Under the pieces are notes generated by a model that saw only the letters and a program-made list of their open reading frames with translations, made no database searches and was not told the origin of the DNA. Source: an uncultured Bacteroidales bacterium (lineage in GTDB: Bacteria; Bacteroidota; Bacteroidia; Bacteroidales; FEN-979). From it: DNA of 43,044 nt. This document shows positions 1 through 43,044 of this stretch, one piece after another. The DNA is taken from NCBI GenBank assembly GCA_903885595.1, contig CAISJJ010000334.1:1-43044 (forward strand), given 5' to 3'. Position numbers and translations under genes: made by a program. Numbering within the stretch: the stretch's first letter is position 1; each line of letters begins with the position of its first letter.

Positions 1-140
1 TCATCTTTTTCTCTGACTACTACAAACAAGTTCGTTGTGTAAATTAAGAAACCGCCGTATACCGAACGGTACGTACGGTGGTGTGAGAGGACGGAAAATA
101 AATTAGGAGGAAAACCTATTTTATTTTCCTCCTACTCGAT
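1..140 (+). mobile_element. 3' end of a group II intron (domains V and VI)
   Basis: Domain V is a 32-34 nt hairpin at about 50-83: bases 51-59 pair with 74-82 (one G-U), there is a two-base 3' bulge (C72 G73), and the upper stem 60-63/68-71 is capped by a tetraloop, the canonical layout. Domain VI follows at 85-137: 93-107 pairs with 115-129 with one mismatch, and the base of the stem (85-91 with 130-137) leaves A134 bulged. A134 is seven bases from the predicted 3' splice site after T140, and the end CTACTCGAT fits the usual AY terminus. The 5' part and reverse transcriptase lie left of the window. The 3' exon begins at 141, 129 bases before the GH109-type gene. Confidence 0.85.
3..47 (+). 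CDS. possible C-terminal end of group II intron-encoded protein (partial)
   Basis: A reading frame open from the left edge ends with TAA at 45-47, three bases before intron domain V. It encodes only 14 residues (ending DYYKQVRCVN), too few to identify by sequence. Intron-encoded reverse transcriptase/maturases of many bacterial group II introns end just upstream of domain V, so this frame is the best candidate for the C-terminus. The frame choice is inference; another frame also stops near 40-42. Confidence 0.35.
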   Translation: MFFSDYYKQVRCVN

Positions 141-269
141 TACTGATTTATCTGTTTGGTATTATTTCATTTTTTTAGTCAGAAGGAATGACTGGTTCAA
201 ATTTTTGGAATGTGGCATGACCCACGATGGATATTTCATTATTTTTGAAAACACTTTCAACCATTCAAC

Positions 270-1634
270 ATGAAAAAGCAGTTTAACCGCCGTCAGTTCA
301 TTAAGAGCGTGGCCGCTACCGGCATAGGCCTTACCATCAGCGATAACATCCTGTCGGCAGTTCAACCCGACTTTCAAAGCAGTCCCTTCAGACCCATCCC
401 AATTGGCAAACCAATGGAGAAGGTGCGGATTGGTTTTGTTGGCGTAGGTTTACAGGGGACTTCACATGTTGAAAATCTTCTGAAAGTTGAAGGGGCTGAG
501 ATTGTAGCCGTTTGTGATATCGTTGAGAGCCGGGTGAAACGGGCGCAGGATATGATTGAAAAAGCTGGTTTTAAGCGCCCGGAAGGATATTCGCAATCGG
601 AATTTGACTGGCGTCGTGTGTGTGAGCGAAATGATGTAGACCTGGTATATAATGCAACTCCCTGGCAATGGCATGTCCCAATCTGTCTTGCCGCGATGAA
701 CAATGGAAAGCATACAGCGACTGAGGTTCCGGCTGCCATTTCAATGGATGAATGCTGGGAGCTAGTTGAAACCGCTGAGAAAACAGGGAAGTACTGTATT
801 ATGATGGAGAATTGCAATTATGACAAGATGGAGATGATGATCCTGAATATGGTGAAAAAAGGATTATTCGGGGAGATGGTGCATGCCGAATGCGGTTACC
901 TGCATGATTTGCGGGCAGTGAAGCATGATATGGACGGGGAAGGGGTGTGGCGGCGTGATTTCTCGATGCGCAACAATGGTGATTTATATCCTACACATGG
1001 TCTTGGCCCTGTTATGCAATGTATGGACATCAACCGTGGAAATTATTTCGATTATATGGTTTCTTTTGGTTCAAAAACCCGGGGATTGCATGACTATGCG
1101 GTGACCCGGTTTGGACCTGAGAGCGCCGAGGCCCGCGAGAAGTTCACGCTGAGTGATGTGGTTACTACTTTAATCCGTACTATGAATGGGGAAACCATTG
1201 TAGTGACGCACGATACAAGTTTGCCTCGTCCTTACAGCCGTGATATTATGGTTCAGGGAACCATGGGATTGGTGCGGAAATACCCTGAACCAAAAATTTA
1301 TATTGAAGGCGTCAGCAAAACCGATGACCGGTGGGAGCCGGTCAATGATTATATGAAACAGTATCAGCATCCTGTATGGACCGAGCTTGAGACAGTCAGC
1401 CAGGGAGCCGGCCATGGCGGGATGGATTTCATTGAAGATTACAGGCTGGTGCAGGCTTTGATGAAAGGCACCGAACCTGATATGGATGTGTATGATGCGG
1501 TATTAATGAGTGCCGTCAGGGTGCTGAGTGAAAAATCAATTGCCAGGGAAGGAAAAACATATAAATTTCCAGATTTCACCCGCGGCATGTGGAAGACCCC
1601 GCGCGAATTACAGGTCATGCAGATGGCTCGCTAA
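270..1634 (+). CDS. Tat-exported Gfo/Idh/MocA-type protein, GH109 (alpha-N-acetylgalactosaminidase) family
   Basis: A 454-residue protein. The N-terminus has a twin-arginine signal (NRRQFIK, residues 6-12) followed by a short hydrophobic stretch, so export by Tat in folded form with its cofactor is likely. From about residue 50 comes a Rossmann domain (VRIGFVGVGLQG). Later segments TPWQWH, YLHDLRA, GDLYPTHGLGP, CMDINRG, THDTSLPRPY and AGHGGMD match my memory of GH109 enzymes, which cleave terminal alpha-GalNAc by an NAD-dependent redox-elimination mechanism. Length is normal for GH109. A plain sugar dehydrogenase cannot be excluded without assay. It is transcribed alone, just downstream of the group II intron end, and converges with the GH13 gene. 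GC and codon use look like the neighbours. Confidence 0.85.
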   Translation: MKKQFNRRQFIKSVAATGIGLTISDNILSAVQPDFQSSPFRPIPIGKPMEKVRIGFVGVGLQGTSHVENLLKVEGAEIVAVCDIVESRVKRAQDMIEKAGFKRPEGYSQSEFDWRRVCERNDVDLVYNATPWQWHVPICLAAMNNGKHTATEVPAAISMDECWELVETAEKTGKYCIMMENCNYDKMEMMILNMVKKGLFGEMVHAECGYLHDLRAVKHDMDGEGVWRRDFSMRNNGDLYPTHGLGPVMQCMDINRGNYFDYMVSFGSKTRGLHDYAVTRFGPESAEAREKFTLSDVVTTLIRTMNGETIVVTHDTSLPRPYSRDIMVQGTMGLVRKYPEPKIYIEGVSKTDDRWEPVNDYMKQYQHPVWTELETVSQGAGHGGMDFIEDYRLVQALMKGTEPDMDVYDAVLMSAVRVLSEKSIAREGKTYKFPDFTRGMWKTPRELQVMQMAR

Positions 1635-1643
1635 CTGCAAGGG

Positions 1644-3122
1644 TTACATGGGAAAAAACCTCAGGAAGTGATGTTGCCAGGGACCCAGCGCCACGAAGAG
1701 TCCTTCATGATGCATTTCATCGCCATTTCGTTCAAAGGTGACCTCACATAACAAATCGTTAAGCCGCCAGTGTCGGCCCTGTAAATCACTGCCGGGTAGT
1801 TGCACTCTTCCCTGTACTGCCTGGTTGGAATAATTTACAACGATCAGGAACCGATCGTCCGTATCACACCAGCACCATGCGAGAAGATTCTGGTAACTGT
1901 CATTATCTTGCCAGCCTGTGCAAACGCACAACTGCCAGTATCCTTCCTTGAAAACCGGTTGGTGAATCGCGTTGAGCAAACGATGGATGAAACTAAATAA
2001 ATCCGCATCAACAGGCTCTTCTGGGCGCCTCCGGAGGAATACCGGTAATTTAACCTTCCGGCCCTCAAATTGTCCTTCATGATACAGTTTTGCACCAGGC
2101 AGGGTGGAGGAAATCACAACAGCCGCCCTGTTTTTGCCAGGTTGAAATGCCGTGACATGCCTTGGTTCATCATGATTTTCAATGAAGCGGATCATTTTTG
2201 ACTGGTAATTAGTGTCGGCAGTAAGATGGAGCCGGATATTCTGTGCGGTGTCATGTTCCAGCCTGTCGTAAAGACGTTTGTCGTAACAATAGTCAAATCC
2301 CTGTTGCTGTAGTTTCCATTCCAGATCCCAGTAAGCTTCGGCAATGAATATAAAGTCGGGATTACTTCGCCTGGTGGCTGGAATCAACTCTTCCCAAAAT
2401 TCAAATTCCGGCTGTGACCCGGCGCGTTTTCCCCAGGATTGTTTGAAAATATCGTTCATGACCAGCATGGCCATGTCGCAGCGCAGACCATCACACTGGC
2501 TGGAAATCTGTATAACAGTTTCAATCACAACTTCCCGTAAACCCGGATGAAATGCATTGATTTGCAGTACATCCTGCCAGGCAGGGTAGTATGGATCCTT
2601 TCCGCAGGCAAAAATCGTCCCGCCTAGCTGTACATAAGTAACGGGATCATCACGCAAATCCTCCTTGTTACCCTGGATGAAATAATCGGGAAATTCGGCC
2701 ACCCAGGGATGGTCGTGAGCCAGGTGATTCGGCACAAAATCGAGGATGAGTTTGATCCCACGCTTCGCAAGGTTTGCGCGCGCGGCTGCCAGTCCATCAT
2801 TGCCGCCAAGTTCTTCATCGACCATATAACGCTTGATGCAATAGGGAGAGCCCACGTTATCAGCAAAGGTGAAGTCAGGTAATGCAGCGCGGAAATCGGC
2901 AAGGTTCCCGGGATGCATATTTGAAATGGCAATTCCACGGGGGCTCCGCTGCCAGACACCCATAAACCAGACCGCTTCAATTTTCAGTTGAACCAGATCA
3001 TCCCAGGTTTCTTCGGGAACATTCGCCAGGGTTATGGGAATTCCCATTTTGGCGCCTAACTCCCTTAGCCAGACCCAGGTATTTATTTCATAAACAACAG
3101 GATTGTTTTTCCAGGGTTCCAT
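1644..3122 (-). CDS. alpha-amylase family glycoside hydrolase (GH13)
   Basis: 492 residues with no signal peptide, so probably cytoplasmic. The (beta/alpha)8 motifs of GH13 are visible: LILDFVPNH (about 125-133), the nucleophile region GLRCDMA with Asp216, the acid/base FIAEAYW with Glu262, and the transition-state region FIENHDE with His317-Asp318. The last ~70 residues resemble the C-terminal beta domain. The family acts on alpha-glucans or alpha-glucosides by a retaining mechanism; the substrate is not readable from sequence. It ends 9 bp from the convergent GH109 gene and lies 62 bp downstream of the acyltransferase gene on the same strand, so the two may be cotranscribed. Confidence 0.85.
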   Translation of the reverse strand: MEPWKNNPVVYEINTWVWLRELGAKMGIPITLANVPEETWDDLVQLKIEAVWFMGVWQRSPRGIAISNMHPGNLADFRAALPDFTFADNVGSPYCIKRYMVDEELGGNDGLAAARANLAKRGIKLILDFVPNHLAHDHPWVAEFPDYFIQGNKEDLRDDPVTYVQLGGTIFACGKDPYYPAWQDVLQINAFHPGLREVVIETVIQISSQCDGLRCDMAMLVMNDIFKQSWGKRAGSQPEFEFWEELIPATRRSNPDFIFIAEAYWDLEWKLQQQGFDYCYDKRLYDRLEHDTAQNIRLHLTADTNYQSKMIRFIENHDEPRHVTAFQPGKNRAAVVISSTLPGAKLYHEGQFEGRKVKLPVFLRRRPEEPVDADLFSFIHRLLNAIHQPVFKEGYWQLCVCTGWQDNDSYQNLLAWCWCDTDDRFLIVVNYSNQAVQGRVQLPGSDLQGRHWRLNDLLCEVTFERNGDEMHHEGLFVALGPWQHHFLRFFPM

Positions 3123-3162
3123 AGGCTTGGTTTTTCATTAATTCACCTCACGCTAAGTTCTT

Positions 3163-3178
3163 CCCCTCAAGTTGAGGG
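3163..3178. repeat. short palindrome in the plsC-GH13 spacer
   Basis: CCCTCAA and TTGAGGG are separated by one base in the 62-bp spacer between the acyltransferase stop and the GH13 start. A one-base loop is too tight for a normal terminator hairpin, so a protein-binding site is equally possible. No following T-run on the minus strand. Confidence 0.35.
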
Positions 3179-3184
3179 ATTAGG

Positions 3185-3976
3185 TCATTTATCCCGCCAG
3201 CTTTCGAGGTTGGATTGAATAAATTCAATAATTTTCTGATGCGCCTCTCTCCCCGACCCGTTTACCTTCATTGGCTCGCCGAAAGCTATATGTATCGGTT
3301 TTCCTCTGTCGATGGGTCCAAGGTACTTTGAAGACTTTCCGAATCCCCAGAAATCGGTTTTGATGGCAACCGGGATGACCTGCACTCCGGACTTTGAAGC
3401 TAATTTTGTTCCCAGTGAATTGAATTCTTCAGGACGAAACTCAACACGTCGTGTGCTTTGGGGAAAGATAACGATTGAGATGTTGTTTTTCAGTTTTTCG
3501 ACGCCCTGTTCCATGACAATGCGGAAATCGTCACGGGGATTGGAACGGCTCAGAACGATTGGGTTTCGTGACCGCATAACATCCATGAAGGCCCAATGAT
3601 TCACAAGTGCATCCTTAACAACAAAGGTAATATCTTTCAAAGGCTGTATAATTCCTGGAAAAATCATGGTTTCGAGGGTACTCATGTGATTGCTTAAAAT
3701 AACAACCGGTCCATCACAATTGCGGATATTATCCATTCCTGTTATATGGATACGCCCTCCGCACCGTTCCACATCGGTAAAAATGTCATGAGAGGTATCA
3801 ATCCATTGCTGGGTTTTATACAATCCTCTGCGTGCCAGACTTCTCGATTTGAAGACGGTTTTTAAAAAAAGCCCTGTGAAAATAAAACGCGAATTACAGG
3901 TTAGCCTGTCTATAAGTAAATGCGGAGTGTTTTCAGGCGTATGGTATTCGTTGGCAGCAGTAATATCTTTTCTCAA
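3185..3976 (-). CDS. lysophospholipid (1-acylglycerol-3-phosphate) acyltransferase-like protein
   Basis: 263 residues of the PlsC/LPLAT type. The catalytic block appears as NHMSTLE (His97, then Glu102), an HX4E variant of the usual NHX4D. The glycerophosphate-binding motif, normally FPEGTRS, appears as FPQSTRR (171-177). There is no clear membrane span, but a hydrophobic segment lies near 28-42. Family members transfer an acyl chain to a lysophospholipid or related acceptor at the inner face of the cytoplasmic membrane. Both motifs are altered, so the exact acceptor is uncertain, and the substitution of Glu for Asp is worth testing. Normal length. Its upstream neighbour is an uncoded ~430-bp stretch. 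Confidence 0.75.
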   Translation of the reverse strand: MRKDITAANEYHTPENTPHLLIDRLTCNSRFIFTGLFLKTVFKSRSLARRGLYKTQQWIDTSHDIFTDVERCGGRIHITGMDNIRNCDGPVVILSNHMSTLETMIFPGIIQPLKDITFVVKDALVNHWAFMDVMRSRNPIVLSRSNPRDDFRIVMEQGVEKLKNNISIVIFPQSTRRVEFRPEEFNSLGTKLASKSGVQVIPVAIKTDFWGFGKSSKYLGPIDRGKPIHIAFGEPMKVNGSGREAHQKIIEFIQSNLESWRDK

Positions 3977-4410
3977 GGCTGAGTTTTTTTATTGAAAATC
4001 AATACCCTTTGTCGGGTTTACTTTAACAATCAAAAATACAAAAAAAAGAACAGATACAAAATTGCGCAATGATGTTCTTCCTGGGTTCCTTGTTGCTGGC
4101 ATTAAAAAATTCAACTTACAAGTGGGGTTCACAATTCTTCAGATCAGTGTCCTCTGCACATGCCATGCCGGGTAATTATTACCAAATGGATTATGATAAA
4201 TTGAAAGACAGTGTTTTACAAAAAAATGATCAGGCCAGGAGCAAATTTGGGATGAATGCCTTTGATATCAGGGAGTGGGGGGATGGGAATGATGATCTGT
4301 AATGGTTCAATCCGGAAGCCATGGAGGCTTGCCCATGGGTCTGGAGGTAAAAGCTGGTTGTACACGGATGAGAGCATCATCCTGCAAAGGGAAAAACCGC
4401 CTGTGATGTT
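3977..4410. other. 434-bp stretch without a convincing gene
   Basis: A plus-strand frame at 4069-4302 could encode 77 residues with a weakly hydrophobic N-terminus and a polar C-terminus, but it resembles no family I know, has no good TAnnTTTG promoter and is followed by a second overlapping frame at 4256-4444. I treat the stretch as intergenic or as remnant coding DNA. No RNA gene or repeat array was seen. Confidence 0.4.
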
Positions 4411-4926
4411 TTACTTGTCATACCATGATGCGTACATGTTATAATTGCGGGATATTCGGTTGACTTGTCCCTCAAGCAGCGACTGATCGATATCTTTCAC
4501 TTTCTTTGCAGGGAGTCCTGCCCACACTGATCCCGATTCTACAATAGTCCCTTCTGTAATAAGGGCGCCTGCTCCAACGATTGAGTTGCTGTTTATCACA
4601 GCCCCATCCATAATGATTGCCCCCATGCCTACCAGCACATTATCGTGGATCGTGCAACCATGAATGATGGCATTGTGGGCGATGGATACATTGCTGCCGA
4701 TATTAACCGGGGCTTTCTGATAGGTACAATGGATGATCGCACCATCCTGGATGTTGACATTGTTCCCGATCCTGATGGAATGAACATCGCCGCGAACCAC
4801 GGCATTAAACCACACACTGCAGTCATCGCCCATGACAACATCGCCTGTGAGTGTGGCATTGTCGGCCAGGAAACAATTTTTTCCCAATTTTGGCAGAATA
4901 CCTTTGACGGATTTTAGGAGCGCCAT
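4411..4926 (-). CDS. gamma carbonic anhydrase family protein (YrdA/PaaY type)
   Basis: 171 residues made almost entirely of left-handed beta-helix hexapeptide repeats (for example IGNNVN, IGSNVS, VGMGAI, VGAGAL). The metal-site histidines of the family are present in RGDVHSIRIG, IIHCT and SIAHNAIIHGC. Such proteins form trimers with metal at the subunit interfaces; some hydrate CO2, others are acyltransferase-like or of unknown activity. It lies 46 bp downstream of nadB on the same strand and is probably the last gene of the sucA-sucB-nadB run. The start chosen gives MALLKSVKGILPK, typical of the family. Enzyme activity is inferred only from family membership. Confidence 0.85.
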   Translation of the reverse strand: MALLKSVKGILPKLGKNCFLADNATLTGDVVMGDDCSVWFNAVVRGDVHSIRIGNNVNIQDGAIIHCTYQKAPVNIGSNVSIAHNAIIHGCTIHDNVLVGMGAIIMDGAVINSNSIVGAGALITEGTIVESGSVWAGLPAKKVKDIDQSLLEGQVNRISRNYNMYASWYDK

Positions 4927-4954
4927 TTTTTTGCTTTTTGGGTTAAAATACTAT

Positions 4955-4968
4955 ACCCTGTCAGGGTG
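4955..4968. repeat. small palindrome ACCCTG-T-CAGGGT
   Basis: Perfect six-base arms around one base, just beyond the nadB stop codon. The same word occurs twice in the korA-ferredoxin intergenic region (22541-22572). It is a small dispersed palindromic repeat; function unknown. Confidence 0.5.
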
Positions 4969-4972
4969 CGAA

Positions 4973-6544
4973 CTATCTCGGGCTTGTCCTGGGATAATCA
5001 AGCGAATAATGCAAACCCCGGCTTTCATGCCGGCGGCCTGCCGCCTTGATTATCAGGTAGCCTATGTTGATCAGGTTTCGTAATTCACAGAGTTTTGGTG
5101 TAAGTATTGACTTACTGTAGAGGTCTTCCGATTCGCGGTACAACAGCTCGAGCCGGTCGAATGCACGTTGCAGGCGGAGGTTTGAGCGAACAATACCCAC
5201 ATAACTGCTCATGATTGCCTGTAATTCTTTCAATGATTGGGTAATTAGAACCATCTCTTCATTAAGCACCATCCCCTCAGCGTTCCAGTCAGGAATTTCA
5301 TGGCACAAACTGATGTTTGAAACCTGCCTGATGGCTTCAACACTTGCCCGGTGCGAGAAAACCAATGATTCAAGCAACGAGTTGGAGGCCAGTCTGTTGG
5401 CGCCGTGCAAACCGGTTGAGGAGCATTCTCCGGAGGCATAGAGGTTTACAATCGAACTTCGTCCGCATTCATCCACCTTGATGCCGCCACAGGTATAATG
5501 GGCTGCCGGAACTACCGGTATCATATCCTTACTGATATCGATGCCGATGGAGAGACATTTTGCATAAATTGTCGGGAAGTGGTTGATAAGTTCGTTTTTA
5601 TTCAGGTGCCGGCAATCGAGAAAAAGATAATCTTCTCCGCTGATTTTTAATTCGTTATCGATGGCCCGGGCCACAATATCGCGGGGTGCAAGTGAAAGCC
5701 TCGCATCATATTTATGCATGAACTCCTTCCCATCACGTGTCTTTAAAACAGCGCCAAATCCACGCATGGCCTCAGTGATCAGAAAGGCAGGTTTTTCTTC
5801 AGGATGATAAAGCGCCGTCGGATGAAATTGAATGAACTCCATATTTTCAACAGTTCCCTTTGCCCTGTATACCATTGCGATGCCATCCCCGGTAGAAATG
5901 AGTGGATTGGTAGTATTGTTATAAACATTCCCGGCACCTCCGGTTGCGATGAGTGTGATTTTCGATAAAATGGTATCGACCAGGCGGGTCCTGGGATTCA
6001 TGACAAATGCTCCAAAACAGGTGATGTCAGGCGTGCGGCTGTTTACCTCTACCCCGAGGTGGTGCTGTGTAATAATGTCGATTGTAAAATGGTTTTCCAG
6101 GATTTCGATGTTTGGATGTTTTTTTACCTGGTCGAGGAGTTTATTCTCGATTTCCCTGCCGGTACTGTCCTTGTGATGCAGGACACGATACTCGGAATGC
6201 CCGCCCTCTTTTGCCAGGTCGTAACGGCCGGTAGTGGTTTTATCGAATTTTGTACCCCATTTTACAAGTTCCCTTATACGTTCAGTTGATTCGCTGATTG
6301 TAAAACGTACAACGTTTTCATCGCACAATCCATCTCCTGCAATAATGGTATCGTGGATGTGTTTTTCAAAGGAATCGGGGGTGTACATCACTGCCGCAAT
6401 ACCTCCCTGCGCCCAGCTGGTGGCGGTATCATCCATCTTCGACTTGGTGACAATACAAACTTTACCGTACTTTGCCACTTTAATGGCGAAGGTGAGCCCG
6501 GCAATACCTGAGCCGATTACCAGGAAATCAACTTGTTTTCTCAT
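4973..6544 (-). CDS. nadB: L-aspartate oxidase
   Basis: 523 residues. Oxidises L-aspartate to iminoaspartate with FAD, the first step of de novo NAD synthesis; quinolinate synthase NadA uses the product. The N-terminal FAD dinucleotide fold is clear (VIGSGIAGLTFAIK), followed by the family signature TSWAQGGIAAV, GRDIVARA-like region (APRDIVARAID) and HGANRLASNSLLE, then the helical C-terminal domain. Oxygen or fumarate can serve as acceptor in characterised enzymes, which suits an anaerobe. It starts 5 bp after the sucB stop on the same strand, so it is almost certainly cotranscribed with sucB. nadA and nadC are not in the window. Confidence 0.95.
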   Translation of the reverse strand: MRKQVDFLVIGSGIAGLTFAIKVAKYGKVCIVTKSKMDDTATSWAQGGIAAVMYTPDSFEKHIHDTIIAGDGLCDENVVRFTISESTERIRELVKWGTKFDKTTTGRYDLAKEGGHSEYRVLHHKDSTGREIENKLLDQVKKHPNIEILENHFTIDIITQHHLGVEVNSRTPDITCFGAFVMNPRTRLVDTILSKITLIATGGAGNVYNNTTNPLISTGDGIAMVYRAKGTVENMEFIQFHPTALYHPEEKPAFLITEAMRGFGAVLKTRDGKEFMHKYDARLSLAPRDIVARAIDNELKISGEDYLFLDCRHLNKNELINHFPTIYAKCLSIGIDISKDMIPVVPAAHYTCGGIKVDECGRSSIVNLYASGECSSTGLHGANRLASNSLLESLVFSHRASVEAIRQVSNISLCHEIPDWNAEGMVLNEEMVLITQSLKELQAIMSSYVGIVRSNLRLQRAFDRLELLYRESEDLYSKSILTPKLCELRNLINIGYLIIKAAGRRHESRGLHYSLDYPRTSPR

Positions 6545-6549
6545 GTTTT

Positions 6550-7803
6550 TTAAAGATCAAGGAGCAGTTTTATGGGATCAAGTCCTTCGGTAAGTAATTT
6601 TACCGGATCCTCAATCAATTCCTTGACTTTAACAAGGAAGCTCACCGATTCGCGACCATCGATCACGCGGTGATCATAGGAAAGTGCCACATACATCATG
6701 GGAGCGATGACCACCTGCCCATTTACAGCAACAGGCCGCTCCTGTATTTTATGCATCCCGAGGATAGCGCTTTGCGGTGGGTTCAGAATTGGGGTCGACA
6801 TCATCGAACCGAAAACCCCGCCGTTTGTGATGGTAAAAGTGCCGCCCTTCATATCGTCGATGGAAATTTTATTGTCACGTGCCTTTCCTGCTAATTCCTT
6901 GATTTTTATCTCAATTTCGGCAATACTCATCATTTCTGCATTGCGTAATACAGGAACCACCAATCCCTTTGGAGCGCTTACCGCGATTCCAATATCAACA
7001 TAACGGGGCGTGACCAGTTCATCACCATCTATCATCGAGTTTACTTGTGGAAAATCCCTGAGGGCAATGGTAACCGCCCTGGTGAAAATGGACATGAGTC
7101 CAAATCCAACGCCATAACGTTCTTTAAAAGATTCATTGTATTTTTCCTTTATTTTCAGGGCAGCCTGCATGTTGATCTCATTGAAGGTGGTCAGCATGGC
7201 CGTTTGATTCTTTACCGAAACCAGCCGCTCGGCAAGTTTCAACCGCAGTGTCGTCATTTTCTTCCGGTCTTCTTCCCTTGACCTGGTAACAATAACTGTA
7301 CTTAAGCCTTCTTTTTTTCGATTGATGAATGATTCGATATCCTTTCGGGTAATCCTTTTCCCAGGGAAGGCATTACTCAGATCTCCTTGATTCACAAGTT
7401 TTTCTTCCATAATTTTTCTGGCCAGGGGAGAGGCGTGGAGATTTGCGGTTTGAACCGGAGTGGGGGAACCAGGTGAACTGGTGAGCGGGTGAGCGGGTGT
7501 ATTTAGAACCGGAAAAGTTTTTGGTTCATCAGTTTTGATTTTTGATTTTTGATCTTGAGAGTTCCCGCTCATCTCATTAATAAAAGCGATAACAGCTCCA
7601 ACTTCAACGGTTTCTCCTTCCATAACCATGATTTTGATCACGCCCTCCTCAGGGGTCGTAACGGGGAAAGAGGCCTTGTCGGAGTCGATCTCAACAATTT
7701 CCTGATCTTTCTCAACTGTCTCACCATCGGTAACAAGCCATTTGGCCAGTTGCACCTGAGTTATGGATTCGCCCGGACTGGGAACTTTTATTTCAATTGC
7801 CAT
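6550..7803 (-). CDS. sucB: 2-oxoglutarate dehydrogenase E2 (dihydrolipoyl succinyltransferase)
   Basis: 417 residues in the order lipoyl domain (1-75, lipoyl-lysine in SDKAS, Lys43), a disordered linker, a peripheral-subunit-binding domain ([11 protein letters not shown] onward), a second linker and the CoA-acyltransferase core with SYDHRVIDG near 375-383. It transfers the succinyl group from lipoate to CoA and forms the complex core. Downstream of sucA and upstream of nadB. Oddity: the first linker (residues ~81-111) is encoded by two back-to-back short tandem arrays (7472-7500, 8-bp units; 7533-7560, 7-bp units) of the same style as the intergenic arrays. The reading frame is intact. E3 is not in the window. 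Confidence 0.95.
7472..7500. repeat. 8-bp array (GGTGAGCG) inside sucB linker
   Basis: Units GGTGAACT, GGTGAGCG, GGTGAGCG and a partial GGTGT follow in strict 8-bp phase. They encode part of the low-complexity linker between the lipoyl and subunit-binding domains (residues about 101-111). Confidence 0.7.
7533..7560. repeat. 7-bp array (TTTTGAT) inside sucB linker
   Basis: TTTTGAT three times then CTTGAGA in 7-bp phase. It encodes the lysine/aspartate-rich part of the linker (about residues 81-90). The word is close to the AATTTTG units at 27124-27145 and 27275-27305. Confidence 0.7.
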
Positions 7804-7817
7804 GGACTGTATGTTGG

Positions 7818-7884
7818 TTACGATTTACGATTTACGATTTACGATTTACGCGTGACGCGTGACGCATGACGCATGACGAATTAT
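7818..7884. repeat. heptamer array changing word in phase (GATTTAC to GCGTGAC to GCATGAC)
   Basis: Nine consecutive 7-bp units from 7822 to 7884: GATTTAC four times, GCGTGAC twice, GCATGAC twice, then GAATTAT. The unit changes but the 7-bp phase never slips. It lies 15-20 bp upstream of the sucB start codon (minus strand), between sucA and sucB. The same GATTTAC block occurs upstream of vorC (36575-36602) and the GCGTGAC block near dsbD (16301-16328). Confidence 0.9.
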
Positions 7885-7972
7885 CTGAACTGCAAAATTA
7901 CGACGAATGTATTAAAATTCATGATGAGTTTCTCGCTTTTCCTATCGTGGTTTAATGGGACAACAGGGGGAA

Positions 7973-10750
7973 TCACACAATCTGAAATTCATGTTCGGCG
8001 CAATGAAGCCTGCATGAACCATTGGCATATTCACACGTGCATTTTCCAAGCGCTTTTTCGACGATCAGTTTTTGTTGAATTTTATGTAGTCTTGAGGATC
8101 CCGTTGCGGGACTTCCACTGGCAGGGCGCGCCACGTGGTGTAGCGGAACCGTGGTGAAATTCAAAGAAATGTGTTTCCAGGCTCCCATGTTAACGGGTTC
8201 TTCCTGCACCCATTCCCAATGTTTGGTATCAGGGTACCTTGCGATTATTTCATTCAGCTTTTTTACCGGCAGCGGGTAAAGCTGTTCAAGCCTGATTATG
8301 GCCACATCATCCTTTTGCAGTTTCTCCTTTTCCTCAAGGATGTCGTAATAGACTTTGCCGCTGCAGAAAACGACCCTCCGGATTTTATCCGGGTCGGCAG
8401 TCACATCATCGATAACCTCCCGGAACCCTCCGAGTGTAAAGTCTTTGATTGATGAAACGCAGCGTGGGTGACGAAGCAGGCTCTTGGGGGTAAACACAAC
8501 CAGTGGTTTCCTGAATGGCCAGTAAAGCTGGCGGCGCAATACATGAAAGAAGTTGGCCGGTGTTGTACAGTTCACAACCTGCATGTTCTGGTGGCCGCAC
8601 AAAGACAGAAAACGTTCGAGCCTGGCCGAGGAATGTTCAGGTCCCTGGCCTTCATAACCGTGGGGAAGCAATAAAACGGCTCCGTTCATCACTTTCCATT
8701 TGTCTTCAGCGCTGCTGATATACTGATCGATTACGATTTGCGCACCGTTATTGAAATCGCCAAATTGCGCTTCCCATATCGTTAACCCATCTGGCGTGGC
8801 AAAAGCATAGCCATATTCAAAACCAAGCACGCCATATTCAGACAACAGAGAATTGTATATGCTGAATTTGGCCTGATCTGCCGAGATATGTTCAAGCGGA
8901 ATAAATTTTTCTTCGGAGTCCTCGACGGTCAATACTGCATGCCGGTGGCTGAAAGTGCCACGTTGACAATCCTGCCCGCTCAGGCGAACGGGATGCCCTT
9001 CTTTCAGCAAAGAACCATAAGCGATGAGTTCCCCCATGGCCCAGTCGAGTTTCTCATCCTGAAGCATGGCTTTGCGGTCATCCTGCAGCTTGACTATTTT
9101 ACGGAAAAAGGCTTGCCCTGTGGGAAGGGCCGTTAATTTGCCGCTAATCTCAAGAAAATTTGCCTCTGTTATCGCCGTCACAGGAGACGAGTCAAAATCA
9201 GCAGGGATTGCTTTGCGCAAACCCTCCCATTTGTCTCCCAGGAATGGCGTGATATCTCCTTTAATGATAGACTTGGCCGATTCAAATCCCTGGTCGAGAA
9301 TTGTGTTTATTTCGGATTTTATCTGCTGGACATTAAGTGAACCCAGGAGGTTTTCATCTTCAAGTTTTTTCAGGTAAATTTCCAGTGGATCAGGATGTTG
9401 TTCGATGATTTTGTACAAAATGGGTTGCGTAAAGCGAGGTTCATCGCTCTCATTGTGACCATATTTGCGGTACCCAAGCAGATCGATAAAAATGTCTTTA
9501 TGAAATTTTGCGCGGAATTCCATGGCAAGCTGCACCGTATAAACGACTGATTCAACATCATCGGCATTGACATGGAAGATAGGAGACTGGATGGTTTTTG
9601 CGACATCGGTACAATAAACACTGGAACGCCCATCAAGATAATTTGTCGTGAACCCGATCTGGTTATTGACTACCAGGTGAATGGTTCCTCCTGTTTTATA
9701 TCCATCAAGTTCAGCCATTTGAACCAGTTCATAGATGATTCCCTGTCCCGATATGGAGGCGTCGCCGTGAATCAGAACAGGGGCGACTTTGCTGAAATCC
9801 CCATGAAATGAAGCATCAATTTTTGCCCTGGATATGCCCTCAACTACAGGGTCGACAGTTTCGAGATGGGATGGGTTTGGCGCCAGGGTGAGGTGGACAT
9901 TTTTGTTATCGCGGGTAATGATGTCGTTGGAATATCCAAGGTGATATTTGACATCGCCCAGCAGGTCATCATCTTCATATTCTTTGCCCTCAAACTCTGA
10001 AAAGATCTGTTTAAATGGTTTGTGCATGATATTCCCAAGTACATTTAAACGGCCGCGATGGGCCATGCCAAGCACAAATTCGCTGATGCCCAGCTCGGCT
10101 CCCTTTTGAATTACTGCTTCCAGCGCTGGAATTAACGATTCAACACCTTCAAGTGAAAAACTTTTTTGACCGGGAAATTTTTTATGGATGAATTTTTCGA
10201 AAAGCACCCCATCAGCCAGTTTTCGAAGGATCAGTCTCTTTTCATCCAGACTAAACCGGGGCTCATTGCATTGAGGTTCCATTTTTTCCCTGAACCAATC
10301 CACTATTTCAGGCCGACGTATATAATGATATTCAACCCCAATTGACTGACAATATGTTTTCTGAAGATGGATAATTATATCGGAAAGTCTGGCATTCCCC
10401 AGGCCGATTTCTTTCCCAGCCTGGAATGTTTTCTGCAAATCATCAGGCGAGAGACCGAAATTTTCAATATCCAGTGTGGGAGAATACTTCCGGCGGGTCC
10501 GAACCGGGTTGGTCCGGGTAAATAAATGACCACGCGAACGATATCCATTGATAAGGTTGATTACCTTAAATTCGTTGGGAACCACGTACGCATGGCCTTG
10601 TTCCGCCTTGAAATTGGTCTGACAGAACTCAAATCCTTCGAAAAACTTCCGCCAGCTTTCATCTACGGACTCTGCATCTAGCTTATATTGCTCGTACAAC
10701 CCATCAATAACAGAGTTATCGGGTTGATTCAGATAGTTGAATTTATCCAT
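7973..10750 (-). CDS. sucA: 2-oxoglutarate dehydrogenase E1 component
   Basis: 925 residues. Thiamine-diphosphate E1 that decarboxylates 2-oxoglutarate and loads the succinyl group on E2 lipoate. Visible are the E1 N-terminal segment (NSVIDGLYEQY), AHRGRLNVL, the TPP/Mg motif GDASISGQGIIYE, VVNNQIGFTT, the RKYGHNESDEP loop and the transketolase-like C-terminal half ending in SGSPATGSSRLHKIQQ. Length fits the SucA family. Oddity: after the usual C-terminal helix the protein continues for about 23 residues rich in Cys and His (CTC, SCRLHC, EHEF), a possible metal-binding tail. First gene of the sucA-sucB-nadB run; a -7 box lies at 10775-10782. Confidence 0.95.
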   Translation of the reverse strand: MDKFNYLNQPDNSVIDGLYEQYKLDAESVDESWRKFFEGFEFCQTNFKAEQGHAYVVPNEFKVINLINGYRSRGHLFTRTNPVRTRRKYSPTLDIENFGLSPDDLQKTFQAGKEIGLGNARLSDIIIHLQKTYCQSIGVEYHYIRRPEIVDWFREKMEPQCNEPRFSLDEKRLILRKLADGVLFEKFIHKKFPGQKSFSLEGVESLIPALEAVIQKGAELGISEFVLGMAHRGRLNVLGNIMHKPFKQIFSEFEGKEYEDDDLLGDVKYHLGYSNDIITRDNKNVHLTLAPNPSHLETVDPVVEGISRAKIDASFHGDFSKVAPVLIHGDASISGQGIIYELVQMAELDGYKTGGTIHLVVNNQIGFTTNYLDGRSSVYCTDVAKTIQSPIFHVNADDVESVVYTVQLAMEFRAKFHKDIFIDLLGYRKYGHNESDEPRFTQPILYKIIEQHPDPLEIYLKKLEDENLLGSLNVQQIKSEINTILDQGFESAKSIIKGDITPFLGDKWEGLRKAIPADFDSSPVTAITEANFLEISGKLTALPTGQAFFRKIVKLQDDRKAMLQDEKLDWAMGELIAYGSLLKEGHPVRLSGQDCQRGTFSHRHAVLTVEDSEEKFIPLEHISADQAKFSIYNSLLSEYGVLGFEYGYAFATPDGLTIWEAQFGDFNNGAQIVIDQYISSAEDKWKVMNGAVLLLPHGYEGQGPEHSSARLERFLSLCGHQNMQVVNCTTPANFFHVLRRQLYWPFRKPLVVFTPKSLLRHPRCVSSIKDFTLGGFREVIDDVTADPDKIRRVVFCSGKVYYDILEEKEKLQKDDVAIIRLEQLYPLPVKKLNEIIARYPDTKHWEWVQEEPVNMGAWKHISLNFTTVPLHHVARPASGSPATGSSRLHKIQQKLIVEKALGKCTCEYANGSCRLHCAEHEFQIV

Positions 10751-10774
10751 GCTGAATGATTATCATTTCCGTGT

Positions 10775-10782
10775 CAAATATA
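10775..10782 (-). promoter_or_regulatory. Bacteroidota -7 box for sucA (TATATTTG)
   Basis: TATATTTG on the minus strand matches the Bacteroidota consensus TAnnTTTG and lies 24 bp upstream of the sucA start. No exact TTG is present at the usual -33 distance, so the promoter may be weak or activator-dependent. Confidence 0.5.
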
Positions 10783-10811
10783 CAGATAATTGAATAATTG
10801 AAGCAGGAGAA

Positions 10812-10850
10812 TAAGTTGGCAAGCTGGTAAGCTGGTAAGTTGGTAGGCTG
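10812..10850. repeat. octamer array, AAGTTGGT family
   Basis: Units AAGTTGGC, AAGCTGGT, AAGCTGGT, AAGTTGGT, AGGCTGAC in 8-bp phase, between divergent sucA and the M20 peptidase gene. Same family as 33889-33963 and 41738-41814. Confidence 0.85.
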
Positions 10851-10874
10851 ACGAAATGCTGAGCTGTTATTTCA

Positions 10875-10904
10875 TTGAAAATCCGGGGAGAATAATTATA
10901 TTTA
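10875..10904 (+). promoter_or_regulatory. promoter of the M20 peptidase gene
   Basis: TTG at 10875-10877, a 19-base spacer, and TATATTTA at 10897-10904 (one mismatch to TAnnTTTG). The start codon is 20 bp downstream, so the leader is short. Confidence 0.55.
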
Positions 10905-10923
10905 CACCACAAAAAATGACGCG

Positions 10924-12300
10924 ATGGAATATATTAAGGACTATATTAACTTACATAAGGACAGGTTTTTACAGGAATTATTCGGTTTAATCAGAATTCC
11001 ATCGATCAGTTCGGTGGTTGATCATAAAGAGGTGATGATCCATACTGCCGAATATTGGCGGAAAACCCTCAGGGAGGCCGGTTGTGAAAAAAGTGAAATT
11101 TTCCCGACTGATGGGAATCCGATCGTGTATGGTGAAAAAATGGTTGATCCTGCATTGCCTACCGTGCTGGTTTATGCACATTATGATGTTATGCCGGTTG
11201 ATCCGGTTGAATTATGGGAATCGCAGCCCTTCAAACCCGAAGTCCGCGACGGTAAAATATATGCCCGTGGAGCCGATGATGATAAAGGCCAGTCGTTTAT
11301 GCATGCAAAGGCCTTTGAACTGATGGTTCGCACAAATACGCTTCCCTGCAATGTGAAATTTATGATTGAAGGAGAAGAAGAGATTGGTTCCATGAACATC
11401 GGCCCATTTTGCAAGGAATACAAAGAGATGTTGAAATCAGACATCATTCTTGTCTCCGATACCAGTATGCTCGGATTGCAGAACCCTTCCATTACAGTTG
11501 GTTTGCGGGGACTTGCCTATATGCAGGTTGAGCTAACCGGTCCCAACATCGATTTGCATTCCGGCATTTTTGGCGGCGCTGTTGCCAATCCAATCAACGC
11601 ACTGGCAAAACTGATTGCTTCACTCACTGATGATAATGGCCGTGTCACCATTCCGGGGTTTTACGATGATGTGGTTGAAATTTCCAGAGACGAACGTGAT
11701 GAAATGGCCAAGGCGCCTTTTAATGAAACGAAGTATATGGAAAACCTGGGAGTAGCTGAACTTTACGGAGAAGCAGGCTATTCTACCAAAGAGCGCACCG
11801 GAATCCGCCCCACGCTGGATGTGAATGGAATCTGGGGCGGATATACGGCCGAAGGAACAAAAACAGTATTGCCATCCAAGGCCTATGCCAAAATTTCCAT
11901 GCGTCTTGTTCCCAACCAGGATTATAATAAGATTGGCGAGCTTTTTGAGAAGTATTTCACCTCAATTGTTCCCAAAACCATGAAGGTAAAAGTACAGACT
12001 TTGCATGGTGGACAGGCATACGTTTCTCCTATTGATACGATTGGCTACAAAGCCGCCAGCAAAGCAATTGAATCGGTTCTGGGAAAAAAGCCGATCCCTG
12101 TCCGAAGCGGCGGTAGTATTCCGATCATTCCGCAATTTGAGGAAATACTTGGTGTTAAGACAATCTTGCTGGGATTTGGCCTGGAATCGGATGCCTGTCA
12201 CTCGCCGAATGAGAATTATCCACTTGAAAATTTCTTTAAAGGAATCGAGACGATCCCCTATTTCTATAAGTACTTTACTGAACTTTGGAAGGAGAAATGA
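10924..12300 (+). CDS. M20 family dipeptidase
   Basis: 458 residues, no signal peptide, so cytoplasmic. A two-zinc M20 metallopeptidase: the first zinc ligand is in VYAHYDVMPVD, the bridging Asp in ARGADDDKGQ, the catalytic glutamate pair in EGEEEIGS, another ligand in VSDTSML and a distal His in ACHSPNENYP. The inserted lid/dimerisation domain contains LTGPNIDLHSGIFGG, typical of CNDP-like dipeptidases. Such enzymes release amino acids from dipeptides, consistent with an amino-acid-fermenting lifestyle. Transcribed alone with its own promoter; the stop codon is followed at once by a heptamer array. Confidence 0.9.
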   Translation: MEYIKDYINLHKDRFLQELFGLIRIPSISSVVDHKEVMIHTAEYWRKTLREAGCEKSEIFPTDGNPIVYGEKMVDPALPTVLVYAHYDVMPVDPVELWESQPFKPEVRDGKIYARGADDDKGQSFMHAKAFELMVRTNTLPCNVKFMIEGEEEIGSMNIGPFCKEYKEMLKSDIILVSDTSMLGLQNPSITVGLRGLAYMQVELTGPNIDLHSGIFGGAVANPINALAKLIASLTDDNGRVTIPGFYDDVVEISRDERDEMAKAPFNETKYMENLGVAELYGEAGYSTKERTGIRPTLDVNGIWGGYTAEGTKTVLPSKAYAKISMRLVPNQDYNKIGELFEKYFTSIVPKTMKVKVQTLHGGQAYVSPIDTIGYKAASKAIESVLGKKPIPVRSGGSIPIIPQFEEILGVKTILLGFGLESDACHSPNENYPLENFFKGIETIPYFYKYFTELWKEK

Positions 12301-12335
12301 GTGCAAAATGCAAAATGCAAACTTCATAATTTCAA
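12301..12335. repeat. heptamer array, AAAATGC family (short)
   Basis: Directly after the M20 stop codon: GTGC, then AAAATGC twice, AAACTTC, ATAATTT, CAACTTT in 7-bp phase with decaying similarity. Same family as 23861-23937. Confidence 0.65.
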
Positions 12336-12398
12336 CTTTCACTCAGACTATCTGGCAGGCGATCAGCAGCATTTAAGTGGAAGATCTATCCTTGCCTG

Positions 12399-14153
12399 TT
12401 AGTTTTTCATTGCTTTGGCAGTGAAATTATTCCCTCCATTCATAATCCGGATCAGGTAAAGTCCCTTATGCCAGTTCGTGGTATTGAGCGTACCATTGTA
12501 AAGGCCGTTATAAACCGTTTCACCCTTTGAATTGCAGACCAGGATAAGTCCCGAAGAAGAATTTTTACCTGAGATTTGCAGCTTTTCGGTAAAGGGATTT
12601 GGAAAAATACAAACTGGTTCCGTTGTGTTTTTTCCTTCTAGTCCAACTGGCGCGTAGCTGAAAATGAAGGGGGCAGAAAATTCCCCGGGCATAAATCCAT
12701 TGTCAATGGCCTGGACACTGAAATAATATGTTCCTGCCGGTATGCCGGATATGATCCAGCTTGTGTCGGAGCCTGCGTTTCCGGGAGAGACGATGGTGCG
12801 AAAACCGTTGTTCAGATCAGCCATGGGGGCAACAATATCAAACATGGCAGGCTGGGTACCGATGCAGACATTGTAGGAAAGTGCATTTTTTGGGGTTTGC
12901 TCGTCAAATGACCGGTTCCAGTGTAATATAAGTTTGTCATTTTCAACACTGACATTGAATCCATCAGTAATTGCCGGAGGGGTATTGGGTGAAAAAAAGG
13001 ATGTGTCGCCTAGCATATTCATGAATATCCCTGTTCTTGGGGCTTCCCTGGCATCTGTCCCGGTAAAAATAAGGTCGGTGAATCCATCATTGTTGTAATC
13101 GCCCCAGCTGATCCCACCTTGCTTAAATCCCGGAAGTGTGGTAACTACCCCGAGAAAATTAAATGATCCCAAATTCTGATAGAGTTCTGTTACAGAGGTG
13201 CCGCCGCAGCCAACACATCTTCCCATTAAAAGGATATCCATAAGTCCATCGGCATTGAAATCGCCCAGATCGATGGATGCACTTACAAGGTTTGATGTGT
13301 GTTCGGCATATTTTGTAAAATGGTCATTCCCGTCATTACGGTATTGAAGGAAATAACCTTCAATGTTTACATCAAATCCGGTGATAACAATATCCTTATC
13401 CCCATCATTATCGAGATCGGCACATTTGATCTGCCCCCCCTGCAATCCGAGAAATGGCCCCGGGCCAACACTGACTTCGGTGAACAGGCCATGATTGTTT
13501 GAATAAAGCTTTGAAAACACTCCATTGCCTGTATTTCCACATACCATGACATCAAGCTGGCCATTGTTGTCGTAATCAAACCAGCATCCCATCGGACTTT
13601 CCATAAGCGGAAAAGGAGTGGTAATATTAACAAACGAATTGTTCCCTTCATTCCGGTAGATATCGGAAATAAGATTACCAAGCAGGAGAATATCCAGGTC
13701 GCCATCGTTGTCATAATCTCCCCATGATGCCTGCCCCTCAATAATACCCGGTAAACCAATGCCGGAATCACTGAATGTCCCGTTATTGTTTTGGTATATC
13801 ATGGTAAATGGGACTCCAACGATATCTATCCCGGTCAGCAAAAGGTCGAGATCGTTGTCATTGTCGTAATCACCCCATTCAACGGTGCCATTGTGAATGG
13901 GGATCAGGCCAGCTTCAATGTCGGTGAACAATCTATTATCGTTCCTGAAAATTTTGGAAATCGGATCATTGTTTTCGATACCGGTCAGCGCCAGATCCAG
14001 GTCACCATCATTATCGAGATCGCCCCATGCACATGCGCTGTATTGAAGCTGCGGCAGGATGACATTCGCTTGTAAAAATGCGGGCTGCTGTGCCTGTATC
14101 CGAAGCATAAACCCCAGGATAAAAAGTATGGAAACCGAAAAAAATCTCATCAT
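12399..14153 (-). CDS. secreted FG-GAP/VCBS repeat protein with T9SS sorting domain
   Basis: 584 residues. A Sec signal peptide (residues 1-22, ending IQAQ) is followed by at least eight FG-GAP/VCBS units with the calcium-binding pattern WGDYDNDGDLDLLL, likely a beta-propeller. A fibronectin-III-like domain follows (about 390-500), then a type IX secretion type A sorting domain (IFPNPFTEKL, final ~75 residues) with the terminal KGLYLIRI motif. It is therefore probably moved across the outer membrane by T9SS and attached to the surface or released. Ligand unknown. It starts 9 bp after the dsbD stop, so it is likely in the tilS-dsbD transcript; DsbD's thiol chemistry acts in the same periplasm it crosses. 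Confidence 0.85.
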   Translation of the reverse strand: MMRFFSVSILFILGFMLRIQAQQPAFLQANVILPQLQYSACAWGDLDNDGDLDLALTGIENNDPISKIFRNDNRLFTDIEAGLIPIHNGTVEWGDYDNDNDLDLLLTGIDIVGVPFTMIYQNNNGTFSDSGIGLPGIIEGQASWGDYDNDGDLDILLLGNLISDIYRNEGNNSFVNITTPFPLMESPMGCWFDYDNNGQLDVMVCGNTGNGVFSKLYSNNHGLFTEVSVGPGPFLGLQGGQIKCADLDNDGDKDIVITGFDVNIEGYFLQYRNDGNDHFTKYAEHTSNLVSASIDLGDFNADGLMDILLMGRCVGCGGTSVTELYQNLGSFNFLGVVTTLPGFKQGGISWGDYNNDGFTDLIFTGTDAREAPRTGIFMNMLGDTSFFSPNTPPAITDGFNVSVENDKLILHWNRSFDEQTPKNALSYNVCIGTQPAMFDIVAPMADLNNGFRTIVSPGNAGSDTSWIISGIPAGTYYFSVQAIDNGFMPGEFSAPFIFSYAPVGLEGKNTTEPVCIFPNPFTEKLQISGKNSSSGLILVCNSKGETVYNGLYNGTLNTTNWHKGLYLIRIMNGGNNFTAKAMKN

Positions 14154-14162
14154 GATTTGCGT

Positions 14163-16262
14163 TTAATGTTGTTTTTTGAAATTGTCCAGTCCTGTGTTCA
14201 GAAATTTTGCAAAGGCATCAATATCAAGATTGTAAGCACGTGGAGCGGTAAGCAGATTTCCGGAAGTATCTAATAGAACGTAGTAAGGTTGGGAGTTGAC
14301 ATTGAACCGGGCGATCTGGAGATCAGCGAAAATTTTCCCTATGGTTTTTTTGACTTTATTATCATATTTTGATGTGATCCATTCCTGTTGCGGCAATTCG
14401 GTTTTATCATCAACGTAGAGAGCCGTTACTATATAATTTTCCCGCAGGATCTTCAATACATTTGGATCGGACCAGACATTGGCCTCCATTTCGCGGCAAT
14501 TTACACATCCGTGGCCGGTGAAATCAATGAAGACCGGTTTATTTTGTTGTTTCGCGCACGCCAATGCCTGCTTAAAGTCGAAATATCCTTCCAACCCGTG
14601 GGGGAGTTTTAAAAAGTCGGCATATTTGGGTTTTTCACAAAGTGCAGATGGAGCCTGGTTCACACCTCCTCCTGCATTGACTGAATTCACCTCCGTTTTT
14701 ACGATTGCATTGATATCAAAATCCTGATAGGTTGCAGGTGGCAGATATCCGGATAATGCTTTAAGCGGTGCACCCCACATGCCGGGAATCATATAAACGA
14801 CAAAGGAAAAGACTACGATTGCAAGGATGATCCTGGGAACGCTGATAAAGGGGAGTTCAGAATCGTGGTTGAATTTAAGTTTCCCGATGAGGTACATTCC
14901 CATCAGGAAGAAGATGACAATCCAAAAAGCAAGATAAACCTCGCGGTCGAGTATATGCCAGTGGTAGGTTTGGTCGGCGATACTCAGGAATTTCAACCCC
15001 AGCGCAAGTTCAAGGAATCCAAGGACCACCTTCACCGAGTTCAGCCATCCGCCTGATTTTGGAAGTCCTGAAAGTAAAGAAGGAAAGAATGCGAATAAAC
15101 CAAAGGGCAAGGCAAAGGCAAGTGAAAAGCCAAGCATCCCGATAATGGGCATGAGGATGTCTCCCCCGGCTGCTTTAACAAGGATGGCTCCGACGATCGG
15201 GCCTGTGCACGAAAATGAAACAAGTACCAACGTAAAGGCCATGAAAAAGGCTCCCCCGTAACCGCCCTTATCGGCCTGTTTATCGGCTTTATTTACAATC
15301 CAGCTTGGCAGTGTGATCTCAAACATTCCCAGGAAGGAGGCGGCAAAAACCATGAAGATCAGGAAGAAGAATACATTGGGAATCCAATGGGTGCTGATGA
15401 AATTGTTAAAATTTGCACCAAGTGTAACGGCAACCACCACGCCAAGTACCACATAAATTATGATGATCGAAAGACCATAAACTATGGCTTCCATCCTGGC
15501 TTTCCGTTTGCTGGTAGTGTCGTGCATAAAAAAAGTGACCGTCATCGGTATCATTGGGAACACACAAGGAGTAACAATTGCAAACAATCCTGCTAAAAAA
15601 GATATTATGAAAAACCAGAGCAGCGATTGATCGGCGGCTTTATCGGCATCTGTTTTACCAAATTTGGTTTGTTCAATCCTTTTTGCAGTTGAATCGGCGC
15701 TGGCTTTGGCCGAAGCTGCAATTTTTAATGAATCTTTGACGGTTGCAGTTGAAGTGACTGTATCTGATTTTGCAATGGGAGCGACAGCGCCCGGGTTCCC
15801 CTTGACGCTGAAAACAAATTCCACATCGTTGGGCGGTAAACACTGTTTATCGTCACAGCACATGAAGTTCAGAACGCCCTTCACCGTAAAATTTTTCTGA
15901 CTTAAAACCTTGATTTTTTGTTTGAAGACTGCCTTGTCTGCAAAAAACTTAAGGATCATATCGAAATTTGGGTCATTCTCCTCGATGGCTTTTGGCTCCT
16001 GTACTTTCCCAATCAGATCATAATGCAAACTTTTTGTAAAAGTGAAAGTGGTTGGGATGGGTGCCCCATTGGGCCCTCCCTGCGGTACATCCTGCGAATA
16101 AACATGCCATCCCGGACCTGCTTTGGCAATAAGCAGCAGGGTGGCTTCACCGGGATTGGTTTGTTCTACTTTGAAGGTCCATTTGACAGGATCAAGTATT
16201 TGCGTGAACGAAAACAGTGGCAGCAGTATCATGGCCAGCAGGCCGATCAGAATATTTTTCAT
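14163..16262 (-). CDS. dsbD: thiol:disulfide interchange protein DsbD
   Basis: About 699 residues from the chosen start (MKNILIGLL), which begins a clean signal peptide; an upstream ATG at 16286 would add eight polar residues and is less likely. Order: periplasmic alpha domain with the cysteine pair in NFMCCDDKQCLPP, an eight-span membrane domain with its two redox cysteines in IVTPCVFP and FSCTGPIVG, and a C-terminal thioredoxin domain with GCVNC. It carries reductant from cytoplasmic thioredoxin through the membrane to periplasmic thiol proteins. A proline/alanine/lysine-rich linker separates alpha and membrane domains. Lies between tilS and the T9SS cargo gene. Confidence 0.95.
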   Translation of the reverse strand: MKNILIGLLAMILLPLFSFTQILDPVKWTFKVEQTNPGEATLLLIAKAGPGWHVYSQDVPQGGPNGAPIPTTFTFTKSLHYDLIGKVQEPKAIEENDPNFDMILKFFADKAVFKQKIKVLSQKNFTVKGVLNFMCCDDKQCLPPNDVEFVFSVKGNPGAVAPIAKSDTVTSTATVKDSLKIAASAKASADSTAKRIEQTKFGKTDADKAADQSLLWFFIISFLAGLFAIVTPCVFPMIPMTVTFFMHDTTSKRKARMEAIVYGLSIIIIYVVLGVVVAVTLGANFNNFISTHWIPNVFFFLIFMVFAASFLGMFEITLPSWIVNKADKQADKGGYGGAFFMAFTLVLVSFSCTGPIVGAILVKAAGGDILMPIIGMLGFSLAFALPFGLFAFFPSLLSGLPKSGGWLNSVKVVLGFLELALGLKFLSIADQTYHWHILDREVYLAFWIVIFFLMGMYLIGKLKFNHDSELPFISVPRIILAIVVFSFVVYMIPGMWGAPLKALSGYLPPATYQDFDINAIVKTEVNSVNAGGGVNQAPSALCEKPKYADFLKLPHGLEGYFDFKQALACAKQQNKPVFIDFTGHGCVNCREMEANVWSDPNVLKILRENYIVTALYVDDKTELPQQEWITSKYDNKVKKTIGKIFADLQIARFNVNSQPYYVLLDTSGNLLTAPRAYNLDIDAFAKFLNTGLDNFKKQH

Positions 16263-16300
16263 CCGGAAATAATTTGAAGTTGGCAAAGTTAGGGAAAAAA

Positions 16301-16329
16301 CGTGACACGTGACGCGTGACGCGTGACAA
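16301..16329. repeat. heptamer array, GCGTGAC family
   Basis: ACGTGAC twice, GCGTGAC twice, then AAGAAAA in 7-bp phase, between tilS and dsbD and about 40 bp upstream of the dsbD start. Same words as 7850-7863. Confidence 0.8.
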
Positions 16330-16367
16330 GAAAACGGGACAAAAGAAACGGAAAATCATCCCTCGTT

Positions 16368-17708
16368 TTAACTTTCATCTCTCACAATGCTCAATATCTC
16401 CTGTGTTGTTGACGTAACCCTGTACCGGTGATCAATCCGATGACCGATGATCCAAACAATGTCTTTTCCGGAGCACAGAACCCTTGTTTGTTCTTTTTCT
16501 TTTATCGGGATTTTCTGATCAATAAAAAAGTCACTTAATTTCTTCTTTTTTTTCATCCCAAGGGGGAAAAAGGCATCACCGTGCTGCCATTTTCTGACAG
16601 ACAGCGGAAATTGTAATTTCCCGAAATCCAGGGAGGCGATCATACCAGTAGCCGGGATCACATACTGATCTACTTTCTTTACCCGTGTAAAAACAAGTGG
16701 AACAGGAGTTGTCAGGCTTTTTTTTCTGGTAAAATAGTTGATTATGACAGCCCGTTCCACCGATTTTATTTGTATTTTATTGATAACCAATTTTCCCCGA
16801 TCTTTCACAAGCCGGTATGACGGAGAAAAAAATACCCTTTTGCCTTCTTTTAATAAGCATGAAAGAATGTTCTGAACCTGGGATTCGTTAAACCCAAATG
16901 GAGACAACGCCTCCCATGCGAAGGATTCGAGCGGGGATTCCAACAGAAGATTATCGACCATGATCACACTATCTCCATCTTCAACCATCGTGAGTCGTTT
17001 TCTTCCCTCTTCCAGTGCACGGATTCCAATTTGCTCAAAATCATAAATTTTCCTTATGGTATGTGAGAGTCCCCGCGTGAATTCAGGATTGATGTCTCCT
17101 ATTACAGGGAGTAGTTCATGCCTGATTTTGTTGCGCAGATACTTCGTTTCATTGTTTGAACGATCTTCACGATAAGGAACGTGATATTTTATTGCATACT
17201 GCTCAATTTCCTTTCTGGATGTAAATAGCATTGGCCTTACTATATGACCTTTTTTCACCGGGATGCCGTGCAGACCCGCAATACCGGTACCACGGATCAG
17301 GTTTATCAGGAAGGTTTCAGCCTGGTCGTCAAGGTGATGTGCTGTAGCGATATAAGTAAATCCAAATTCAGTCCTGACCTGTTCAAACCATTCGTATCGA
17401 ATTTCTCTGGCTGCCATCTGGATTGAAAACCCATGTTCTGAAGCATAATTGGTAGTGCTGAATTTTTTTATATAAAAGGGAACATGTAATTTGTTTGCAA
17501 GATCCTTCACGAATATGGAATCGTCATCACTTTCCTGACCCCGTAAACCGAAGTTACAATGAGCCAGTGCAAAAACCAGTTTTGCCCGGTGAAACAGATC
17601 AACCATCACCGATGAATCGATCCCACCACTAACGGCAAGCAAAATGGGTTCGTTATAGAAAAAAAGTTTTTTTGTTTCTATGAAGGAGAGAAAATCGTTG
17701 GTGTTCAT
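16368..17708 (-). CDS. tilS: tRNA(Ile)-lysidine synthetase
   Basis: 446 residues. The N-terminal N-type ATP pyrophosphatase domain has the PP-loop SGGIDS (27-32), and the family's catalytic region ATAHHLDDQAETFLINLIRGTG. The C-terminal TilS domain carries the PLGMKKKKKLSDFFIDQKIP motif. It changes the wobble C of tRNA-Ile(CAU) to lysidine so that AUA is read as Ile; the gene is normally essential. First gene of the tilS-dsbD-VCBS run. A near-consensus -7 box (TAATTTCG, minus strand, 17712-17719) lies right at the start. Confidence 0.95.
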   Translation of the reverse strand: MNTNDFLSFIETKKLFFYNEPILLAVSGGIDSSVMVDLFHRAKLVFALAHCNFGLRGQESDDDSIFVKDLANKLHVPFYIKKFSTTNYASEHGFSIQMAAREIRYEWFEQVRTEFGFTYIATAHHLDDQAETFLINLIRGTGIAGLHGIPVKKGHIVRPMLFTSRKEIEQYAIKYHVPYREDRSNNETKYLRNKIRHELLPVIGDINPEFTRGLSHTIRKIYDFEQIGIRALEEGRKRLTMVEDGDSVIMVDNLLLESPLESFAWEALSPFGFNESQVQNILSCLLKEGKRVFFSPSYRLVKDRGKLVINKIQIKSVERAVIINYFTRKKSLTTPVPLVFTRVKKVDQYVIPATGMIASLDFGKLQFPLSVRKWQHGDAFFPLGMKKKKKLSDFFIDQKIPIKEKEQTRVLCSGKDIVWIIGHRIDHRYRVTSTTQEILSIVRDES

Positions 17709-17783
17709 CTAGCGAAATTACTATGTTAAATGAAATTGACTGCATAACCGAATTCTTTTTATAAAAAATTCAAGGATGATATG

Positions 17784-17791
17784 TAACTTTG
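17784..17791 (+). promoter_or_regulatory. -7 box of the histidine kinase gene (TAACTTTG)
   Basis: TAACTTTG matches TAnnTTTG and ends 19 bp before the kinase start codon. The -33 element is not clear. Confidence 0.5.
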
Positions 17792-17810
17792 AACATCATT
17801 TTCTGACCTG

Positions 17811-19574
17811 ATGAACTGGCATATAACCTATATAACCTGGATTCATGTAATAACGGCAATCATCAGCCTGCAATTGGTGTTCACAGTTTACAAGATGCAA
17901 AAAATCAGGGGACGTATTCCATTTATATGGATGATGGCCCTGTCGGCTTTCTGGTCTTTTGTCCTCTCCTTTGAATCAGCGGCACCAACTGTCACCGAAA
18001 AAGTCATATTGTCGCAATTCGAGTATTTTGCAAACATGGGTATCCCCCTGATGTTCCTGTTGTTTGTCCTCTCCTATAATTTTGATGATTCCTCCCGGCT
18101 GAAAAGATATTTCTGGTTATTCTGCATCGTTCCGGCGGCAACAATTCTGATTGTCTTTACCAATGAATACCACCATCTTCTCTGGACTGGTTTCTCCTGG
18201 AGTACAAATGGAAACAATATTCTTGTATATCACCATGGGCTTGTGTTTTATTTATCGATGGCTTATTCTCTTGGGCTGATCGTCCTTGGAAATGTTTTCC
18301 TGGTCTATTTTATTTACAAACGTCCGAAATATTACAAATCCAGGGCATGGTTTCTGTTTTTGGCCACGCTCTGTCCTTTGATTACAGGGTTTGTCTATAC
18401 ATCAGGCCTGAGCCCGGTTGAGGGGCTTGATATTTCGCCAATGGGAATTCTTATTGCGGGGTTGATTTTTTTCTGGGGCATCTCCAGTGGGCAACTATTC
18501 GACATTGTGCCGTTCAGTCAACAACTGATGATTGAAAAAATGACCGATGGTGTCATTATAGTTGATGAGCGAAATTTTATCATGGATATAAGCCCGGTTG
18601 CAGTTAAAGCCCTGCAGGTTAATGAACATATCTCCGGCAGAAAACTCGATATTGTCTTTCCTGCACTGAAGCAGGCTGTTGAAGGAGCTGACAGGCATGA
18701 GGAGCTGCGCAAAGAAATCCGGTTTGATATTCCCGAACCAAGATGGTTTGAAATGACCCGCTATCCCCTCAAGGAAGGCAAGAATAAATTTCTCGGAAGC
18801 ATGCTGATTCTGCATGACATCACGCATCGCAAGCGCACACAGATGCAGCTCCAGAAACTTGCGGAGGAACTCACCGAGTTAAACGCCATGAAGGACCGCC
18901 TCTATTCTATTATTGGCCATGATCTACGCAGTCCGTTCAACTCGATCCTGGGATTTTCCCAGTTGTTATCGGAATCGTACGATGATTTTTCTGACGAGGA
19001 GCGCAAACAATTTGCTTCCAATATCAGTATTGCCTCCCGAAGCGCTTTCAACCTTCTTGACAACTTATTGGAATGGTCGGCGGCCCAACTGGGTAAAACT
19101 GCTTTTTCACCTGAAGAATTGAACCTGAACCTGCTGGTGAATGAAACCTTCCTGCTGTTAAAGTTTAATGCTCAGAATAAAAGTATTTTATTGATAAATT
19201 CGGTTCCTCCGGCTTTGACTGTTTTTGCTGACAGGAATATGTTTATGACTGTTATCAGGAACCTTGTTTCAAACGGGATTAAATTTACCAAGAATGGCGG
19301 AACTGTCGAGGTGCTGGGAACCAGGCTTGAAAAAACCATCGAAGTAACGGTAGTCGACAATGGTATTGGCATGTCGGGCCAAATGATCGATAAACTTTTC
19401 CGGATCGACACACTGCTTTCCACACCGGGAACTGAGAATGAAAAGGGCACCGGACTGGGTTTAATCCTCTCCAGGGAGTTCATCGGGAAACATAAGGGAA
19501 CACTGAATGTATACAGCGAACCTGGTAAGGGAAGCCGTTTTGTTATTACATTAAATCTCCCAGGTATCTCCTGA
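17811..19574 (+). CDS. membrane sensor histidine kinase (7TM, PAS, HisKA, HATPase)
   Basis: 587 residues. Residues 1 to ~225 form about seven membrane spans of the 7TM histidine-kinase N-terminal type. A PAS-like sensor domain follows (about 235-345), then HisKA with the phospho-acceptor His near 369 in SIIGHDLRSPFNSILGFSQ, and a HATPase domain with N box NLVSNGIKFTKNGG, G1 box VVDNGIGMS and G2 box GTGLGLILS. No receiver domain or response regulator gene is next to it, so it is an orphan. The last 24 bp overlap the 3' end of korB on the other strand, which could create antisense or termination interference. Confidence 0.92.
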   Translation: MNWHITYITWIHVITAIISLQLVFTVYKMQKIRGRIPFIWMMALSAFWSFVLSFESAAPTVTEKVILSQFEYFANMGIPLMFLLFVLSYNFDDSSRLKRYFWLFCIVPAATILIVFTNEYHHLLWTGFSWSTNGNNILVYHHGLVFYLSMAYSLGLIVLGNVFLVYFIYKRPKYYKSRAWFLFLATLCPLITGFVYTSGLSPVEGLDISPMGILIAGLIFFWGISSGQLFDIVPFSQQLMIEKMTDGVIIVDERNFIMDISPVAVKALQVNEHISGRKLDIVFPALKQAVEGADRHEELRKEIRFDIPEPRWFEMTRYPLKEGKNKFLGSMLILHDITHRKRTQMQLQKLAEELTELNAMKDRLYSIIGHDLRSPFNSILGFSQLLSESYDDFSDEERKQFASNISIASRSAFNLLDNLLEWSAAQLGKTAFSPEELNLNLLVNETFLLLKFNAQNKSILLINSVPPALTVFADRNMFMTVIRNLVSNGIKFTKNGGTVEVLGTRLEKTIEVTVVDNGIGMSGQMIDKLFRIDTLLSTPGTENEKGTGLGLILSREFIGKHKGTLNVYSEPGKGSRFVITLNLPGIS

Positions 19575-20588
19575 ATTCAGCAAATCATCTACGTTCTTGA
19601 TCTTCGAGGTTTGCTTGGCATATTTTATCTGCTCTTCCACCAGATCATCGTAAGTAGGATACATGGCTGAACGGATTACGCCGAATACCATGGGGAAATG
19701 AGGAGGCGCCAGTTTGGCAAGCATGAGCTGAATTCCAGGATCCTGGCTGTACTGGTCATGAATAAGGATGTCATCAACGGTAATTCCATTTTTCCCGATC
19801 TCTGCCACTTCGAGCATGGTATCTTTCAGAATTAGTCCTTTTTCATTGTTTTTGCCGAACACCATGGGAGCGCCGTTTTTTAATATGAGCATGGTTTCGT
19901 CTTTCACATCCTTACCGGTCACACACGCATGGGCCTTGTCGGCGAAGATGATGCAGTTTTCCATGATTTCGGTCACTGATGTTCCATCGTGTTTGGCAGC
20001 TTCGAACATGCATTCGGTCATCAGCGCGATATTATTGTCGGGAACACGGGCAAAAAAGGTACCCTGAGCGCCCATTACCAGTTCGCCGATGTTGAACGGA
20101 TGCTCAATAGTTCCCATAGGAGAGGTTTTTGTTACCTTTCCCATCGGAGTCGTGGGCGAATACTGGCCTTTGGTAAGACCATAGATCTGGTTGTTGAACA
20201 GAAGGATATTCAGGTCGACATTTCGGCGGATCACATGGATGAAATGGTTCCCACCAATAGCGAGTGAATCGCCATCACCGGTAACTGTCCATACACTCAG
20301 CCGGGGGTTGGCGATTTTAACACCTGTGGAGATCGCAGCTGCACGCCCATGAATGCCATGAATCCCATATGTGTTGACGTAATAGGGGAACCTGGAGGAA
20401 CACCCGATGCCGGAAACGAGGCAGAAGTTCTCCTTGCGGTAACCGATTTTAGGAAATACACGTTCAACAGCAGCCAGGATGGCGTGGCCTCCGCAACCAG
20501 GGCACCATTTTACCATCTGGTCGCTTTCAAAATCTGCTTTGGAAAGTTGAACATTGGTACGTTCAACGGTCATATTTACGAATTCCAT
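19551..20588 (-). CDS. korB: 2-oxoacid:ferredoxin oxidoreductase, beta subunit (2-oxoglutarate type)
   Basis: 345 residues. TPP-binding half of a ferredoxin-dependent 2-oxoacid oxidoreductase: WCPGCGGHAIL near residue 28, GIGCSSR, HGIHGRAAAISTGVK, and the TPP/Mg motif TGDGDSLAIGGNHFIH with NNQIYGLTKGQ. It works with KorA to oxidise the 2-oxoacid to acyl-CoA, CO2 and reduced ferredoxin, or the reverse. One base separates it from the korA stop codon, so translation is likely coupled. 2-Oxoglutarate is the most probable substrate from overall similarity, not from a decisive residue. Overlaps the kinase gene by 24 bp. Confidence 0.9.
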   Translation of the reverse strand: MEFVNMTVERTNVQLSKADFESDQMVKWCPGCGGHAILAAVERVFPKIGYRKENFCLVSGIGCSSRFPYYVNTYGIHGIHGRAAAISTGVKIANPRLSVWTVTGDGDSLAIGGNHFIHVIRRNVDLNILLFNNQIYGLTKGQYSPTTPMGKVTKTSPMGTIEHPFNIGELVMGAQGTFFARVPDNNIALMTECMFEAAKHDGTSVTEIMENCIIFADKAHACVTGKDVKDETMLILKNGAPMVFGKNNEKGLILKDTMLEVAEIGKNGITVDDILIHDQYSQDPGIQLMLAKLAPPHFPMVFGVIRSAMYPTYDDLVEEQIKYAKQTSKIKNVDDLLNSGDTWEI

Positions 20589-20589
20589 G

Positions 20590-22440
20590 TTATTTCTCCT
20601 CTAAAAGTTTGTTAAACTCATCTGTTAACTCATTGATCATGAAAGGCAAGCCTTGTACCTTGTTGAACTGGTGAATATTGGGCATGGGAAACTTCATGCG
20701 GAGGTAATTCACAAATTGTCCGCTGTTAAGCTCACAAACCACGATCTTTTTAAAGCCTTTCAGAACCTTTTCCGTATTTTTCGGAAGCGGCATGATGTAA
20801 TGAAAATGGGCATGACTGATGTTTTTTCCTTCTTTCTGCATCAGACTTACAGCCGAATGCACAGCGCCATAGGTGCCGCCCCAGCTAACGACCAGCAAGT
20901 CGCCTTCAGCCGGACCATCAATTTCCTGTTCAGGGATAAAGTCGGCTACCTTTTCCACTTTGGCTGCACGAAAGTCGGTCATTATCTGGTGGTTCATCGG
21001 ATCAGTTGAAACCGTTCCGACGATATTTTCTTTTTCAAGTCCTCCGATACGATGGCGCAGACCTTCAGTGCCCGGAATGGCCCATTGGCGCACCAGTGTT
21101 TCAGGGTCGCGCCGGTAGGGTTTAAAATCAGGATCATTGGCCTCAGCGATAGGTGGGTTGATTTCAGGCATATCGGCCATTTTCGGGATACGGAACAAGG
21201 CTGAACCGAAACCAAGATAACCATCGGTAAGGAGGATGGCAGGTGTCATGTGCTCCATCGACAGTTTGGCCGTCATGTAAGCATAATAAAAACAATTTTC
21301 TGACGATGATGCAGCAACTACGATGACCGGACATTCGCCATTGCGGCCGAACAGGGCCTGGTATAAGTCGCTCTGTTCCGATTTTGTCGGCAGGCCGGTT
21401 GAAGGACCGCCCCGCTGAACATTCACGATGACCAATGGCAACTCAGTGATAACAGCAAGTCCGATTGCTTCGCTTTTAAGCGACAGCCCGGGGCCTGAAG
21501 TTGTTGTACAAGCCAATGCGCCTGTAAACGATGCCCCGATTGCTGAACAGATCCCTGCAATTTCATCTTCTGCCTGAAAAACCTTAGCCCCCAGGGATTT
21601 GTGTTTTGCAAGTTCCATAAGGATTTCGGTGGCCGGAGTGATAGGGTAGGAGCCCAGGAACAGGGGCCGTCCCGATTTTTCAGCGGCAGCAAGCAACCCC
21701 CATGCCGTGGCTACGTTACCGGTAATATTGCGGTAACGGCCTTTTTCCATATTGGCAGCGCCAACCTGGATAACGGATTCGAGGGCTTCAATTGTATCGG
21801 CGTAATTATATCCGGCCTGAAGCACAATTTTATTGATTTCAACCAGTTCAGGTTTTTTCTTGAATTTTTGCTCAAAATACTTGAACGACGGCTTAAGATC
21901 TCTGTTGAAGATGTAATACAACATTCCCAGAGCAAACATATTTTTGCTTCGCTCCGCAATTTTATTTTCAATCCCAAGCTCCTTCAGGCTCTCTTTTGTC
22001 AACGTGGTTATCGGCGCTTTGACCATGTTGAAACTCTCAAGTGAGTTGTCGGTCAATGGGTTCAGCTTGTAACCAGCTTTTTCGATCGCTTTGTCGTCAT
22101 AGGCATCCGTATCGGTGAGAATGGTAGCACCTTTTTTAGCCCATTTCAGATTTGCTTTAAGAGATGCAGGATTCATGGCAACCAGCACATCCACGAGGTC
22201 ACCGGTAGTAAAAATCTTCGAACTGCCCATATGAACCTGGAACCCTGAAACGCCGGCAACGGTGTTTTGGGGAGCGCGGATTTCAGCAGGAAAATCAGGA
22301 AAAGTAGCAAGGTCGTTTCCAACAATAGCAGCCACATCCGAAAACATGCTGCCGGTGAGTTGCATACCATCGCCTGAGTCGCCGACAAACTTCACCACCA
22401 CCTCTTCACGTTCAATAACAGGTCTTTTTTTCTTAGCCAT
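20590..22440 (-). CDS. korA: 2-oxoacid:ferredoxin oxidoreductase, fused gamma-alpha subunit
   Basis: 616 residues. The N-terminal ~190 residues are the gamma domain (VVKFVGDSGDGMQLTGSMFSD, then FPAEIRAPQ), fused to the alpha/pyrimidine-binding domain (GSYPITPATEILMELAKH, TTTSGPGLSLKSEAIGLA, VQRGGPSTGLPTKSEQSDL) and the C-terminal domain II (VSWGGTYGAVHSAV). Fusion of gamma and alpha is the normal form of the two-subunit Kor enzymes. First gene of korAB, with promoter at 22462-22490, divergent from a ferredoxin gene that is a plausible electron carrier for it. Confidence 0.92.
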   Translation of the reverse strand: MAKKKRPVIEREEVVVKFVGDSGDGMQLTGSMFSDVAAIVGNDLATFPDFPAEIRAPQNTVAGVSGFQVHMGSSKIFTTGDLVDVLVAMNPASLKANLKWAKKGATILTDTDAYDDKAIEKAGYKLNPLTDNSLESFNMVKAPITTLTKESLKELGIENKIAERSKNMFALGMLYYIFNRDLKPSFKYFEQKFKKKPELVEINKIVLQAGYNYADTIEALESVIQVGAANMEKGRYRNITGNVATAWGLLAAAEKSGRPLFLGSYPITPATEILMELAKHKSLGAKVFQAEDEIAGICSAIGASFTGALACTTTSGPGLSLKSEAIGLAVITELPLVIVNVQRGGPSTGLPTKSEQSDLYQALFGRNGECPVIVVAASSSENCFYYAYMTAKLSMEHMTPAILLTDGYLGFGSALFRIPKMADMPEINPPIAEANDPDFKPYRRDPETLVRQWAIPGTEGLRHRIGGLEKENIVGTVSTDPMNHQIMTDFRAAKVEKVADFIPEQEIDGPAEGDLLVVSWGGTYGAVHSAVSLMQKEGKNISHAHFHYIMPLPKNTEKVLKGFKKIVVCELNSGQFVNYLRMKFPMPNIHQFNKVQGLPFMINELTDEFNKLLEEK

Positions 22441-22461
22441 AGCATCATTGTTTTAGTGGCA

Positions 22462-22490
22462 CAAAGTTACTCAATTAACTGTAAAGGCAA
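22462..22490 (-). promoter_or_regulatory. promoter of korAB
   Basis: On the minus strand TTG (22490-22488), an 18-base spacer, then TAACTTTG (22469-22462), 21 bp upstream of the korA start. Good match to the Bacteroidota form. Confidence 0.65.
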
Positions 22491-22540
22491 AGCGTAAGAC
22501 ACAAAACTTCTTTTCAAAATTCATTGTCCTGAAGTCTGAA

Positions 22541-22572
22541 TCCTGTCAGGGTGGCGATCCCTGTCAGGGTGG
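22541..22572. repeat. two copies of CCTGTCAGGGTGG
   Basis: TCCTGTCAGGGTGG and CCCTGTCAGGGTGG spaced 18 bp apart between korA and the ferredoxin gene. The core CCCTG-T-CAGGG is palindromic and also found at 4955-4968. Could be a dispersed repeat or a tandem regulator site between the two divergent promoters. Confidence 0.55.
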
Positions 22573-22610
22573 AGTTTTTTGTGATAAAAAAGAACAATTA
22601 TTACCTGCGA

Positions 22611-22640
22611 TTGCTGATTCCCGGAATTTATTTATCTTTG
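22611..22640 (+). promoter_or_regulatory. promoter of the ferredoxin gene
   Basis: TTG at 22611-22613, 19-base spacer, TATCTTTG at 22633-22640: a perfect TAnnTTTG box. Transcription would start near 22647, leaving a leader of about 48 bases. Confidence 0.7.
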
Positions 22641-22659
22641 CCATGAAAATTATAAACTC

Positions 22660-22678
22660 GTCCTGCATTTTGCAGGAC
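22660..22678 (+). promoter_or_regulatory. hairpin in the ferredoxin leader
   Basis: GTCCTGCA, three-base loop TTT, TGCAGGAC: perfect 8-bp stem in the predicted 5' untranslated leader, 16 bp before the start codon. There is no T-run, so it is not a terminator. It may stabilise the mRNA or bind a regulator. Confidence 0.5.
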
Positions 22679-22694
22679 ACAAACTCAATAAGTC

Positions 22695-22862
22695 ATGGCT
22701 TATAAAATTAATGATGATTGCACCGCTTGCGGAACTTGCATTGATGAGTGCCCCGTGGAAGCTATTTCTGAAGGTGATATCTACAAAATTGATCCTGAAG
22801 TTTGTACCGATTGCGGTGCTTGCGCTGATGTTTGCCCGGTAGAAGCAATTCATCCGGAATAA
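22695..22862 (+). CDS. 2[4Fe-4S] ferredoxin, 55 aa
   Basis: A 55-residue bacterial-type ferredoxin. Two typical cluster motifs are complete: CTACGTCIDECP and CTDCGACADVCP, each CX2CX2CX3CP. It is an acidic low-potential electron carrier in the cytoplasm, probably for the ferredoxin-linked 2-oxoacid oxidoreductases encoded nearby. It has its own promoter, a leader hairpin and a strong terminator, so it is a monocistronic unit divergent from korAB. Length is exactly that of clostridial-type ferredoxins. The start ATG directly precedes the conserved AYKINDDC sequence. Confidence 0.95.
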   Translation: MAYKINDDCTACGTCIDECPVEAISEGDIYKIDPEVCTDCGACADVCPVEAIHPE

Positions 22863-22880
22863 TCAGTAACTGATTTCTGA

Positions 22881-22910
22881 AAAAGCCATCCGACGGGGTG
22901 GCTTTTTTTT
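22881..22910 (+). terminator. intrinsic terminator of the ferredoxin gene
   Basis: AAAAGCCATCC and GGGTGGCTTTT form an 11-bp stem with one G-U pair and a 4-base loop, followed by a run of T, 19 bp after the stop codon. Confidence 0.85.
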
Positions 22911-22927
22911 TATCCATACCCCATTGA

Positions 22928-23013
22928 AGAGACGGGTTTAAACCCGTCTCTACGAACGCGTAACCGGTTTGCGATGAATGATGTAAAGACGGGTTTAAAA
23001 CCTATCTCTACGG
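22928..23013. repeat. two palindromic repeats with core GACGGGTTTAAACCCGTC
   Basis: 22928-22951 is a perfect 24-bp palindrome centred on TTTAAA. A second, decayed copy is at 22985-23011 (GACGGGTTTAAAACCTATCTC). They lie between the ferredoxin terminator and the lpxH stop codon. Dispersed palindromes of this look occur in many environmental bacterial genomes; here I can only say they are two related copies. Confidence 0.7.
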
Positions 23014-23022
23014 AGGGGCAAA

Positions 23023-23787
23023 TCAGGTTGTGGGAAATTTTTTTAAATCCAAACATTCTCCGTCAAAAACGGCATAGGTGAAATGCGTCAGCCAATCGCC
23101 CAGCACCAGCTGGCGGGCTGTGCTGCTAAGCCGGATGTCGAGCGGAAAATGATAATGGCCGTAAATCAGGTAATTCAGATCAGGATTCTGTTTTAACAGC
23201 TCATTTGAATGAACCGTAATACGCTGCTGAATAAGCCTGAGTGTGATATCCTCATCTCTTTTTTCCTTTTCAATGGAGGCTTTACGGCTTTTTCGTGACC
23301 AGAACAATGCCATTTTGATGCCCATATCGGGGTGGATCAGGCGGAATAACCATTGATTGACAGGGCTGGCAAATATTTTTTTAATTAATTTATAACCGTG
23401 ATCGCCAGGGCCTAAACCATCGCCATGCGCCAGGTAAAAATGCATACCATTGAACTCCCGGAACTCAGGATCACGGTGAAGCTGAATGTTCAGTTCTTCA
23501 GTAAGGTAATCGAAAGCCCACATGTCGTGATTCCCGCGGAACAGATGAACAGGAATACCAGCATCAGTAATTTCTGCCAGTTTGCCCAGTAAACGTGCAT
23601 ACCCGCGTGGAATGGCCGTCTTGTATTCAAACCAGAAGTCGAACAGATCGCCCATCAGGAAAATTTCGGAAGCATCAGCACGAACCATTTCAAGCCAGGC
23701 CACCAGCCTTTTTTCCCGCATCAGGCTGCTTGCATGATCAGGAATACCCAAATGAAAATCAGAGGCGAAATAAACCTTTTGCCGCAT
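23023..23787 (-). CDS. lpxH: UDP-2,3-diacylglucosamine diphosphatase-like metallophosphoesterase
   Basis: 254 residues of the calcineurin-like phosphoesterase fold. Metal-site motifs are complete and in order: ASDFHLG (8-14), MGDLFDFWFEY (45-55), RGNHDMW, LAHGDGLGPGDHGYK and IYGHYHFP. The GDLFDFWFEY and HGDGLGPGD forms are typical of the LpxH branch, which removes UMP from UDP-2,3-diacylglucosamine in lipid A synthesis at the inner membrane face. Bacteroidota use LpxH for this step. The gene stands alone, with a truncated lipoprotein gene upstream on the same strand. LpxH is the best call; a generic UDP-sugar pyrophosphatase is the alternative. Confidence 0.85.
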   Translation of the reverse strand: MRQKVYFASDFHLGIPDHASSLMREKRLVAWLEMVRADASEIFLMGDLFDFWFEYKTAIPRGYARLLGKLAEITDAGIPVHLFRGNHDMWAFDYLTEELNIQLHRDPEFREFNGMHFYLAHGDGLGPGDHGYKLIKKIFASPVNQWLFRLIHPDMGIKMALFWSRKSRKASIEKEKRDEDITLRLIQQRITVHSNELLKQNPDLNYLIYGHYHFPLDIRLSSTARQLVLGDWLTHFTYAVFDGECLDLKKFPTT

Positions 23788-23860
23788 GGCTTAAATTTCG
23801 GGCAATTTAGTAAAATTTTACAATGCCTGGGAAGCGTATTGTTATGAAAAGAGAAAAAGT

Positions 23861-23937
23861 AAAATGCAAAATGCAAAATGCAAAGTGCAAAAGGCAAAGC
23901 GAATAATGTGAAGTGTAAAATGTAAAGGAAAAAATAC
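23861..23937. repeat. heptamer array, AAAATGC family
   Basis: Eleven units in unbroken 7-bp phase: AAAATGC three times, AAAGTGC, AAAAGGC, AAAGCGA, ATAATGT, GAAGTGT, AAAATGT, AAAGGAA, AAAATAC. Lies between the lpxH start and the end of the truncated lipoprotein gene. Confidence 0.85.
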
Positions 23938-23963
23938 AGAAAATGATGTTTTTCAGGGCAATG

Positions 23964-24692
23964 TCATTTTCGGACCTGGGTTTTTTGCCGCAATTCCAAT
24001 ACCCGTTCGTGATGGAACTTCACATGTTTGTTATCAGGGTACCGTACTGAAAGGGCCGAATCTAACAGCTCATAATAACGGAAATCCTCATCAGGGCTGA
24101 GAACCGGGCTGAGTCCGAATGCATAATTTAAAATTATCAGGGAAGCAAGAGATTCGGGGTGTTTGGTAAGGAAAGCAATTTCGAATGCACGTTGTTGTTC
24201 CCATATACTACGGAATAATGTATCAAGTTTCTGGGTTAAAGGATAGTAATCCGCACTGTCTTGTCTCTCAGCAAGCAGCATTTCGAGGGAATCAACCTGT
24301 GTTTCGTTTTGCCGGGTATAACGGAAGAAATCATTCAATGACATGGCATCAGCCGGGCCTTTGAGGATCACATTGTCGGGAAAGTCGCGAGCGCTGCCCG
24401 ATAGTTCGATGGAGTCACCCGCGTGCAGCAGTAATACCAGGATCTTTCCGGATTGCGCTTTCAGGAGCCAGAATCCTGGTTCTTTTATGATGGGATTGAA
24501 GCTGAATTTTCCGATTTGTCCCAGGACAACCGAATCAATGACATGAATTTCCCGGGTATCCATCTCTTGAAAAATCAGTTTGAAGCCCTGTGCATCTGGA
24601 AAACATCCATTAATGGAGGCATTGTTGCTGGTTTGATGAAGACAGGATGAAAGGAAAACCAATATTGCAAACGTCAAAATAATTTTCTTCAT
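23964..24692 (-). CDS. DUF4369-like lipoprotein lacking the usual thioredoxin domain
   Basis: 242 residues from the chosen start (MKKIILTFAILVFLSSC), a lipoprotein signal with Cys at residue 17; an ATG eight codons upstream is possible. The mature part (about 25-125) looks like the DUF4369 beta domain that precedes thioredoxin/peroxiredoxin domains in many Bacteroidota proteins, followed by a helical region ending NKHVKFHHERVLELRQK, where the redox domain normally begins. Here the protein stops and no CXXC domain follows in any frame; the heptamer array at 23861 lies just beyond. So it is either a truncated relic or a domain-loss paralogue. Family assignment is by memory of domain style and is moderate. 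Confidence 0.6.
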   Translation of the reverse strand: MKKIILTFAILVFLSSCLHQTSNNASINGCFPDAQGFKLIFQEMDTREIHVIDSVVLGQIGKFSFNPIIKEPGFWLLKAQSGKILVLLLHAGDSIELSGSARDFPDNVILKGPADAMSLNDFFRYTRQNETQVDSLEMLLAERQDSADYYPLTQKLDTLFRSIWEQQRAFEIAFLTKHPESLASLIILNYAFGLSPVLSPDEDFRYYELLDSALSVRYPDNKHVKFHHERVLELRQKTQVRK

Positions 24693-24774
24693 GATTTTAC
24701 AATTTTGCCTTTTCATTAATCGCTATTTATTCACGATCGCATTTATTTTTTTCAGGTGTTCGTGAATGCTATTC

Positions 24775-24810
24775 ATTTCGCTATTTCGCTACCTCGCCAC
24801 CTCACTACTT
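24775..24810. repeat. octamer array, ATTTCGCT family, at Nudix gene stop
   Basis: ATTTCGCT twice, ACCTCGCC, ACCTCACT, ACTTCTCT in 8-bp phase. The Nudix stop codon (24805-24807) is inside the last unit. Same family as 31066-31140 and 36612-36663. Confidence 0.8.
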
Positions 24811-25260
24811 CTCTTTACGCCATTTCATCAGTTCTCCGACAATAAATTTATCGATCGGGAAGGTAAAATCGCCTGCATTCAGCTGATCAATCCTAACCCA
24901 CCTGAAACATTGGGCACCATCAACAGGAGGAATATCATTTTTTACTCCGGTAGTGCGAAAAAGAAAAGGTTTCCTTGCCATAACAAGGTAGTATATGTTG
25001 AAAAGCTGCATGTCGGAGGGGAGGAGGGTTGTAGGCTGGTAAAAATCAGTCGTATAGAAGTGAGAAATGATTTCGATCGGTGTGTCAAGCTCTTCAATAA
25101 ATTCGCGTTTGAGACATTCAATGGTGCCCTCACCAAATTGCAACCCACCACCGGGGAACTTTGTCATGTAAATCCCGAGCCTGAATTCATCGGTTACAAG
25201 AACACAGTCGTCGTCAATAAGAAATCCATAAACCCGGATGTTGAACTGATTTATTGCCAT
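24805..25260 (-). CDS. Nudix hydrolase
   Basis: 151 residues from the start MAINQFNIRVYGFL. An upstream ATG at 25308 is rejected because a good -7 box (TATTTTTG, minus strand 25283-25276) lies inside that extension. The Nudix box is present from Gly38 to Glu57: GX5EX7REFIEEL, with Glu53, Glu56 and Glu57 as the metal ligands, lacking only the final Gly. The enzyme hydrolyses a nucleoside diphosphate linked to another moiety; substrate unknown. Its stop codon lies in an octamer array. On the same strand as the exonuclease gene 97 bp upstream. Confidence 0.85.
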   Translation of the reverse strand: MAINQFNIRVYGFLIDDDCVLVTDEFRLGIYMTKFPGGGLQFGEGTIECLKREFIEELDTPIEIISHFYTTDFYQPTTLLPSDMQLFNIYYLVMARKPFLFRTTGVKNDIPPVDGAQCFRWVRIDQLNAGDFTFPIDKFIVGELMKWRKEK

Positions 25261-25275
25261 AGCAGAATTTGATGG

Positions 25276-25283
25276 CAAAAATA
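25276..25283 (-). promoter_or_regulatory. -7 box of the Nudix gene
   Basis: TATTTTTG on the minus strand, 15 bp upstream of the start at 25260. Its position decides between the two possible starts. Confidence 0.45.
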
Positions 25284-25356
25284 GCTGAAATTCACTTACT
25301 AACCGCATTCATGCTGACTGGAGATTACAACATGGAATACCAATTGGTGAGGTAAT

Positions 25357-26085
25357 TCAGCCAACAACCTGGATTTCCGCCTCCCCGATAACAGGCTTTC
25401 CTTTGAATCGCAGAAACAGGTTTACGATGGTCACAACATCCTTCTGACAATAGGTTACAATACGCTGAAGGTCATGTTCCTGCCAGTAAACCCGTGATAC
25501 ATCTTCGCCTTTTATGTCATCCTTTGGGGTTGGAATATTAAAAACTGTTGCAAGCAGTTCCAGGGATGTATAATTTTTATAATCCCCAAACTTCCACAAC
25601 TCCATGGTATCGAGATGATTGACCTCCCATGGTTTCTTGCCCGACAGGTCAAGAACTGCAGGCACTTCCAGTCCGTTGATCAGCATGCGACGGATCAGGT
25701 AAGGGTAGTCAAACTCTTTCCCGTTATGGGCGCAGAGGTAGGTGATCTTTTTTGCGATCAGTTTATTCAGCAAATCAATAAAACCAGACAGCAGATCTTT
25801 TTCTTCATCGCCTGAAAAAGATTTTATCCACAGAGTATTGTTACGCAAAACTCCCGTTGAGATGCACACGATCTTACCGAATTCGGCATAAATACCAGCC
25901 CGGTCGTAAACCTCACCGGACTTTACGATTCCGTCGGCGCTGAATTTTTCAATCCGGGTGAGCTGACTTGCTTTTTTTTCCCACAGTGCAGTGTAATTTG
26001 GCGGCAGTTGATCATGGGAAGGATACTGCGGTACGGTCTCGATATCCAGGAACAGAATGTTCTCAATATTGTAATTTTCCAGCAT
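25357..26085 (-). CDS. predicted 3'-5' exonuclease, DEDDy PolB-like
   Basis: 242 residues of the RNase H-like fold. Exo I motif is LFLDIETVP with Asp14 and Glu16; Exo II is in YLCAHNGKEFDYPYLIRRM; Exo III is YCQKDVVTIVNLFLRF, where Tyr precedes Asp by four residues as in DEDDy enzymes. Typical stand-alone proteins of this family in Bacteroidota are about this length and lack a polymerase domain; the role is thought to be DNA repair or processing, but no substrate is certain. Nothing unusual in composition. Convergence with other genes is absent; it is between mnmD and the Nudix gene on the same strand. Confidence 0.85.
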   Translation of the reverse strand: MLENYNIENILFLDIETVPQYPSHDQLPPNYTALWEKKASQLTRIEKFSADGIVKSGEVYDRAGIYAEFGKIVCISTGVLRNNTLWIKSFSGDEEKDLLSGFIDLLNKLIAKKITYLCAHNGKEFDYPYLIRRMLINGLEVPAVLDLSGKKPWEVNHLDTMELWKFGDYKNYTSLELLATVFNIPTPKDDIKGEDVSRVYWQEHDLQRIVTYCQKDVVTIVNLFLRFKGKPVIGEAEIQVVG

Positions 26086-26284
26086 ATCCGTTGTTTTTAG
26101 AGTTCGTTTGATTTTTGTAAAATTTTGTAAAGAGCATGATCATAATTAATTATTTCAAAAATCTTTGTGCATCGTACCAGGATATCCGGGATAATTCACA
26201 TTCATTGCTTAATCTCTGAAACATCAAAAGGTAAAGGTATTGTTGAAAACTTTCCGGATTGAACAGATACAAAGTTAATTTCGT

Positions 26285-27043
26285 TTATTTGATGGCCCGC
26301 AGGATGTGCCTTTTTCCCGGTGGCCCTGGTAATTTTTCAGTCTTGAATCCGGCTGAACGCATCGCCCTGACAACAATTCCTTTGACGGAGTAAGTCATCA
26401 GGATACCGCCTGCCGACATTCCTTTGTGGATTTTACCGAATATTTGTTCTTCCCACAGTTCCGGCTGGGCATCTGGACCAAAGGCATCGAAATAGACCAG
26501 GTTAAAGATACCGGATAATGGAAGAAATGCTTCAAGTGTTGTGTGTATCTTATGTAATGTGAAACAGGGCGAAATATTGAGAGGTTCGTTCCAGTTTGCG
26601 AGATGCAGTGTTGTGAATACCTCTGAATAATCATCAGATTCAATCGAATGCGGATAGTTCAATAATTTCCAGTAATCTGCTTCAAGGGGAAATGCTTCTA
26701 AAGAGGTATAAAGAACCCTGATCCCGCTCTTTTCTGCTTCAATAAGGGTTAGTAGCGCATTTAAACCAGTACCGAACCCGATTTCCAAAATATGAACGGC
26801 AAAAGGAGAATCCCGGATGTATGATGTTAGCTTGCCAAACGCCGATGATTCCACGACCTTTGGGGCCGTTTGATAACCATTTGAAGATTTGCCCGGGTTT
26901 GCAAATACCGCCTTAAGACCTGATTCAATGAAAATGTGCCGTGATTCCTGAATTGCCCCGAAGGTTGAATGATAATGCTGGTTTACACCCTTGTGAAGGA
27001 ATGTATGGGAACCGTCAAGGGTTTTGATAATCTCCAGATCCAT
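26285..27043 (-). CDS. mnmD: tRNA (mnm5s2U34)-methyltransferase, MnmD-like
   Basis: 252 residues. Class I SAM methyltransferase with motif I in ILEIGFGTGLNALLTL (near residue 85) and the family-specific FDAFGPDAQPELW. It corresponds to the methyltransferase half of MnmC, which in Bacteroidota occurs as a separate protein and finishes the nm5 to mnm5 modification of wobble U34 in tRNAs. No oxidoreductase (MnmC2) domain is attached. It stands ~100 bp from the left inverted-repeat element. Start taken at MDLEIIKTLDGSHTF. Confidence 0.85.
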   Translation of the reverse strand: MDLEIIKTLDGSHTFLHKGVNQHYHSTFGAIQESRHIFIESGLKAVFANPGKSSNGYQTAPKVVESSAFGKLTSYIRDSPFAVHILEIGFGTGLNALLTLIEAEKSGIRVLYTSLEAFPLEADYWKLLNYPHSIESDDYSEVFTTLHLANWNEPLNISPCFTLHKIHTTLEAFLPLSGIFNLVYFDAFGPDAQPELWEEQIFGKIHKGMSAGGILMTYSVKGIVVRAMRSAGFKTEKLPGPPGKRHILRAIK

Positions 27044-27122
27044 ATTAAAACGGGTTAGAAATCAACCACGATGCAAAAAATAGTTCCGCACCCAGACCAG
27101 AATTTCAGGCCTGATTTTTTAG

Positions 27123-27310
27123 TTAAATTTTGAACTTTGAATTTTGAGTCTGCTCCGAAAAGTCCGATCAACTGGATTCTGAGCGGAGTCATAGGATGCA
27201 AATACCTGATAATAAGTACACTTCGACTTCGCTCAGTGTCCGGTTTCCGTTAAATTGATTTTCGGAGTAGGTTCAATTTTGAGTTTTGAGATTTAAGTTT
27301 TGAGTTAAAA
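27123..27310. repeat. heptamer array AATTTTG/AGTTTTG interrupted by an inverted-repeat element
   Basis: Left part: AATTTTG, AACTTTG, AATTTTG before 27146. Right part from 27275: AATTTTG, AGTTTTG, AGATTTA, AGTTTTG, AGTTAAA. Both sides keep 7-bp phase and the 133-bp element lies between them, as if inserted into, or carrying, the array. The right part reaches the stop codon of the fused E1 gene. Confidence 0.7.
27144..27276 (+). mobile_element. MITE-like element, copy 1 (133 bp)
   Basis: Ends TTGAGTCTGCTCCGAAAA (27144-27161) and TTTTCGGAGTAGGTTCAA (27259-27276) are inverted repeats with 15 of 18 matches. Inside are AGTCCGATCAACTGGATTCTG and CACTTCGACTTCGCTCAGTG, also partly palindromic. No coding capacity. 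Copy 2 in opposite orientation is at 29790-29924 and a decayed copy 3 at about 30709-30842. Confidence 0.8.
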
Positions 27311-29713
27311 CTACCAGATCCTCGGATACTTGTTCGGATTGTACTCATGCATCATTTCATACACCATCTCAAACACATCCTCGGCGTTTGGGTTTGAGAA
27401 ATAGTCGCCATCGTTGGTATAGGCCGGGCGATGGTCGTTGGCAGTAAGGGTGCGCGGTTCGGCATCGAGATAGCGGTAGCCCCCCTGCTCCTCCATTACC
27501 TTTTGCATCATGAAGGCTGTGGCGCCGCCGCTGCCATCTTCGTCGAAGAAGAGAATTTTGTTGGTCTTCTTCAATGACTTCAGGATTTCATGGTTGATAT
27601 CGAACGGGAGGAGGGTTTGAACATCGATAAGTTCGACAGAAATACCAAAGTCGGTGATCTGAGGAAGCGCCTCCTGGGCGATTTTTACACACGATCCATA
27701 GGTGACGATGGTGATATCGGATCCTTCATTAAGGATTTCGGGAACACCAAGCGGAATGCGATAGTTGCCAATATTGTCAGGCATCTGTTCTTTCAGGCGG
27801 TATCCGTTCAGCGGCTCAATGACCAGACCGGCATCGTCGGAGGCCATCATGGTGTTATAAAAGCCGGCAGCCTGGGTCATATTCCTGGGGACCATCACAT
27901 AAATTCCCCTGATGGAATTGATTACCATGCTGAGCGGTGATCCGGAATGCCAGATTCCCACGAGACGATGACCGCGGGTGCTGATGATCAGCGGCGCCTT
28001 TTGTCCGCCAACAGTTCGGTAAAGTGTTGTTGCCAGATCATCACTCATAACCTGTAAGCCGTAGAGCAGGTAATCGAAATATTGAATTTCGGCAATGGGG
28101 CGCAACCCACGTAATGCCATGCCAAGTCCCTGGCCAATGATGGTAGCCTCGCGAATTCCGGTGTCGGAAATCCGTGTTTCACCATATTTTGCCTGCATGC
28201 CTTCAAGCGTTTGGTTTACTCCGCCGATTTTACCCACATCTTCGCCGAAAATCAGCGCCAGTGGGTTGTTTTTAAAGAGCATGTCGTAATTGGCATTAAG
28301 AATCTCCCGGCCGGTAACCACCGGAGAGTTTTCATTGAAAACAGGAGGTATGCCTTCAACCCTGAGCGCACCATGTTCCGATTCACTGTAAAGGTGAGAA
28401 CTGTATCGTGCGGCATTTAATTTTCGCTGTTCGGCCATCCAGACATCGAGATCAGCTTTCATCGGTTTCTTCATGCTGCAGGAGGTACAAACATCCCGCA
28501 TTATCTTTTTGGCAGATGAAATAATGTCTTTTCTGATTGGTTCGGCGATGGCTTCAAGATCGGCAACGATTTTGTCAATCCTGGCCTGTTTTTTACAAGG
28601 GCAGTGTGTAGTCTTAACCACGCTGATCAGGTGTTCGCGTTCAGCTTTGAAAGGGGCGAGGAAGGCCTTCCATCCGCGGTCACGGGCAGCTTTTGCTGTT
28701 TTAACCGTATCTGATTCAATAGTATCCAATTCTGAAGCAGTGGCAATTCCTTCCTTGATGATCCATTGACGCATCCTGGGAATACAATCATGTTCCTTCT
28801 CCCAGTTAAGCCGCTCTGCAGATTTATAACGTTCATGCGATCCTGATGTTGAATGACCCTGTGGCTGTGTCAGCTCAGTTACATGGAAGACAACGGGAAC
28901 CTGTTCTTTCCTGCAAACGGCAATACCCTCTTCATACATTGCATACAAGGCAGCATAATCCCATCCGTTGGCTGTATATAAACGGATGCCGGGGCCCTTC
29001 TCGTCAGCAACAAATCCTTTAAGCAGCTCCGAAATGTTTTCTTTGGTCGTCTGGTATTTCTTGGGCACTGAAATGCCATAACCATCGTCCCAGATCGACA
29101 GGGCGAGGGGGACCTGCAGCACACCTGCAGCATTTATGGTTTCAAAAAAGTGACCCTCTGAGGTGGAGGCATCACCGATCATTCCGAAAGCGACTTCATT
29201 TCCCCTGATGGTGAATTTCTTAGCGGAATCCCACATCTCCGGACTGTTCCGGAAAACCTTTGAAGCAAGCGCCAGTCCAAGCAGCCGGGGCATCTGCCCG
29301 GCGGTAGGGGAGATATCGCCAGATGAATTCTTTTGCTTTGTCAGATCTTTCCAGTTGCCTTTTTCATCGAGGCTCCGGGTTGCAAAATGGGAATTCATCA
29401 AACGACCGCCATTGTCGGGATTGCGTGTGAGATCAGTGTCTCCGTATAACTGGGCAAAAAAGATATCAAGGTTTGACAAACCAGCCGCCATCATAAAAGT
29501 CTGATCGCGGTAATAACCTGACCGCCAGTCGCCATCCTGGAAAAATTTGGCCTTGATTATTTGCGGGATCTCCTTCCCATCGCCGAATAATCCGAAGTTT
29601 GCCCTGCCGCCTAAAACTTCGCGACGACCCAGTAAGCTTACCTGGCGACTCTCGTTTGCAAGTTTATAATCCTGTAAAACCTCCTCTTTGCTGAATTTTA
29701 TCTTTTTTGCCAT
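27311..29713 (-). CDS. fused alpha/beta 2-oxoacid dehydrogenase E1 (branched-chain or pyruvate)
   Basis: About 800 residues from MAKKIKFSKEEV; an ATG four codons upstream is possible. The N-terminal half is an E1-alpha domain (SGYYRDQTFMMAAG, TPP motif GDASTSEGHFFETINAAGVL, WDDGYGISVP); the C-terminal half from ~460 is E1-beta (LIFGEDVGKIGGV, GTRISDTGIREATIIGQGLG-like region, GLVIEPLNGYR, LDAEPRTLTANDHRPAY). Such fusions are common in Bacteroidota and annotated as 2-oxoisovalerate dehydrogenase. The acceptor is a lipoyl E2 encoded elsewhere; the SucB here is a 2-oxoglutarate type. The interdomain linker has CPC and CTSC cysteine pairs. It is flanked on both sides by inverted MITE-like copies. 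Confidence 0.9.
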   Translation of the reverse strand: MAKKIKFSKEEVLQDYKLANESRQVSLLGRREVLGGRANFGLFGDGKEIPQIIKAKFFQDGDWRSGYYRDQTFMMAAGLSNLDIFFAQLYGDTDLTRNPDNGGRLMNSHFATRSLDEKGNWKDLTKQKNSSGDISPTAGQMPRLLGLALASKVFRNSPEMWDSAKKFTIRGNEVAFGMIGDASTSEGHFFETINAAGVLQVPLALSIWDDGYGISVPKKYQTTKENISELLKGFVADEKGPGIRLYTANGWDYAALYAMYEEGIAVCRKEQVPVVFHVTELTQPQGHSTSGSHERYKSAERLNWEKEHDCIPRMRQWIIKEGIATASELDTIESDTVKTAKAARDRGWKAFLAPFKAEREHLISVVKTTHCPCKKQARIDKIVADLEAIAEPIRKDIISSAKKIMRDVCTSCSMKKPMKADLDVWMAEQRKLNAARYSSHLYSESEHGALRVEGIPPVFNENSPVVTGREILNANYDMLFKNNPLALIFGEDVGKIGGVNQTLEGMQAKYGETRISDTGIREATIIGQGLGMALRGLRPIAEIQYFDYLLYGLQVMSDDLATTLYRTVGGQKAPLIISTRGHRLVGIWHSGSPLSMVINSIRGIYVMVPRNMTQAAGFYNTMMASDDAGLVIEPLNGYRLKEQMPDNIGNYRIPLGVPEILNEGSDITIVTYGSCVKIAQEALPQITDFGISVELIDVQTLLPFDINHEILKSLKKTNKILFFDEDGSGGATAFMMQKVMEEQGGYRYLDAEPRTLTANDHRPAYTNDGDYFSNPNAEDVFEMVYEMMHEYNPNKYPRIW

Positions 29714-29770
29714 ACCTGAATTCATTTGTTGATGCTTTTATTTATGGTTGGTGAAAAGCTGGTAAGTAGA

Positions 29771-29945
29771 CATAATTAAAAATTAAAAATTGAGTCTGTT
29801 CCGAAAAGGCATTTTCAAACAATTAATGACACTGAGCGATTTCGAAGTGTACTTAATTTCAGCCTGTTGTATCCTTCGGCTCCACTCAGGATCCAATTGA
29901 TCGGACTTTTCGGAGTGGACTCAAAATTAAAAATTACGAATTACG
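29771..29945. repeat. AT-rich heptamer array around element copy 2
   Basis: ATTAAAA units precede the element (29775-29790) and AAATTAA, AAATTAC, GAATTAC follow it (29924-29945), again in 7-bp phase. So both intact elements sit inside heptamer arrays. Confidence 0.6.
29790..29924 (-). mobile_element. MITE-like element, copy 2 (135 bp), inverted
   Basis: Ends TTGAGTCTGTTCCGAAAA (29790-29807) and TTTTCGGAGTGGACTCAA (29907-29924). Its reverse complement aligns along its whole length with copy 1, sharing AGTCCGATCAA.TGGAT.CTGAG and GTACACTTCGA..TCGCTCAGTGTC. No ORF. Together copies 1 and 2 bracket the fused E1 gene in inverted orientation. Confidence 0.8.
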
Positions 29946-29958
29946 GCTATCCTCATTT

Positions 29959-30074
29959 GTCCCGTGTCCCGCGTCCCGCGTCTCGCATCCCGTGTCCCGC
30001 GTCCCGTGTCCCGTGTCCCGCGTCCCGCGTCTCGCATCCCGCGTCCCGCATTATTTGTTATTTGTCATTGGTCA
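29959..30074. repeat. heptamer array GCGTCCC/GTGTCCC/GCATCCC, ~16 units
   Basis: From 29963 the units GTGTCCC, GCGTCCC, GCGTCTC, GCATCCC alternate for 12 copies in perfect 7-bp phase, with the three-unit series GCGTCCC-GCGTCTC-GCATCCC occurring twice. It then passes in phase into GCATTAT, TTGTTAT, TTGTCAT, TGGTCAT (to 30074), ending 5 bp before the rubrerythrin stop codon. The longest GC-rich array in the window. Confidence 0.9.
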
Positions 30075-30078
30075 TCCC

Positions 30079-30657
30079 TTAATAGTTTTCCTGCATCACC
30101 TCAAAATAGGCCATCGGATGATCACAGGCCGGACAGTTTTGCAATGCTTTAAACCCATAATGGATATATCCGCATTTACGGCAAACCCAATAGGTTTTCT
30201 CATCTTTTTCAAAGACTCTGTTTTTCTCAAGATTGTTTAAAAGTTTCAGGAATCTGTTTTCGTGATGTTCTTCAACCGTTGCAACGAGCTTGAATGCGGC
30301 GGAAACCTTTACAAATCCCTCTTCCGCTGCGATTTTCCCGAACAGGGGGTAGAGTTCCGACCACTCCTCATGCTCTCCTTCGGCTGCTGCTTTCAGGTTT
30401 TCGGCAGTGGTGCCAATAACTCCTGCCATATAGGTGGCTTTAATTTCAACCGGACCTCCTTCGAGGAAACGAAAGAAGGTTTTTGCGTGACTTTCCTCAT
30501 TCAGCGCTGTTTCGGCGAAAAAGGCTGAAATCTGTTCAAACCCCTCTTTTTTCGCCTGTTTTGAATAGTAAGTATATCGGTTCTTAGCTTGTGATTCTCC
30601 GGCAAATGCTTTCAGCAGATTTTCTTCGGTCTTTGTTCCTTTGATGCTCAATGCCAT
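30079..30657 (-). CDS. rbr: rubrerythrin
   Basis: 192 residues. N-terminal ferritin-like four-helix domain with diiron ligands in AGESQAKNRYTYY (Glu21), NEESHAKTFF and VEEHHENRF, then a C-terminal rubredoxin-like domain with CRKCGYIH and CPACDHP. It reduces hydrogen peroxide to water using electrons from rubredoxin or NADH in the cytoplasm of anaerobes. A promoter sits at 30678-30706, and a rubredoxin gene lies upstream on the same strand, fitting a peroxide-reduction pair. Full length, no oddity. Confidence 0.95.
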   Translation of the reverse strand: MALSIKGTKTEENLLKAFAGESQAKNRYTYYSKQAKKEGFEQISAFFAETALNEESHAKTFFRFLEGGPVEIKATYMAGVIGTTAENLKAAAEGEHEEWSELYPLFGKIAAEEGFVKVSAAFKLVATVEEHHENRFLKLLNNLEKNRVFEKDEKTYWVCRKCGYIHYGFKALQNCPACDHPMAYFEVMQENY

Positions 30658-30677
30658 ATAGGTCGATTTTTGATGCT

Positions 30678-30706
30678 CAAAGTTAATCGAAAATTCTGAA
30701 TTTCAA
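30678..30706 (-). promoter_or_regulatory. promoter of rubrerythrin
   Basis: Minus strand TTG (30706-30704), 18-base spacer, TAACTTTG (30685-30678), about 20 bp before the start codon. Spacing is the same as at korAB. The -33 box lies right at the edge of the decayed element copy 3. Confidence 0.6.
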
Positions 30707-30708
30707 TT

Positions 30709-30842
30709 TTAAGCCCACTCCAAAAACTTCTATTTATGATTTGTTTGAAACATGATAAATCGTAAGTCGCTGAATGTCAAAATACATAAACTTCGCGTAG
30801 TGTCCGGTTTTCTTTGAAAATGCCGTTGGTGAGTTGACGCAA
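30709..30842. mobile_element. decayed copy 3 of the MITE-like element
   Basis: Recognisable parts: GCCCACTCCAAAAAC at the left end, ACTTCGCGTAGTGTCCGG in the middle (compare copies 1 and 2), and TTTGAAAATGCC near the right end as in the reverse complement of copy 2. Terminal repeats are largely lost. Located between rubrerythrin and rubredoxin genes. Confidence 0.55.
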
Positions 30843-30880
30843 TTTACACGCTTACTACTATCCTACTTTGAATAGGTATA

Positions 30881-31051
30881 TTATGTTATTTTCACATAAT
30901 CCTCTTTCCCAACCTGGCAAACAGGGCATACCCAATCATCAGGTATGTCTTCAAAGGCGGTTCCGGGAGCAATACCCGAATCGGGATCACCAAAAACCGG
31001 GTCATACACATGTCCGCAAATGGTGCACTTGTATTTTTGGAGACTGGACAT
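30881..31051 (-). CDS. rubredoxin
   Basis: 56 residues from [18 protein letters not shown]. The four iron ligands are in CTICGHVYD and [11 protein letters not shown], with the usual [21 protein letters not shown] between. A longer frame to 31201 is rejected, since its extra N-terminus is translation of the octamer array (repeats of RYLATSLF). Small electron carrier, most likely for the rubrerythrin encoded next. It lies between that gene and glutathione peroxidase, all on the minus strand. Confidence 0.95.
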
Positions 31052-31065
31052 ATTAGAAAAAATTA

Positions 31066-31140
31066 GGTAGCGAAATAGCGAAATAGCGAGGTAGCGAAAT
31101 AGCGAGGTAGCGAGGTAGCGAAATAGCGAGGTAGCGAAAT
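31066..31140. repeat. octamer array, GGTAGCGA/AATAGCGA, 9 units
   Basis: Nine 8-bp units differ only in the first two bases, which change together: GG, AA, AA, GG, AA, GG, GG, AA, GG. It runs up to the stop codon of the glutathione peroxidase gene (TAA at 31142-31140) and ends 15 bp before the rubredoxin start. No single-base intermediates (GA or AG) occur. Confidence 0.9.
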
Positions 31141-31685
31141 TATTTCTTTTCGATCCAGTTGATAATTTTATCGTCAAATGGTTTTTCACCCGGAGCGGCA
31201 AAATCGACTACCTGACCTTGTTCATTTATCATGAATTTCTGAAAATTCCATTTAACCGGAGCATCCAATACGCCATTCTGATCTTTTACGGTGAGCCAGT
31301 TGTATAGTGGATCGATATCCTTGCCCTTGACAGAAATTTTTGCCATCATCGGGAAGGTTACATTATACTTACTGGTACAAAATTCTTTAATTTCTTCATT
31401 GGTGCCTGGTTCCTGGCCCATAAAATTATTGGCAGGAAATGCGATGATCACGAAATTGTCTGTACTATATTTTTTATAGAGTTCCTCGAGTTGGGCATAT
31501 TGGGGTGTATAGCCGCATTTGGAGGCTACGTTGACAACCAAAACCTTTTTGCCTTTGAGGGTGGCAAGGTCAAACGGCTGGCCATCGATGGTGGTAGCCT
31601 TAAAATCATAAAATGATTTTAAGGTTTGGGAGGCGGCTATTGTCGTCATGGATATAAATATTAAAATAACCAGCAATGTTCTCAT
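31140..31685 (-). CDS. glutathione peroxidase family protein, exported
   Basis: 181 residues with a Sec signal (1-19, AAS-Q cleavage likely). Catalytic set of the family is complete with Cys in place of selenocysteine: Cys57 in NVASKCGYT, Gln91 in NNFMGQEPG, Trp146 and Asn147 in KWNFQKF. Bacterial Cys-type enzymes usually use thioredoxin, not glutathione, to reduce peroxides. Periplasmic location matches the DsbD-supplied thiol pool. Its stop codon abuts the octamer array. Divergent from the peroxiredoxin gene with only 34 bp between start codons. A -7 box (TACCTTTG, minus strand 31733-31726) falls inside the peroxiredoxin coding sequence. Confidence 0.92.
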
Positions 31686-31719
31686 TTTGTTTTATCTTTA
31701 AAGATTTATTGACTTAATC

Positions 31720-32301
31720 ATGCTGCAAAGGTACAAAACTTTCGCATTATTTATACTTAGTCTAAATTATTTTCTTATATCGTGCACTGATGAATCTTCA
31801 CAAAGAACCGGTGCACAGGCTGGTTCCAACATTAAAAATATGGCAAACAAAATCGAAATCGGCAGCAGGGCTCCTGAGTTTTCTCTGCCTGATCAGCGTG
31901 GACGACGGGTAAACCTGACCGATTACCTGGGTAAAACAAATCTCGTGGTTTACTTTTATCCCAAGGATGAGTCTTTCGGTTGTACGAAAGAGGCTTGTAG
32001 TTTCAGGGATAATTATGAAGTTTTTAAAGAAGCTGGCGCTGAAGTTATTGGCATTAGTTCCGATGATATTTCATCACATCAGGCATTTGCGGCAAACCAC
32101 AAATTACCTTTCATCCTTCTTTCCGATAAGGATAAATCGGTGGCAGAGAAATATGGGGTGGGAAAATCACTTGGTATTTTACCTGGACGGGTCACTTTTG
32201 TTATCGACAGGCAGGGAATCATCAGGATGATGTTCTCGTCACAGCTGAATTTTGAAAAGCATATCAGCGAGGCGCTTGAATCCTTGAAGCAGATAAGGTA
32301 A
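31720..32301 (+). CDS. peroxiredoxin, BCP/PrxQ type, probable lipoprotein
   Basis: 193 residues. The core from Met41 (MANKIEIGSRAPEFSLPD) is a BCP-type peroxiredoxin with FYPKDESFGCTKEAC: peroxidatic Cys88 and resolving Cys93, five residues apart as in PrxQ/BCP. Most BCP proteins start at the equivalent of Met41 and are cytoplasmic. Here the frame extends upstream to a good lipoprotein signal (FILSLNYFLISC, Cys22), so an exported lipid-anchored form is likely; an internal start at 31840 could also give a soluble form. It reduces alkyl or hydrogen peroxides. Divergent from the exported glutathione peroxidase. Confidence 0.9.
   Translation: MLQRYKTFALFILSLNYFLISCTDESSQRTGAQAGSNIKNMANKIEIGSRAPEFSLPDQRGRRVNLTDYLGKTNLVVYFYPKDESFGCTKEACSFRDNYEVFKEAGAEVIGISSDDISSHQAFAANHKLPFILLSDKDKSVAEKYGVGKSLGILPGRVTFVIDRQGIIRMMFSSQLNFEKHISEALESLKQIR
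31726..31733 (-). promoter_or_regulatory. -7 box of the glutathione peroxidase gene, inside the divergent gene
   Basis: TACCTTTG on the minus strand, 41 bp upstream of the start at 31685. It overlaps codons 3-5 of the divergent peroxiredoxin if that gene starts at 31720. The -33 element is unclear. Confidence 0.45.
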
Positions 32302-32380
32302 ATTGTCAGCGTAAATCATGACAGGTGAAGTGATGTCTTGGGCATGTGTTCGTTTTCTGAAAATGCAAACCTATGCCATT

Positions 32381-33385
32381 TTAAAGCAGAACAATCCTGG
32401 TTGATGATGTGATTTGACCATTCCCTGCAGTAACCTTTAAAAGGTATATTCCTGCTGATAAATCAGCCCGTTTAATTTCGAATTGCCTGCACCTGCCGGG
32501 ATTCCCGTGTAAAAGTATTCGTCCAGACTGATCAATAAGTTGGTATTCAACCTCGTCAAACACCTTGTTCAGCATTGCCATTGGGTTTTCGTTTATTGGA
32601 TTAGGCGCCACCCTCACAATAAGAGGTGTCTTCTGAATTTCGTGCATTCCTGATCCGAGATCGAGTGAAAAGACACGAAGCTGGTCAATCATCCAGCCTT
32701 CCCTGTTTTGGTGAATGTTGTCGGAAATAAAGTTAAACCGCAGGATCATGGTATCGGGCGGGAAATCAGCCGGATGCTTTACCGGAAGGTCAAACCAGGC
32801 CATGCATGAATGGACCCAGCCACCAGATCTGCCTGAGAATCCATGTTCGCCGTTGAACAGCGTATTACTGGAAAAATACAGGTTCGTATTGCCCCAGGGG
32901 CCTAAGGCTCGCGATGGAGTTACATAGAAAAACTGTTGTGAAAGCGTATCTTCAAGAATATTCATCCAGGTTTCACCATGATCCCATGAAACAGTGATAT
33001 ACCCGCCATCCTGAAGCGTATCGGTATCATATTTATGCCTGAAGTCGATAAAAATATCGTAAGGATACATCTGGTTGTTAAAGGCCCCGATGCAGAGATC
33101 AAAGTATGAATGGTTATCAACCGGATAAGGGCTCATGATATCGGTCACCATTGCATTTGGTACCGTGTAGGCCTGGTTGAAAATTGTTTTCTGCGGAGGC
33201 CCGATCTGCCATATATTTTGACCGGACATGCCAATTTGAATGAAAGAACTCGGTTCTTCAAAGGAGATAACCACCCAGGGATAAAGGGTGTCGCCGGGGT
33301 AATCGCCGTTGGGAATTTGTGCGGAAATGGTTTGACTTATGAACCAGCTGGCTGCAATCACTGAAAGTAATCTCCTTGCTATCAT
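32381..33385 (-). CDS. T9SS-sorted secreted protein, function unknown
   Basis: 334 residues. Signal peptide (1-22, ending TISA) and a C-terminal type A sorting domain of about 75 residues with VRVAPNPI and the terminal AGIYLLKV motif. The central ~220 residues have many Trp, Asp and Phe and a jelly-roll look (ISFEEPSSFIQI, FIDFRHKYDTD, VSWDHGETWMN, MILRFNFISD) suggestive of a galactose-binding-like or sialidase-adjacent beta sandwich, but no catalytic motif is evident. Secreted by the type IX system. Transcribed alone, minus strand, convergent with the peroxiredoxin. Confidence 0.75.
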   Translation of the reverse strand: MIARRLLSVIAASWFISQTISAQIPNGDYPGDTLYPWVVISFEEPSSFIQIGMSGQNIWQIGPPQKTIFNQAYTVPNAMVTDIMSPYPVDNHSYFDLCIGAFNNQMYPYDIFIDFRHKYDTDTLQDGGYITVSWDHGETWMNILEDTLSQQFFYVTPSRALGPWGNTNLYFSSNTLFNGEHGFSGRSGGWVHSCMAWFDLPVKHPADFPPDTMILRFNFISDNIHQNREGWMIDQLRVFSLDLGSGMHEIQKTPLIVRVAPNPINENPMAMLNKVFDEVEYQLIDQSGRILLHGNPGRCRQFEIKRADLSAGIYLLKVTAGNGQITSSTRIVLL

Positions 33386-33395
33386 ATTTATTCAG

Positions 33396-33845
33396 TTAAA
33401 ATATGAATTTCTTATCTTTCTTCAAATCCTTTTCGATTCCCTGTGGTGTTAACAACTCCTTTTTCTCCTTTGGATAGAATGCATCCGGCAGGAGTTGAAT
33501 ATGCATGCTGAGTAACAAATGATCCATAATGATCAACAGGAGTGTACCAACGAAGGGCAACGGGATGATCATAACAGGAACAAAAACTCCTGAACTCCTT
33601 AAAATATCCACGACTTGCTTTTTAAATTTTCTCTTCTCTTCACGGGTTATTTTTTCTTGCCTGATATACCGTGTAAGAATAGTGAAAGTCTCTTTTGTTT
33701 CAATTGCTTCTGTCTTTATTCCGGTCGTATAGCGTCCGGCCTCCCCGATAAAAATCTGTGCATAGCCAGCAATCATTTCTTTTACACGGGGAGTCGTGAA
33801 AAGACTTAAAAAGTAAGCGATAATCCTTTTTCGAAGCGTATGCAT
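33396..33845 (-). CDS. LETM1-related small membrane-associated protein
   Basis: 149 residues from MHTLRKRIIAYFLS. A longer frame to 33911 is rejected since its extra N-terminus is partly encoded by the octamer array. Basic helices (EEKRKFKKQVVDILR) precede a hydrophobic segment (VFVPVMIIPLPFVGTLLLIIMD) and LLPDAFYPKEKKEL; this order resembles the conserved part of LETM1 (helix, membrane anchor, LP-x-F). LETM1-related proteins are found in Bacteroidota, with unknown roles; the eukaryotic ones affect mitochondrial ion homeostasis. The assignment is by motif resemblance only. Confidence 0.5.
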   Translation of the reverse strand: MHTLRKRIIAYFLSLFTTPRVKEMIAGYAQIFIGEAGRYTTGIKTEAIETKETFTILTRYIRQEKITREEKRKFKKQVVDILRSSGVFVPVMIIPLPFVGTLLLIIMDHLLLSMHIQLLPDAFYPKEKKELLTPQGIEKDLKKDKKFIF

Positions 33846-33888
33846 GAAGGATATGCTGGATTTACAAATGTAATGAATAAATGGGAAA

Positions 33889-33963
33889 TTGGTAAGTTGG
33901 CAAGTCGGCAAGTTGGTAAGCTGGTAAGTTGGTAAGTTGGTAAGCTGGGAAGCTGGTAAGTTG
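33889..33963. repeat. octamer array, AAGTTGGT family, ~9 units
   Basis: AAGTTGGC, AAGTCGGC, AAGTTGGT, AAGCTGGT, AAGTTGGT twice, AAGCTGGG, AAGCTGGT in 8-bp phase, between the LETM1-like start and the YqaE stop. Confidence 0.9.
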
Positions 33964-33990
33964 ATATGCAGATTTTTGGTTGTTATTCCT

Positions 33991-34146
33991 CTAGTTGCGC
34001 CTCATATTGAATACAATGGCAGCAATTACCCCTGGGATCCAGCCGCAGCAGGTTAGGATAAAAACCAGTAAAATAGCTCCGCATCCCCGGTCGAGAACGG
34101 CCAGTGGGGGGAAAATGATGCAGATGATTGCCCGGAGGATACCCAT
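33991..34146 (-). CDS. YqaE/Pmp3 family membrane proteolipid, 51 aa
   Basis: 51 residues with two membrane spans: an N-terminal MGILRAIICIIFPPLAVLD and a second span ILLVFILTCCGWIPGVIAAIVF. The motifs IICIIFPPLAV and LTCCGWIPGVIAA are the UPF0057/Pmp3 signature. Members are small plasma-membrane proteins linked with salt, cold and membrane-potential stress in yeast, plants and bacteria. Too short for many gene callers. The start codon directly follows the heptamer array on the upstream side. Probably a single-gene unit, with the cation transporter gene upstream on the same strand. Confidence 0.9.
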   Translation of the reverse strand: MGILRAIICIIFPPLAVLDRGCGAILLVFILTCCGWIPGVIAAIVFNMRRN

Positions 34147-34147
34147 T

Positions 34148-34196
34148 ATGAATTACGAATTACGAATGACAAGTGACAAGTGACAAGTGACAAAGA
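34148..34196. repeat. heptamer array GAATTAC to GAATGAC to AAGTGAC
   Basis: Units GAATTAC, GAATTAC, GAATGAC, AAGTGAC three times, AAAGATA in unbroken 7-bp phase, starting 4 bp upstream of the YqaE start codon (34146, minus strand). Shows the word conversion directly. Confidence 0.85.
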
Positions 34197-34242
34197 TAAA
34201 AAGACAGATGACCCCTTCAAGTTTTCCATGAACGTTTTTTCA

Positions 34243-34881
34243 TTATGGTTTATGGCAGCTGCAGTGGGTTTCAGTTTTTGCTTTTTCGAAGCATTCACGG
34301 CCTTCGGAAAACGAAAACCATGCGAGTCCAAGTGTACCAATGATGTCGATCCAGCCAATCCCGGTCAGTTCAAAAATAACGCTGGATAAAAGAAGCACAA
34401 CCGACATATAAATACAAACCCTTGTGCAGTGCGCATCGGCAATTATTGCGGCTGAGTTCAATATCTTTCCCACACGCAGTTTTATCAATACAAGAATGAA
34501 CATCACCACAATGGAAAGGGCTGAAATTACTACGCCCCAGAAGGTGGTTTCAGGTTTATGCCCGATAAAGAGGTTATTCCCGGCCGATATCAGCAATCCC
34601 GCTACAAGAATATAGAAAGCTATACCGGTTATGCGGAGCGCATTTTTTTCGAAAGTACTGCGGTGTTCTGCTCCGCTGGTTCTGATGCGAATGATCATTA
34701 GTGCAATCCCGATTCCCGAGATGACCTCGATCAGGCTGTCGACCCCAAATCCGAACAAGGTGAGGCTCTCGTCAGAAACCCCGAAATAAATACTGACAAG
34801 ACCTTCGATAATGTTGTAAGCAATGGTGAAAATGGCCAGTGCAAACGCCAAACGGTATGCCTTTTTAACCTTTTCAGTCAT
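34243..34881 (-). CDS. cation transporter, cation-diffusion-facilitator-like
   Basis: 212 residues with about six membrane spans. The family core appears as NIIEGLVSIYFGVSDESLTLFGFGVDSLIEVISG (Ser and Asp ligand positions of TM2) and NSAAIIADAHCTRVCIY (Asp/His of TM5). The usual cytoplasmic C-terminal domain is missing; the C-terminus is short with CSCHKP, possibly metal-binding. Members export divalent metals against protons. The metal cannot be named: the second HX3D site is not conserved, which marks a noncanonical branch. Upstream gap of ~300 bp. Confidence 0.75.
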   Translation of the reverse strand: MTEKVKKAYRLAFALAIFTIAYNIIEGLVSIYFGVSDESLTLFGFGVDSLIEVISGIGIALMIIRIRTSGAEHRSTFEKNALRITGIAFYILVAGLLISAGNNLFIGHKPETTFWGVVISALSIVVMFILVLIKLRVGKILNSAAIIADAHCTRVCIYMSVVLLLSSVIFELTGIGWIDIIGTLGLAWFSFSEGRECFEKAKTETHCSCHKP

Positions 34882-35177
34882 TTTTTTATATCGTTGCAGG
34901 TGGTTAAACTACATTTTAACAGGATTACGCATGTAATTCTGTCAAAATGCAGTTATGCTGAGCGTTTGAGTTCGGTTTAATTTGCAAATTCAATCAGCTG
35001 CCGTATAACTGAGTCATGGCTTTACCGGGAAACGAACATACCAAGATTCACTAATACATGGGGTTGGGTCATTAATCCTTACCGAAAACATCAACTTGCT
35101 TGAAGAGGATAAGCAGTTTTAAAAATCCCCACAAGCCGAAGCATAACCGGGCAAATATACGTATTATATCAGTTTCG
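34882..35177. other. 296-bp intergenic stretch, nothing recognised
   Basis: No open frame with a recognisable product, no array, no clear promoter box or hairpin. It separates the cation transporter start from the 3' end of the TIGR02757 gene. Confidence 0.5.
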
Positions 35178-35942
35178 TCACTTTTCAAACATACCCAGAC
35201 CAAAAAGTGCAAAATCATACTTTACCGGATCTTCCCGATTAAACGTCCTAAGCATATCGGTCAGCTCCAGTGCGGCTTTCCAATCGTTCTGCGTACGATG
35301 CAGCAGTCCCAGCCCCCGTGCAACGCGGCCAACATGAACATCCAGCGGACAAACCAGATTTGCCGGATCCAGGGACGACCAGATCCCGAAATCGACACCG
35401 CGGTCATCTTTTCTGACCATCCACCGGAGGAACATATTGAGCCTCTTAGCCGAAGATCCGGTCAACGGGTTTGCAATGTGCTTTTCTGACCTCGAAAGAT
35501 GCTCAGTTTCAAGGAATTTTTCCCTGAATCTGTTGATGGCATGGGCAGCGCCATGATCATTCAGTGTATTGAAAAGATGTTCGAGGCTTTGATGGGCACG
35601 ATAGATTTGCTGGAGCGAAGTGAGAAAAAAGAGGCAATCATCACCATTAAAAGTACGATGGACGAATAGGAGGAATGGTTTGAAATCTTCTGGCTTGGCG
35701 TTAACAAGGAATTCATACGGCGAAGTTCCCATCAACTTCACCAGTCTGTGTGCGTTTGTAACAATCGACTTCCGGTTTCCCCATGCGATGGTTGCGCTGA
35801 GGAATGCAGAAATTTCGATATCCTGTTTCCGGGTAAACATGTGAGGCACAGAAACCGGGTCGGATTCAATGAAAGAAGTATGGTTGTATTGATGATATTT
35901 CTCTTCGAGTAAAGCGAATAATTCTGCTTTCGTTAACCTCAT
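35178..35942 (-). CDS. TIGR02757 family protein (DUF2400)
   Basis: 254 residues, the family's usual length. Typical segments: FIESDPVSVPHMFTRKQDIEISAFLSATIAWGNRKSI, FVHRTFNGDD, KRLNMFLRWMVRKDDRGVDFGIWSS and PLDVHVGRVARGLGLLHR, the last resembling helix-hairpin-helix DNA glycosylase folds. The function is not established; a relation to HhH-GPD DNA repair enzymes is inferred from fold. Widely conserved in Bacteroidota. It lies downstream of vorC on the same strand (74 bp gap). Confidence 0.9.
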   Translation of the reverse strand: MRLTKAELFALLEEKYHQYNHTSFIESDPVSVPHMFTRKQDIEISAFLSATIAWGNRKSIVTNAHRLVKLMGTSPYEFLVNAKPEDFKPFLLFVHRTFNGDDCLFFLTSLQQIYRAHQSLEHLFNTLNDHGAAHAINRFREKFLETEHLSRSEKHIANPLTGSSAKRLNMFLRWMVRKDDRGVDFGIWSSLDPANLVCPLDVHVGRVARGLGLLHRTQNDWKAALELTDMLRTFNREDPVKYDFALFGLGMFEK

Positions 35943-36016
35943 GATAGCTCAGTTTGGGAAAAACCGAAATGGAAAACAGAAAAAAGTGGCGGTTTGAGCG
36001 CTGATGGCACTTCTTT

Positions 36017-36571
36017 TTAGTTCACCAGGTGGATTGCCTGCAATAACTCCTTTCCGAGCTCAATAGCTTTTTCATTTTCGGGGATGAGTGCATGGTGCCG
36101 GGCGGGCAGAGATTTCTCCAGTCCTTTGTGAATGTACTCCGGTGCGACCAATGGCTTTAGCTTAAGGAAACCTCCCAGGACAATCATGTTGAAAATTTTG
36201 GAAAGTCCGCGCTTTCCAGCCTCATCGGCGGCTTCGATCGAGTATATATTGATATCCCTGCGATCGGGGAAACGGGTGATCCCGTTTGGATCGTAAATCA
36301 GCAGTCCTCCGGGTTTGACAGTTTTTTCGAATTTATCCATCGATTGCTGGTTCAGAATGATGGCTGTATCATAAGAGTTCAGGATGGGGGAGCTGATGCG
36401 TTCATCGCTGATGATCACCGTTACATTGGCCGTTCCACCGCGCATTTCGGGACCGTATGAAGGCATCCAGCTGACTTCTTTATTCTGCATAACACCTGAA
36501 TAGGCGAGGATCTTTCCCATGGATAGAACTCCTTGTCCGCCAAAGCCTGCGATGATAATTTCTTCAGTCAT
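36017..36571 (-). CDS. vorC: 2-oxoacid:ferredoxin oxidoreductase, gamma subunit
   Basis: 184 residues. Gamma domain with IIIAGFGGQGVLSMGKILAYSG at the N-terminus and PSYGPEMRGGTANVTVIISD, typical of KorC/VorC/IorB-like gamma subunits. It completes a four-subunit oxidoreductase with the ferredoxin, alpha and beta subunits upstream. It is the last gene of vorDBAC. Between its start codon and the vorA stop are two adjacent arrays (36575-36607, heptamers; 36612-36663, octamers). Substrate is branched-chain 2-oxoacids or 2-oxoglutarate; sequence alone does not decide. Confidence 0.88.
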   Translation of the reverse strand: MTEEIIIAGFGGQGVLSMGKILAYSGVMQNKEVSWMPSYGPEMRGGTANVTVIISDERISSPILNSYDTAIILNQQSMDKFEKTVKPGGLLIYDPNGITRFPDRRDINIYSIEAADEAGKRGLSKIFNMIVLGGFLKLKPLVAPEYIHKGLEKSLPARHHALIPENEKAIELGKELLQAIHLVN

Positions 36572-36574
36572 TTT

Positions 36575-36609
36575 GATTTACGATTTACGATTTACGATTT
36601 ACGATTTTG
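36575..36609. repeat. heptamer array GATTTAC, 4-5 units, before vorC
   Basis: GATTTAC four times and GATTTTG in 7-bp phase, 4 bp from the vorC start codon. Read on the minus strand it is in the same orientation and similar distance to a start codon as the block before sucB. Confidence 0.9.
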
Positions 36610-36611
36610 CC

Positions 36612-36663
36612 GTTTCGCTACTTTTACTTTCGCTACTTCGCTATCTCGCTATCTCGCTACTTC
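36612..36663. repeat. octamer array, xxTCGCTA family, at the vorA stop
   Basis: TTTCGCTA, CTTTTACT, TTCGCTA, CTTCGCTA, TCTCGCTA twice, CTTCAATT; mostly 8-bp phase with one 7-bp unit. The vorA stop codon (CTA at 36649-36651) and its last codons (VAR) are inside the array. Confidence 0.85.
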
Positions 36664-37446
36664 AATTAATTTTCCATCCACCTTGATATCTCCCAGCTGA
36701 TAGAACGGGAACATATTTTCTTCCATCCATTTGTTGGATTGTACCGGCGTCATTTTCCAGCCTGAATTGCAATTGGAAACGATTTCGATGAATGATAACC
36801 CTTTGTTTTCCTTTTGGAGCTCAAAGGCTTTACGAATGGCTTTTTTTGTTTTCCGCACGTTATTTGGTGTGTGTACGGACTGGCGGGTAACATAATATAC
36901 GCCAGGCAGGTGGGCAACCAGTTCGGTCATCTTCAGCGGGTGGCCCATAGTGGGTACATCGCGGCCGTAAGGGGATGTGGATGAGCGCATTCCCGGCAAG
37001 GTTGTCGGGGCCATCTGGCCACCGGTCATACCGTAAATCCCGTTATTGATGAAAATGATTGTGATGTTTTCGCCACGGTTGCAGGCATGAATGGTTTCGG
37101 CCGTGCCAATGGCAGCAAGATCCCCGTCGCCCTGGTATGTAAATACGAAGTGGTTTGGCCACATGCGTTTTATGGCAGTTGCCAGGGCAGGCGCCCGCCC
37201 GTGTGCAGCGCCAAGCATATCGATGTTAAGGAAATCATACGCCAGCACAGAGCAGCCAACAGGAGATACGCCGATGGTTTTCTCGGTAATATCCATCTCT
37301 TCGATCACCTCCATCAGCATGCGGTGAGCGGTGCCATGACCGCAACCGGGGCAATAACTCAGCGGCCGGTCGACCATCAGGTCGGTCTTTTTATAGACAA
37401 TATTTTCCGGCTTCCGGATTTCGGGTTTTGCGAATAGTTCTTCCAT
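36649..37446 (-). CDS. vorA: 2-oxoacid:ferredoxin oxidoreductase, beta (TPP) subunit
   Basis: 265 residues. TPP subunit: SYCPGCGHGTAHRML, GVSPVGCSVLAYDFLNID, AAHGRAPALATAIKR, TPP/Mg motif YQGDGDLAAIGTAETIHACNRGE and FINNGIYGMTGGQMAPTT. Oxidative decarboxylation with VorB; electrons pass to the VorD ferredoxin. Its final residues VAR and the stop codon are encoded by the octamer array, so the array defines the C-terminus. Two bases separate its start and the vorB stop codon, so translation is likely coupled. Confidence 0.9.
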   Translation of the reverse strand: MEELFAKPEIRKPENIVYKKTDLMVDRPLSYCPGCGHGTAHRMLMEVIEEMDITEKTIGVSPVGCSVLAYDFLNIDMLGAAHGRAPALATAIKRMWPNHFVFTYQGDGDLAAIGTAETIHACNRGENITIIFINNGIYGMTGGQMAPTTLPGMRSSTSPYGRDVPTMGHPLKMTELVAHLPGVYYVTRQSVHTPNNVRKTKKAIRKAFELQKENKGLSFIEIVSNCNSGWKMTPVQSNKWMEENMFPFYQLGDIKVDGKLIEVAR

Positions 37447-37448
37447 AG

Positions 37449-38531
37449 TTAACCTCCGATAATTTTTTGTTCAAGCGCCCTGACCACTTCATCCGGGGAT
37501 GGGATAATACCACCGAAGCGGCCAAAATGTTCGATTTTAATTTTGCAGCCAACCGACAGTTTCACATCTTCGATCATTTGTCCGGCATTCATTTCGACCA
37601 CCAGAATTCCTTTTACCCTGTTGCCAACGTTCGATACTTCGATAGAGGGGAACGGGAAGAGGGTGATGGGGCGGAAAAGGCCTACTTTTATGCCCTTGGC
37701 ACGAGCCAGGTCGGTTGCTTTCTGACAGATACGTGCAGAGAGGCCAAAGGCAACGAAGAGGTATTCGGCATCTTCGCATTGGATTTCTTCATAAAGCACC
37801 TCTTTTTGCTCCATAACCTTGTATTTGGCCTGGAGTTTAAGGTTCACACGCTCCTGTCCTGCCGGATCGAGATCGAGGGAGGTAATGATATTGTGGTTAC
37901 GGGTTTTGGGCCGGCCATTCGATGCCCAGGGGCATTGCTTAATGATTTCATCGTCGGTACGCCGTGGTATCTGATCGAAGAGGACGACCTTTTCCATCAT
38001 CTGGCCGATGGCGCCATCCGACAGGATCATCACCGGGGTGCGGTATTCATATGCCTTTTCGAAACCAAGCTTCACGTGGTCACACATCTCCTGTACTGAA
38101 GCAGGAGCAAGAACCAGCATTTTGTAATCACCATGTCCGCCACCTTTTACAGCCTGAAAATAGTCGGCTTGTGAAGGCTGGATGGTTCCGAGTCCCGGAC
38201 CTCCCCTGACGACATTAACGATTACGGCAGGCAGTTCTGCCCCGGCCATATAACTGATTCCTTCCTGCATCAGGCTGACACCCGGACTGGAAGAGGAGGT
38301 CATGACCATTTTTCCTGTACCGGCGCCGCCGTAAAGCATGTTGATGGCTGCCACTTCGCTTTCGGCCTGAAGAACTACCATGCCTGTCCGCTCAAATGGT
38401 TTTTCGGCCATCAGGTATTCCATCACCTCGGATTGTGGCGTGATCGGGTATCCGAAATAACCGTCGCAACCAGCGCGAATTGCGGCTTCAGCCACGGCTT
38501 CGTTACCCTTCATTAATCTAAGTTCACCCAT
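37449..38531 (-). CDS. vorB: 2-oxoacid:ferredoxin oxidoreductase, alpha subunit (VorB)
   Basis: 360 residues. Alpha subunit: LMKGNEAVAEAAIRAGCDGYFGYPITPQSEVMEYL, TSSSSPGVSLMQEGISYMAGAELPAVIVNVVRGGPGLGTIQPSQADYF, and the domain II VEMNAGQMIEDV near the C-terminus. This form is annotated as 3-methyl-2-oxobutanoate dehydrogenase subunit VorB in Bacteroidales. The subunits are separate here, unlike the fused KorA at 20590. In an operon vorD-vorB-vorA-vorC. Confidence 0.9.
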   Translation of the reverse strand: MGELRLMKGNEAVAEAAIRAGCDGYFGYPITPQSEVMEYLMAEKPFERTGMVVLQAESEVAAINMLYGGAGTGKMVMTSSSSPGVSLMQEGISYMAGAELPAVIVNVVRGGPGLGTIQPSQADYFQAVKGGGHGDYKMLVLAPASVQEMCDHVKLGFEKAYEYRTPVMILSDGAIGQMMEKVVLFDQIPRRTDDEIIKQCPWASNGRPKTRNHNIITSLDLDPAGQERVNLKLQAKYKVMEQKEVLYEEIQCEDAEYLFVAFGLSARICQKATDLARAKGIKVGLFRPITLFPFPSIEVSNVGNRVKGILVVEMNAGQMIEDVKLSVGCKIKIEHFGRFGGIIPSPDEVVRALEQKIIGG

Positions 38532-38551
38532 GGAGTATATTTTTATAATTT

Positions 38552-38782
38552 CTATTCAGTTGTAACTTTGGCGCGGTACACTGTGATAACGCCATCGGGA
38601 CAAACCAGGGCGCAGTTGGTGCAGCCCGTGCACTCGTCATTTACCTTCATCGCGAAATGATAGCCTTTACTGTTCACTTCCTTCGACATTGCGATCACCG
38701 TGAACGGACAAGCAGCAAGACAAACTTCACAGCCCTTGCAGCGCTCAGTGTTGATCACGATATCACCTTTGATTTTAGCCAT
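38552..38782 (-). CDS. vorD: 2[4Fe-4S] ferredoxin subunit of the 2-oxoacid oxidoreductase
   Basis: 76 residues with CKGCEVCLAACPF and CTGCTNCALVCPD, two complete [4Fe-4S] motifs, and about 20 more residues on each side than the stand-alone ferredoxin at 22695. The first gene of the operon, 20 bp before vorB, so it is the dedicated electron-transfer subunit. A near -7 box TATTTTCG lies upstream on the minus strand. Confidence 0.9.
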   Translation of the reverse strand: MAKIKGDIVINTERCKGCEVCLAACPFTVIAMSKEVNSKGYHFAMKVNDECTGCTNCALVCPDGVITVYRAKVTTE

Positions 38783-38910
38783 ATGACAGATGTTATATTG
38801 TTAACAGTTTAACATTGCGAAAATAAGGAAAATAGTTTGAATCGTCAGCTGACTTTGCCCTGGAATTTAGCTTAGGCGGACTAATTTAGAACTGTTTTAA
38901 GTTCAAACAG

Positions 38911-39687
38911 CTATCTTCTTGCGACTCTGCCGTTAAGGCGGCGAAAATAATCTTCGTTCAGTTTGGGATCTATTTTCTGATAGAAGCTGATCAGCAGTAA
39001 GGCCTTTTTTCTGATCCGGAAATTATTATCCACGATTTCCCAGAATTCCTGGTTGCCGGTGAACAGGTTTTGTGCAAAAACATTTATATCTTCCTCAACC
39101 GAGGCCTGTGAGTATTTTGTCAGTAACCCTTTGTCATAGTATTCGGGATCAAGTAACATCGATGCTTCACCATTCATGATGGCATGTACGCCACCATTGC
39201 CATAAATAAAGGCAGGGGAGTTTGCGGCCTCCCAGGCCACGGTGTTAAGGTACCTGGGAAAGGAACGTTTTAATACGCTTGAAAATTCATGGTGAAATAC
39301 ACCTTCAATGTATTCGTCGGTGAAGCTGGGATTTGTTTCATCGTCGCAGATAAATACTGTGTTACGGATGTTTGTGCCGCCGAAGGCAACACCATAGAAT
39401 TTCATTTTTTTCAGGCCGTAAATGCGGTCGAGGTTTTCGCGGAGGACCTTATCAGGATATTTGGAAAAGGTGCGGTTAAGAATGGCGATGAACCGCTGAC
39501 GTTCGCTTCGGGCAAGCGGTTCTGTTTCTGCGTTGATTTTTGCGTTGTACCAGTGCTTTGGAAACATCTGGTCCTGAACCGTGAAACAGATCTCTGCGCT
39601 GGTGCGCTCATCCACATAAATATCAAGGGGATAGGAACTTCCCATCAATAGAACAACCACCATCAGCAACGGCCAAAACCTCCTCAT
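38911..39687 (-). CDS. putative zinc-metallopeptidase-like protein, exported
   Basis: 258 residues from MRRFWPLLMVVVLLMGSSYP, a signal-peptide-like start; an ATG 16 codons upstream is less likely. The central segment GVFHHEFSSVLKRSFP looks like a gluzincin helix but has HEFSS without the second His of HEXXH, so zinc binding is uncertain. Later acidic and Tyr-rich helices (VEEDINVFAQNLFTG, EIVDNNFRIRKKALLLISFYQKIDP) resemble uncharacterised Bacteroidota lipoprotein-like metallohydrolases. No lipobox Cys. Function unknown. Confidence 0.55.
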   Translation of the reverse strand: MRRFWPLLMVVVLLMGSSYPLDIYVDERTSAEICFTVQDQMFPKHWYNAKINAETEPLARSERQRFIAILNRTFSKYPDKVLRENLDRIYGLKKMKFYGVAFGGTNIRNTVFICDDETNPSFTDEYIEGVFHHEFSSVLKRSFPRYLNTVAWEAANSPAFIYGNGGVHAIMNGEASMLLDPEYYDKGLLTKYSQASVEEDINVFAQNLFTGNQEFWEIVDNNFRIRKKALLLISFYQKIDPKLNEDYFRRLNGRVARR

Positions 39688-39889
39688 CTGAATAATACCC
39701 AATTTTGCGGGTACAAAGATTGGCACTACGATCATTGATGAGAATCGCAGTGCAATCTTTTTGCTAACGGAGGAATGTTAACAGGAAATAGGGTTAATTG
39801 TCAGAAAATGAGATAATTGCTTCACAACTTGTGATAAAGATGCCAATTATGTCTGAAACAGGCTTACGGCGTTGTTAATAACTCCGGTT

Positions 39890-41203
39890 TTAAGAATGTT
39901 GCTCCCTGAATTTAACCAGCCGGGCTTCCAGGATTGGCAGCTGATCACGCTTGACAAGTGAGACGCAGGCCCGTATTCCTTCAAGTCTGTCGCTACCGGT
40001 GATACTCAGGGCAATGGCGCTGATACCATAGTAAATCAGCTCTTCGAGTAACTCTTCCCCCGTGAATCCCGGGTATGAGAAGGTAAAGTAAAAACCATCG
40101 GCAATGGGTTCATCTTCGTCCTTATCGTAAACGATGTTAAATCCATTGTCAGTAAACATTTTTTTCATAATCATGGCCTTTGCCCCGTATTCTTTTACCA
40201 CCTCGACAAAATCGAAGGTGCCGTCGTTTACGGCTTTCAGCATGGCAGCCAGACCATATTGGCTCGAATGGGAGGTGCCGGCGCTCAAAGCATAAACGGT
40301 GCCATAAATAAGGGCTCGCCCAAGAATATCGGTAGAATAACACCAGAGCAGGTTGGCCGACTGTGTGTTGAACAATTTATTTGATACGATCATCAGGCCG
40401 ATACGCTGACCTGCATAACTGAAAATCTTGGAACTGGAGATCAGGAGAACATAGTTGTCGGTATATTTTGCCACAGTGGGCTGGTAAGGTGGTTGCCCGG
40501 GTTTGGAATAATCTTTCCTGAAATCCATTGCGAAATATGCCAGGTCTTCAATAATGATCACATTGTATTTATTCGCCAGCTCGCCAATGATGCTCAGCTC
40601 TTTATGGGTAAAGCAAATCCAGGATGGATTATTTGGATTTGAATAAAGCACAGAATGGATGTTCCCTTTTGACAGGTATGATTCCAGTTTATCACGCAGT
40701 TTGTCTCCACGATAATTATAAACATCAAATGATTCAAAATTTAATCCAAGCACCCTGTGTTGCTGATGGTGAACAGGGAAGCCAGGATCGATGAACAGCG
40801 TTGTATCTTTTTGCTTGTCGATTTTCGAAAAGGTGAGGAATGCGGCAAATCCACCCTGCATGCTGCCAACTGTCGGAACACAGTTTGCTTCATCGACATC
40901 GATATCGAGAAAAAGTTTAACAAACCGCGAAGCCTCCTTTTTAAGTACCGGTGATCCTTCAATATCGGGATAAATTGAAGCAACCCCCCGTTGCAGCGCT
41001 TCAATTTCAGCCTCGACGCCAATGGAGGTTGGGGCCAGGCCCGGAACACCCATCTCCATACGTACAAATTTTTCGCCGGTCTCCTTTTCAATACCGTTGA
41101 TTAAACGCTTGATTTCACGGATGGATGCTTTTCCAATGCTTCGGATTTTACTTTCATGGAAATGCCGCTGAACAACTTCATAGTTGATGGGGGTATCTTT
41201 CAT
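39890..41203 (-). CDS. pyridoxal phosphate-dependent aminotransferase (class I/II)
   Basis: 437 residues. Fold-type I aminotransferase: YSNPNNPSWICF (substrate/cofactor loop), IIIEDLAYFAMDF, and the PLP lysine Lys259 in LLISSSKIFSYAGQRIGLM. N-terminal SIGKASIREI and MGVPGL are typical of the large Bacteroidota aminotransferase group annotated without a defined amino acid. Candidate for the transamination of aromatic or branched-chain amino acids that would feed VorDBAC or the arylacetate route next to it; this is inference from neighbourhood. Confidence 0.85.
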   Translation of the reverse strand: MKDTPINYEVVQRHFHESKIRSIGKASIREIKRLINGIEKETGEKFVRMEMGVPGLAPTSIGVEAEIEALQRGVASIYPDIEGSPVLKKEASRFVKLFLDIDVDEANCVPTVGSMQGGFAAFLTFSKIDKQKDTTLFIDPGFPVHHQQHRVLGLNFESFDVYNYRGDKLRDKLESYLSKGNIHSVLYSNPNNPSWICFTHKELSIIGELANKYNVIIIEDLAYFAMDFRKDYSKPGQPPYQPTVAKYTDNYVLLISSSKIFSYAGQRIGLMIVSNKLFNTQSANLLWCYSTDILGRALIYGTVYALSAGTSHSSQYGLAAMLKAVNDGTFDFVEVVKEYGAKAMIMKKMFTDNGFNIVYDKDEDEPIADGFYFTFSYPGFTGEELLEELIYYGISAIALSITGSDRLEGIRACVSLVKRDQLPILEARLVKFREQHS

Positions 41204-41412
41204 AACTGACGTGTGAATGGCGTATTGGTGAACTGAATAACAGGCAACAAAATTGAGTAATTATTTGCAATTATCCAACTGTTTTATAGGGGATAACATA
41301 ATTTTTTCAGGGATGACCATTCTGCAAAAACCAATAATGGCGTTGAACACACACGCATGTGTAAATACCAGGCATAATTTCTAGGAGAATAATACGAAAA
41401 AAGCTGACGCGA

Positions 41413-42471
41413 TCAGAATGGGGTTTCGCTTCCAATGTAACAGGTAATTCCGAGCGAGCCGAATTGATCCGCTATTTTTTGAAGATCAGTTTTCCCTGGG
41501 ATTTTAAAATCAGTCGTGTAATATTTTTTATCGAGAAGGCTGTATTTTTCCCGTCCAAGGTGATGAAGGGGAAGGAGGTTGATTTCATTTCGCCCGATGG
41601 AATGAATAAACCGGGCAGTTTCTTGAATGTTTTCAGCATGATCATTAAACCCGGGAATGACCGGTAAGCGGAAAACCAGGCGTCCGGAAAATTCGCTTGC
41701 AATCCGGCGGGCATTTTCGAGGATATGGGGAATGGGAAAGTTGGCAAGTTGGTAAGTTGGTAAGTTGGCAAGTTGGTAAGTTGGTAAGTTGGTAAGTTGG
41801 TAAGTTTGGGAGTTTGCAGGGTGATTAGCGGGTGAAGGTGTTTTTTGATCGATGGCAGATCCATTGATTATTTTCAGGTCGAAAAATATCCAGTCGATGT
41901 AAGGCAATGATCTTTCATAATTCGCCCAGGGTATGTTGCCACACGTTTCAACGGCAGTATGAATATAGGCGTCATAGCAGCGTTTCAGAAAATCGTGTGC
42001 AAATTCAGGCTGGGCGAAAGGTTCGCCACCCGTGAGGGTAATTCCGCCATCTTTGCCCCAATAGGGACGATCGCGATTGATACGCAGGTATAATTCTTCA
42101 ACTGTAATTTCATATCCACCGATATTCAGCGCCCCCGAACAGCAGGCCCTTGCACACGCATATGAATTGCACTTTGCACATATCGTCCGGTTGAATGAAA
42201 GCAGTGTTGTGTCGCCGGTTTTTGAAATGGTGATGGCATTATGAGGACAAGCATTCACACATAACCCATCGAAAGTGCATTTAGTTTCGCGGTACAGTGG
42301 TTCGGGAAAGAAAGAGATCCCTTCGGGATTGGAGCACCATGCGCATTCAAGGGAACATCCCTTAAAAAAGACAAGGGTTCGGCAGCCGGGGCCGTCGTGC
42401 ACCGAGAATCCCTGGATATCGAAAATATGACCATGGGTTAATTCTGCCGGTACCATTGAAAGTCGGCACAT
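41413..42471 (-). CDS. hpdA: glycyl radical enzyme activating protein (HpdA-like)
   Basis: 352 residues; a start at 42456 (MVPAELTHG) is equally possible. Radical SAM activase: CX3CX2C in FKGCSLECAWCSN (Cys39, 43, 46), then a two-cluster ferredoxin domain (Cys65, 71, 75 and 98, 101, 106, 110), GGITLTGGEP, and FFDLK near 196-200. The added ferredoxin domain is typical of HpdA/CutD-type activases. It generates the glycyl radical on its partner decarboxylase. Overlaps hpdC by 34 bp. Oddity: residues ~219-244 are encoded by an octamer array, replacing the usual short segment before ILENARRI; the frame is intact. Compared with PFL-type activases the loop HxxTGxxN is lost. Confidence 0.88.
   Translation of the reverse strand: MCRLSMVPAELTHGHIFDIQGFSVHDGPGCRTLVFFKGCSLECAWCSNPEGISFFPEPLYRETKCTFDGLCVNACPHNAITISKTGDTTLLSFNRTICAKCNSYACARACCSGALNIGGYEITVEELYLRINRDRPYWGKDGGITLTGGEPFAQPEFAHDFLKRCYDAYIHTAVETCGNIPWANYERSLPYIDWIFFDLKIINGSAIDQKTPSPANHPANSQTYQLTNLPTYQLANLPTYQLANFPIPHILENARRIASEFSGRLVFRLPVIPGFNDHAENIQETARFIHSIGRNEINLLPLHHLGREKYSLLDKKYYTTDFKIPGKTDLQKIADQFGSLGITCYIGSETPF
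41738..41814. repeat. octamer array, AAGTTGGT family, in frame inside hpdA
   Basis: AAGTTGGC, AAGTTGGT twice, AAGTTGGC, AAGTTGGT four times, then AAGTTTGG in 8-bp phase. Because 8 is not a multiple of 3, the protein repeats every eight residues (TYQLANLP-type). Its intergenic relatives are at 10812 and 33889. Confidence 0.9.
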
Positions 42472-42695
42472 TTACTGGCGATCATGTCGGGATAAGCCAG
42501 GGAGGTTCCCATACATTGGCCGAGGAAATCCTTTTCACTCTTATAATTTGAACAGAATTTGCATTTAGCAATTTTTTCTGCCTGACCACAAAAGGGATCT
42601 TCGGGGCCAATTTTTGACTTATTGATTTTGCACATCCCTCTGAAAACATCAACAGGGAGGTAAAATTTACAATCTTTACATGAATACTCATCCAT
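42438..42695 (-). CDS. hpdC: glycyl radical decarboxylase small subunit (HpdC-like)
   Basis: 85 residues with eight Cys: Cys6, 9, 22, 36 and Cys45, 48, 61, 76, suiting two [4Fe-4S] clusters in two similar halves ([12 protein letters not shown] and [12 protein letters not shown]). Length and pattern match the gamma subunit of 4-hydroxyphenylacetate decarboxylase, e.g. of Clostridioides difficile and Tannerella. In known hpdBCA operons the order is large subunit, small subunit, activase; here C and A are in that order, and the large subunit would be beyond 43044. The p-cresol-forming role is inferred; the related phenylacetate and indoleacetate decarboxylases lack this subunit, which favours the hydroxyphenylacetate type. 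Confidence 0.85.
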
Positions 42696-42749
42696 ATGTT
42701 AATTCTATTTTGTACTTCGCATTTTTATTCCGCACCTACGGAGCGGAAA

Positions 42750-42800
42750 CTCAACATTGTTTCCACCAGGCTACCAAAATCAGGCTCCTATGGAGCCGGA
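42750..42800. repeat. two hairpin repeats CCGC-CTACGGA-GCGG / GGCTCCTATGGAGCC
   Basis: CCGCACCTACGGAGCGG and GGCTCC-TAT-GGAGCC, related inverted repeats in the hpdC upstream region. No T-run follows in either direction. Confidence 0.5.
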
Positions 42801-42805
42801 TGGTT

Positions 42806-43044
42806 CAATCCATCCATCCATCCATCCATCCATCCGTTAATCCATCCATCCGTCAATCCGTCAATCAATTCGTCAATCCATCAATCAATCCATCAATCAA
42901 TCCATCAATCAATCAATCCGTCAATCAATCAATCCGTCAATCAATCCATCAATCAATCCATCAATCCGTCAATCAATCATTCAATCAATCCGTCAATCAA
43001 TCATTCAATCAATCCGTCAATCAATCAATACACCAATGCATCCA
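42806..43044. repeat. tetranucleotide array of CAAT/CCAT/CCGT units, at least 239 bp
   Basis: From 42806 to the right edge almost every fourth base is T, with units CAAT, CCAT, CCGT, rarely TCAT or TTAA. It begins as pure CCAT (six units), then alternates CAAT and CCAT/CCGT in two- and three-unit blocks. It is noncoding: the minus-strand reading hits TGA in all frames. It lies between hpdC and the expected hpdB and is longer than the other arrays; true length is unknown since it reaches the edge. Confidence 0.9.

Follow-up and report, generated by a model that had tools for sequence, protein, structure and literature searches.

The stretch of DNA analysed (the window; 43,044 nt) carried many short arrays of 7- and 8-bp units. 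We interpreted these, with a probability of roughly 0.58, as dispersed short minisatellites in concerted evolution. Repeats of this kind are known from other bacteria. Their form here is unusually rich, and they were also found in several relatives. In this genome they were specific for period, and their words recurred at distant loci. At orthologous sites (slots) the period was mostly constant and the words differed. Gain and loss of whole units, duplication of a block and dispersal of array-bearing composites were also observed.

The sequence-only reading of the window had named 17 array positions, and TRF placed an array on each or no more than about 20 bases away. Three of these arrays were intragenic, those at 7472 and 7533 (SucB linker) and at 41738 (radical SAM protein). 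That reading had described a unit length fixed at 7 or 8 bp with shifting words, in many families at once. This was confirmed by reading the arrays, and the changing-word series at 7822-7884, 34145-34193, 29958-30049 and from 23854 contained the words as described. The arrays and their host genes were as follows (strand given where assigned).

6550..7803, minus strand: SucB gene (TIGR01347), host of two in-frame arrays
7472..7499, minus strand: octamer array inside the SucB linker, sense word CACCCGCT/CACCAGTT
7533..7553, minus strand: heptamer array inside the SucB linker, sense word ATCAAAA
7818..7884: heptamer array GATTTAC, GCGTGAC, GCATGAC, GAATTAT in the sucA-sucB spacer
10812..10850: octamer array AAGYTGGY 5' of sucA, where the flanking genes diverge
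12302..12321: short heptamer array TGCAAAA directly past a dipeptidase ORF
16300..16328: heptamer array ACGTGAC/GCGTGAC, flanked by ORF 14163-16286 and by the TilS-like ORF 16368-17708
23854..23927: heptamer series AAAATGC/AAAGTGC with weaker variants, in a spacer
24775..24808: octamer array ATTTCGCT/ACCTCGCT, overlapping ORFs of both strands
27129..27147: short heptamer array (2.6-2.7 copies) near one end of a copy of a dispersed repeat
27277..27306: heptamer array TTTTGAG past that copy's opposite end
29774..29791: short heptamer array AATTAAA (2.6-2.7 copies) where a second copy of the same dispersed repeat ends
29958..30049: 13-unit heptamer array GTGTCCC/GCGTCCC/GCATCCC, 3' of the rubrerythrin gene
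31065..31140: TAGCGARR octamer array containing a 24-bp higher-order repeat, directly 3' of the glutathione peroxidase gene; by eye, the ORF that follows resembles rubredoxin
33882..33963: octamer array AAGYTGGY
34145..34193: heptamer array GAATTAC, GAATGAC, AAGTGAC
36575..36607: heptamer array GATTTAC; 3 bp separate it from the start codon of ORF 36017-36571 (called gamma, POR domain)
36629..36663: octamer array TTCGCTAY at the opposite end of the VorA-gamma spacer, adjoining ORF 36649-37446 (called VorA, TPP enzyme domain)
41413..42471, minus strand: radical SAM gene (by domain matches), host of one in-frame array; from its domains, probably a glycyl-radical-enzyme activase
41738..41816, minus strand: octamer array in frame within the radical SAM gene, sense word ACCAACTT
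42805..43042: TCAATC-type array with periods 8, 12 and 24, at the contig end

The main sample consisted of the window and 55 contigs picked by number (429 kb). Arrays were counted by looser rules with runs of N taken out, and a Markov sequence served as the control. After this filtering, there were 47 arrays at period 7, 28 at period 8, none at periods 5 and 6, and four at period 9. Equal densities at 5, 6 and 9 would have spoken against the sequence-only reading, and they were not seen in this genome. The counts for contigs and window were 3+2 at period 4, 0 at 5 and 6, 40+7 at 7, 20+8 at 8, 4+0 at 9, 1+0 at 10, 2+0 at 11, 2+1 at 12, 0 at 13, 2+0 at 14 and 4+0 at 16. The Markov control gave one array at period 7 and none at any other period. 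Exact arrays of at least three copies in the 55 contigs numbered 0, 0, 21, 11 and 0 at periods 5 to 9 (control, 0 each) and 1, 2 and 1 at periods 10, 14 and 16. The window added five at period 7 and one at period 8.

Among stretches sampled from 20 relatives, period 7 again came first (24 arrays), and period 9 (9 arrays) was about equal to period 8 (8 arrays). The closest relative, G008, showed no arrays in the 60 kb examined. This indicated that the rule of 7 and 8 is partly specific to this genome. A role of the arrays as assembly breakpoints was rejected, with arrays at 4 of the 98 contig ends where 2.3 would be expected.

The earlier claim that the same words return at distant loci held well beyond chance. 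The 47 period-7 arrays formed 31 same-word pairs (null mean 1.9, maximum 10), and 29 period-8 arrays formed 28 (null mean 0.23, maximum 4). Two word superfamilies, RNNTKAC and ARYNGGTR, were defined post hoc from data already seen. In 61 stretches, five of them chosen for array content, RNNTKACx3 gave 79 overlapping matches against 3 for the reversed pattern, and ARYNGGTRx3 gave 17 against 0.

Growth of each array from a chance seed by local slippage alone, with a polymerase preference for 7 of the kind proposed for prokaryotic heptanucleotides, would account for the period specificity. It would also account for the whole-unit indels described below, and it agrees with the polymerase-contact hypothesis that PMC4679880 and PMC4692102 report. 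On the other hand, it does not provide for the same words at so many loci, or for the non-periodic sequence common to the flanks of some arrays. We consider this explanation doubtful.

Against the minisatellite interpretation, the greater similarity of adjacent units than of shuffled ones reached P<0.05 for just five of the 28 longer arrays. Column changes at period 7 comprised 44 transitions and 42 transversions, and those at period 8 comprised 54 and 23. Variation by transitions only, which would suggest wobble or RNA templating, was thereby ruled out.

Across lineages, the words look close to arbitrary. GATTTACx4 was found in named genomes of many phyla (at least 117 stretches; phyla among the matches listed). 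Inside the family, GATTTACx3 occurred in 23 of 43 genomes, and the control in 0 of 43. GTCAYTTx3 occurred in 12 of 395 Bacteroidota genomes and its reversed control in 7 of 395, and a universal or horizontally carried word was rejected.

With gene positions taken from a simple ORF rule, 58 of the 76 arrays (37 + 21) lay between genes, where spacers make up about 12% of bases, and 18 were coding. Array density per kb was 1.07 in co-directional, 1.12 in divergent and 1.37 in convergent spacers. The four word families in co-directional spacers were oriented 11 sense to 7 antisense. There is no preference of the arrays for 5' regions or for the sense strand.

These results bear on the possibility that the words are sites bound by an RNA- or DNA-binding regulator, by analogy with the TAACTGA repeats of Beggiatoaceae. 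In favour of this, some arrays adjoin start codons, and the VorA-gamma spacer is almost the same in two species that have otherwise diverged. Yet density and orientation were as given above, words differed at orthologous slots, and some arrays lay within proteins. A function of the words is unsupported, and we regard regulator binding as highly unlikely. As for secondary structure, DNA folding of eight pieces gave z between -1.36 and +2.12, not notably better than shuffles, and it was unsupported.

Five orthologous sites were compared, in 8 to 18 species each, and at these the period was largely kept and the words differed. A tract was scored as an array if it exceeded the 95th percentile of 300 mononucleotide shuffles of the same sequence, taking the maximum over periods 4 to 12.

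The SucB linker, tested at 12 of 14 loci, carried tracts of period 7 in 9 of 12 species and of period 8 in 4 of 12. The loci of G008 and G004 were without a recognised sucB, and the test left out G005, G006, G007, G010 and G014. Its words included ATCAAAA, AAATCCC, AAAATCG, AAATGCA and AAAGTGC, and the octamers CACCCGCT, CCACTTGC and ACCAACTT. The radical SAM loop, tested in 14 of 19 genomes (G001, G003, G005, G011 and G013 gave weak or partial matches only), had period-8 tracts of four word types in 5 of 14 species. It was short and ordinary in four relatives. The loop of G009 is an ordinary one.

The rubrerythrin-E1 spacer had period 7 in 6 of 8 loci and period 8 in 3 of 8. The eight came from 15, with G018 and G005 dropped because the gene-end pattern was unmatched, and G001, G006, G007, G009 and G010 left out. 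Read outside the test, the G018 spacer contained AAGTGAC units and the G005 spacer did not, and those of G006, G009 and G010 had no plain array. Period 7 was found in 4 of 10 sucA-sucB spacers; at the rest of the 18 loci, another gene or sequence followed sucA or sucB was unrecognised. The VorA-gamma spacer had period 7 in 11 of 18 species and period 8 in 3 of 18. Between G000 and G007 it was 97.4% identical beside flanking genes of 81% identity, which plain drift does not predict.

Gain and loss of units was observed only between two close species, G006 and G010. The 97.7 kb of aligned blocks contained seven indels of at least 7 bp, all within array-like or composite spacer sequence, and three of them were of 7, 14 and 28 bp. 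One orthologous spacer carried different composites. Between the aligned blocks there were at least three larger non-array differences, so that spacer change was not wholly array change. In the window, a 43-nt block was repeated at 98% within the array at 29958-30049, and a 24-bp higher-order unit spanned 31065-31137. Both the block duplication and the whole-unit indels are indicative of slippage or unequal exchange.

Array-bearing composites gave at least 34 matches in G006 and at least 25 in G010, mostly partial, and at least 31 in G000, with 40 candidates scored in each genome. Their scattering among spacers suggests the copying of short tracts between loci. With arrays masked, spacers gave 87 matches, against 5, 2 and 4 in controls, and array-holding spacers were over-represented among them (P=3.6e-4). 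Only 21 of the 87 matches adjoined an array, and linkers differed among composite copies, so convergent growth may be involved.

Carriage of the arrays by a mobile element (REP/RAYT, MITE or similar) would account for the dispersal of the composites. REP-like and MITE-like repeats adjoined some arrays, and a short TTTTGAG tract lay about 110 bases downstream of one of the three Y1_Tnp genes matched in G000. However, the 15 copies of one array-bearing composite that were read had no common ends (two shared a longer left flank), and a hairpin unit with fixed ends was seen neither in these copies nor in the eight folded pieces. The other flanks of the G000 Y1_Tnp genes carried hairpin-type or longer repeats, and 5 of the genus's 19 genomes, including the array-bearing G010 and G015, yielded no Y1_Tnp match. 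RAYT involvement was thus unsupported, and a mobile carrier in general appears very unlikely.

A fixed step with changing words is formally telomere-like, as it might be if a reverse transcriptase or telomerase-like enzyme added 7- or 8-nt repeats. Against this, the arrays sit in the middle of genes and spacers, and RVT_1 had no match in the array-bearing G010, G011 and G013 (drafts, 95-97% complete), which left a reverse transcriptase unsupported. Templated synthesis of this kind is extremely improbable.

In the minisatellite interpretation, a slot (spacer, protein linker or protein loop) could retain an array across species. Slippage or unequal exchange within the array would gain, lose and block-duplicate whole units. 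By this exchange, point mutations would spread along the array, and the word would drift at period 7 or 8. Short tracts comprising an array and adjoining non-periodic sequence would be copied from slot to slot, which would give each genome its limited vocabulary. The biochemical step within arrays would presumably be slippage, and that between slots gene conversion or template switching. The arrays would be tolerated in unconstrained sequence, having no demonstrated function, and we infer that they are neutral.

The minisatellite model gives no reason for 7 and 8 over 5 and 6. A further reading is a fixed 7- or 8-nt-step process in the genus, by which a dedicated or unusually biased copying activity would keep the period of each slot and exchange words among slots that share a period, in one species and perhaps across species, in genome-wide concerted evolution. 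Such a process, if true, would also explain the spacer of about 97% identity beside genes of 81% in two species. We judge it unlikely.

Prokaryotic long simple sequence repeats (LSSRs) have units of 5-11 nt, heptanucleotides being the commonest (Mrazek 2007, as reported in PMC4679880 and PMC4692102). The arrays here were likewise tandem units in this range above chance, 7 nt commonest, mostly outside coding regions, with a patchy distribution among lineages. They differ from the LSSRs so reported in that octamers exceed half the heptamer number, several word families share one genome, and the period is mostly kept at orthologous slots while the word is changed.

The GGGNATC and GGGGAYT heptamers of Xanthomonas and Nostoc are described as intergenic and heterogeneous; in a pair of related genomes, most have the same neighbouring genes but vary in length and sequence (Rehm 2015, PMC4692102). 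The arrays here share these features, but unlike in that description, their density between divergent genes was not reduced. TAACTGA repeats are reported from marine Beggiatoaceae, some cyanobacteria and five Bacteroidetes, and in Beggiatoaceae they were suggested to be regulator binding sites upstream of start codons (MacGregor 2015, PMC4679880). These too are patchy intergenic heptamers near genes. As reported, that system is one word, mostly directly upstream of start codons, whereas here there were many words without clear orientation; forward placement upstream of starts was not the rule (11 sense, 7 antisense; convergent spacers equally dense). No TAACTGA direct repeats and no GGGANTN (Xanthomonas) or GGGGAYT (Nostoc) arrays occurred in the 560 kb examined, which make up about 9% of the genome.

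Satellites from heptamers and octamers, such as GATAGRA in Chloroflexus and AGGGGAGT in Mesorhizobium, also scatter one short word through one genome, and their authors propose a possible transposition mechanism (Subirana and Messeguer 2019, PMC6749651). In those examples there is one main family per species, and relative to that report the comparison of slots across species is new here.

The sequence-only reading had likened the arrays to the STRR heptamers of heterocystous cyanobacteria. The likeness is in style only; the sole related type searched, the Nostoc GGGGAYT array, was absent from the 560 kb. Its account of behaviour, recurrence, families and style was thus borne out, and it had left the generator open. 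The best reading is that the arrays are akin to the heptamers of Xanthomonas, Nostoc and Beggiatoaceae, the differences being the octamers, the several word families and the drift inside proteins.

Some arrays were in frame and drifting inside a conserved enzyme and a protein linker. The orthologous slots form a set in which unit length is mostly inherited and unit sequence turns over. Comparison of strains at such slots could test the 7-nt preference of bacterial minisatellites and the spread of words through a genome.

A fixed order of word families was unsupported for the TGAC and GTAAATC families (7 to 7). The strands of these two families agreed 14 to 2, and TAGCGARR stood ahead of GTAAATC at four of four places, two of them orthologous and one retrieved by that same query.

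The arrays and words named in the sequence-only reading were present when the window was scanned with TRF and read directly. The genome under study, G000, is a draft assembly of 6.02 Mb in 547 contigs, the window among them. Fifty-five of its contigs, chosen by their number rather than their content (429 kb, including 32.7 kb of N), contained 0, 0, 21, 11 and 0 exact arrays of at least three copies at periods 5, 6, 7, 8 and 9, respectively, and a Markov control contained none. With mismatches tolerated and N removed, contigs and window together gave 0, 0, 47, 28 and 4, against a single array (period 7) in the control. By array counts, periods 5, 6 and 9 were thus not as dense as 7 and 8 in G000, the equality that would have spoken against a 7- and 8-bp system.

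Stretches from 20 relatives, of 7 to 75 kb apiece, were scanned likewise. Period 7 again came first (24 arrays), and period 9 (n = 9) was on a par with period 8 (n = 8). Arrays were absent from the stretches of several relatives, including 60 kb of G008. The strength of period 8 thus differs among genomes of the genus, and the excess of both periods was shown for G000.

The words recurred well beyond chance expectation, as the sequence-only reading required. The same consensus word was shared by 31 pairs among the 47 period-7 arrays (null mean 1.9, maximum 10) and by 28 pairs among 29 period-8 arrays (null mean 0.23, maximum 4), the null being drawn 500 times from intergenic DNA. RNNTKAC describes many of the heptamer words and ARYNGGTR many of the octamers, although both patterns were drawn up after inspection of the data; three-unit matches in 560 kb numbered 79 for the former (3 for the reversed pattern) and 17 for the latter (0 reversed). 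Three tandem units of GATTTAC occurred 42 times in the G000 genome; in 18 relatives of the genus the count ran from 0 to 297.

Five orthologous slots, that is, sites compared across species, were examined, and every sequence was tested for periods 4 to 12, with its own shuffles as the control. In the SucB linker, 9 of 12 species had period 7 in the first half and 4 of 12 had period 8 in the second, the words being different; two period-9 signals lay on the conserved domain start. Period 7 was found in 6 of 8 rubrerythrin-E1 spacers (period 8 in 3), in 11 of 18 VorA-gamma spacers (period 8 in 3, no significant period in 6) and in 4 of 10 sucA-sucB spacers, the last being short and empty in G002, G016, G012 and G017. 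Other periods (4, 5, 10, 12) appeared in five cases in the spacer slots.

Of the radical SAM loops of 14 species, 5 had a significant period 8, among them four word types, and five more were long without significant period. The loop was short and ordinary in G006, G007, G009 and G010, the four relatives least similar to G000 in sucA, which suggested that the array in this loop is probably a derived insertion. Across the slots, the period is mostly inherited and the word is not. This is the behaviour described in the sequence-only reading, a constant unit length under changing words, on an evolutionary time scale.

Change within arrays was seen between G006 and G010, whose sucA genes share 97.1% identity. 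The aligned blocks of this pair, 97.7 kb in total, contained seven indels of at least 7 bp, with sizes including 7, 14 and 28 bp, and all seven fell in array-like or composite spacer sequence (a composite being arrays plus neighbouring non-periodic sequence). Larger differences lay between the blocks, and at least three of these were not arrays. In the window, the array at 29958-30049 contained a 43-nt block repeated at 98%, and that at 31065-31137 a higher-order unit of 24 bp. Unit indels, block duplication and higher-order unit are marks of slippage or unequal exchange involving one or several units. Of 28 longer arrays, only 5 showed significant clustering of identical neighbouring units; block duplication could account for this, but it is still a weak point.

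Sequence was also shared between spacers. When arrays were masked in 273 G000 spacers (five selected contigs included), 87 local matches were found (controls: 5, 2 and 4), of which 21 adjoined an array. Arrays were present in 30 of the 72 matching spacers and in 70 of the 273 overall (P = 3.6e-4). One composite, built of AAGTGAC and GATTTAC units, a T run and GTCACG units, was matched in full or in part at no fewer than 31 places in G000. Fifteen of its copies were read: their flanks were mostly different (two had a common left flank) and no fixed ends were found.

Another composite was matched at least 34 times in G006 and at least 25 times in G010, mostly in part; its middle was missing at the orthologous G010 site, where a different composite stood. 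The TAGCGARR + GTAAATC composite of the window recurred with different linkers at other G000 loci and in the relatives G011 and G003. The dispersed composites and the sequence shared outside the masked arrays suggested short-tract ectopic copying between spacers.

We interpreted the arrays as dispersed minisatellites in concerted evolution, at a probability of just under 0.6. Slippage or unequal exchange would add or remove one or several whole units within arrays, and short tracts would be copied ectopically from spacer to spacer, spreading the words. Our confidence was lowered slightly by the period-9 counts in the relatives and the non-array differences between G006 and G010.

The VorA-gamma spacer (36572-36648) was 97.4% identical to that of the relative G007, although the flanking VorA and gamma genes were only 80.9% and 81.0% identical; the spacers of five other aligned relatives were 40.5 to 81% identical. 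The chance of such identity given 81% is about 1e-5, before allowing for the number of comparisons. Transfer of the spacer alone, conversion out of a shared vocabulary and strong constraint are all possible causes.

After removal of N artefacts, 58 of 76 arrays were intergenic, judged by gene predictions from a simple ORF rule. The intragenic ones included two in the SucB linker and one in frame within the radical SAM gene. Array density was alike in co-directional, divergent and convergent spacers, and four word families were oriented 11 sense to 7 antisense. This distribution does not resemble that of a 5' regulatory element.

Y1 transposase gave no match in 5 of 19 genomes, including the array-bearing G010 and G015. 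The repeats beside the three Y1 transposase genes of G000 were mostly longer ones or of hairpin type, and one of these genes had a short TTTTGAG tract nearby. Reverse transcriptase gave no match in G010, G011 and G013 (drafts of 95-97% completeness), and the pieces tested showed no notable folding. A role for Y1 transposase, reverse transcriptase or secondary structure was accordingly not supported.

Heptamer repeats are described as the most frequent of the longer SSRs in the majority of bacterial genomes, and a polymerase-contact hypothesis has been proposed for them (PMC4679880, PMC4692102). Single-word families are described there for Xanthomonas, Nostoc, Beggiatoaceae, a few Bacteroidetes, Chloroflexus and Mesorhizobium (PMC4679880, PMC4692102, PMC6749651, PMC4060949). 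Rehm and colleagues had already observed, for two Xanthomonas genomes, that repeats lie between the same genes while their sequence varies extensively (PMC4692102), which resembles the slots described here. No report of a slot-conserved period with word turnover was found in a literature search that covered few papers of subscription journals.

A second word, tested in 395 Bacteroidota genomes, was present in 12, barely more than its reversal (7). One word universal across lineages is therefore unlikely, although four-unit GATTTAC arrays span many phyla. Among the matches listed, such arrays (loci L257-L336) lay in named genomes of Chloroflexi, Armatimonadetes, Akkermansia, Desulfococcaceae, Patescibacteria and others, with more than one in several Akkermansia genomes and one Armatimonadetes genome.

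Other repeats were also observed. A REP-like sequence of about 76 nt was present many times over in both G006 and G010 (L213, L218 and other loci) and adjoined arrays in the cases read. A 190-nt spacer sequence was 96% identical on two G000 contigs (L033:14475-14677, L054:10197-10572). In the window, a dispersed MITE-like repeat lay at 27126-27240 and 29783-29942, with a weak match at 30695-30818. The copy at 29783-29931 had 26-bp inverted ends flanking 97 bp; a 115-nt part matched the other copy at 81% in inverted orientation, and short heptamer arrays lay at or near the ends of the repeat. At the contig end, a 238-bp TCAATC-type array (42805-43042) with nested periods of 8, 12 and 24 may have caused the assembly to stop.
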